DNA of 37,469 bases from Accumulibacter sp. (GTDB lineage: Bacteria > Pseudomonadota > Gammaproteobacteria > Burkholderiales > Rhodocyclaceae). The notes under the pieces were generated by a model that was not told the DNA's origin, made no database searches, and was given only the letters and a program-made list of their open reading frames with translations. The stretch covers positions 1 to 37,469 of the forward strand of contig NZ_JAMTDV010000028.1 in assembly GCF_023806565.1 (NCBI RefSeq), read 5' to 3'. The position numbers were made by a program, and so were the translations under genes. How positions within the stretch are numbered: position 1 is the first letter of the stretch; each line of letters starts with the position of its first letter. Positions 1 through 37,469 of this stretch are shown piece after piece.

Positions 1-495
1 AGACCGTTCGCCATCGCCTGGGTAGCTATGCGGCATGAGCTGCGGCCTGCCGACCTCGGGGCGATCAACCGTAACCGGTCATTCGGCTGGAGATGGGTCG
101 GTTGCCGACAGCAAGCCACGAAAACTCAGTGGCCGCTTGTGGTCCTGGAGCGACCAGCTCGATGGGAAACCGCCGAGGCCGAGCATCACCGGCCGGGTCA
201 GACGGGAAGCAGTCGTTCACATTTTTTGGGCCACCGGCTGCCACCGACCCTTATGCAAAGCTTTCCATAAGGGTCGCTTTGCATAACGACCCATTGCTGC
301 CTGATGATGTTTACAAGCTCTTTGGCGGCTTCCTGATCCGCAAGCTGACGGACACTGTGACCTGGGCGCCGGCTGCAGCTCGGCCGGAGCTGACCTTGAA
401 CCTGCGATCCCAATCTGTCAGCAATGAGGTCGGTATGCTGTCATTCAACGGCGATTCATTCAGCCACCTCAACAAAACCTCATAGCCAAACGAAT
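1..495. other. Region without a convincing gene
   Basis: Open frames exist here (for example 93-485 on the plus strand), but none shows a recognisable domain, a good ribosome binding site or a signal peptide, and they overlap each other. The only structure I see is a small repeat cluster at 245-286. It may be the edge of an adjacent mobile or decayed region. Confidence 0.5.
245..286. repeat. Imperfect palindrome plus a third repeat copy
   Basis: Bases 245-260 and 261-276 form an adjacent inverted repeat of 16-bp arms (cgacccttatgcaaag / ctttccataagggtcg) with one mismatch. A third copy of the core ctttgcataa follows directly at 277-286 and is followed by cgaccc. Such clustered half-sites are typical of recombination or attachment sites, but no recombinase gene is in view, so the role is unknown. 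Confidence 0.55.
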
Positions 496-551
496 GCTGA
501 TTGAAACGTGATTTCCTGGTCACCTCCCTGTTGGTATGCGTCTCCTAAGAT
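496..551 (+). promoter_or_regulatory. Predicted CusR-type box and promoter (site 1)
   Basis: The element reads GCTGAT-N6-GTGATT at 496-513, the most degenerate plus-strand member of the family. GGTCAC follows at 518-523, and the -10-like hexamer TAAGAT lies at 546-551. The hexamer starts exactly 33 bp after the element ends, as at the other sites. The predicted transcript leads into the CopK-like gene at 612 with a leader of roughly 55 nt. There is no good -35, which is consistent with activator dependence. Confidence 0.55.
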
Positions 552-611
552 GGCATCACCGTCGGACGAGATATGCCCGATGGAATCAACCCATCTCACA
601 AGGAGTAAACC

Positions 612-911
612 ATGAAAACCAAGCTTGCCAAACTGGCCCTGATTGCGGTCTTGAGCACCTCAGGTGCGACAACCGCGTTTGCCGATGATGCTGCCCGTGC
701 CGAAGCGAAACAGGTTGTCGATCTGAAAAACGGGGCAACCCTTTACATCTTCAATGATGGGAAAATGGCGATCGAGGACCGGTACGGTCGTGCCACTCGA
801 ACGACTCCGGGCACGGAGGTAGAGACCAGTGATGGACGGAAAATCACGACGCAGAGTGACGAGGTCGCGCGTCTGAATTCCCTGATCAACAAAGGGCACA
901 AAGGAGGCTGA
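612..911 (+). CDS. CopK-like periplasmic protein lacking the Cu(I) methionines
   Basis: This 99-residue protein begins after a strong AAGGAG site and has a Sec signal peptide ending near TAFA (residue 24). The mature part follows the CopK pattern: a DLKNG strand, then FNDGKM, ETSDG and a GHKGG tail. CopK of Cupriavidus metallidurans binds Cu(I) in the periplasm through Met28, Met38, Met44 and Met54 of the mature protein. Here those positions are Ile54, Thr64, Val70 and Thr80, and only the equivalent of Met26 (Met52) remains. The fold is therefore probably kept but Cu(I) binding is probably lost. Its promoter, leader and signal peptide resemble those of the czcE-like gene at 24392, while the mature part resembles copK at 23894. 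Family assignment is firm; function is open. Confidence 0.8.
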   Translation: MKTKLAKLALIAVLSTSGATTAFADDAARAEAKQVVDLKNGATLYIFNDGKMAIEDRYGRATRTTPGTEVETSDGRKITTQSDEVARLNSLINKGHKGG

Positions 912-939
912 GGCTAAACAGCCGATTCCTCTGATCGTG

Positions 940-965
940 AAGCGGCTCCTTCGGGGGCTGCTTCC
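940..965 (+). terminator. Possible terminator hairpin after the CopK-like gene
   Basis: An 11-bp stem with two G-T pairs closes a TTCG tetraloop (gaagcggctcc / ggggctgcttc). It lies 29 bp after the stop codon at 911 and between convergent genes. The T-tract after it is poor (cgttt). The rest of 912-1167 shows nothing else. Confidence 0.4.
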
Positions 966-1167
966 GTTTGGCAGTAACGAGAAAGCAGTGAACGCATTTC
1001 CTGTCGCAGTTCGGTGCTGCTGGCCTGGACAAGCTTTGGCGAACATCTCGGGTGCAGTCCCTATGAACGCCGCAGCAACTTATCGTTGCGCCCCTGATGC
1101 ACAAACGCCCGGTATGCGGTCGACACACCGGCCATAACCCAGAAGTCTGTATCAAAGGCGGTCTTGG

Positions 1168-2556
1168 CTACATTTGCAGCTCAAATATGGTGACCCCATC
1201 GGCCGACCGAACCGATACGGATCCTCCATGCGCTTGAATGATCGAGCGTGTGAGCGCCAGCCCCAGACCAACTCCATCGGCAAGGCGTTTCCTTGAAGGG
1301 TCTGCCCGGTAGAAACGGTCAAAGAGACGCGGCAGATGTTCTGGCGAGATCGTCTCGCCGGAGTTTTCAACCTGGATCGTTGCCATTCGGTCTTCATTCT
1401 TGCCGATCTGAATTCGTACGTAACCTCCTCGGGGGGTATGCCCAAAGGCATTCGACAGCAAGTTGCCGATGGCTCTACGCAACATCAACCGGTCTCCGGT
1501 TACGGTAGCGCTCCCGTCTACAGTCAGAGCAACGCTGTTTTCCTCGGCGACAGCCTCGTAGAACGAGGCTAATCCTTCCGCCTCTGCCCGAAGATCAACG
1601 GCCTCGAGATTTGGTACCACGAGGTTATTGTCGGCCTTGGCGAGGAACAGCATGTCGGCGATCATTTTCGCCATGCGCTCCAGTTCCTCCGCGTTTGACG
1701 CAAGTACATCCTGATATTCGTCAATCGTCCTGACACGCAAGAGCATGACTTGGGTCTGCGTCAGCAGATTGCTCACCGGCGTTCGCAGTTCGTGGGCAAT
1801 ATCCGAGGAGAAATCCGACAACCGCCGGAAAGAATCCTCCAGACGGGCTAGCATCTGGTTCAGAGTCTCGGCAAGATCCACCAGTTCGATCGGGATCGAT
1901 TCGGTAGCTAACCTGGAGTGCAGGCGATCCGCTGTAATGGCCGCTGCCTCCAGCTTGATCGCGTGCAATGGCGCCAACCCGCGTCTGACAGCCACCCAGC
2001 CGAGAAATCCGGTCATGAGTGCAGCCAGAATCACGACAGACCATAATGTGAATCGAAACCAACTCATGAAGTGTTCGTGCTTCGATATGTCCGTCGCTAC
2101 GGCAACGACGGCAGGTTTCGCCCCCTCGATGCCGGTTTTGACCATCGCCGAAATCCCGCGCAGCGGTATGTGATCCGTCGATTTCCAGATGATCGGACCC
2201 GAGTTGGTCATATCAGGGCTTCGCGCAAGCAAGACCTGTGGAAACTCGGCACCACTGGTAACAAACAGGGTTTGTCCTGAAGGCGCCACCACAATGACCG
2301 CCAGGCCATGATGCCCCACCAGGGAGTCATCCAGTTGCTGTGGCAAAGCATCTAGGTCGCTTTGCGAATGAACCTTTTCCAGCGCGTGCCGGGTCAGTTC
2401 CAGTTTGCCGGTCAGTACCTCCATGTCCTGCACTTCGAAATGGTGCTCGACTGAATTGCCGATCAAAAGCCCAAGCACAAGCAGGACGGCGGTCGATGCC
2501 GAAGCGAATAGCAGCGTCAGGCGGAAAATGATGGATTTGCGTCCGGCTGATTTCAC
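1168..2556 (-). CDS. cusS: Heavy-metal sensor histidine kinase, CusS/CopS type
   Basis: A 462-residue inner-membrane sensor kinase. TM1 is near residues 10-32, a periplasmic sensor domain follows to about 165, TM2 is near 168-190, and a HAMP segment leads to the H-box with phospho-acceptor His255 (in IAHELRTP). The N-box ([10 protein letters not shown]) and G-boxes ([21 protein letters not shown]) of the ATPase domain are present, so it should be active. The periplasmic domain contains His residues but no obvious metal cluster. The start is GTG at 2556 and overlaps the cusR stop (GTGA), so the two are translationally coupled. CusS-type kinases respond to periplasmic Cu(I)/Ag(I); the copper genes around it fit this. 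Confidence 0.9.
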
Positions 2557-3230
2557 TCGGCGATCTCCAACACATACCCCATTCCACGAACGGTGCGGAT
2601 CAGCTTGAGTTCGAAGTCTTCGTCGATCTTGAGCCGCAAACGCTTGATCGCCACCTCGATAACGTTGGTGTCACTGTCGAAGTTCATGTCCCACACCTGA
2701 GAGGCGATCAGCGAGCGCGGCAGCACTTCGCCCTGCCGTCGCAACAGCAATTCGAGCAGAGCGAACTCCTTCACCGTCAGGTCGATTCGCCTGCCGGCGC
2801 GGGTGACGCGCCGCCGCATCAGGTCGAGTTCTAGATCGGCTGCGCGCAGATACTCGGACTCCTTCGTCTTGCTGCCGCGCCGCAGATGGATACGCACGCG
2901 CGCCAACAGTTCGGCGAAAGCGAAGGGCTTCACCATGTAATCGTCCGCCCCTAACTCCAGGCCGTGCACACGATCCTGCACCTGATCGCGGGCCGTCAGG
3001 AACAATACCGGCATGTCCTTGCCGGCCCTGCGAATGCCCTGTAACACCGCCCAGCCGTCGATACCGGGCAGCATGACATCCAGTATCGCCAGGTCATAGG
3101 CATCGGTCTGAGCGAGATGCAACCCATCAAGGCCATCACGCGCCAGGTCGACAACGAACCCGGCTTCGGTCAGGCCTTGTCGCAGGTAATCCCCGGTTTT
3201 GATCTCGTCTTCGACCACCAGTATTTTCAT
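2553..3230 (-). CDS. cusR: OmpR-family response regulator, CusR/CopR type
   Basis: A 225-residue response regulator with a receiver domain (acidic pair in VVEDE, phospho-acceptor Asp51 in AILDVMLPG, conserved Lys in YMVKPFAF) and a C-terminal winged helix ending in [12 protein letters not shown] chose the ATG at 3230 because GGAG lies 6 nt upstream; longer readings would run into the promoter region. It forms an operon with cusS. Upstream at 3291-3308 is a perfect palindrome shared with the divergent Czc operon, so it may regulate itself. It is the only regulator in the window and the best candidate to bind the nine related sites. Confidence 0.92.
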
Positions 3231-3290
3231 GTGCATCTCCCGTGTTGCAATTTGGGCTATTCTGCGCCGGCAACTTAGGCAATCCCCCAA

Positions 3291-3346
3291 GATTACCGAA
3301 ATGTAATCTGAAGGTCAGCATGGCGTTAACTGGTGTTACGCAGAAT
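3291..3346 (+). promoter_or_regulatory. Predicted CusR-type box and promoter (site 2)
   Basis: This is the best member of the family: GATTAC-N6-GTAATC at 3291-3308, a perfect inverted repeat. GGTCAG follows at 3313-3318 and the -10-like CAGAAT starts at 3341, 33 bp after the palindrome. It drives the plus-strand Czc operon. On the minus strand a CAGAAT at 3259-3264 could serve cusRS, but its spacing (27) differs. Confidence 0.7.
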
Positions 3347-3449
3347 TCGCTCATCGTCGAACAGGAGCGAACGCTGTGGAAACTCATACTCGAAATCGTC
3401 AGGAAATTGCGGGCCGTCGCCTATTCCTGCTTCTTTCTTCCCGGCAGTC

Positions 3450-4709
3450 ATGAAACCCGTGAGGTTTCATCAATTCCGCCAACTGAGGCGAGCGGCAGTT
3501 TGCGCCACCGTACTGCTTGCCGGTCTATCCGTACAGGCGGCAGAAACGCCAAAATCCGGACTGGCGACAGCCGTCGAACAGGCCTGGCACTTGAACCCGC
3601 AAGCCGCCGGATTGGATGCCCGCGAGGCCGAAGCACGCGCAGCGCAGGATGTCGCGGCTGGGCTGACGCCCGAGCCAGGTTCGGTCAGCATCGGCAACTT
3701 GAACGACCGGTTCGACCGCAATCAGGGCAAGCAGGAATACGAGGTCGAACTGGCGGTGCCGTTGTGGCTGCCCGGCCAGAAAGCGGCGCGCGAAGCCGAG
3801 GCAAGCAGTCGCATTGACGAAGCCGTTGCCAGACGCACCGCCGTGCGTCTGGAGGTCAGCGGCGAAGTGCGGGAGGCATGGTGGGCGTTGGCCGCAGCCC
3901 GCAGTGCCAAGGTTCTGGCCTCGCGTCGTCTGGAAACCGCCCGCGCTTTGGAAACCGACGTCATGCGGCGCTACAAGGTGGGCGAACTGTCGCGCATCGA
4001 TGCCAACCTCGCGCAATCCGAGACCCATGCCGCCAATGCCGAATTGATCGAAGCGGAAGCAAACCTGCTCCAGGCCGAGCAGGCCGTACAAGTCCTTACT
4101 GGTTCTCCTGCCCCGAAGAATCTGGACGAAGAGTCGCCGACAACGCGACGACTGGCGGATGAAACCGGCGATTCAGCCGCATCTCATCCCTTGCTGGCTG
4201 TTACCGCCGCCGCCGCGCGCAGCGCCCGTGCGCGCGTCAAGGTCGCGGATGAGTCGCGTCGTGCCGCGCCGGAACTGACGCTGCGGGTCGTGCGCGAGCG
4301 GGACGACTTTGCCGACTCCTATTCCAACAACGTAGGCATCAAACTCAAGATCCCGTTCTCGTCCGGTTCGCAAGTACGTCGGGAAACGTCGGCGGCACAG
4401 GCCGAGGCGAATCAGTCCGATGCCGATTTGCTGCGTACCCACACCCGGGTCCGGCTCGACGCCGAGCGCGCGCAGCGCAACCTGCAATCGGCCGAACGCC
4501 AGTTCACCATGGCGCAGGAGCGCCGCCAGCTTTCCGCCGAGAACCTGCGCCTTGCCGAGAAAGCCTTTGCGCTAGGCGAATCCGATCTGACGACCTTGCT
4601 GCGCATTCGCTCCGCCGCCTTCGATGCCGATGCCTTTCTTGACCGCCAGCGCGTCGCCCGCGCCGCTGCGATATCGCGTTTGAACCAATCCATGGGGGTG
4701 CTGCCGTGA
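3450..4709 (+). CDS. TolC-family outer membrane efflux protein, CzcC type
   Basis: A 419-residue outer membrane channel of a tripartite heavy-metal pump. It has a signal peptide (about residues 1-30, ending near VQAAE) and then the long Ala/Glu/Arg-rich helices and repeated layout of the OEP family. The start at 3450 is preferred because an in-frame start at 3333 would lie upstream of the predicted -10 at 3341. The ribosome binding site is weak (ccggcag). The stop overlaps the next gene's GTG start. It should join the adaptor and pump encoded downstream to form a channel across both membranes. Confidence 0.85.
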   Translation: MKPVRFHQFRQLRRAAVCATVLLAGLSVQAAETPKSGLATAVEQAWHLNPQAAGLDAREAEARAAQDVAAGLTPEPGSVSIGNLNDRFDRNQGKQEYEVELAVPLWLPGQKAAREAEASSRIDEAVARRTAVRLEVSGEVREAWWALAAARSAKVLASRRLETARALETDVMRRYKVGELSRIDANLAQSETHAANAELIEAEANLLQAEQAVQVLTGSPAPKNLDEESPTTRRLADETGDSAASHPLLAVTAAAARSARARVKVADESRRAAPELTLRVVRERDDFADSYSNNVGIKLKIPFSSGSQVRRETSAAQAEANQSDADLLRTHTRVRLDAERAQRNLQSAERQFTMAQERRQLSAENLRLAEKAFALGESDLTTLLRIRSAAFDADAFLDRQRVARAAAISRLNQSMGVLP

Positions 4710-5227
4710 GACATGCTGTTGCCGTTGTTCTATTTTCCGTGGCCTTCTCGGCTTTTGGCCACGGTGGGGAGGATCACGGCGCACCGCCGCCCCCTGTTAC
4801 CCAGGCGGTCGAGCCCCGTGCCGCCGCAGCGACAGAGGAATTCGAAGTCGTCACGTCGCTCGAAGGCAAGAAGCTGGTGGTGTATGTGGATCGTTTCGCC
4901 AGTAACGAACCCGTGGTGCAGGCCAAGGTGGAAATCGAGGGTGCGGGGCTGAAGGGCGTGGCCAGCGAAACCACACCCGGAACCTACGTGCTCGATGTCG
5001 CCACACCGCTGCCGCCGGCCATGCACCCGCTGACCATCAGCGTCGAGGCCGGCGACAGTATCGATCTCCTCTGCGCCACACTGGACACCACCGCCTCCGT
5101 GACCACTGAGGTGCATACCCACGGCTGGCGCGAGTGGGTCGTCTGGGCTTTGCCCGGAGCGCTGCTGCTGATCACCGGAATATGGTTTGCCGTTCGGCGT
5201 CACAAACGCGCCAAGAAGGGGATTTGA
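4706..5227 (+). CDS. Periplasmic/membrane-anchored accessory protein of the Czc operon
   Basis: A 173-residue protein starting at GTG 4706, overlapping the czcC-like stop by 4 nt. It has an N-terminal signal peptide, a metal-ligand-rich start of the mature part (GHGGEDHG), a beta-rich middle region (about 40-130) with the look of an Ig-like domain, and one C-terminal membrane helix (about 147-165) followed by a basic tail. I do not recognise a named family. Its position between channel and adaptor genes suggests it assists or delivers metal to the pump. Confidence 0.75.
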   Translation: MRHAVAVVLFSVAFSAFGHGGEDHGAPPPPVTQAVEPRAAAATEEFEVVTSLEGKKLVVYVDRFASNEPVVQAKVEIEGAGLKGVASETTPGTYVLDVATPLPPAMHPLTISVEAGDSIDLLCATLDTTASVTTEVHTHGWREWVVWALPGALLLITGIWFAVRRHKRAKKGI

Positions 5228-6378
5228 TGATGCGCAAGATCGATTTGCATGTACTGGTGACCGCGCTGGCATTAAGTATGGTCACGGAGGCAGCCTTGGC
5301 TCACGGGAACGAAGATCACAGTCAGGACGCCAAGAAGAAGGCGCCGGCCGCTGTGTCGGCGGTAGGCACAACCGGGGTGACTGCAGCGCTGCAGCGGTTG
5401 GCCGACGGCAGTCTGTTCGTGCCGAAGCCGGTGCAACGCCAGCTCGGCTTGCGTACCCAGCCGGTGCGTATCGCCGAACTGGCGGCGACGGTCGAATTGA
5501 ATGGCCAGATTATTCCCGATCCGGAAACCAGCGGTCGGGTGCAGGCCATGTTCGCCGGCAGCGTCATCCCTGGCCCAAAGGGCATGCCGACGGCCGGAAG
5601 AAAGGTCGCCAAGGGCGAAGTCCTGGTCTACCTGCGACCGATCAGCGGTGCCATCGAGCGTGGCAACCAGAAAGCCAGCCTCGCAGAACTCGAAGCGCAA
5701 CTGGCCATCGCCAAGGGCAAGATGAAGCGCTTCGAGCAACTCGAAGGCGCCGTGCCGCAGAAGGAGATCGAGGCGGCGCGCATCGAGCATGCCGCCTTGC
5801 AGCAACGGCGGGCCTATGTCCGGGCCAGCATCGACTCCGCCGAACCCCTCGTGGCACCGGCAGCCGGCATCATCAGCGCCTCGCATCACTTGCTGGCCGG
5901 GCAGGTGGTCGACGCCAAGGAAGTGCTGTTTGAAATCGTCGATCCCGCCCGCCTCGCCGTGGAGGCGCTGGCTTACGATGTCGGCATCGCCAAGACACTG
6001 GTTTCCGCCAGCGCCTTGGCAGATCAAACGGCGCTGGACCTCAAGTTTGTCGGCGGCGGTCAGCAACTGCGCGAGCAGGCTTTGCCCCTGCTGTTTCGCA
6101 TCACAAACCGCAACGCGGCAGTGGCCGTCGGTCAGCCGGTCAAGGTGTTCGCCCGCACCGAGCAAGGCGTCAAGGGTGCGACTGCGCCGAGGACGGCACT
6201 GACACAAGTCGGTGCTGGCGAGACGGCGGTCTGGGTGCATATCGAGGCTGAGCGCTTCGTTGCCCGCCGGATTCGCCACCAGTCGCTCGATGCGGCCAAC
6301 GTCGCCATCCTCGACGGCCTGCATGACGGCGACCGCGTGGTGACCGTCGGCGCCGGGCTGCTCTCGCAGGTGCGCTGA
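5227..6378 (+). CDS. RND efflux periplasmic adaptor, CzcB type
   Basis: A 383-residue membrane-fusion protein. A signal peptide is followed by a His/Asp motif (AHGNEDH) and then the beta-barrel, lipoyl and hairpin order of the family: VELNGQIIPDPETSG near the start, a helical hairpin around residues 155-205, and a second lipoyl half (LVAPAAGIIS). It ends with the membrane-proximal domain (LDGLHDGDRVVTVGAG). The ATG at 5227 overlaps the previous stop and has AAGGGG before it; a second ATG follows at once. It links the pump at 6380 to the outer-membrane channel. It lacks the extra C-terminal CusF domain seen in the second adaptor at 28103. Confidence 0.88.
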   Translation: MMRKIDLHVLVTALALSMVTEAALAHGNEDHSQDAKKKAPAAVSAVGTTGVTAALQRLADGSLFVPKPVQRQLGLRTQPVRIAELAATVELNGQIIPDPETSGRVQAMFAGSVIPGPKGMPTAGRKVAKGEVLVYLRPISGAIERGNQKASLAELEAQLAIAKGKMKRFEQLEGAVPQKEIEAARIEHAALQQRRAYVRASIDSAEPLVAPAAGIISASHHLLAGQVVDAKEVLFEIVDPARLAVEALAYDVGIAKTLVSASALADQTALDLKFVGGGQQLREQALPLLFRITNRNAAVAVGQPVKVFARTEQGVKGATAPRTALTQVGAGETAVWVHIEAERFVARRIRHQSLDAANVAILDGLHDGDRVVTVGAGLLSQVR

Positions 6379-6379
6379 T

Positions 6380-9300
6380 ATGTTCGACTACATCGTTCAC
6401 ACCGCGCTCAAGCAGCGGTTGATCGTCCTCGGCATCTCACTGCTGCTGATCATCTACGGTGCGATCACCCTGCGGCAGATGCCGGTCGACGTCTTCCCCG
6501 ACCTCAACAAGCCAACGGTGACGCTGATGACCGAGGCCGGCGGCATGGCCCCTGAGGAGGTCGAGCAACTGGTGACCTTCCCGGTCGAATCGAGCATGAA
6601 CGGCATGCCGGGCGTGACGCGCGTCCGCTCGGTGTCAGGCATCGGTCTGTCGATCATCTATGTCGAATTCGAATGGGGTTCGGACATTTATCGCAACCGT
6701 CAGCAGATTGCCGAGCGGCTGAATCTGGTGCGCGAGGCCCTGCCGCCCGGCATCGTGCCGCAGCTCGGGCCGATCTCGTCGATCATGGGCGAGATTTTGC
6801 TGATCGCGCTCCCGGCCGATCCCGACAAGATCAGTCCGATGACCGTCCGCGAATACGCAGACTGGGTGATGCGTCCGCGTCTGCTGACGATTCCCGGTGT
6901 CGCCCAGGTCATCCCGATCGGTGGCGAGGTGCGGCAATACCGGGTGGAGATCAAGCCGGCACAGTTGCAGGCGCTGGGTATCGAGCGCGAGAAGCTGGAG
7001 GCCGCCCTGAAGGACTTCGGCGCCAACACCAGCGGCGGCTTTCTTGAAGCCCAGGGCCGCGAATACCTGATCCGCCAGATCGGCCGCAGCTCGCGCATTG
7101 AAAACCTGCAAAATCTCGTTGTGGCGACCAAGAATGGCCAGCCGATCCTGCTCCGGCAAGTGGCGGACGTGAAACTCGCCCCGGCCGTCAAGCGCGGCGA
7201 CGGCAGTTACAAGGGCAAGCCGGCAGTGATTTTGTCGGTGCAGAAACAGCCGGCTGCCGACAGCGTCCAGCTGACCCGCGAAGTCGAGAAAGCAATGGCC
7301 GAGCTCGGCAAGAGCCTGCCCAAGGGATTCGATACGCCGTCCTTCCTGTTCAAGCAGGCCGACTTCATCGAGCATTCGGTAAACAACGTTGAAGAGGCAC
7401 TACGCGACGGCGCCATCCTGGTGGCCGTGATCCTCTTCGTGTTCCTGCTCAATGTGCGCACCACGCTGATTTCGTTGATGGCGATTCCGGTGTCGCTGCT
7501 CGTTACGGCGCTGGTGTTCCATTACTTCGGCCTGTCGATCAACACCATGACGCTGGGCGGTTTGGCCATCGCCATCGGCGAGCTGGTGGATGACGCGGTG
7601 GTCGGCGTGGAGAACGTGTTGCGACGTCTGAAGCTGAACCGGGCCACTGATTCGCCGCGCCCGGTGGCGGAAGTCATCGCCGCCGCGACGCTGGAAGTGC
7701 GCTCCGCCATCGTCTATGCGACCGTGATCATCGTCCTGGTGTTCGTGCCGCTGTTCGTGCTGCCGGGCATCGAGGGCCGGCTGTTTACCCCGCTCGGCGT
7801 CGCCTACATCGTCTCGATTCTCGCCAGCATGATCGTTTCGGTAACGCTGACGCCGGTGATGGCCTACTACCTGCTGCCGCAGATGAAGCAGCTCCACGCC
7901 GGGGACAGCCCGTTGGTGATCTGGCTCAAGCGCTGGGATGCCAAGCTTCTGCATTGGTCGTTCGGTCATGCACGCCGCCTGCTGGCCGGGGCCGCGGCGC
8001 TGGTCATCATCGTCGCGGCGAGCGTGCCCTTCTTTCCGCGCTCCTTCCTGCCGCCTTTCAACGAGGGCACGCTGACGGTCAATGTCCTGCTCAATCCCGG
8101 TACCTCGCTCGCCGAATCCAACAGCATCGGCACTTTGGCCGAGCAACTGGTGATGCAAGTGCCCGAGGTCACGCAGCTCGGACGCCGCACCGGCCGCGCG
8201 GAGCTCGATGAGCATGCGGAAGGCGTGCACTACACCGAAATGGACGTCGACCTGAAAGCCTCGGCGCGCAGCCGTGAAGAGATCATTGCCGACATCCGGC
8301 AGCGTCTTGCCAGCCTGCCGGCCGCCTCCAACGTCGGCCAGCCAATTTCGCACCGGCTTGATCACCTCCTTTCCGGTGTGCGCGCCCAGATTGCGCTGAA
8401 GATCTACGGCGACGATCTCGATACCCTGCGCGGCCTGGCGGCCGAGATGCGCGACCGGCTGGCACGGATTCCCGGCGTCGCCGATCTGCAGATCGAAAAG
8501 CAGGTGCTGATCCCGCAGATCAAGATTCGCCTCGACTACGAGCAGGCAGCTCGCTACGGCGTGGCGCCCGGCAGTTTGTTGCGTGGGCTGGAACAGATGA
8601 TCGAGGGCGAGAAAATCACCCAGATCATCGAAGGCAACCGCCGCTTCGATCTATTGGTGCGCCTGCCGGAATCCGCGCGCGGGCCGCAGGCGCTGGCCGA
8701 CCTGTTGATCGAGACGCCAACGGGCTACGTCCCACTGTCCAAGATTGCCAGCGTCGAGGAAAGCGATGGTCCCAACCAGGTCAGCCGCGAAAACTCACGT
8801 CGCCGTATCGTGCTCTCGGCCAACACCGACGGCCGCGACATGTCAAAGGTGATCGCCGACATCCGCGCCGAGCTGGCCGCGAAGCCGCTCCCGGAGGGCT
8901 ATTTCACCGCGCTCGAAGGACAGTTCCAGGCGCAGGAGCAGGCTGCCAAACTCATCACCTTGCTGGCGCTGGTGTCGCTGACGATGATCTTCATGGTGCT
9001 CTACAGCCGCTACCGCTCGATGGCGCTGACACTGATCATCATGGGCAACATCCCGCTGGCGTTGATCGGCAGCGTGATCGCCTTGTGGATTTCCGGCCAG
9101 CCGCTGTCGGTCGCTGCGCTGGTCGGCTTCATCACCTTAACCGGCATCGCCACGCGCAATGGCATCCTCAAGATCAGTCATTACATCAATCTGTGCGCCT
9201 TCGAAGGCGAAACCTTCGGTCAGCACATGATCGTGCGCGGGTCGCTGGAGCGGCTCACCCCGGTGCTGATGACCGCGCTGGTCGCCGCCTTCGCGCTGAT

Positions 9301-9484
9301 GCCGCTGCTGCTCTCGGCCGATGCTCCGGGCAAAGAAGTGCTGCATCCGGTGGCGGTAGTGATCTTCGGTGGCCTTATCAGCTCCACTTTGCTCGATACG
9401 CTGCTGACCCCGGTGATGTTCTGGCTATGGGGACAACGTCCCCTGGATAGCCTGTTGGCCAGTCAGGAAAAAGAGAGTTTCTGA
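6380..9484 (+). CDS. Heavy-metal efflux RND pump, CzcA/CusA superfamily, substrate unclear
   Basis: A 1034-residue inner-membrane proton/metal antiporter with the usual 12 membrane helices and two large periplasmic loops. The TM4 motif reads AIGELVDDAVVGVEN with Asp404/Asp405. This differs from AIGAMIDAAIVMIEN in the Cu/Ag pump at 29756. The positions of two of the three Cu(I)-relay methionines of CusA (Met573, Met672) are also not Met here: NEGTLTVNVLL and SHRLDHLLSG. So it belongs to a different heavy-metal-efflux class and a Cu(I)-only role is unlikely. It sits 1 nt after the adaptor gene, behind a predicted CusR site, so copper may induce a pump for another ion. Confidence 0.88.
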   Translation: MFDYIVHTALKQRLIVLGISLLLIIYGAITLRQMPVDVFPDLNKPTVTLMTEAGGMAPEEVEQLVTFPVESSMNGMPGVTRVRSVSGIGLSIIYVEFEWGSDIYRNRQQIAERLNLVREALPPGIVPQLGPISSIMGEILLIALPADPDKISPMTVREYADWVMRPRLLTIPGVAQVIPIGGEVRQYRVEIKPAQLQALGIEREKLEAALKDFGANTSGGFLEAQGREYLIRQIGRSSRIENLQNLVVATKNGQPILLRQVADVKLAPAVKRGDGSYKGKPAVILSVQKQPAADSVQLTREVEKAMAELGKSLPKGFDTPSFLFKQADFIEHSVNNVEEALRDGAILVAVILFVFLLNVRTTLISLMAIPVSLLVTALVFHYFGLSINTMTLGGLAIAIGELVDDAVVGVENVLRRLKLNRATDSPRPVAEVIAAATLEVRSAIVYATVIIVLVFVPLFVLPGIEGRLFTPLGVAYIVSILASMIVSVTLTPVMAYYLLPQMKQLHAGDSPLVIWLKRWDAKLLHWSFGHARRLLAGAAALVIIVAASVPFFPRSFLPPFNEGTLTVNVLLNPGTSLAESNSIGTLAEQLVMQVPEVTQLGRRTGRAELDEHAEGVHYTEMDVDLKASARSREEIIADIRQRLASLPAASNVGQPISHRLDHLLSGVRAQIALKIYGDDLDTLRGLAAEMRDRLARIPGVADLQIEKQVLIPQIKIRLDYEQAARYGVAPGSLLRGLEQMIEGEKITQIIEGNRRFDLLVRLPESARGPQALADLLIETPTGYVPLSKIASVEESDGPNQVSRENSRRRIVLSANTDGRDMSKVIADIRAELAAKPLPEGYFTALEGQFQAQEQAAKLITLLALVSLTMIFMVLYSRYRSMALTLIIMGNIPLALIGSVIALWISGQPLSVAALVGFITLTGIATRNGILKISHYINLCAFEGETFGQHMIVRGSLERLTPVLMTALVAAFALMPLLLSADAPGKEVLHPVAVVIFGGLISSTLLDTLLTPVMFWLWGQRPLDSLLASQEKESF

Positions 9485-9515
9485 CCCTTTCAACCCGCCC
9501 AAGGAGATGTTTGCC

Positions 9516-9983
9516 ATGAAGAAAGCCCTGTTCCTGATTGCTGCCGCCAGTGCATTTGCTCTGGCGAGCCCGACGTTGCTTGCCCACACCGACGAAGCCC
9601 TGGATACCCAGAAAGCGCCCAACGGCGGCCAGTTGCGCATGGCCGGCGCCTATCACTACGAACTGGTAGTCGCCAAGGACAGCAAGGAAGCGAAGGACAA
9701 CCCGGTGGTCGTGTATGTCACCGACCATGCCGGTACAAAGGTGCCGACGGCAGGTGCAAAAGGTACGGTAACCATCCTTTCCGGAAAAGCCAAGGTCACC
9801 GTCAGCCTGATACCGGATGGCGACAACCGACTAAAGGGTTCGGGCGCCTACGCCTCAGCGCCGGATATGAAGGCTATCGTTTCGGTCACGCTCCCGAACA
9901 AGTCTCCAGAACAAGCTCGCTTCACGCCACTGGACAAACCGATGCTCTCTACTCAGGACGGGCACGCCGGGCACTCGCACTGA
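9516..9983 (+). CDS. Small periplasmic His-tailed protein of the Czc operon
   Basis: About 155 residues starting at ATG 9516, 9 nt after AAGGAG; an earlier ATG at 9507 directly abuts that site. It has a signal peptide ending near LLAHTDE and a conserved-looking segment (APNGGQLRMAGAYHYELVV). A beta-rich domain follows, and the C-terminus is His-rich (DGHAGHSH). It resembles small periplasmic proteins found next to heavy-metal RND pumps, but I cannot name the family. It follows the pump by 31 nt, so it is probably co-transcribed. Confidence 0.75.
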   Translation: MKKALFLIAAASAFALASPTLLAHTDEALDTQKAPNGGQLRMAGAYHYELVVAKDSKEAKDNPVVVYVTDHAGTKVPTAGAKGTVTILSGKAKVTVSLIPDGDNRLKGSGAYASAPDMKAIVSVTLPNKSPEQARFTPLDKPMLSTQDGHAGHSH

Positions 9984-10019
9984 ACGGAACGCGCCGTTGA
10001 ACACTTCGGGAGCGAAAAC

Positions 10020-10547
10020 TTGGACATCGTTGCACATGGTCTTTGGGCTGGCCTCGGCATTGCTTGGGCCGGAAAATATCATCGCATAAACACAAAGACG
10101 AAGATGGCGACGATCGGGCTGGCGGTTGCCCCCGATCTCATACATTTGCTCCCCCTGATGATCGCGGCGCCATTCGCGGCAAATGGGCTGGAAATATTCA
10201 CTGCCTATGTCAATGCTTCACCGGGCTTTGAGCCTCCGTTGTCCCCCAACCTCAATCAACTTACCCATCATCTGCATTGCGTGATGCACAGTGCCTTGGT
10301 GGCCGGCGCGATTACTGCTGCCGTTTGGTTGTGGCTGGGGCGCCTCTGGGTTCCACTATTGGGTTGGTGGTCGCATATTCTGATAGATGTATTTACGCAT
10401 TCGGCGGAGTTCTACCCTTCCCCCGTCTTATATCCACTGACCTACTGGGGATTCGATGGCATCGCATGGAATGCGCCGTGGTTTATGTCTATCAACTACG
10501 CTGTGATGACCATCGTTGCCTACATCATCTTCTTGCGACGAAATTGA
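10020..10547 (+). CDS. YdjM-like integral membrane protein (metal-dependent hydrolase family)
   Basis: A 175-residue protein with about four membrane segments. Conserved-looking His/Asp residues lie at membrane borders: DIVAH at the start, LTHHLHCVMHSALVAG, and WWSHILIDVFTHSAEFYP. This layout fits the YdjM / membrane-bound metal-dependent hydrolase group (inference from pattern). The start is TTG at 10020, 8 nt after GGGAG, which is the only plausible one near the preceding gene. It is the last gene before the next copper promoter. Its link to metal export is unknown. Confidence 0.7.
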   Translation: MDIVAHGLWAGLGIAWAGKYHRINTKTKMATIGLAVAPDLIHLLPLMIAAPFAANGLEIFTAYVNASPGFEPPLSPNLNQLTHHLHCVMHSALVAGAITAAVWLWLGRLWVPLLGWWSHILIDVFTHSAEFYPSPVLYPLTYWGFDGIAWNAPWFMSINYAVMTIVAYIIFLRRN

Positions 10548-10588
10548 TCGATACCACCGATTTCAAATGATGCCTACTTGCGCCGCAG

Positions 10589-10644
10589 AATGACAGAAAT
10601 GTAATCCCGCGGTCAGGCTGGTGTTGGTGTCCGCAGTTCATACT
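10589..10644 (+). promoter_or_regulatory. Predicted CusR-type box and promoter (site 3)
   Basis: AATGAC-N6-GTAATC at 10589-10606, GGTCAG at 10611-10616, and the -10-like CATACT at 10639-10644, again 33 bp after the element. Predicted transcription starts about 23 bp before the DUF411 gene at 10674. Confidence 0.7.
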
Positions 10645-10673
10645 GAACCCATCGAATCACAAAGGAGTCCCAC

Positions 10674-11111
10674 ATGAAACCCGCTATCCGCACCACAGTC
10701 CTGCTTGCCCTGTTCGCGCCTGCCGTATGGGGGGCCGAAGCGCTGCCGACCGTCAAGGTTTACAAGACACCGACCTGCGGCTGCTGCAGCAATTGGGTGG
10801 ATCACATGAAGGCCAGCGGGTTCAAGGTCGTCACGCAGGACATGAACGACGTCACCCCGCACAAGCAGCGACTGGGCGTCCCACCGGCGATGGGCTCCTG
10901 CCACACCGCCGAGGTTGCCGGCTACCTGATCGAGGGCCACGTGCCGGCCGCCGACGTCAAGCGCCTGCTCGCCGAGAAGCCGCAGGCCAAGGGCCTCGTC
11001 TCCCCGGGAATGCCGCAGAGCGCACCCGGCATGGACGCGCCCGGCAAGCAGCCCTACGAGATTTTCCTCGTGCGCCAGGACGGCAGTACCGCAACTTACG
11101 CACGTCATTAA
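10674..11111 (+). CDS. DUF411 periplasmic metal-binding protein (first copy)
   Basis: A 145-residue secreted protein with a signal peptide to about residue 20. The DUF411 core follows: a thioredoxin-like strand (VKVYKTP), Cys35-Gly-Cys37-Cys38, then GSCHT with Cys76 and a GYLIEGHVPA segment. DUF411 proteins occur in copper and silver resistance loci and are thought to bind metal through these cysteines; the exact role is not settled. It has a strong AAAGGAG site and heads the operon leading to copA. A paralogue lies at 25953. Confidence 0.88.
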   Translation: MKPAIRTTVLLALFAPAVWGAEALPTVKVYKTPTCGCCSNWVDHMKASGFKVVTQDMNDVTPHKQRLGVPPAMGSCHTAEVAGYLIEGHVPAADVKRLLAEKPQAKGLVSPGMPQSAPGMDAPGKQPYEIFLVRQDGSTATYARH

Positions 11112-11129
11112 CCCCGGGAGGATTAATTG

Positions 11130-11240
11130 ATGCGACACAGCGGATTTTCTCTCGTCCTTCCGGCGAAGCGCGCTGGGTGGCGGGCCTGCACTTCTGGCTT
11201 TGAAGTCGTTTCACAACATCGATCAAAGAGAATTTTTTGA
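11130..11240 (+). CDS. Possible 36-residue leader peptide coupled to the Met-rich gene
   Basis: An ATG at 11130 follows an excellent GGGAGG site (spacing about 8). The frame runs 36 codons to a TGA at 11238-11240, which overlaps the TTG start of the next gene at 11237 (TTGA). The peptide is basic, has two or three aromatics, and shows no signal peptide or known domain. Its value may lie in translational coupling, because the next gene has only a weak site (aaagag) and a TTG start. Confidence 0.4.
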   Translation: MRHSGFSLVLPAKRAGWRACTSGFEVVSQHRSKRIF

Positions 11241-11668
11241 GAACCGTCGCCCTTTCAGCAATTGCTGTTTCACTTGCCCTTGCCATGCCGGCATTCGCTG
11301 AGGAATCGCATCACCCGGCGCAACCCGGCGGGGCGCCAACTACCCAGGCGCAGGCGGATGGCAAGACCGTGCAAAAGATGCAGGACAACCTGGGCCGAAT
11401 GCACACCCAGCTCCAGCGGCTGGCGAAAGCGAAGACCGCCGACAAACGCCAGAAACTCATGGACGAGCATATGAAGACGATGCAGGAGAACATGGGCATG
11501 GCCACGGGGATGCAATCGGGCATGATGGACTGTCCGATGATGCAGGGGGGCATGGGAATGATGGGACAAGGCAAGGTTTCCCAGCACGACATGATGTCCA
11601 AACGCATGGAGATGATGATGCAGGGCCGCATGGGCATGCCGCTGGGCGAGCCCCCGAAACCAGCCTGA
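11237..11668 (+). CDS. Met-rich secreted small protein
   Basis: A 143-residue protein with a signal peptide ending near PAFA. A charged helical stretch (about 45-85) precedes a strongly Met-rich part: about 20 Met within residues 77-135, including MMDCPMMQGGMGMMG and RMEMMMQGRMGM. Such methionine arrays bind Cu(I) in periplasmic copper proteins (general knowledge). I do not recognise a named family. It starts at TTG 11237, so expression may depend on reading the short frame before it. Confidence 0.75.
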   Translation: MRTVALSAIAVSLALAMPAFAEESHHPAQPGGAPTTQAQADGKTVQKMQDNLGRMHTQLQRLAKAKTADKRQKLMDEHMKTMQENMGMATGMQSGMMDCPMMQGGMGMMGQGKVSQHDMMSKRMEMMMQGRMGMPLGEPPKPA

Positions 11669-11690
11669 CCACATTCATGGAGGCATTGCC

Positions 11691-11876
11691 ATGTGGGGAT
11701 ACGATCACGGAGGAGGCCTGATGGGCATCGGCATGATTCTGCTCTGGTTGATACCGATCGCCTTGCTGGTCTGGCTGTTCGCCAAAGCGGCGGCCGGTCG
11801 CACCAGCAAGGACGAAACGCATCGACCCCCGCCACCTAAGTCATTACCAGCAGGTGAATACGATGCAAACCCATGA
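11691..11876 (+). CDS. Small single-span membrane protein
   Basis: A 61-residue protein with a good GGAGG site. It has MWGYDHGGG at the start, one hydrophobic helix (about 12-32), then a charged and proline-rich cytoplasmic tail. Similar small proteins accompany copA genes and sometimes carry a SHOCT domain, which is not visible here. It overlaps the next gene by 14 nt. Confidence 0.65.
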   Translation: MWGYDHGGGLMGIGMILLWLIPIALLVWLFAKAAAGRTSKDETHRPPPPKSLPAGEYDANP

Positions 11877-12123
11877 CCATTCCCCACACGGGACACTGCA
11901 TGCGACAACCGCCAGGATAAGCCGGCGCTCCCGCTGGGTCTTGGGAGGCTTCGCACTCCTCGCCGTTCTGCTCCTAGCTTTTGAGCACTGGATGCACCTC
12001 TCCGGCCTGATTGGCTGGCTGCCCTACCTGGTCCTGCTAGCCTGCCCGCTGATGCACCTGTTCATGCACGGCGGCCATGGCCATGGTGGAGGCGACGGCA
12101 GATCCAACGATGGAGCAGGATAA
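11863..12123 (+). CDS. DUF2933-like small membrane protein
   Basis: An 86-residue protein from ATG 11863 with AGGTG upstream; GTG at 11854 is an alternative. His residues occur at both ends (THDHSPHG, and [17 protein letters not shown]), with two hydrophobic stretches between. The C-terminal [13 protein letters not shown] pattern is typical of DUF2933 proteins found beside copper ATPases. The role is unknown; metal handling at the membrane is likely. Its TAA overlaps the next ATG (taatg). Confidence 0.7.
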
Positions 12124-12785
12124 TGACAGAAACTGCTCCCGCCTATGGTTTGTGGTCGCTGGTGCTGATCAACTCGGTGCTGTTCATCTTCTTTGCCTTC
12201 AGCTTCTTCAAACCTCAAAGCGCTCGCGACTGGCGCACTCTGGGCATGTTTTCGGCCTTCGTGCTTGCGTTGTTCACGGAGATGTATGGCTTTCCGCTCA
12301 CCATCTATCTGCTCTCGGGCTGGCTGACCAAGCAGTTCCCCGGCGTGGACTTCCTCGCCCATGACTCGGGGCATCTTCTGGAAGTGATGTTCGGCTGGCG
12401 CGCCAATCCGCACTTCGGGCCGTTCCACCTGTTGTCAGCGGCGTTGATCGGCGGCGGCTTCTGGTCGCTCGCGGCCGCATGGCGCGTGCTCTATGCGGCG
12501 CAGGCAAGCGGTCGGCTGGCGACCAGCGGCCCTTACGCGCGTGTGCGTCATCCGCAGTACGTCGCCTTCGTCCTGATCATGGTCGGGTTCCTGCTTCAAT
12601 GGCCAACGCTGATTACGCTGGTGATGTTCCCCATCCTGCTCGTCGTGTATGTGCGTCTCGCCCGGCGCGAGGAGCGCGATTCCGCTGCTGCCTTTGGCGA
12701 GGCATGGATACGCTATGCCAGCATGACGCCGGCCTTCTTTCCACGTTGGAACGACGGACAGAACCCGGCGTCGCCAAGGAGTTGA
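12123..12785 (+). CDS. Isoprenylcysteine carboxyl methyltransferase (ICMT/PEMT)-like membrane protein
   Basis: A 220-residue protein with about five membrane helices. It carries the C-terminal signature of the ICMT/PEMT group: [15 protein letters not shown], then [26 protein letters not shown]. In the family this region binds S-adenosylmethionine. Bacteria do not make the eukaryotic prenylated substrate, so the true substrate is unknown. The gene overlaps its upstream neighbour and is 4 nt from copA. Relatives often sit in metal-resistance operons. Confidence 0.8.
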
Positions 12786-12789
12786 CCGC

Positions 12790-15105
12790 ATGAGTCACGA
12801 TCACGCTATTCATGGCCACACCCACCATGCCACGAGCGCGAGAGATCCGGTATGCGGCATGGATGTGTCGCTGGATGCCGGTAAGCCGACTGCAGAACAC
12901 GCGGGCACGGTTTTTCACTTCTGCTCGCAGAAATGCCACGACAAGTTCGTTGCCGACCCGCAGCGCTATCTGTCTCCCGCGCCGACGAAAGCAGAGGCAG
13001 AGTCGGCGGGCACCGAATATGTCTGCCCAATGCACCCGGAAGTCCGCCAGTTCGGGCCGGGCACCTGCCCGAAGTGCGGCATGGCCCTGGAACCCGCCGT
13101 GCCCGAACTGGAACGTGAGGAAGACGATGGTGAGTTTCGGGATTTCCGGCGACGCTTCTGGGGCAGTCTGCCGCTCACCGTCGCCGTAGTCCTGCTGGCC
13201 ATGGCCGGGCACCTCGTCGCCGGATTGACCCCGGCAGCGCGTACCTGGGCCGAGTTGTTACTCAGCACTCCGGTCGTTCTTTGGGCGGGAGGGCCGTTCT
13301 TCGTGCGCGGCTGGCAGTCCATCGTCCGGCGCAGCCCGAACATGTGGACACTGATCGGCATCGGCACCGGCGCCGCTTTTGTCTACAGTGTCGTGGCGGC
13401 CTTGGCGCCCGGCCTGTTCCCGGACTCGTTCGAAGCCCACGGCCGCATCGGCGTCTATTTCGAGGCGGCAGCAGTGATCATCTCGCTGACCCTGCTCGGG
13501 CAGATGCTGGAACTGCGCGCCCGCTCGAAAACCTCGGCGGCGATCAAGTCCCTGCTCGGCCTCGCACCCAAGACCGCCCGACGCATCCGGCCGGACGGCA
13601 GCGAGGAAGACGTGCCGCTGACGCATGTTCACGTCGGTGACATCCTGCGCGTGCGGCCGGGCGAGAAGGTGCCGGTGGATGGCGAAGTCACGGAAGGCGC
13701 CAGTGCGGTTGACGAATCCATGCTGACCGGCGAACCCCTGCCCGTGACAAAGTGGCCCGGCGACAAGGTGATCGGCGCTACGCTCAACACCTCAGGCAGC
13801 CTGGTGATCCGCTCCGAAAAGGTCGGTGCTCAGACCGTGCTCGCCCAGATCGTCCAGATGGTCGCCCAGGCACAGCGTTCCAAAGCGCCGATGCAGCGTC
13901 TGGCCGACGTCGTGGCCGGCTATTTCGTGGTGGCGGTGGTCGGGATCGCACTGCTCTCCTTCTTCGGCTGGGGGATCTTCGGCGGCGAGCGCGGCTGGCT
14001 GTTCGGCCTCATCAACGCCGTCTCAGTCCTGATCATCGCCTGCCCCTGCGCGCTGGGCCTGGCCACGCCTATGTCGATCATGGTCGCCACCGGCAAGGCC
14101 GCGACGCAGGGGATATTGTTCCGCGATGCGGCGGCCATCGAGCGCCTGTGCGAGATCGACACCCTGATCGTGGACAAGACCGGCACGCTGACGGAAGGCC
14201 GCCCGGCCTTCGAGCGCGCGGTCGCGGCGCCGGGGCTCGCCGAAGACGAGGTACTGCGGCTGGCGGCCAGTCTCGATCAGGGCAGCGAGCATCCGCTCGC
14301 CGACGCCATCGTCCGGGCGGCCCGGGAAAAGGGGCTGACGCTGGACAAGGCCGAGAACTTCGAGTCCTCCAGCGGCATCGGCGTGCGCGGCAGCGTCGGC
14401 GGACGCCGCCTTGCGCTGGGCAATACCGTGCTGATGGAACAGGAAGGCGCGGACGTGTCGCCCTTGGCGGCTCAGGCCGAGGAACTGCGGCGCGAGGGGG
14501 CGAGCGTCATGCACCTGGCCGCCGGCAGTCGGCTACTGGGCCTGCTGGCTGTCGCCGATCCGGTCAAAACAAGCACGCCTGAGGCTCTGGCCGTGTTGCG
14601 CCAAGCAGGACTGCGAGTGATCATGGCCACCGGCGATGGCGAGACGACGGCGCGCGCCGTCGGACAGCGGCTCGGCATCGACGAGGTGTACGGCGAGGTC
14701 AAACCGGCCGACAAACTGGCACTGGTCGAGCGCCTGCAGAAGGAAGGGCATGTCGTGGCCATGGCCGGCGACGGCATCAACGACGCCCCGGCACTTGCCA
14801 GGGCGGACGTCGGTATCGCCATGGGCACCGGCACTGATGTAGCCATTAACAGTGCCCAAGTCACGCTGGTCAAGGGCGACCTGCGCGGCATCGCCCGCGC
14901 TCGCCTGCTCTCGGCGGCAACGGTCGGCAACATGCGCCAAAACCTCGCCTTTGCCTTCCTCTACAACGCACTGGGCGTGCCGATCGCGGCGGGTGTGCTG
15001 TACCCGAGCTTTGGATTGGTTCTGTCGCCGATCATCGCCGCTGCTGCCATGAGCCTGTCGTCGGTGAGCGTGGTCGGCAACGCATTGCGGCTGCGGGGTA
15101 GCTGA
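12790..15105 (+). CDS. copA: CopA-type copper P1B-ATPase
   Basis: A 771-residue ATP-driven Cu(I) exporter of the inner membrane. The N-terminus is His-rich, then a YHS-type domain (Cys22 in DPVCGMD, Cys45 and Cys49 in [10 protein letters not shown]) and a heavy-metal-binding Cys/His/Met motif (VCPMHPEV ... [10 protein letters not shown], about 78-102). No classical HMA domain is seen. The membrane part has the metal-site CPC (Cys418-Pro-Cys420), and the soluble part has the phosphorylation Asp462 in DKTGTLT, the nucleotide-site HP (SEHPLAD) and the hinge GDGINDAP (from Gly660). All catalytic parts are intact. It starts 8 nt after AAGGAG and ends the DUF411-copA operon. Confidence 0.95.
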
Positions 15106-15331
15106 AGATCGGGACAGCCTTGCCTGACACACGCCATCACTCAATATGCCCCATCTTGATTGTCGGCGGCTTGAAGAATTTTCAATGATGGCCGCTCGCA
15201 TGAATGGCGAATAGTGCCGATGATTGGTTTATGTGCGGCTTTGCGCTTGGTGTAATAAGTAAATCCAAAAACTGTCTTTGTGGTTATAAGTGACCCCGCT
15301 AGATTAGCGGCCATCCATAGCGAGGTGAATC
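15106..15331. other. Intergenic region between copA and sbp
   Basis: This 226-bp gap marks the change from copper to sulfate genes. No copper-type box with the right geometry is present. A tataag at 15285-15290 could be a -10, and a small inverted repeat (ccgct-agatt-agcgg) lies at 15296-15310. The A/T-rich stretch at 15250-15290 is where a CysB-like activator might bind, but I cannot show a site. Confidence 0.4.
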
Positions 15332-16330
15332 ATGACCCATTTCCGTAAGTCGATAGCTACCGTTCTGCTCAGCCTGGTTGCCGGGGCTGCCCTGGCCGAT
15401 GCCACGCTGCTCAACGCGTCCTACGACGTCGCGCGCGATGTCTACAAGGACTACAACCCGATGTTCCAGAAGTACTGGAAAGCCAACGCTGGCGAAAGCG
15501 TGGAGCTGAAGCAGTCGCACGGCGGCTCGACCAAGCAGGTGCGGGCCGTGGCCGACGGGCTGGAGGCCGACGTGGTGACGATGAATCAGGCCAACGATAT
15601 CCAGTTCTTGGCCGAGAAAGCTCTGGTCGCCAAGGACTGGGCGAAGAAATTCCCGAACAACGCGTCGCCGTACACGTCGGCGATGGTCTTCATCGTGCGC
15701 AAGGGCAACCCGAAAGCCCTGAAGGATTGGTCCGATCTGGCTGCGCCCGGCATTCAAGTCATCCTGCCGCACCCGAAGAACACCGGCAATGGCCGCAATA
15801 CCTACCTGTCGGCTTGGGCCTGGGCCTTGAAGCAGCCGGGTGGCAGCGATGCCAAGGCGCAGGAATTCGTCGGCAAGCTGCTGAGGAACGCCCCGTTGTT
15901 CGCCGCCGGAGGCCGTGATGCGACGACGACCTTCATGCAGCGCGGTCTGGGCGACGTACTGGTGACTTTCGAATCCGAAGCCGAAATGATCGCCAAGGAG
16001 TTCGGCAAGGGCAATTTCGAGGTGGTCTATCCCAGCCTGACCATGCAGACCGAGTTCCCGGTCGCTGTCGTCGAGAAGGTGGTGGACAAGAAGGGAACGC
16101 GCAAGCAGGCCACGGCTTACCTGGAGTACCTGTGGTCCAAGGAAGGCCAGGAGAACGCCGCGCAGAACTACCTGCGGCCGCGTGACGCCGAGCTGCTGAA
16201 GAAGTATGGGGCGTTCTTCCCGCCGGTGAAGACATTCACCGTCGATGAGGTGTTCGGCGGTGCCAACAAGGCATTTGCCACCCACTTCAAGGATGGCGGC
16301 ACTTTCGACCAGATTTACGTCGCCAAGTAA
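15332..16330 (+). CDS. sbp: Periplasmic sulfate-binding protein
   Basis: A 332-residue solute-binding protein with a signal peptide cleaved near LADA. Typical Sbp/CysP segments follow: LLNASYDVARDVYKDYN, QSHGGSTKQVRAV, ADVVTMNQANDI, and FIVRKGNPK. It has a GAGGTG site before the ATG. It binds sulfate (or thiosulfate) and delivers it to the CysTWA transporter encoded next. Length and motifs match the family. Confidence 0.93.
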   Translation: MTHFRKSIATVLLSLVAGAALADATLLNASYDVARDVYKDYNPMFQKYWKANAGESVELKQSHGGSTKQVRAVADGLEADVVTMNQANDIQFLAEKALVAKDWAKKFPNNASPYTSAMVFIVRKGNPKALKDWSDLAAPGIQVILPHPKNTGNGRNTYLSAWAWALKQPGGSDAKAQEFVGKLLRNAPLFAAGGRDATTTFMQRGLGDVLVTFESEAEMIAKEFGKGNFEVVYPSLTMQTEFPVAVVEKVVDKKGTRKQATAYLEYLWSKEGQENAAQNYLRPRDAELLKKYGAFFPPVKTFTVDEVFGGANKAFATHFKDGGTFDQIYVAK

Positions 16331-16343
16331 GCGTTCGCCTGCC

Positions 16344-16377
16344 AAAGCCGGCCGGGTTCTGCCCGGCCTGAGGCTTT
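16344..16377 (+). terminator. Strong hairpin between sbp and cysT
   Basis: Nested stems aaagcc/ggcttt and ggccggg/cccggcc close a short loop, with no clear T-tract. In an sbp-first ABC operon such a hairpin more likely protects the abundant sbp mRNA or lowers readthrough than ends transcription completely (inference). Confidence 0.5.
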
Positions 16378-16419
16378 GCTGCGGTCGACCGGAAAATTTG
16401 GCTAGAAACAAGAATACTC

Positions 16420-17310
16420 ATGTCCGCAAAATCCCAACGCGTGTTGCCTGGCTTCGGTCTGGCGCTGGGCTACACGCTGCTCTATCTCTCGCTGCTGATC
16501 CTGCTGCCCCTGGGCGGCATGATCCTCAAGGCATCCGAACTCAGTTTCGGCCAGATTCTCGACATTGCGCTCGGCGAACGGTCGCTGGCAGCCTTTCGCG
16601 TCACCTTCCTGTCGTCGCTGCTGGCCGCGTCGATCAATGCCTTCTTCGGGCTTATCGTCGCCTGGATCCTCGTCCGCTATCGCTTCCCCGGCAAGCGCTT
16701 CGTCGATGCGCTGGTCGATCTGCCCTTCGCACTGCCGACAGCGGTGGCCGGCATCACGCTGGCCACGCTTTACGCCGGCAACGGCTGGTTGGGGCAGTAC
16801 CTTGAGCCACTGGGGGTCAAGGTGGCCTATACGCCGCTCGGCATCATCGTCGCCCTGACCTTCATTACCCTGCCCTTCGTCGTGCGCACCTTGCAACCGG
16901 TGATCGAGGATATCGAAACCGAAGTCGAGGAGGCAGCCGCCTCGCTCGGCGCCTCGCGCTGGCAGACCTTCGTAAAAGCGATTTTCCCGGCCATCGGCCC
17001 GGCCTTGCTCACCGGCTTCGCGCTGGCCTTTGCCCGGGCGCTCGGCGAATTCGGCTCGGTCATCTTCATCGCCGGCAACCTGCCGCTGATTTCCGAAATC
17101 GTGCCGCTGCTGATCATCTCCAAGCTGGAGCAGTACGACGTGCTCGGCGCCACCGCGCTGGCCGTGGTCATGCTGGCCTTTTCCTTCGTGCTGCTGCTGG
17201 TCATCAATGCGCTGCAATGGTGGGCAGCCAATCGGCACAAGAACAGCGAGCCGTTGGAAGTGGCGGCTGGCAAGGCCAAGGCAGGTGCGGCATGCGTGGC
17301 AACAAACTGA
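16420..17310 (+). CDS. cysT: Sulfate ABC transporter permease CysT (CysU)
   Basis: A 296-residue inner-membrane permease with about six helices and the ATPase-contacting EAA loop (EEAAASLGASRWQTF ... FPAIGPALL, about 168-195). FARALGEFGSVIFIAGNLP is typical of CysT. With CysW it forms the channel for sulfate/thiosulfate. Its 3' end overlaps cysW by 19 nt. Confidence 0.93.
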   Translation: MSAKSQRVLPGFGLALGYTLLYLSLLILLPLGGMILKASELSFGQILDIALGERSLAAFRVTFLSSLLAASINAFFGLIVAWILVRYRFPGKRFVDALVDLPFALPTAVAGITLATLYAGNGWLGQYLEPLGVKVAYTPLGIIVALTFITLPFVVRTLQPVIEDIETEVEEAAASLGASRWQTFVKAIFPAIGPALLTGFALAFARALGEFGSVIFIAGNLPLISEIVPLLIISKLEQYDVLGATALAVVMLAFSFVLLLVINALQWWAANRHKNSEPLEVAAGKAKAGAACVATN

Positions 17311-18167
17311 CGCGCGCCACGCAGGAACCGGCCTGGGTACGTTACACGCTGCTGACGGTTGGTCTCGGCTTCCTGTTCTTCTTCCTCGGGCTGCCGCTGG
17401 TCGCGGTTTTCGTCGAAGCGCTGGCGCAGGGCCTGCCGATCTATCTTGAGGCGCTGAAGGAATCGGAAACCCGTTCGGCGATCTGGCTGACCATCGTCAT
17501 TGCGCTGGCCGTGCTGCCCTTCAACATCCTGTTCGGCGTCGCTGCGGCCTGGGCCATCGCCAAGTTCGAGTTCAAGGGCAAGAGCCTGCTGATCACGCTG
17601 ATCGACCTGCCCTTCGCGGTGTCGCCGGTGGTCGCCGGCCTGATCTTCATCCTCATGTTCGGCTCGCAGGGCTATTTCGGCGAGTGGCTGGCGGCCAAGG
17701 ACGTCAAGATCATCTTCGCCGTGCCGGGCATGATCCTCGCCACCCTGTTCATCACCTTCCCCTTCATCGCCCGCGAGCTGATCCCGCTGATGCAGTCACA
17801 GGGCAAGGACGAGGAAGAGGCGGCAATCTCGCTCGGCGCCTCCGGCTGGCAGATGTTCTGGCGCGTCACCCTGCCCAATATCAAGTGGGGCCTGCTCTAC
17901 GGCGTGATCCTGTCGAACGCCCGGGCGATGGGCGAATTCGGCGCGGTGTCGGTGGTTTCCGGCCACATCCGCGGCGAGACCAACACGCTGCCGCTGCACG
18001 TCGAGATCCTCTACAACGAATACAACGCGATCGGCGCCTTCGCCGCCGCCTCCGTGCTGGCCCTGCTGGCACTGGTGACGCTGGTGGCCAAGACCATCGT
18101 CGAATGGCGCATGAAGGCCGAGACCGACATGCTGAACGCTGAACTCCCCGGCGAGAAAACTTCATGA
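17292..18167 (+). CDS. cysW: Sulfate ABC transporter permease CysW
   Basis: A 291-residue permease with six helices, the EAA loop ([22 protein letters not shown]) and the CysW signature [22 protein letters not shown] chose ATG 17292 because it has an AGG site and gives the usual N-terminus; a longer frame from 17217 reads inside cysT. Its TGA overlaps the cysA ATG. Confidence 0.92.
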
Positions 18168-19231
18168 GCATCGAAATCCGCAACATCTCCAAGCGCTTCG
18201 GCAATTTCGTCGCGCTCGACAACATCAACCTCGATATCCCGACCGGAGAGCTGGTCGCGCTGCTCGGCCCCTCCGGTTGCGGCAAGACGACCTTGCTGCG
18301 CATCATCGCCGGCATGGAAACCGCCGATCAGGGCGAGATCCTGTTCTCCGGCGCCGAAGCGACCCATCTGCACGCCCGCGAGCGCAATGTCGGTTTCGTC
18401 TTCCAGCATTACGCGCTGTTCCGCCACATGACGGTATTCGAGAATGTCGCCTTCGGCCTGCGCGTCAAGCCGCGCAAGGAGCGCCCGTCCGATGCCGAGA
18501 TCAAGCGCCGGGTCATGGAACTGCTCGGCCTGGTCCAGCTCGACTGGCTGGCGGATCGTTATCCGTCGCAACTCTCCGGTGGCCAACGGCAGCGGATTGC
18601 ACTGGCCCGCGCCCTCGCCGTCGAGCCCAAGGTGCTGCTGCTCGACGAGCCCTTCGGCGCGCTCGACACCAAGGTACGCAAGGAACTGCGCCGTTGGCTG
18701 CGCCGCCTGCACGACGACATGCACATCTCGTCGGTGTTCGTCACCCACGACCAGGAAGAAGCGCTGGAAGTCGCCGATCGCGTGGTGGTCATGAACCACG
18801 GCAAGATCGAGCAGATCGGCTCGCCGGACGAGGTGTATTCCAGCCCCGCCTCGCCCTTCGTGTACCAGTTCCTCGGCAACGTGAACGTCTTCCATAGCCG
18901 GGTGCAGGGAGGTTACGCCGAAGTCGAGTGCCGCGAGAAGCCGGAGCGGGCCACCGCCTTCGTCCGGCCGCACGATATCGACATCACCCACTCGATTGCC
19001 GAAGGCAGCCTAGAGGCGACTGTGCAGCATGTGCATCCGATCGGACCGGTGGTCCGTATCGAGTTACTGCATGGGCGGGTAATCGTCGAAGTCGAACTGT
19101 CGCGCGAGCGCCACGAGGCGCTGCAACTGGTGGTCGGCCAGCAGGTCTGGTTCCGGCCGCGTCAGCTCCGCGTCTTCGGGGCCGACAATCAGCCCGCGGC
19201 TGCGTCGGAAAAACAGGCTTTCCTGTTCTGA
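18164..19231 (+). CDS. cysA: Sulfate/thiosulfate ABC transporter ATPase CysA
   Basis: A 355-residue ATPase with Walker A (GPSGCGKTT), signature LSGGQRQR, Walker B ([12 protein letters not shown]) and the His switch ([10 protein letters not shown]). A C-terminal TOBE-like regulatory domain carries the CysA pattern FVRPHDIDI. It starts by a 4-nt ATGA overlap with cysW and energises uptake of sulfate. It is the last gene before the IS-rich segment. Confidence 0.93.
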
Positions 19232-19261
19232 TCCGGGGCAAATCGGGCGAACGGGGGCGGG

Positions 19262-19270
19262 TGATATAAT
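19262..19270 (+). promoter_or_regulatory. Orphan extended -10 promoter element
   Basis: TGA followed by TATAAT forms a perfect extended -10 just after cysA. No gene follows: the sequence runs into the IS3-family remnant at 19343. It may belong to a gene removed or displaced by the IS insertions. Confidence 0.35.
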
Positions 19271-19342
19271 CGGCCCCCACTTCGTCTGCACAACCGTACC
19301 CGGTGATATTGAGGTCGGTTGCAAATCGTAGAGTCCGACGGG

Positions 19343-19608
19343 TTAAGCGGCCATCTGCATTGCATAGTATTGCTGACTGAAAGCGGTGGGCGACAGATGG
19401 CCGAGTCGAGCCTGCTCTCGGATGCGGTTGTAGAAGATCTCGATGTATTCCGTGATCTCGCGTTTGGCCTGCTCGCGGGTCGCGAAGCGACAGTGATGCA
19501 CCAGTTCAGTCTTCAGTGAATCCCAGCAGCTTTTCCATCGGTGCGTTGTCCCAACAGTTGCCCTTGCGACCGAGGCTGTGTGAAAACCCCTTGGCTGTGT
19601 ACTCCAAA
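19343..19608 (-). pseudogene. C-terminal fragment of an IS3-family transposase (OrfB), frameshifted
   Basis: Read on the minus strand, the fragment gives the end of an IS3-family integrase core: YTAKGFSHSLGRKGNCWDNAPME, then SLKTELVHHCRFATREQAK and the tail YIEIFYNRIREQARLGHLSP. The two parts are in different frames. One extra A in the AAAA run after the NAPME codons breaks the reading; without it the protein reads through as ESCWDSLKTE. The 5' part is missing because the IS1182-type element begins at 19609, and I do not find the rest beyond the inserted elements. Confidence 0.8.
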
Positions 19609-21160
19609 CTAGCAGCCTGTCGGACTTGAGGTTTAGAAAACCGCCAAATTTCACAATGCGGAATGAAAAGGCCGGATTTTCTCGACTTTGCGGCCTTTTG
19701 GACGGTTTTCTCCTCGTTTTCCCTACTGTGGGCGCAATTTGGCCATGCGCTTCAAGTTCCACGCCAGGCAGACCAGCGTCCACTCGCCCGTGACCTTCTT
19801 CAAACCGCGCAGCGAGAACTGGCGAAAGCCCATGACCGATTTGATGATACCGAAGACCGGCTCGACGGTCTGCTTGCGCAAGGCATAGAGGGCTCGTCCC
19901 GCTTTGGTCTTCAAGCGATGCGACAGGGCCTGCACGGGTGTCGCATTCTCCGGCAGCGGCGCCGGTTCGCTGTGCCGCTCCCGCCAGTCAGGGTGGTGCT
20001 CGTCGCGAGCCACCGCGATCACCGGATCGATACTGGCGGCCTCGCATGCCTTGATGTTCTTCTCGCTGCAGAAGCCACTGTCGGCGATCAAACTTTCCAC
20101 GGGACCCAGCACCTCGGCTTGTGCCTTGAGCGTCGCCAGCATCGGCTCGACCTGCTCTTTGTCATTGGGGGCTTGCGTCACGCCGACCGCCACAACCAGC
20201 ATCGTCGCCGCATCAACCCCGGCCTGGGCGTTGTACGCTTGTTCGAAGCGGCCACCGGCCACCGGCATGATGCGCGATTCTTCGTCGGTCAGATTGATCT
20301 GGTCACTGTCCCGTGCGCCGGGCTCGGGGGCTTTCGGCGGCTTGCCGCCCAACTTCTTGCCGGCCGCTTCTTCCTTGGCCGCGCGCCGCGCCATTTTCTC
20401 GTCGTAATCGGCTTTCTCTCGCTGATAACGCTCTTCGGCCCGGGCAGCAATCTTCGCCTTGGCCACTGCCATCGCCGCCAGCCGATCTTCACGACGCTTG
20501 ATTTCTTCGGGCAGGCTGACGCCGTCCGGAACGTCGGCTTGATCCGCCTGTTCCGCCAAGCTGAAGAGTTCCTGCACCTCAGCCTTGAGCTGGGCTTCCA
20601 GCTTTTCGATGTGTCCGTGGGAGAGCGCGCTGTGCCTTGAGGCGTTGGCGTCGATCTTCGTGCCGTCAAGACAGACGTTACCTAGCTTGAGCAGCTTCAT
20701 TTCCTTGGCCATCGCCAGGACCTGCAGAAACAGGTCGCTCAGTTCGTCCAGAAAACGCCGGCGGAACGTCGCCAGGCTGTCGTGATCGGGATGGCTTCCG
20801 GCGGCAATGTAGCGGAAGGCTACCGAATCGTAGGTTGCCCGCTCCAGCCTGCGGCTGGAGAAAATACCCGTGGCGTAGCCATAGACCAGAATTGCCAGCA
20901 GGGTCGCCGGATGGTACGCCTTCGATCCACGTCCAGCGTACTGTCGCGTCAGCTTCGACAGGTCCAGCTGGTCGACTACCTCCACGATGAATCGCGCCAG
21001 GTGATCCTGGTTCAGCCAATCGTCCAGTGACGGCGGTAGCAGGTAGTCGGTCTTACGGTCGGTGACGATGAAGTGGGACATGCCGGCCCTCGGTTGCTTC
21101 AAAAGGCATGATTATAGCATATCCGGTGGGGAGCAAGCCGAAAGTCCGACAGGCTGCTAG
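19609..21160 (-). mobile_element. Complete IS1182-type insertion sequence
   Basis: Both ends carry the inverted repeat ctagcagcctgtcggactt (left 19609-19627; right, in reverse complement, to 21160). The outer CTAG is a palindrome and may be the duplicated target rather than part of the element. It lies inside the IS3 fragment and contains one intact transposase gene. Confidence 0.85.
19723..21081 (-). CDS. IS1182-family transposase
   Basis: A 452-residue DDE transposase. It starts with MSHFIVTDRKTDYLLPPSLDDWL, has the DUF772-type N-terminal domain (YHPATLLAILVYGYATG) and then SLATFRRRF. The catalytic region includes CLDGTKIDANAS, LIADSGFCSEKN and EPVFGIIKSVMGFRQFSLRG. A long charged helix lies in the middle. 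ATG 21081 is preferred over TTG 21102 because GAGG lies about 6 nt before it. The gene looks intact. Confidence 0.9.
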   Translation of the reverse strand: MSHFIVTDRKTDYLLPPSLDDWLNQDHLARFIVEVVDQLDLSKLTRQYAGRGSKAYHPATLLAILVYGYATGIFSSRRLERATYDSVAFRYIAAGSHPDHDSLATFRRRFLDELSDLFLQVLAMAKEMKLLKLGNVCLDGTKIDANASRHSALSHGHIEKLEAQLKAEVQELFSLAEQADQADVPDGVSLPEEIKRREDRLAAMAVAKAKIAARAEERYQREKADYDEKMARRAAKEEAAGKKLGGKPPKAPEPGARDSDQINLTDEESRIMPVAGGRFEQAYNAQAGVDAATMLVVAVGVTQAPNDKEQVEPMLATLKAQAEVLGPVESLIADSGFCSEKNIKACEAASIDPVIAVARDEHHPDWRERHSEPAPLPENATPVQALSHRLKTKAGRALYALRKQTVEPVFGIIKSVMGFRQFSLRGLKKVTGEWTLVCLAWNLKRMAKLRPQ

Positions 21161-21162
21161 TA

Positions 21163-22403
21163 GTACGTTCCGCGAAAACATGGTCAGATCAGGCTATGGC
21201 GAGATCGAACTTCTTCCAACGAAAGACGACTGGGGCCGCGTTCATCTCGTCGACTCCTTGGTGGATGCGTGCCTTGAGTTCGTCCAGAGAAGTGACCCGG
21301 ATATGCCGCAAGAAGGTGCGAGCCATCTTCGAGAAGGCGCACTCGATGAGGTTGAGCCACGAGCCGTGTTTGGGGGTGTGGACATACTCGAAGCGCCCAG
21401 GGCGCGTCGCGAGGAAGGCCCGGGTTTCCTTCGAGATGTGTGCCGAATGATTGTCGAGAACGAGGCGAACGATCGCCTCTGGAGGATAGTGGGCGTCGAT
21501 GTCCTTGAGCAACTCAATGAACTCGGCGCTACGGTGCCGATCCTCGACTCGCTCGAAGATATGACCGGAGTGCAGATCAATGCCAGCCAGAATCGAGACG
21601 GTGCCATGGCGAACGTACTCGTAATCGCGCCCGAGGGTGGGCGCTTTGTCAGGCACCGGAGGCAAGTCCGGCGCCGTCAGCCCCAGCGCCTGAACACCTG
21701 GCTTCTCGTCGACGCTCACGGTGTAGATCGGATTTGGACGCGCATCATGAACAGCCCCCTCCCGGTACAAAGCCACATCCTGATAAACCATCAGAACCTC
21801 TTGCATCTTCCGATCGAAATCCGGGTCGCGCCGTTCCAGGTAATAGCTGATCTTGTGCGGCTTGATCTGCCGCTCGTTGAGAATCCGCCAGACGGTACTC
21901 TTGCCCGCTTGCGCCAAACGCGGATGGCCAGCCTCCTCGGCATGGCTCGAGACAAATTCCGCCAACGCCGAAATCGACCACACTTCCGCTGCCCGTCCAT
22001 GATCTTTCGGTTTGGTACAGGCCAAACTGACCACCCAGGCCTTGGCCTCCTCGCCAATCTCAGGCTCATGCGGGCGATGATAGGCATCCTTCAGCCCAGC
22101 CGCCACACCTTCGGCCAGGGCTTTGTCGATACACTTGTACACCGTCGAACGTCCCACTCCCACTCGGCGCATGACCTCAGTAATCGACCGGTTCTCCGCG
22201 TACGCCAGAAGAATCTTCGCCCTCTCGGCTTCACGTACCGGCGCCGTTCTCGACCGGGCCAGATTCCAGAGCATCTCCTCTTCCGCCGCCGTCACTGCCA
22301 GTGCCGCCCGACTCGTCTTTCCGGACATGACCACACCTCACACAGAAAAGGCTTGAAATCATGTCATTATCACTGAATGTTCATGTCTATTGTTGAAACG
22401 AAC
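21163..22403 (-). mobile_element. Complete IS630-type insertion sequence
   Basis: The ends form an imperfect inverted repeat (gtacgttcc... on the left, and gttcgtttc... read inward from the right). Each end is flanked by TA, the target duplicated by IS630-family elements: TA at 21161-21162 and 22404-22405. The element abuts the IS1182-type element, so the two are tandem or nested insertions. Confidence 0.75.
21189..22328 (-). CDS. IS630-family transposase
   Basis: A 379-residue transposase. An N-terminal helix-turn-helix (ITEVMRRVGVGRSTVYKCIDKAL) is followed by the DDE catalytic core: TVSVDEKPGVQ, VRLVLDNHSAH and SWLNLIECAFSKMAR supply the two Asp and the Glu. ATG 22328 has a GAGG 7 nt upstream; GTG 22334 is possible. 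Intact by eye. Confidence 0.9.
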   Translation of the reverse strand: MSGKTSRAALAVTAAEEEMLWNLARSRTAPVREAERAKILLAYAENRSITEVMRRVGVGRSTVYKCIDKALAEGVAAGLKDAYHRPHEPEIGEEAKAWVVSLACTKPKDHGRAAEVWSISALAEFVSSHAEEAGHPRLAQAGKSTVWRILNERQIKPHKISYYLERRDPDFDRKMQEVLMVYQDVALYREGAVHDARPNPIYTVSVDEKPGVQALGLTAPDLPPVPDKAPTLGRDYEYVRHGTVSILAGIDLHSGHIFERVEDRHRSAEFIELLKDIDAHYPPEAIVRLVLDNHSAHISKETRAFLATRPGRFEYVHTPKHGSWLNLIECAFSKMARTFLRHIRVTSLDELKARIHQGVDEMNAAPVVFRWKKFDLAIA

Positions 22404-22445
22404 TACTAGGGCGTGGTGCGTTAATTCCTGTACGGAGGTGCAGGA

Positions 22446-22559
22446 ATGAAGCGATTTATCGAGGAGGCAGATTCAACTCTGAAGTGCAACGACGTTATGA
22501 CGCGAGTGGTGGACCAGGGGTGCTACTTCGTTCTGGCGATCGGCCCGACCAGCAGGTAA
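22446..22559 (+). pseudogene. Possible N-terminal remnant of an IS1182/IS5-like transposase
   Basis: A short frame begins MKRFIEEADSTL, which resembles the start of transposases of the MKRFIEGEDR type, after a GGAGG-like site. It diverges after about 12 residues and stops at codon 38. Probably a broken element; weak evidence. Confidence 0.3.
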
Positions 22560-23381
22560 CCGCCTTCCGCGCCAACATCGGCGAGACGGTGCTGGCCGGT
22601 CTGCACGAGCACTTCCCGCGCATCGAGCGCTCGACCACCAGCAGCATGCAATACGACAAGACGCTCGCGCAATTCCGTCGGCGGCCGGAACCGCCAGGCC
22701 AGATGCTGGGGTGGGTCTGCCGCGGTGACCCGTCCTACCTCGACCTGGCAAACGACCGGATGGAACTGGTGCCGCACTGATCGTGGAAAAGCAATGCCCG
22801 CGTGCCGGCTGGACCGACAGTGTTTTGAGAGCAGGAGGAAGGGCGCCGTTTGTCAGAATCGGCCTATTAAGGAACAGCAAATGCTTATATGGCCTCAAAT
22901 TGGAGCTTCGCTCCCACTGGGCCGAATTGCGAACGGTGGCTTCCGTGTTGCCGGGTGATGCGGTGAACGGCTGCTCTCGCGGACCGCGATCGTCTGCTGT
23001 CGGCGGTTTGCCGCCACCACGATCCCCCATCGGGCGCGTCGCCACGGATCTCCGACATCTCTTCCCGGTAACGGTATGCTTTGTCCGGGCACGGCACCGC
23101 TCATGGGGATTGCCCCTTGCCGGAAGTTCCCGCCTGTCCGGCAATCGCCACATCGCCGGGCAGCAGGCGGATCGCTGGCTTCTGCAGTCGCAGCGGCACA
23201 CTGGCGCCGGGGACGATTCCCCGCCGCTGCGCGACGGCGGCGCCGATGGCGAAGTTCAGTGTCGCCTCGCGGCGGCGGTCGACGCGGGCGCTGACGGTGG
23301 CGTGTCCGCGCGAGGCGAGGCGCTCGCTGACGACCGCGCTGACGGTGTTCTCGCGTTCGCTCTGTTCGCCCATGTAAACCA
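22560..23381. other. Degenerate region without a convincing gene
   Basis: Several short overlapping frames occur on both strands and none matches a family I know. A plus-strand stretch ending at 22780 (...TTSSMQYDKTLAQFRRRPEPPGQ, written in part) and a minus-strand stretch at 23101-23403 look codon-like. Both lack start signals and context. The region lies between IS elements and a truncated HD-GYP gene, so it is best read as recombination debris. Confidence 0.5.
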
Positions 23382-23390
23382 GTGTCGTCC

Positions 23391-23597
23391 TTGGAAGAGA
23401 CACTGAACATCATGGAACGGGAAACAGGCCAGCATTTCGACCCGGCGATCTATGCCGTCTTCCGACAGATTGCTCTGAGGCTATACGAGCAAGGCCAGTC
23501 CAGAGATCACGCCCAATGGATACTGGAATTGAAGGTGATGCTTGAACGGTGCCTCAAAATGAAAACGGCCCCCGAAGGAGCCGCTGCATTCACGTGA
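23391..23597 (+). pseudogene. 3' fragment of an HD-GYP gene
   Basis: From 23391 to the stop at 23597 the frame matches the last 68 or so codons of the HD-GYP gene at 35540-36847 (ETLNIMERETGQHFDPAIYA versus ETLSIMEREAGQHFDPAIYA) with scattered substitutions. The HD and GYP motifs are missing. It lies 9 bp from a convergent copK, exactly as the intact gene does at 36847/36857, so both blocks derive from a duplicated segment. Confidence 0.85.
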
Positions 23598-23606
23598 CGT
23601 GGGAAA

Positions 23607-23894
23607 TCAACCGCCCGTATGACCTTCCTTCAACAGGTTGTCGAGGCGCATGACTTCGTCGCCGTGCATGATGATCTTCTGACCATCCTTGGTTTCCATC
23701 ACCATGCCTTTCTCCATGCGAATCGCACGACCGAGTTTGTCCTCCATGCCCATTTTCCCATCCTTGAAAATGTAGACCGTCGAGCCATCCTTCAGCTCAA
23801 TCACTTGCTTTGCAGCAGCGCGAGCAGCATCGGATGCGAATGCGGTCACTGAGACCGCGCTCATCAGGGCAACCATCAGCATTTTTTTCATCAT
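23607..23894 (-). CDS. copK: CopK periplasmic copper-binding protein (first Met-intact copy)
   Basis: A 95-residue protein that closely matches Cupriavidus CopK: IELKDGSTVYIFKDGKMGMED, then VMETKDGQKIIM and a C-terminal GHTGG. The Cu(I) ligands (Met28, 38, 44 and 54 of mature CopK) correspond to Met50, Met60, Met66 and Met76 here, all present. CopK is secreted and binds Cu(I), and Cu(II) more tightly once Cu(I) is bound (known for the family). ATG 23894 follows GAGGAG by 6 nt; a longer frame would include the promoter. It has its own CusR-type site at 23967-23984. Confidence 0.93.
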   Translation of the reverse strand: MMKKMLMVALMSAVSVTAFASDAARAAAKQVIELKDGSTVYIFKDGKMGMEDKLGRAIRMEKGMVMETKDGQKIIMHGDEVMRLDNLLKEGHTGG

Positions 23895-24170
23895 TTCAAT
23901 CTCCTCAAGAAGTTGTACTGCAGTATGAATAGTAGGGTGTTGATCCTGACAATTTGCCATCCAGTAAGTGACAAGTTCGTCACTCATCTGTCAGGCTGAT
24001 CAACTGCCTTGGTAGAAATGGTTCTCGGTTAGATAGACTGTGATGCCGTCGGCTTCCGGTACGATCTTGGAGAGCGGAAAGGCCGCCGTGCCGAGCGTAT
24101 CGAAGGTCCAGACAACACTCTTGCCATCGACATTGAGCTTGAGAGTTTCCAGGCGCGTGACGTTGAGATA
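23644..24170. repeat. Perfect direct repeat, copy A (527 bp)
   Basis: By direct line-by-line comparison this stretch is identical to 36894-37420, in the same orientation and 13,250 bp apart. It covers most of copK, its promoter and the 3' part of the czcE-like gene. Outside it, the copK 3' end and the HD-GYP tails are only similar. Confidence 0.93.
23929..23984 (-). promoter_or_regulatory. Predicted CusR-type box and promoter of copK (site 4)
   Basis: On the minus strand AGTGAC-N6-GTCACT (23984 down to 23967) is a perfect 6-bp inverted repeat and is close to the E. coli CusR box (TGAC...GTCA). The -10-like TACTAT runs 23934-23929 and starts 33 bp after the element. A CATACT slightly downstream (23927-23922) is an alternative -10. 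Confidence 0.65.
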
Positions 24171-24392
24171 CTTGCCACCGCTGGGCAGGCTGACCTCGCG
24201 GTCGGCATTTTTCGTGGCGGCGTAGCCGAACGGAGCCAGTTGATTGGCCGTCGGAGCGCTCTGGCTTTCCGAAACGTGGCGCAGCCAGTGGTCGATGCGG
24301 GCTTCGGAATAATCTTCGTGCGCGTAGCTCGTTCCGGCGGCAGCGAGGCCGATCGCAGCGATCAGGGCAAGTTTGGAAAAATTCGTTTTCAT
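24000..24392 (-). CDS. CzcE-like periplasmic metal-binding protein
   Basis: A 130-residue secreted protein with a signal peptide ending near TSYA. The mature part resembles CzcE of C. metallidurans: GGKYLNVTRLETLKLNVDG, VVWTFDTLG, then a PLSKIVPEAD...ITVYL end. CzcE binds Cu(II) in the periplasm and changes shape (family knowledge). An HED and a few His lie at the mature start. The start at 24392 has AAGGAG. Its promoter, leader and signal peptide resemble those of the CopK-like gene at 612. A truncated second copy lies at 37250. Confidence 0.75.
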   Translation of the reverse strand: MKTNFSKLALIAAIGLAAAGTSYAHEDYSEARIDHWLRHVSESQSAPTANQLAPFGYAATKNADREVSLPSGGKYLNVTRLETLKLNVDGKSVVWTFDTLGTAAFPLSKIVPEADGITVYLTENHFYQGS

Positions 24393-24453
24393 GGTTCTCT
24401 CCTTGTGACATCGGGTTAATCGTGTCGGACTCATTTCGTCCAACCGCGATGCC

Positions 24454-24509
24454 ATCTTATGAGTCCGATACCAACAGGACGCTGACCTACGCGTTACGTT
24501 TTTGAAAGG
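24454..24509 (-). promoter_or_regulatory. Predicted CusR-type promoter of the czcE-like gene (site 5)
   Basis: On the minus strand the right half-site GTAACG (24497-24492) is present while the left half is degenerate. GGTCAG (24487-24482) lies 5 bp on, and the -10-like TAAGAT (24459-24454) starts 33 bp on. The stretch from cctgttggtat through TAAGATGGCATC is nearly identical to site 1 at 527-557. Confidence 0.6.
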
Positions 24510-24611
24510 TTTCGTACATGACGACCACGAAGCAAAGCCGGCCGCCGAGATGCCGAAACTGCCGGTGAGCAAGAGCAAAAAGGCCGACAGTCACCACCAT
24601 GGCAGCCATGA
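24502..24611 (+). other. His-rich open frame cut by the IS5-type element
   Basis: The plus frame here encodes a charged, His-rich stretch (VHDDHEAKPAAEMPKLPVS, then ADSHHHGSHDHG) before it runs into IS DNA near 24612. The codons look natural, but it overlaps the czcE promoter and has no good start. It may be what remains of a metal-binding gene. Confidence 0.3.
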
Positions 24612-25850
24612 CCATGGGACGAACAAGAGAATCATTGACTTAATCGTCGCGGTGGACGATGCCGCTGGTATGATGTGCCCGGCGCTGACGATGGGATTGT
24701 GCCAGTGAAGCAGATCAGCTTTTCGGAAGCCGAGTTTGCCGCGAAGAGGCCGGTAACCAGACGCGAGCGCTTTCTTGCCGACAGGGAACGGGTCATCCCC
24801 TGGCAAGACGTGCTGGCGATCATCGAACCGTACTACCCGAAAGGGAAGCGCGGCCGGCCGCCGATCGGGCTGGAGCGCATGCTGCGGGTGTACCTGGTCC
24901 AGCAATGCTACGGCCTGTCGGACGAGGGGGTAGAGGATGCGATCACCGACAGCCAGGCGTTGCGGGGATTCGTGCGGATCGATCTGTCGCGAGAGGCGGT
25001 GCCGGATGCGACGACGCTGCTGCAGTTTCGCCACTTGCTGGAAGAGAAGGACCTGTCGAAGGCCATCTTCGCGGCGATCAACGCGCAACTGACGGCCAAG
25101 GGGCTGATGATGCGCGAGGGAACGATTGCCGACGCGACGATCCTTGCCGCACCGCCGTCGGTGAAGAACGAAGCGAAGGCCCGCGATCCGGAGATGCACC
25201 AGACGAAGAAGGGCAACCAGTGGCACTTCGGCATGAAAGCGCACATCGGGGTCGATGCCGAGAGCGGGCTGGTGCATACGGTGGTCGGAACGGCGGCGAA
25301 CGCCGCCGACGTGACGCAGACCGCCGAAGTGCTGCACGGCGAAGAGACGACCGTGTATCTGGATGCCGGTTACACCGGTGTCGAGAAGCGCGAAGAGTTG
25401 AAAGACCGGGACATCGACTGGCAGGTGGCGACCAAGCGCAGCAAGCTGAAGGCGATCCCGAAGGAGAGCCAGCTTGGCCCACTGCTGCGGCGCCTGGAAT
25501 CGGTCAAGGCGAGCATCCGCTCGAAGGTCGAGCACCCCTTTCACATCGTGAAGAACCTCTTCAGCCATCGCAAGGTCCGCTACAAGGGACTGAAGAAGAA
25601 CACGGCCCAGTTGCACATCCTCTTTGCGCTGGCCAATCTGGTCATCGCCAAGCGACAGCTTCTGGCCCTTCACAGCCAAGATGCGTCCTGAGCACGGCGA
25701 AGGGCCCCGAAAAGGAGCGGCAAAGGCCAGGACGAGGCTTTGAACCCCGGAGAAATCGGCCGGTACGGCGCGACGCCTGACCGCGAGCGCTCGGTTTGCC
25801 GACTTGGAGGGGCCTTTGCGCGTGTTGAGGTCCATTGATCAGCGGTTCCC
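24612..25850 (+). mobile_element. IS5-family insertion sequence (ends uncertain)
   Basis: The body is defined by the transposase gene. The right end probably lies at ggttccc (25844-25850), because its reverse complement (gggaaccgctgatcaatgg) resembles IS5-type termini. The left end near gggacgaac (about 24611) matches it poorly, and no clean target duplication is seen (catg versus ctag). The left end may have been altered. The right end stops 12 bp before copper site 6. Confidence 0.6.
24705..25691 (+). CDS. IS5-family transposase
   Basis: About 328 residues from GTG 24705 (VKQISFSEAEF); GTG 24675 would add 10 residues. It has the IS5 N-terminal domain (RGRPPIGLERMLRVYLVQQCYGLSDE), PDATTLLQFRHLLE, and a DDE core with TIADATILAAPPS, VYLDAGYTG and the C-terminal KVEHPFHIVKNLFSHRKVRYKG. 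The frame looks intact. Confidence 0.9.
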   Translation: MKQISFSEAEFAAKRPVTRRERFLADRERVIPWQDVLAIIEPYYPKGKRGRPPIGLERMLRVYLVQQCYGLSDEGVEDAITDSQALRGFVRIDLSREAVPDATTLLQFRHLLEEKDLSKAIFAAINAQLTAKGLMMREGTIADATILAAPPSVKNEAKARDPEMHQTKKGNQWHFGMKAHIGVDAESGLVHTVVGTAANAADVTQTAEVLHGEETTVYLDAGYTGVEKREELKDRDIDWQVATKRSKLKAIPKESQLGPLLRRLESVKASIRSKVEHPFHIVKNLFSHRKVRYKGLKKNTAQLHILFALANLVIAKRQLLALHSQDAS

Positions 25851-25862
25851 TAGGCGGCCCAA

Positions 25863-25918
25863 CATTACACAAATGTAATCAGCGGGACAGCTAATTGTTG
25901 GCATTGCCTATCCATACT
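25863..25918 (+). promoter_or_regulatory. Predicted CusR-type box and promoter (site 6)
   Basis: CATTAC-N6-GTAATC at 25863-25880, GGACAG at 25885-25890 and the -10-like CATACT at 25913-25918 (33-bp rule kept). It drives the DUF411-cusF-cusCBA operon. The IS5-type element ends only 12 bp upstream, leaving the site whole. Confidence 0.7.
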
Positions 25919-25952
25919 GCTGACGCCACTCGATTCAACCAGGGGCCTCGCC

Positions 25953-26393
25953 ATGCGTAACCACGTCCTTGTTCTCGCCTTGATCACAGCCTTCGGTGCC
26001 GGCCTTTCCTCCGTCGCAACGGCAGGCGAAATGGTCGATGTCTACAAGAACCCGAACTGCGATTGCTGCGGCAAGTGGATTGACCACCTGAAGGACGCGG
26101 GCTTCGAGGTTCGCGCGCACAATGTCATGGACGTCCCGGCAACCCGGAAGCGACTGGGGATGCCAGACCGCCTCGGCTCCTGCCATACCGCCAAGGTAGC
26201 CGGTTATGTGGTCGAGGGCCATGTGCCTGCTGGCGACATCCAGCGCCTGCTCAAGGAAAAGCCGAAAGCCCTTGGCATCGCGGTGCCTTCGATGCCCCCC
26301 GGTTCGCCAGGCATGGAAAGTTCGAAACCCGTTCCCTACAACACGCTGCTGGTCCAGTCCGGCGGTGAAGCCAGCATCTTTGCCAAACATTGA
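25953..26393 (+). CDS. DUF411 periplasmic metal-binding protein (second copy)
   Basis: A 146-residue secreted protein, a paralogue of that at 10674. A signal peptide is followed by VDVYKNPNCDCCGKW with Cys36, Cys38 and Cys39, then GSCHT (Cys77) and GYVVEGHVPA. Both copies lead copper operons behind CusR-type sites. The C-terminal parts differ more than the cores. Metal binding is inferred from the cysteines. Confidence 0.88.
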   Translation: MRNHVLVLALITAFGAGLSSVATAGEMVDVYKNPNCDCCGKWIDHLKDAGFEVRAHNVMDVPATRKRLGMPDRLGSCHTAKVAGYVVEGHVPAGDIQRLLKEKPKALGIAVPSMPPGSPGMESSKPVPYNTLLVQSGGEASIFAKH

Positions 26394-26411
26394 TCCCAAT
26401 AGGAGAAACCC

Positions 26412-26756
26412 ATGAAAACACTCATCACCGCCTCCCTGATGGCCATTGCATCTCTCGGAGCCGTTTCGGTCCAGGCTGCAGGCAACCACGCCGGCCATGC
26501 CATGGCTGCACCGGCCGCCGCGTCCGCTGAAATGCAAATGGTCGACGGCCAGGTCAAAAAAGTGGACAAGGCCGCTGGCAAGGTGACCTTGTCGCACGGC
26601 CCGTTGACCAACCTGAACATGCCGGCGATGACCATGGTCTTCAAGGTTTCAAATGCCGCCTGGTTGGACCAAATGAAGTCCGGCGATAAGATTCGCTTCA
26701 TGGCCGACACCGTGAAAGGTGCCATCACCGTCGTCCATTTCGAACCAACCAAATAG
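26412..26756 (+). CDS. cusF: CusF-type periplasmic copper chaperone, Trp replaced by Met
   Basis: A 114-residue secreted protein with the CusF OB-fold: GQVKKVDKAAGKVTLSHG, then MPAMTMVFKV. In E. coli CusF, His36, Met47 and Met49 bind Cu(I) and Trp44 caps it. Here His62, Met73 and Met75 are kept but the Trp position is Met70, giving a possible four-ligand site. It has an AGGAG site and lies between DUF411 and cusC. It should hand Cu(I)/Ag(I) to CusB. Confidence 0.9.
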   Translation: MKTLITASLMAIASLGAVSVQAAGNHAGHAMAAPAAASAEMQMVDGQVKKVDKAAGKVTLSHGPLTNLNMPAMTMVFKVSNAAWLDQMKSGDKIRFMADTVKGAITVVHFEPTK

Positions 26757-26834
26757 CAAGATCGACTGGCGGCGAGAGGGTGATTCCATCTCGCTGCCAG
26801 CATGCTCCACAAAATGAATATTTCAGGAGGTCGC

Positions 26835-28106
26835 ATGCGCCGACTCAGGCCGTTATCCATTTTGATCCTGGCGCTTGCCACCGCCTCTGGCGCGCCCGTT
26901 CTTGCCCAGGAGGCCGCCCTCGGTGCGAACGTCGACACCCTGATCAATTACGCCAAGACGCGCAATCCGGAGTACGCCGCGATGCAGGCCGAGGCCGAAG
27001 CATCGGGCGAGCGGGTGACGCCAGCTGGTGCCTTGCCCGACCCGAAATTCCGTACTGAATTGCGCGACATCACCCGGATGGGCGAACAAAGCGCAACGCT
27101 TTCCCCAAGTCGCGTCGGCAGCACCCGTTACCTGCTGATGCAGGACATTCCCTGGTTTGGCAAGCGCGACCTGAAGCGCGAGATTGCAGAGCTTGAAGCC
27201 GACGGAGCCAAGGGTCGTGCGCTGGGCACCTGGGCAGATGTGGCCGGGCGGATCAAAGTCAATTTCGCCCAGCTTTATTACGTGCACCGCAATGAGCAAT
27301 TGACCCGGGAAATCCTCGACCTGATGACCCGCCTGGAAAAAGTCGCCCAGGTACGCTATTCCGGCGGCCTGGCGGCACAGCAGGATGTCATCCGAGCCCA
27401 GGTCGAGCAGACCAACATGCGCAACGAGTTGATTGCCTTGGAAACCGAACAGCACCACCTGCATGCCCGGCTGAACGCCTTGCTGGCCCGCCCAAACAAT
27501 GCGCCGTTGCAGGTGCCAACCCAGTTGCGCAAGCTGCCGGCGCCGGTGACGCTGGATTACGCCACGCTGGAAGAGCGCGTGCGCACCCGCAACCCGCAAC
27601 TGTTCGCCGACGAATCGAAAATCAAGGCTGCCGAGAAATCTCGCGACCTGACCTACAAAAACCGCTATCCCGACTTTACGCTGGGCGTATCCCCCATCCA
27701 GTACCAGAACTCCATCAAGGAATGGGAGTTGATGTTCGAAGTGAATATCCCGCTGCAACAGTCTTCGCGGCGGTCGCAGGAGCGGGAATCCGAGTCGATG
27801 CTCAATGCCGCCCGCTCGCGCAAGGAAGCCACCACCAACCAGGTCTCCGCCGAACTGGCCGAGGCCCTGTCCGGCATCGAAGCCGCCCGTCGCACGGAAA
27901 ACCTGCTGACAAACAGTCTGCTGCCGCAGGCCGAATTGACCTTCAAGGCGGCACTGGCCGGCTACGAGACCGGCAAGGTGGATTTCGCCACGTTGCTAGA
28001 TTCCCAGCGCCAAATCCGGCAGGCCAGACAAGACCAGCTTAAGGCTCAAGTCGACGCCCAGATGCGTCTGGCCGAAATCGAACGTCTTTTAGGGGAAGAT
28101 CTATGA
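26835..28106 (+). CDS. cusC: Outer membrane channel of the Cus system
   Basis: A 423-residue TolC-family protein. ATG 26835 follows GGAGG by 4 nt; an ATG at 26802 is less likely. A signal peptide to about residue 25 (VLAQEA) precedes long helices with the repeated OEP layout (ARTRNPEYAAM-like N-terminal helix, FGKRDLKREIAEL, YETGKVDFATLLDSQRQI near the end). Its TGA overlaps the cusB ATG. With CusBA it forms the export duct. Confidence 0.87.
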   Translation: MRRLRPLSILILALATASGAPVLAQEAALGANVDTLINYAKTRNPEYAAMQAEAEASGERVTPAGALPDPKFRTELRDITRMGEQSATLSPSRVGSTRYLLMQDIPWFGKRDLKREIAELEADGAKGRALGTWADVAGRIKVNFAQLYYVHRNEQLTREILDLMTRLEKVAQVRYSGGLAAQQDVIRAQVEQTNMRNELIALETEQHHLHARLNALLARPNNAPLQVPTQLRKLPAPVTLDYATLEERVRTRNPQLFADESKIKAAEKSRDLTYKNRYPDFTLGVSPIQYQNSIKEWELMFEVNIPLQQSSRRSQERESESMLNAARSRKEATTNQVSAELAEALSGIEAARRTENLLTNSLLPQAELTFKAALAGYETGKVDFATLLDSQRQIRQARQDQLKAQVDAQMRLAEIERLLGEDL

Positions 28107-29731
28107 ACAAGGGTGCGGGACTGACCGTCGGCGTTATTGCGGTTGCCATGGCAGCCGGTAGTGGTTACTGGCTGGGCGGACGTGGTGACGCTTCCCATGG
28201 CGATGCAGCATCGGTCGCCAGCGCCTCAGCCGAGCCGGCCAAGAAAGAGAAAAAGCTGCTCTTCTACCGCAATCCGATGGGGCTGCCCGACACTTCGCCT
28301 GTGCCCAAGAAAGATCCGATGGGGATGGATTACATCGCGGTCTATGAGGGAGAGCAGGATGACGAACCGGCATCTGCCAACCAGATCAAGATCAGTACCG
28401 AGAAGGTGCAGAAACTGGGTGTGCGGACGGAAGCCGCCCAATTGCGCGTCCTTGACAAGGTGGTCCGCGCCGCCGGTCGTATCGAACCGGACGAGCGCCG
28501 TATCTATGCGATCTCTCCCAAGTTCGAGGGCTACGTCGAGCGCCTGCACGTCAATGTCACCGGCCAGCCGGTCGGCAAGGGGCAGCCGCTGTTCGAGGTC
28601 TACAGCCCGGAACTGGTTTCCGCCCAGCGCGAATACGCGATTGCCGCCCAAGGCGTCGAATCGCTGAAGGAAGCCGACGGCCCAGCGCGGGATGGCATGA
28701 AGCAACTGGCCGATTCCAGCCTGTTACGCCTGAAGAACTGGGATATTTCGGAGGAGCAGGTCAAGGCCTTGGCCAAGTCCGGCGAAGCGCGGCGCACGCT
28801 GACTTTCCGCTCGCCGGTTTCCGGCATCGTCACCGAGAAGAAGGCGCTACAGGGCATGCGTTTCATGCCGGGCGAGGCGCTTTACCAAGTGGCAGACCTG
28901 TCGGCCGTCTGGGTGGTCGCCGACGTGTTTGAGCAGGACATCGGCCAGGTCAGGACTGGGGCCAAGGCCAAGGTCAGGATCAACGCCTACCCGGACAAGA
29001 CCTTCGAAGGCACGATCAGCTATGTCTATCCGACCTTGAACGCCCAGACGCGCACGGTACCGGTTCGCGTCGAACTGGCCAATCCGGGGCTGCTGCTCAA
29101 GCCGTCGATGTTCGCCCAGGTCGAACTGCCGGTGGGTGCCAAAGGCCAGGTTGTCACGCTGCCGACCTCCGCCGTAATCGACAGCGGTGCCCGCCAGATC
29201 GTGCTGATCCAGCAAGGCGAAGGTCGCTTCGAGCCACGCGAAATCAAGCTCGGTGGCCGCAGCGACAATCATGTCGAAGTGCTGGAGGGTGTCAAAGATG
29301 GCGAGCAGGTGGTGGTCGCTGCCAACTTCCTGATCGATGCCGAGAGCAACCTCAAGGCAGCGGTCGGCGGTTTCGGCCACGCCGCCCACGGTGCCGCCCC
29401 GACGGACGGAAAACCGGCAGTGCCCGGACAGGCAGCCGCCAAAGGATCCAGCCACCAGGCCGAAGGTACGGTGGATGGCATTGACGCGGCAGCCGGCACG
29501 ATCAGTCTCAATCACGGCCCGGTCGCCAGCCTCAAATGGCCGACCATGACCATGGAGTTCAAGGCCGCCAACGCATCGCTGCTGCAAGGGCTGAAACCGG
29601 GGGCCAAAGTCGCCGTCGAGTTCGTCGAGCGGCAGCCCGGCGAATGGGTGATTACGGCCGTCAAGCCGCTGCCAGCAAACCAGGGAGCCGGCACGCCGGC
29701 CGTCGGCGCCAACCCGCACGCCGGTCACTGA
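28103..29731 (+). CDS. cusB: CusB adaptor with a fused C-terminal CusF domain
   Basis: A 542-residue adaptor. After the N-terminal membrane anchor comes a heavy-metal-binding segment (LFYRNPMGLPDTSP ... DPMGMDYIAVY, about 53-83). The barrel, lipoyl and hairpin domains follow, with FEVYSPELVSAQREY, SPVSGIVTEK and VWVVADVFEQDIGQV typical of CusB. Residues about 452-525 form a complete CusF domain with His471, Trp479, Met482 and Met484, the full canonical Cu(I) site. So this operon carries one Trp-type CusF in cis and one Met-type CusF in trans. Confidence 0.93.
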   Translation: MNKGAGLTVGVIAVAMAAGSGYWLGGRGDASHGDAASVASASAEPAKKEKKLLFYRNPMGLPDTSPVPKKDPMGMDYIAVYEGEQDDEPASANQIKISTEKVQKLGVRTEAAQLRVLDKVVRAAGRIEPDERRIYAISPKFEGYVERLHVNVTGQPVGKGQPLFEVYSPELVSAQREYAIAAQGVESLKEADGPARDGMKQLADSSLLRLKNWDISEEQVKALAKSGEARRTLTFRSPVSGIVTEKKALQGMRFMPGEALYQVADLSAVWVVADVFEQDIGQVRTGAKAKVRINAYPDKTFEGTISYVYPTLNAQTRTVPVRVELANPGLLLKPSMFAQVELPVGAKGQVVTLPTSAVIDSGARQIVLIQQGEGRFEPREIKLGGRSDNHVEVLEGVKDGEQVVVAANFLIDAESNLKAAVGGFGHAAHGAAPTDGKPAVPGQAAAKGSSHQAEGTVDGIDAAAGTISLNHGPVASLKWPTMTMEFKAANASLLQGLKPGAKVAVEFVERQPGEWVITAVKPLPANQGAGTPAVGANPHAGH

Positions 29732-29755
29732 CCGAGAACCACGGAGAGTCGCCCC

Positions 29756-32700
29756 ATGTTGGCCAATATTATCGGATGGTCGGGCCGGAACCGCTTCCTG
29801 GTCTTGTTCGCCACCCTATTCATCACTATCGCCGGCATTTATGCCGTATTGCGCACGCCGATCGATGCCTTGCCTGACCTCTCGGACGTGCAGGTCATCG
29901 TCTATACCGAGTATCCCGGCCAGGCGCCCCAGGTCGTCGAGGATCAGGTCACCTATCCGCTCACTACAGCCATGCTGTCGGTGCCGAAATCAAAGGTGGT
30001 GCGCGGTTTTTCGTTCTTCGGCGCCTCCTTCGTGTACATCATTTTCGAGGATGGCACCGACATCTACTGGGCGCGCTCGCGCGTCCTTGAATATCTCAAT
30101 TTCGCCTCCAGCCGCATGCCGAAGGGCGTCACGCCGTCGCTTGGGCCGGACGCCACCGGCGTCGGCTGGGTTTACCAGTACGCGTTGCTCGCCAAAGACA
30201 AGACGCTGGCCGAACTGCGCACCATTCAGGATTGGTACGTCCGCTATCAACTGACCAAGGCCCATGGTGTCGCCGAAGTGGCCTCGATCGGCGGCTTCGT
30301 TCAGACCTACCAGGTCACCGTCGACCCGGTCAAGCTGCGTTCCTACGGCATTCCGCTGATGAAGGTGGCACAGGTCATCCGCGACTCGAACCGCGATGTC
30401 GGCGGACGCGTCGTCGAGATGGCCGAAACCGAGTACATGGTGCGCGGCAAGGGCTACCTGCGCGGCAAAAGCGATCTTGAAATGCTAGTCGTCAAAAGCG
30501 ACAAGGGCACGCCAGTGCTGATCCGCGACATCGCTCGCGTCGAACTGGTGCCTGATGAACGGCGCGGCCTGACCGAACTCAACGGTGAAGGCGAAGTTGT
30601 GTCGGGCATCGCCATGGCGCGCTATGGCGCCAACGCGCTGGAGGTCATCCATAACCTGAAAGCCAAGATCGACGAAATCGGCGGCGGCTTGCCGGCCGGC
30701 GTCACCGTCGAGACGGTGTACGACCGTTCCGAACTGATACACCGCGCCATCGACACGTTGAAACGGACGCTGATTGAGGAAGCGGTCATCGTCGCGCTGG
30801 TCTGCATCGTCTTCCTGATGCACGTGCGCAGCGCGCTGGTCGCCATCCTGATGTTGCCGGTCGGCGTGCTGATCGCTTTCATCGCCATGCGATCGCTGGG
30901 CCTGAACTCCAATCTGATGAGCCTGGGAGGCATTGCCATCGCCATTGGCGCCATGATCGACGCCGCCATCGTGATGATCGAGAACGCCCATAAACACTTG
31001 GAACGCCTGCCCGAAGGGCATACCACCGCCGAGCGCGCTGATGCGATGCTCGCCGCCTGTAAGGAAGTCGGCCCGGCGCTGTTCTTTTCCTTGCTCATCA
31101 TCACCGTCTCCTTCCTGCCGGTGTTCGCCCTCGAAGGCCAGGAAGGGCGGCTGTTCTCGCCGCTCGCCTACACCAAGACCTTCTCGATGGCCGGCGCGGC
31201 GCTGCTGTCGGTGACGCTGGTGCCGGTGCTGATGATGCTGTTCATCCGCGGCAAGATCATGCCGGAAGCGAAGAATCCGGTGAATCGCTTCCTGATCTGG
31301 GTCTACCGGCCGATCATCGCCGGCATCATGCGCTGGAAGAAAACGACCATCGTTGCTGCCGTCGTCGCCTTGGTGGCCTCGATTTACCCGGCCTCTCAAC
31401 TCGGCTCGGAGTTCATGCCGACGCTCAACGAAGGTTCGCTGCTTTACATGCCGGCGTCCTTGCCCGGCATGTCGATCACCAAGGCCGCCGAGCTGCTGCA
31501 GACGCAGAACAAGATCATCAAGAGCTTTCCCGAGGTTACTTCGGTCTATGGCAAGGCCGGGCGCGCCAATACGGCGACCGATCCGGCGCCGACCGAGATG
31601 TTCGAGACGGTAATCAACCTGAAGCCGGAGTCCGAATGGCGCCCGGGCCTGACCACCGACAAGTTGATTGCCGAACTCGACAAGGCCCTGCAATTCCCCG
31701 GCGTCGCCAATTCCTGGACGATGCCGATCAAGGCGCGCATCGACATGCTGTCCACCGGCATCCGCACGCCGATCGGCATCAAGGTCTTCGGCAAGGATCT
31801 CGGCGAAATGGAAAAGGTTGCCAGGGAAATCGAAGCCGTCGTCAAAGCCGTTCCCGGAACGACCAGCGCCTACGCCGAACGCATCACCGGCGGCTTCTAC
31901 CTGAACATCGAACCGGACCGCGAACAGCTGGCGCGCTACGGCCTGGCCGTCGGCGACCTGCAGGACGTGATCGGCACGGCGCTCGGCGGCGAAATGGTGA
32001 CGACCACGGTCGAGGGCCGCGAACGCTTCGGCGTCAGCGTGCGCTATCCGCGCGAATTGCGTTCCGACCCGCAGCAGATCGCCCGCGAAGTGCTGATCCC
32101 GACCATGGACGGCGCGATGATTCCGCTCGGGCAACTGGCCAGGGTGGGCGTCGCCAAGGGCGCGCCGTCGATCCGCACCGAGAACGCGCTGCTCTCAGCC
32201 TATATCTTCGTCGACATCCGCGACCGCGACATCGGCAGCTACGTCGCCGACGCCAAGAAGGCGGTCGCCGAACAGGTCAGCTTCCCGCCCGGCTACTACG
32301 TCACCTGGAGCGGCCAGTTCGAGTACATGGAACGGGCTATCGAGAAGATGAAAATCGTCATCCCGGTGACGCTGCTGTCGATCTTCCTGCTGCTCTACCT
32401 CAACTTCAAGCGCCTCACCGAAACGCTGATCGTCATGCTCTCGGTGCCTTTTGCGCTGGTCGGCGGCGTCTGGCTGATGTGGTGGCTCGGCTACAACCTG
32501 TCGGTCGCCGTCGCCGTGGGCTTCATCGCCTTGGCCGGGGTCGCGGCGGAAACCGGGGTGATCATGCTGATTTATCTCGATCATGCTTGGGAAGCGTTGA
32601 AAGCCAAACGTCGGACGGATAATCAGGCCCCAACGCTGCACGATCTCTACGAGGCCATCATGGAAGGCGCCGTGGAACGGGTTCGCCCGAAAATGATGAC

Positions 32701-32890
32701 GGTGGTGGCAATCATGGCGGGCCTGCTGCCAATCATGTGGGGCACGGGGACAGGCTCCGAAGTCATGAGCCGCATTGCGGCGCCGATGGTCGGCGGGATG
32801 ATCTCGTCGACGGTGCTGACGCTCGCGGTCATCCCAGCCATCTACGCTTTGGTCAAGCAGTGGCGAATCAAACGGGGAATGGAGCAATGA
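29756..32890 (+). CDS. cusA: Cu(I)/Ag(I) efflux RND pump CusA
   Basis: A 1044-residue proton-driven pump. The TM4 motif AIGAMIDAAIVMIEN with proton-relay Asp402 is the Cu/Ag class signature. The three methionines that bind Cu(I) in E. coli CusA (Met573, Met623, Met672) align with Met565 (LLYMPASLPG), Met615 (APTEMFET) and Met664 (RIDMLSTGI). Membrane helices and both porter loops are complete. It takes Cu(I) from CusB/CusF or the cytoplasm and exports it through CusC. Confidence 0.95.
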   Translation: MLANIIGWSGRNRFLVLFATLFITIAGIYAVLRTPIDALPDLSDVQVIVYTEYPGQAPQVVEDQVTYPLTTAMLSVPKSKVVRGFSFFGASFVYIIFEDGTDIYWARSRVLEYLNFASSRMPKGVTPSLGPDATGVGWVYQYALLAKDKTLAELRTIQDWYVRYQLTKAHGVAEVASIGGFVQTYQVTVDPVKLRSYGIPLMKVAQVIRDSNRDVGGRVVEMAETEYMVRGKGYLRGKSDLEMLVVKSDKGTPVLIRDIARVELVPDERRGLTELNGEGEVVSGIAMARYGANALEVIHNLKAKIDEIGGGLPAGVTVETVYDRSELIHRAIDTLKRTLIEEAVIVALVCIVFLMHVRSALVAILMLPVGVLIAFIAMRSLGLNSNLMSLGGIAIAIGAMIDAAIVMIENAHKHLERLPEGHTTAERADAMLAACKEVGPALFFSLLIITVSFLPVFALEGQEGRLFSPLAYTKTFSMAGAALLSVTLVPVLMMLFIRGKIMPEAKNPVNRFLIWVYRPIIAGIMRWKKTTIVAAVVALVASIYPASQLGSEFMPTLNEGSLLYMPASLPGMSITKAAELLQTQNKIIKSFPEVTSVYGKAGRANTATDPAPTEMFETVINLKPESEWRPGLTTDKLIAELDKALQFPGVANSWTMPIKARIDMLSTGIRTPIGIKVFGKDLGEMEKVAREIEAVVKAVPGTTSAYAERITGGFYLNIEPDREQLARYGLAVGDLQDVIGTALGGEMVTTTVEGRERFGVSVRYPRELRSDPQQIAREVLIPTMDGAMIPLGQLARVGVAKGAPSIRTENALLSAYIFVDIRDRDIGSYVADAKKAVAEQVSFPPGYYVTWSGQFEYMERAIEKMKIVIPVTLLSIFLLLYLNFKRLTETLIVMLSVPFALVGGVWLMWWLGYNLSVAVAVGFIALAGVAAETGVIMLIYLDHAWEALKAKRRTDNQAPTLHDLYEAIMEGAVERVRPKMMTVVAIMAGLLPIMWGTGTGSEVMSRIAAPMVGGMISSTVLTLAVIPAIYALVKQWRIKRGMEQ

Positions 32891-32899
32891 GGCACAAGC

Positions 32900-33275
32900 T
32901 TGTTTTGGATTCCTGCATCGCTTCTTGTGGCGATGCTGCCAAGCCTAGCCCTGGCTCAAGGCTGGAGCATTCCCAAACCCGGCCCCGGCCTAATGCCCAA
33001 TCCCGGCATGGGCAAGGCGCTGTTCGCCAACCACTGTGCGGGCTGTCATGGCGGCGACTTGAAGGGATCGGAAAAGGGGGCCGCCCCTGCTGCACAAGAT
33101 TTATGAGCCGTCACATCATGCCGATGCGGCATTCCAGTTGGCCGTGGCCAACGGTGTGCGGGCCCATCACTGGAAATTCGGCGACATGGCCCCGGTGAAA
33201 GGGGTAACGCCGGACGACGTCGCCCTCGTCACCGCCTATGTACGGGCTGAGCAGCGGAAGGTTGGCATCCAATAG
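32900..33275 (+). pseudogene. Small c-type cytochrome, frameshifted
   Basis: TTG 32900 (after TGAGG) starts a signal peptide (LVAMLPSLALA) and a mono-heme motif CAGCH. After KGSEKG the frame fails in a run of five G at about 33075-33079. With four G it reads on as PPLLHKIYEPSHH ... KFGDMAPVKGVTPDDVALV ... and stops at 33275, giving a complete class I cytochrome c of about 124 residues with the distal Met in DMAPV. An ATG at 32887 overlapping the cusA stop would need a second frameshift. Either a recent mutation or a sequencing error. Confidence 0.75.
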
Positions 33276-33310
33276 CGGATGGTGCGAACAAAGCACTATA
33301 AAGGGAAAAA

Positions 33311-33550
33311 TTGCCCAAAAAAGATGACTCAATGCGACCGTTTGAGGTTGCGATTGCCATTCTTGTGGTGCTCACCACTGGATTGAGAGACCATCATCGC
33401 GATGCCTTCGATTTGGCAAAGGCGGTTTTGTTGCGGCTTACGCGGGGCAAGGCATCCGCGCTGGCTTATGTGCGTCGGATTGTCGCTGACAAACTGAACT
33501 GCCCCGATGACCCACAGTGGCAAGTTTCTGCAGCGGATTCGAGAGGCTGA
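33311..33550 (+). CDS. Small protein of unknown function
   Basis: A 79-residue frame from TTG 33311 with AAGGG upstream; ATG 33332 is an alternative. It has one hydrophobic stretch (VAIAILVVLTTGL) and a basic C-terminal half. No domain is recognised. It lies downstream of the cytochrome and before site 7, and could be the last gene of the cus operon. Confidence 0.4.
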   Translation: MPKKDDSMRPFEVAIAILVVLTTGLRDHHRDAFDLAKAVLLRLTRGKASALAYVRRIVADKLNCPDDPQWQVSAADSRG

Positions 33551-33633
33551 GGCAACAAGTCCTTCTGGGGCTAAGCGCCCAGACGTAAGAAGTAATACTC
33601 TCTGCGATCGGCACGACAACACGCTGACGAAAC

Positions 33634-33689
33634 AGTGACCGAATTGTAATCCTCCCGTTATTGGGGCGACAGCTACCCACAGGCAAACT
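33634..33689 (+). promoter_or_regulatory. Predicted CusR-type box and promoter (site 7)
   Basis: AGTGAC-N6-GTAATC at 33634-33651 and the -10-like CAAACT at 33684-33689, again starting 33 bp after the element. The third block is weak here (cgttat). It points to the phasin-like gene at 33736. Confidence 0.6.
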
Positions 33690-33735
33690 CTCCCTACGAG
33701 GCAATGAGCCTTGATCGTGCCGCAGGGAGCAAATC

Positions 33736-34038
33736 ATGTCCGCACACAATTCGTTCGCTATCTTCAATGTACCCTCCGACCTCCATTTGGATTTGGTTGC
33801 CCGGCTGGTTGACGTGAATCTCGACTGTTTGGAAAGGATGGTTTCCACGCAGTTTTCCCCGATCAAGGAACTCCTTGAGCGAACACCGTCGTTTTCTCTG
33901 GATCAACCTGGGCAAACAGGGGCATGGTGGGCTGCCGTAGGCTTTTTCTCCATCAAGTATTGGAAGGCATGCACCCTCGATAGTTTGGATTACCAACACC
34001 GAGTTCTGCAGACGCTGGCCCGACATTCGGCAAAGTGA
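33736..34038 (+). CDS. Phasin-like small protein
   Basis: A 100-residue soluble protein. The segment VARLVDVNLDCLERMVSTQFSPIKELLE resembles the amphipathic helix of phasin-family proteins, which coat polyhydroxyalkanoate granules. The rest is short and not typical, and the protein is shorter than usual phasins, so it may be truncated. A copper-type promoter precedes it. Family assignment is tentative. Confidence 0.5.
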   Translation: MSAHNSFAIFNVPSDLHLDLVARLVDVNLDCLERMVSTQFSPIKELLERTPSFSLDQPGQTGAWWAAVGFFSIKYWKACTLDSLDYQHRVLQTLARHSAK

Positions 34039-34070
34039 ACTTGATGATGTCGTCAAGGCCGGCGCGTTGA

Positions 34071-34302
34071 CAAGACTCCTCCGGGAAGCTCATTGTCTGT
34101 GCGGAAATAATCAAAATACTCAACGAGAACCTGGTTGAACTTCGTCAGGTGGCCCAGGATGCGTTGGAAAACGGAATTCTGATGGGGTGTTGCGGACGGC
34201 AATTGCGTGAGGCGCTCGCTGACGTAATCGGGCATTTGGTGAAACCGTATTCGGCAACGCTTGCTAACGACAATGTAATTTGCAAGTCACCTTGTTGACG
34301 GC
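34071..34302 (+). other. Decayed coding remnant after the phasin-like gene
   Basis: One frame is open from 34071 to a TGA near 34302 and encodes a helical stretch (IIKILNENLVELRQVAQDAL) that again looks phasin-like, but it has no start codon before 34182. It may be the detached 3' half of the preceding gene or of a second copy. Site 8 lies inside its end. Confidence 0.35.
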
Positions 34303-34318
34303 GACAGAAGCATAAACT
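34263..34318 (+). promoter_or_regulatory. Predicted CusR-type box and promoter (site 8)
   Basis: GCTAAC-N6-GTAATT at 34263-34280, AGTCAC at 34285-34290 and the -10-like TAAACT at 34313-34318 keep the family geometry. The left half-site is weaker. Transcription would start about 50 bp before the gene at 34375. Confidence 0.55.
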
Positions 34319-34374
34319 GCATTTGTCCATGCGATTCGGACCATTGAATTCCCCAAAACCCAGAAGCCACGATC

Positions 34375-34624
34375 ATGAAAATCTCTTCCCTCATCGCCGC
34401 TGTTCTGTTCGCTGGAGCAGCCACGACGGGTGCCGTCTACGCCGATGACAAGGCCGCGGCCCCGAAGGCTGCCGAAGCACAGGCTGACAAGGCGGCTGAC
34501 AAGCCCGCATTCTCATCTCCAGGAGAAGACCGGTATCCCGCAAAGCATGCCGGATGCGAAGGCCGATAAGCCCAACGCAGCCAAGTACAAGAGCAAGCAC
34601 TACCATCCACGAGATATGAAGTAA
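34375..34624 (+). pseudogene. Small secreted Lys/His-rich protein, frameshifted
   Basis: ATG 34375 starts a clear signal peptide (MKISSLIAAVLFAGAATTGAVYA) and an Ala/Lys-rich linker. Around 34508 the frame is lost. The other frame then continues as SHLQEKTGIPQS-like sequence and ends KSKHYHPRDMK at 34624. A missing CA pair (gcacattc changed to gcattc) would explain it: adding 2 nt restores 83 codons. As written it ends early at 34569. Confidence 0.65.
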
Positions 34625-34653
34625 CTTGCCTGTAAGGCCCCGACTTTTCAGCT

Positions 34654-34896
34654 ATGGACATCCGCAAACCGGCAGAGCACGGCAATCGATGTGTGTGTCG
34701 CAATCTAGCACTCGCGGTCGGGTGTGACCCGAAGATGCTGAATTACAACTATTGTCGGACGGTGCTTCAGAAACGCTGGATCGTCGAATGCAACCATGGC
34801 TGCCTGGCAGAGATTCCTATGGCGGACATTGGTCTGAAATGGCATGACGTCGGCCAAATTGATCCAGTGAAGGCCATCCTGATCATGAACGGGTAG
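34654..34896 (+). CDS. Small Cys-containing protein of unknown function
   Basis: An 80-residue frame with five or six Cys (CVC near the start, CDPK, NYC, ECNHGC), no signal peptide and a weak ribosome binding site. I recognise no family. It lies 8 bp before the FlgB-like gene and may be part of that operon. Confidence 0.4.
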   Translation: MDIRKPAEHGNRCVCRNLALAVGCDPKMLNYNYCRTVLQKRWIVECNHGCLAEIPMADIGLKWHDVGQIDPVKAILIMNG

Positions 34897-34904
34897 TCGC
34901 CGTC

Positions 34905-35543
34905 ATGGCAGGAGTTCCATCCATTTCCCCAGCTGCAAACACCCCGTCGCCACCGGTGCAAGGCGGACATGAGGAACATGGAGGGGGGACGGCTATCACC
35001 GACAACGGAGCATTTTCCCAAGCCTTGAATCAGGCGATTGCCCAAAAATCCAACAATCGCGGAGGCGGCCACGGTACTCATGGCAGAGAATTTTCTGGGA
35101 CGGCATCCAGTACGACATCGGCCCATCCCAAGGACCTCTCAATCGGGCAAGGTGGTCATGCCGGCCATGATTTTCAGCAGAAAATGCTTGGGGTTCGGGC
35201 GTATCGGCAGCAACTTCTGGCCTCGAATATCGCCAATGCCGATACGCCTGGCTACAAGGCGGTCGATATCGACATCAATGAGGCCGCCCGAGTCGTCACG
35301 AGCACGGCGGCATCGCTATCGTTGGCCACTACCGCTAATGGCCATCTGTCAGGGGGAACGCAGGCACCACCGTTCCCGCTGAAGTTCCATGTACCGTATC
35401 AAGCCGCAGCCGATGGTAATACGGTGGAGATGGATGTTGAGCGACAGAAGTTTTCCGAAAACTCACTGATGTACCAATTTTCCCTTGATCGGGTCAGCGG
35501 GCATTTCAAGCATCTCATGGAATTACTACAGAATTTGAAATGA
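34905..35543 (+). CDS. FlgB-like flagellar rod protein with a His-rich N-terminal extension
   Basis: A 212-residue protein. Residues about 92-120 carry the rod-protein signature (VRAYRQQLLASNIANADTPGYKA), and the C-terminus matches FlgB (GNTVEMDVERQKFSENSLMY). FlgB is usually about 130-140 residues. Here about 90 extra residues precede the core, with His/Gly motifs GGHEEHGGG, GGGHGTHG and GGHAGHD that could bind metal. No other flagellar gene is present. It overlaps the HD-GYP gene by ATGA, so the two are coupled. Function in this setting is unknown. Confidence 0.8.
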   Translation: MAGVPSISPAANTPSPPVQGGHEEHGGGTAITDNGAFSQALNQAIAQKSNNRGGGHGTHGREFSGTASSTTSAHPKDLSIGQGGHAGHDFQQKMLGVRAYRQQLLASNIANADTPGYKAVDIDINEAARVVTSTAASLSLATTANGHLSGGTQAPPFPLKFHVPYQAAADGNTVEMDVERQKFSENSLMYQFSLDRVSGHFKHLMELLQNLK

Positions 35544-36847
35544 AAACCATTGAACTCCCTGAAACTCCCCGGCAATTGCACCACCTGTTGGCACGACGCC
35601 TTGGCATCGGTGCGCTTCTGGTTGGCAGTCTCGCGGGAGGTCTTGCCTACTGGGTCGAATCGTATCGCGTCGAGCAGCGTACTCTTGAGCGCGCTATTAC
35701 GGGGGTCAGGCATTTCGAGTCGCCTGCAATGCAGTTGGCGGTCGGCGGTGAGAAAGGAGATGGTCATTCCGCGATTTCGCAGTTGCTGACCGACGAGTTT
35801 GTCGGGATTCGAGTTTTTGCATCCAATGCCGAGATGCTGTTCGACGTCTGGCGACCACTGCCCGAAACATTGAAAGAGTTTGCCCGACAGCAGCGCCATC
35901 CATGGCCAATCCCGCCCAATAGCCATAGCAAGCGAATCCCCGTGGCAGGAGAAGAACTGGTCCAGGTCATTCTGCCGATGACCACGAATGATGGCCGTCT
36001 TGTGGGCTATGTTGAGGGGATCAGCCTGGTTTCCCAGTCAGCCTTGCATGAGAGAAAACTTCAGACTCGTGGGGCTGCGCTAACAGCCACGATTTCGGTA
36101 CTCGCCGCGGCACTGCTGCTCTATCCATTGATGTCAGGATTGCTGGGGCGTACGGTGGCATTGTCGTCTCGACTCCTGGACGCCAATCTCTCACTGCTGC
36201 GATCTCTCGGAAACGCCATCGCCAAGCGTGACGCGGACACCGACGCCCATAACTACCGGGTTACCTGCTATGCGGTCACACTTGCTGAAGCGGTGGGCGT
36301 TGACAAGGAAACCGTTACCGAACTGGTGCTGGGCGCCTTTCTCCACGACGTTGGAAAAATCGGTATCCCGAATCAGATTTTGTTGAAACCGGGACGGCTG
36401 ACCAGCGAAGAATTCCAGGTCATGCAGACCCACGCAGTGCTGGGCATCGAGATTGTCGCTGGCAATCCCTGGCTGTCCGGTGCCGAGAAGACCATCCGGC
36501 ATCATCACGAACGCTTTGACGGGAAAGGCTATCCAGACGGACTTTCAGGAAAGGCGATACCGCTCGCTGCAAGAATCTTTGCCCTGGTGGACGTGTTCGA
36601 TGCATTGACCTCCGTTCGTCCCTACAAACCAGCTTTGTCATTGGACGAGACGCTGAGCATCATGGAACGGGAGGCTGGGCAGCATTTCGACCCGGCGATC
36701 TATGCCGTCTTCCGCCAGATTGCTCCGATGCTATACGAGCAAGGCCAGTCCAGAGATCACACCCAATGGATACTGGAACTGAAGGTGATGCTTGAACGGT
36801 GCTTCAAAATGAAAACGGCCCCCGAAGGAGCCGTCGAATTTGCGTGA
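35540..36847 (+). CDS. Membrane HD-GYP domain protein (probable c-di-GMP phosphodiesterase)
   Basis: A 435-residue protein. TM1 is near residues 18-38, a periplasmic sensor-like region follows (about 40-170), TM2 is near 176-198, then the HD-GYP domain. The catalytic His269-Asp270 (LHDVGKIGIP), the HHHERFDGKGYPDG stretch with Gly330-Tyr331-Pro332, and LVDVFDALTS are all present, so it should hydrolyse c-di-GMP. Its coupling to a His-rich FlgB-like protein suggests a link between metal stress and surface behaviour (inference). A fragment of a close paralogue is at 23391. Confidence 0.9.
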   Translation: MKTIELPETPRQLHHLLARRLGIGALLVGSLAGGLAYWVESYRVEQRTLERAITGVRHFESPAMQLAVGGEKGDGHSAISQLLTDEFVGIRVFASNAEMLFDVWRPLPETLKEFARQQRHPWPIPPNSHSKRIPVAGEELVQVILPMTTNDGRLVGYVEGISLVSQSALHERKLQTRGAALTATISVLAAALLLYPLMSGLLGRTVALSSRLLDANLSLLRSLGNAIAKRDADTDAHNYRVTCYAVTLAEAVGVDKETVTELVLGAFLHDVGKIGIPNQILLKPGRLTSEEFQVMQTHAVLGIEIVAGNPWLSGAEKTIRHHHERFDGKGYPDGLSGKAIPLAARIFALVDVFDALTSVRPYKPALSLDETLSIMEREAGQHFDPAIYAVFRQIAPMLYEQGQSRDHTQWILELKVMLERCFKMKTAPEGAVEFA

Positions 36848-36856
36848 TGCGGGAAA

Positions 36857-37144
36857 TCAAGGACCGCGATGCCCTTCGCGTAGCAGTGGGTTGAGGCGCA
36901 TGACTTCGTCGCCGTGCATGATGATCTTCTGACCATCCTTGGTTTCCATCACCATGCCTTTCTCCATGCGAATCGCACGACCGAGTTTGTCCTCCATGCC
37001 CATTTTCCCATCCTTGAAAATGTAGACCGTCGAGCCATCCTTCAGCTCAATCACTTGCTTTGCAGCAGCGCGAGCAGCATCGGATGCGAATGCGGTCACT
37101 GAGACCGCGCTCATCAGGGCAACCATCAGCATTTTTTTCATCAT
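36857..37144 (-). CDS. copK: CopK periplasmic copper-binding protein (second Met-intact copy)
   Basis: Identical to the copK at 23607-23894 except in the last codons, where the protein ends RLNPLLREGHRGP instead of RLDNLLKEGHTGG. All four Cu(I) methionines are kept. Same start logic (37144, GAGGAG 6 nt before) and an identical promoter. It converges with the HD-GYP gene 9 bp away. Confidence 0.93.
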   Translation of the reverse strand: MMKKMLMVALMSAVSVTAFASDAARAAAKQVIELKDGSTVYIFKDGKMGMEDKLGRAIRMEKGMVMETKDGQKIIMHGDEVMRLNPLLREGHRGP

Positions 37145-37178
37145 TTCAATCTCCTCAAGAAGTTGTACTGCAGTATGA

Positions 37179-37234
37179 ATAGTAGGGTGTTGATCCTGAC
37201 AATTTGCCATCCAGTAAGTGACAAGTTCGTCACT
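37179..37234 (-). promoter_or_regulatory. Predicted CusR-type promoter of the second copK (site 9)
   Basis: Exact copy of site 4: AGTGAC-N6-GTCACT at 37234-37217 on the minus strand and TACTAT at 37184-37179. Confidence 0.65.
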
Positions 37235-37249
37235 CATCTGTCAGGCTGA

Positions 37250-37420
37250 TCAACTGCCTTGGTAGAAATGGTTCTCGGTTAGATAGACTGTGATGCCGTC
37301 GGCTTCCGGTACGATCTTGGAGAGCGGAAAGGCCGCCGTGCCGAGCGTATCGAAGGTCCAGACAACACTCTTGCCATCGACATTGAGCTTGAGAGTTTCC
37401 AGGCGCGTGACGTTGAGATA
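37250..37420 (-). pseudogene. Truncated czcE-like gene (3' part only)
   Basis: The last 57 codons, counting the stop, of the czcE-like gene are present and identical to the copy at 24000-24170. The 5' part is replaced by unrelated sequence from 37421 to the window end, so signal peptide, promoter and start are missing. The bases 37421-37469 match nothing else here. Confidence 0.85.
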
Positions 37421-37469
37421 TACCGTGCGCGGTCACGATTGAATCTTCTGGAAGGTTTGGAAGTTCAGG

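Follow-up and report, generated by a model that had tools for sequence, protein, structure and literature searches.

Nine sites in the window, the whole 37,469-nucleotide stretch of Accumulibacter sp. DNA analysed here, share a fixed distance between a copper-box palindrome and a -10-like hexamer. Judged from their sequence, these segments are very probably activator-dependent sigma-70 promoters of the CusR/CopR regulon that work by class II activation. A heavy-metal response regulator and a sensor kinase are linked to the sites (TIGR01387, TIGR01386, CusS domain), and the imperfect palindrome TKACANNNNTGTMA lies upstream of copper genes, as expected of a cop box.

Layout of the nine sites

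All nine sites listed in an earlier note on this DNA were present (Table 1), most of them 2 bp to the right of the palindrome positions given there. The consensus TKAC-N6-GTMA proposed for them was strict in six (3293, 10591, 23969, 25865, 33636, 37219), degenerate in two (498, 34265) and limited to the right half in one (24494-24507). The hexamer sequences had been read correctly, and their distance from the box was constant in nine of nine, with 34 bases between GTMA and hexamer instead of the 33 claimed. The same off-by-one affected the RGTCAS/GGACAG block, which was found in six of the nine as described, after 6 bases instead of 5. The lack of a good -35 was borne out in all eight distinct promoters, where the best TTGACA match at spacings of 15-19 was 2-3/6.

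We counted offsets from the G of the palindrome's right half (= 0). The third block of the earlier note repeats the box half-site in direct orientation, 11 bp further downstream. A fourth, weaker half-site follows 11 bp past it, and the -10 hexamer begins 16 bp after the start of the fourth. The operator is thus read from its sequence as one inverted half-site plus three direct half-sites in 11-bp steps: inverted half-site at -10, GTAA at 0, GTCA at +11, GTYG at +22 and hexamer YANNNT at +38. The +11 block was GTCA, GACA or GTTA in 7 of the 8 distinct window promoters and GATG at the copK promoter (23982), which has GTCA at +22 in place of GTYG. At +22 the sequence is degenerate, and the pattern used for it was drawn up after inspection of the window. 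The promoters at 23969 and 37219 are two copies of one duplicated copK promoter, identical over 151 bp, and those at 498 and 24494 look paralogous, leaving about seven independent lineages.

Table 1. Predicted promoters and genes of the window (positions in the whole stretch)
Position (strand)	Feature	Parts	Evidence or remark
498..551 (+)	CusR-type promoter, predicted; upstream of copK-like gene	box 498-511 (TGAT-N6-GTGA); +11 GTCA 519-522; +22 GTTG 530-533; -10 TAAGAT 546-551	profile E 4.9e-8 (in training)
612..911 (+)	CopK-family protein, 99 aa		Pfam CopK E 3.7e-25
1168..2556 (-)	CusS sensor kinase		Pfam CusS sensor domain E 2e-24; TIGR01386 over cut-off
2553..3236 (-)	CusR response regulator, heavy-metal subfamily of OmpR/PhoB type		TIGR01387 over cut-off; homology sets in near 3236, which makes TTG at 3290 an improbable start for cusR
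3259..3264 (-)	Putative cusR -10	CAGAAT	+32 from the 3293 palindrome, opposite side
3293..3346 (+)	CusR-type promoter, predicted to drive cusC	box 3293-3306; +11 GTCA 3314-3317; +22 GTTA 3325-3328; -10 CAGAAT 3341-3346	profile match (in training)
3333..4709 (+)	CusC-type outer membrane factor ORF		Pfam OEP; probable start inside, near 3450
10591..10644 (+)	CusR-type promoter, predicted	box 10591-10604; +11 GTCA 10612-10615; +22 GTTG 10623-10626; -10 CATACT 10639-10644	profile match (in training)
10674..11111 (+)	DUF411 protein, presumably CopG-type		Pfam DUF411 E 7.5e-25
23607..23987 (-)	CopK ORF		Pfam CopK E 1.1e-31; probable start inside
23929..23982 (-)	CusR-type promoter, predicted to drive copK	box 23969-23982; weak +11 GATG 23958-23961; +22 GTCA 23947-23950; -10 TACTAT 23929-23934	profile match (in training)
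24000..24578 (-)	CzcE-like small exported protein ORF		Pfam CzcE E 7.7e-21; probable start inside
24454..24507 (-)	CusR-type promoter, predicted	half box 24494-24507 (TTTC-N6-GTAA); +11 GTCA 24483-24486; +22 GTTG 24472-24475; -10 TAAGAT 24454-24459	profile match (in training)
25865..25918 (+)	CusR-type promoter, predicted	box 25865-25878; +11 GACA 25886-25889; +22 GTTG 25897-25900; -10 CATACT 25913-25918	profile match (in training)
25953..32890 (+)	Gene run: DUF411, CusF, CusC-type, CusB-type with CusF domain, CusA-type		Pfam
33636..33689 (+)	CusR-type promoter, less certain	box 33636-33649; +11 GTTA 33657-33660; +22 GACA 33668-33671; -10 CAAACT 33684-33689	profile match (in training)
33736..34038 (+)	100-aa orphan protein		"phasin-like" in the earlier note
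34265..34318 (+)	CusR-type promoter, predicted	box 34265-34278 (TAAC-N6-GTAA); +11 GTCA 34286-34289; +22 GACG 34297-34300; -10 TAAACT 34313-34318	profile match (in training)
34375..34630 (+)	Small exported peptide gene, ends HPRDMK		frame broken inside; end approximate
36857..37237 (-)	Second copK ORF copy		near-identical protein; Pfam CopK at 36869-37069
37179..37232 (-)	CusR-type promoter, predicted		copy of the 23929-23982 promoter

The probability that these sites are chance matches chosen by eye is negligible. Three of the nine are not strict palindromes and the patterns were chosen by the author of the earlier note, but the profile matches described below are confined to copper loci, and shuffled flanks never reproduced the layout. 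In 5000 trials each, with patterns formulated after the data were seen, no shuffle gave YANNNT at one offset in 8/8 promoters, GTMA at one offset in 5/8, or the loose +22 pattern in 8/8. We also ranked 74,814 positions with an outside matrix built solely from the cusC promoters of relatives. It recovered seven of the nine sites as ranks 1-7 (in order 10591, 25865, 3293, 24494, 34265, 33636 and 498), with the copK pair at ranks 16-17, the 23982 promoter taking rank 17. The part of the matrix downstream of the palindrome alone placed six sites at ranks 1-6, 33636 at 120th and the copK pair at 1806-1807th; the palindrome part alone placed 498 at 98th and the copK pair at 25-26th. The score of 33636 rests mostly on its box.

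Genome-wide matches and a second CusR

The earlier note had proposed a genome scan with a profile of the sites. With a profile built from 10 promoters, the 3.7-Mb genome gave 15 matches at E<=10, all at copper loci, 9 on the window contig and 6 on contig C139; full scoring covered 150 of 1123 first-look candidates and may have passed over weak sites. The four matches outside the training set (E 1.1e-6, 2.6e-4, 8.2e-4 and 0.07) lie upstream of a CzcE gene, a gene for a small HHHPRDGK peptide and two CopK genes, respectively. The hexamer stood at +38 in 13 of the 14 distinct promoters of this genome. At C139 40333 (E 0.07) both the +22 block and the hexamer are shifted by 1 bp, indicating that the spacing is not perfectly rigid. 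A box-only pattern matched four places in the genome outside the window, two with both the +11 GTCA and the +38 hexamer and two with neither.

Contig C139 carries a second CusR, 80% identical to that of the window and surrounded by sites of the same kind. The main user of the window sites might therefore be another heavy-metal response regulator, either this CusR or a CzcR/AgrR-like protein, with the window CusR secondary. A single site is common to regulators of the heavy-metal subfamily in Pseudomonas (PMC11195947). We consider this reading unlikely, since the window cusR lies on the contig of the nine sites, with one of which it is divergently arranged, and the two CusR paralogues closely resemble each other in their C-terminal DNA-binding stretches, which makes joint use likelier than replacement. 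The extended operator of box, further subsite and -10 for a window-encoded CusR-type regulator, as proposed in the earlier note, is supported; its restriction to one local regulator is unsupported, given the second CusR with its own sites and the occurrence of the layout at E. coli cusC and throughout the phylum.

Target genes

The window targets comprise three CopK genes, a CzcE-like gene, two DUF411 genes (one of them followed by CusF and cusCBA genes), cusC, the gene for a small exported peptide and that for a 100-aa orphan. The peptide has a relative encoded in the C139 copper locus, and the layout of its promoter at 34265 is kept at the homologous place in another genome (G011, L164:1835). 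A regulon extending to genes not usually tied to copper had been suggested, but the profile search of the genome, with 150 of 1123 candidates fully scored, gave no such site. The single odd target is the orphan at 33736-34038, which has no Pfam match. The label "phasin-like" did not hold: no Pfam or NCBIfam family matched this protein at E<=5. Phasin identity was dropped; the homologue in G011 likewise lacks a phasin match in Pfam, and there was no plasmid hit. The orphan occurs in 3 of the 61 genomes searched, its own included.

Conservation of the -10 distance

We then considered promoters picked by their box, regardless of downstream blocks. Orthologues of the 3293 cusC promoter were found in relatives, and 30 cusC-side promoters came from 25 of 29 loci, four loci lacking a suitable box where one was expected. 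GTCA stood at +11 in 25 of these, G[TA][TC][GCA]G at +22 in 19 and YANNNT at +38 in 19. YANNNT was commoner at +13 (27/30), because the conserved block there reads CAGCTT. Conservation was close to background (0.0-0.3 bits) across +6 to +10 and +33 to +37 and reached 1.3-1.9 bits at +11 to +14; positions +15 to +18 were conserved too, so that the blocks lack sharp bounds. On the cusR side (29 promoters, 28 after removal of duplicates), direct half-sites were absent and YANNNT was commonest as a -10 at +32 (13/28). The direct half-sites may therefore confer direction, with the -10 at +38 on the side that has them and most often at +32 on the other side of the same palindrome.

Across the phylum, we collected 24 boxes facing away from the regulator from 23 loci; 6 of 30 loci had no upstream box, one box (L230) is that of C139 in the present genome, and the set is defined by box direction, not by the identity of the gene faced. 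GTMA stood at +11 in 13, G[TA][TCA][AGC] at +22 in 12 and YANNNT at +38 in 16. On the regulator side, 4 of 22 boxes likewise had GTMA at +11, indicating that the one-sided rule is not general. A third set came from 43 CopK/DUF411 loci, of which 5 from the present genome were excluded; 28 of the remaining 38 had no box within 500 bp. Its nine distinct boxes (L184 and L185, being identical, count as one; L186 differs from them by a few bases) showed the +38 hexamer in 7, the +22 block in 8 and the +11 block in 4. The offset +38 was thus the commonest in the three sets or, where the +13 block exceeds it, the next commonest, and the hexamer was missing there in 11/30, 8/24 and 2/9. Most promoters chosen blind to the blocks, in relatives and across the phylum, keep the -10 distance.

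A public scan for the box returned at least 120 boxes, from many unrelated taxa by title among the matches listed. Among the 120 listed, GTCA stood at +11 in 9 (mean per offset 0.5), and YANNNT at +38 in 13, at +5 in 14 and at +27 in 12, which is weak evidence for the -10 distance. The fixed plan is also present in E. coli and many other bacteria. E. coli K-12 cusC, whose CusR box is quoted in PMC11195947, resembles the window sites in TGAC-N6-GTCA, GTCA at +11 and a -10-like TAAAGT at +38, and differs in having ATCA at +22 and in being one promoter, against 15 here.

These sets also bear on whether the likeness reflects one promoter copied within copper islands, and not selection on the layout. 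Copying has occurred at the 23969/37219 pair, and at 498, 24494, C139 41222 and C139 40333 the common sequence extends beyond the -10. Near-background stretches nonetheless lie beside conserved +11 to +14 in relatives, and the layout recurs ahead of other genes in other families and likewise at E. coli cusC, making copying alone very unlikely.

Proposed activation and comparison with known systems

We infer that copper sensed by CusS would lead to phosphorylation of CusR, which would occupy the palindrome and the direct half-sites, +22 included, on the same face of the helix. The direct half-sites sit in the place of the -35, and bound CusR may thus recruit RNA polymerase to a promoter lacking this element through a class II contact. 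We propose that the spacing between the last half-site and the -10 is fixed because both are read by touching proteins. Transcription is predicted to start near +50 to +52.

The PhoB promoters phoA and pstS of E. coli, which have pho boxes and a -10, likewise carry GTCA in an 11-bp register replacing the -35. They lack the inverted half-site and answer to another regulator and signal. Their GTCA copies are spaced by multiples of 11 bp, and the distance from the last one to the hexamer is 15 bp, compared with 16 bp in the window. This parallel bears on the +22 block (GTTGG and similar), which might instead be a spacer contacted by polymerase or a degenerate -35-like element. The block lies between the -35 and -10 places, it is degenerate (on the cusC side of relatives, G at +22 in 27/30 and at +26 in 26/30, the rest mixed), and the available sections of the AgrR and pMOL30 cop accounts do not describe it as a half-site. 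We regard this alternative as rather unlikely, for the block holds the 11-bp step, and of the 8 distinct CopK promoters whose layout can be recognised, 5 (23982, C139 40735, L184, L186, L187) combine a perfect GTCA or GTAA at +22 with a weak +11; this pattern was not seen at 498, C139 40333 or L188.

A close precedent for the array is AgrR of Cupriavidus metallidurans, where footprints and mutants show that inverted and direct repeat both matter and that mutating either lowers activation (PMC7380067). AgrR differs in regulating silver resistance, and its box centre lies near -43.5 at its own promoter, compared with about -54 here; the available sections of that report contain neither a +22 site nor a fixed +38 rule (PMC7380067). 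In the pMOL30 cop cluster of C. metallidurans CH34, a 37-bp MEME motif, a putative CopR1 site, lies about 50 bp upstream of mapped starts at many copper promoters and is absent at copG, copK and copO (PMC7563307). Compared by its description in the available text, that motif is not divided into half-sites, unlike the array here (PMC7563307). The 11-bp repeat (PMC7380067) and the cop motif (PMC7563307) are already published, and the plan reveals no new kind of system.

More broadly, we suggest, at a little short of even confidence, that CusR/CopR/SilR regulators share one promoter grammar in Pseudomonadota. The palindrome would be only the upstream half of a four-subsite array; the two subsites nearest the polymerase would form a direct repeat like that of a pho box, its distance from the -10 nearly fixed. 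One-sided direct subsites could orient a shared cusR/cusC palindrome, and a weaker +11 could be offset by a stronger +22 or the reverse, as several copK promoters suggest. If true, such an array would sharpen the loose "copper box" into a rule for finding regulons and would tie palindromic CusR sites to direct-repeat PhoB sites. The window is rich in natural variants of a single metal-responsive promoter, and its genome has two CusR paralogues and 15 predicted sites. A shared grammar would also make start sites predictable to about 2 nt from sequence. The matrix made here finds the layout at copA and other pMOL30 places, and at C. metallidurans copA, the one mapped start compared, the rule predicts a start at 21006, within 2 nt of the published start at 21008 on NC_007971.2.

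Layout of the nine sites

All nine sites claimed in the earlier note are present in the window, one of 139 contigs of a 3.7-Mb genome. Numbered from the G of the palindrome's right half, each carries a half-site at position -10, GTMA at 0, blocks at +11 and +22, and a -10-like hexamer (YANNNT) at +38. The first half-site is TKAC in six of the nine, and position 0 of site 498 reads GTGA. The full TKAC-N6-GTMA palindrome was found at six, 34265 and 498 being degenerate and 24494-24507 a half only. The claimed fixed spacing held at all nine, with a box-to-hexamer gap of 34 bases rather than 33; likewise, the third block stands at a constant distance, preceded by six bases rather than five.

The promoter of copK has been duplicated, giving sites 23969 and 37219, and 498 and 24494 also seem to be paralogues; therefore, the nine sites represent about seven independent lineages. 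The upstream regions of both copK copies are identical across the 151 bp compared, and an 85% direct repeat (23360-23659 versus 36610-36909) takes in the copK 3' ends, which suggests recent duplication or gene conversion. Four promoters (498-600; 24420-24507; and, on C139, another contig of this genome, 41222 and 40333, locus L180) share an GGCATCACGGT-like sequence directly 3' of the -10; their genes are, in order, CopK, CzcE, CzcE and CopK. Some have an additional GTCA near +54. The shared sequence may be a 5'-UTR element or a trace of promoter duplication.

With shuffled flanks, the hexamer at one offset in 8/8 sites, GTMA at one offset in 5/8 and a loose +22 pattern in 8/8 were each reached in 0/5000 trials. 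These patterns were composed after the data had been inspected, so tests on other sequences weigh more. A matrix built only from cusC promoters of relatives placed seven of the nine sites at ranks 1-7 of 74,814 positions and the copK pair at 16-17. The section 3' of the palindrome by itself placed six sites at 1-6, 33636 at 120 and the copK pair at 1806-1807; the palindrome by itself placed 498 at 98 and the copK pair at 25-26. The best full scores in ten Markov windows were -2.4 to 14.7, versus 16.7 to 50.2 for the seven sites.

Conservation in other organisms

Comparison sets were picked by box or gene only. Among 30 cusC-side promoters of relatives (from 25 of 29 cusR loci), GTCA occurred at +11 in 25, G[TA][TC][GCA]G at +22 in 19 and YANNNT at +38 in 19, while +6 to +10 and +33 to +37 were near background. 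YANNNT was more frequent at +13 (27/30) than at +38, an effect of a conserved block with the sequence CAGCTT at +13. Since +15 to +18 is also strongly conserved (G at +15, C at +16 and, in 28/30, T at +18), the blocks lack sharp bounds; these bases possibly contact the regulator's wing or sigma. On the cusR side (n = 28), GTMA occurred at +11 once and the hexamer was most frequent at +32 (13/28), where the window's cusR also has CAGAAT. The palindrome at 3293-3306 is common to two divergent promoters, with the -10 at +38 toward cusC and +32 toward cusR, and in relatives' divergent cusR/cusC palindromes the direct half-sites lie on the cusC side.

This one-sidedness is not general, since GTMA occurred at +11 on the regulator side in 4/22 cases of a phylum-wide set (30 heavy-metal regulator loci, six without a box). 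In the 24 boxes facing away, one of them from this genome, YANNNT was at +38 in 16, GTMA at +11 in 13 and the +22 block in 12.

Among CopK/DUF411 genes of the order, 28 of 38 loci outside this genome had no box within 500 bp. Nine distinct boxes from other such loci had the hexamer at +38 in seven, +22 in eight and +11 in four. Of eight distinct CopK promoters in which the layout could be recognised, five (23982, C139 40735, L184, L186 and L187) paired a perfect GTCA or GTAA at +22 with a weak +11, and three did not; mainly because of this pairing, we read +22 as a true half-site.

Among 120 stretches listed from a public box scan, many from unrelated taxa, GTCA was at +11 in nine against a mean of 0.5 per offset, and YANNNT at +38 (13) showed no excess over +5 (14). 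Escherichia coli K-12 cusC has TGAC-N6-GTCA, +11 GTCA, +22 ATCA and +38 TAAAGT. By sequence comparison, the four-subsite layout with its near-fixed -10 is conserved well past the Accumulibacter sp. genome of the window.

Relation to known systems and proposed mechanism

CusS and CusR are both encoded in the window. In its C-terminal DNA-binding part, recognition helix included, this CusR closely resembles its E. coli namesake and CopR1 of pMOL30. E. coli PhoB promoters follow the same logic, with GTCA in an 11-bp register (0 and 11 in phoA; 0, 11 and 33 in pstS); we take these repeats to be pho boxes and the hexamers -10s. The last GTCA lies 15 bp ahead of the hexamer there, versus 16 in the window promoters.

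The Cupriavidus metallidurans pMOL30 copA promoter was found by the matrix, with GTAA at +11, GTAG at +22 and TACTCT at +38. Our rule predicted its start at locus position 21006; the start reported as RACE-checked at 191,243 (PMC7563307) corresponds to 21008, assuming numbering on NC_007971.2. This single mapped start therefore puts initiation between about +50 and +52, with the box centred near -54. According to the same source, a 37-bp motif lies ~50 bp 5' of most pMOL30 cop starts; the stretch from -10 to +26 in the window promoters has that same length. AgrR boxes (PMC7380067) already display an inverted repeat plus an in-phase direct repeat, as in the window promoters, with a poor -35 and type II activation, and in Pseudomonas one palindrome is reported as common to CusR, CopR and CzcR (PMC11195947). 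The nine sites belong to a known kind of promoter, refined to an array of four subsites with the -10 at a near-fixed distance. A search of open-licence literature did not turn up a rule of four subsites with the -10 at +38.

We infer that phosphorylated CusR would occupy the palindrome together with the direct half-sites in phase with it, including +22, which would stand in for a -35, and would bring in polymerase as a class II activator. Direct contact between CusR on the last subsite and polymerase would explain the near-fixed distance from that subsite to the -10.

Genome-wide search and predicted targets

The whole genome was scanned with a sequence-only profile of ten promoters (E <= 10; 150 of 1123 candidates fully scored). 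Among the matches listed, all lay on the window or C139, at copper loci; there were at least 15, nine on the window and six on C139, which encodes a second CusR (80% identity). Four C139 matches outside the training set had E values of 1.1e-6, 2.6e-4, 8.2e-4 and 0.07, two covering the profile only in part. The genes 3' of them are all copper-type: CzcE, a small HHHPRDGK-ending peptide resembling the target of the 34265 promoter, CopK and CopK. The hexamer was at +38 in 13 of 14 distinct promoters of this genome; in the weakest, C139 40333, it and the +22 block are displaced by 1 bp. The box-only pattern occurred at four places beyond the window: two on C139 near its CusR, with GTCA at +11 and the hexamer at +38, and two with neither.

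Predicted targets of the nine window promoters
Site	Target	Position	Remark
498	CopK-like gene	612	
3293	cusC	3333	
10591	DUF411 gene	10674	
23969 (-)	CopK gene	23607	
24494 (-)	CzcE-like gene	24000	
25865	DUF411 gene	25953	followed by CusF, then CusCBA-type genes
33636	100-aa orphan protein	33736	
34265	small exported peptide gene	34375	
37219 (-)	CopK gene	36857	

The phasin-like label has no profile support: at E <= 5, neither Pfam nor NCBIfam offered a family for the orphan, and its homologue in another genome, G011, had no Pfam phasin match. The orphan was found in 3 of 61 genomes searched, this one counted. Because the targets are copper-type save this protein, the wider, non-copper regulon is not supported. 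The orphan (33736-34038) is 100% identical to a protein in G019, a genome of the same genus (locus L163), where both flanking promoters read alike, pointing to a possible recent transfer of this stretch.

The region of the exported peptide has a homologue in G011 (locus L164) that keeps the same promoter layout. The HPRD-ending peptide's reading frame (34375-34630) is broken in the window and intact in G011. Amid the copper genes, 15332-21102 holds a sulfate-type ABC transporter set (binding protein labelled by eye) and a DDE transposase, and this stretch yielded no CusR site with a high score. Beyond the peptide gene, and likewise downstream of the 34265 promoter, 34905-36847 encodes a protein with a short Flg_bb_rod (flagellar-rod) match and an HD-domain membrane protein; the flagellar-like neighbour also occurs in G011.
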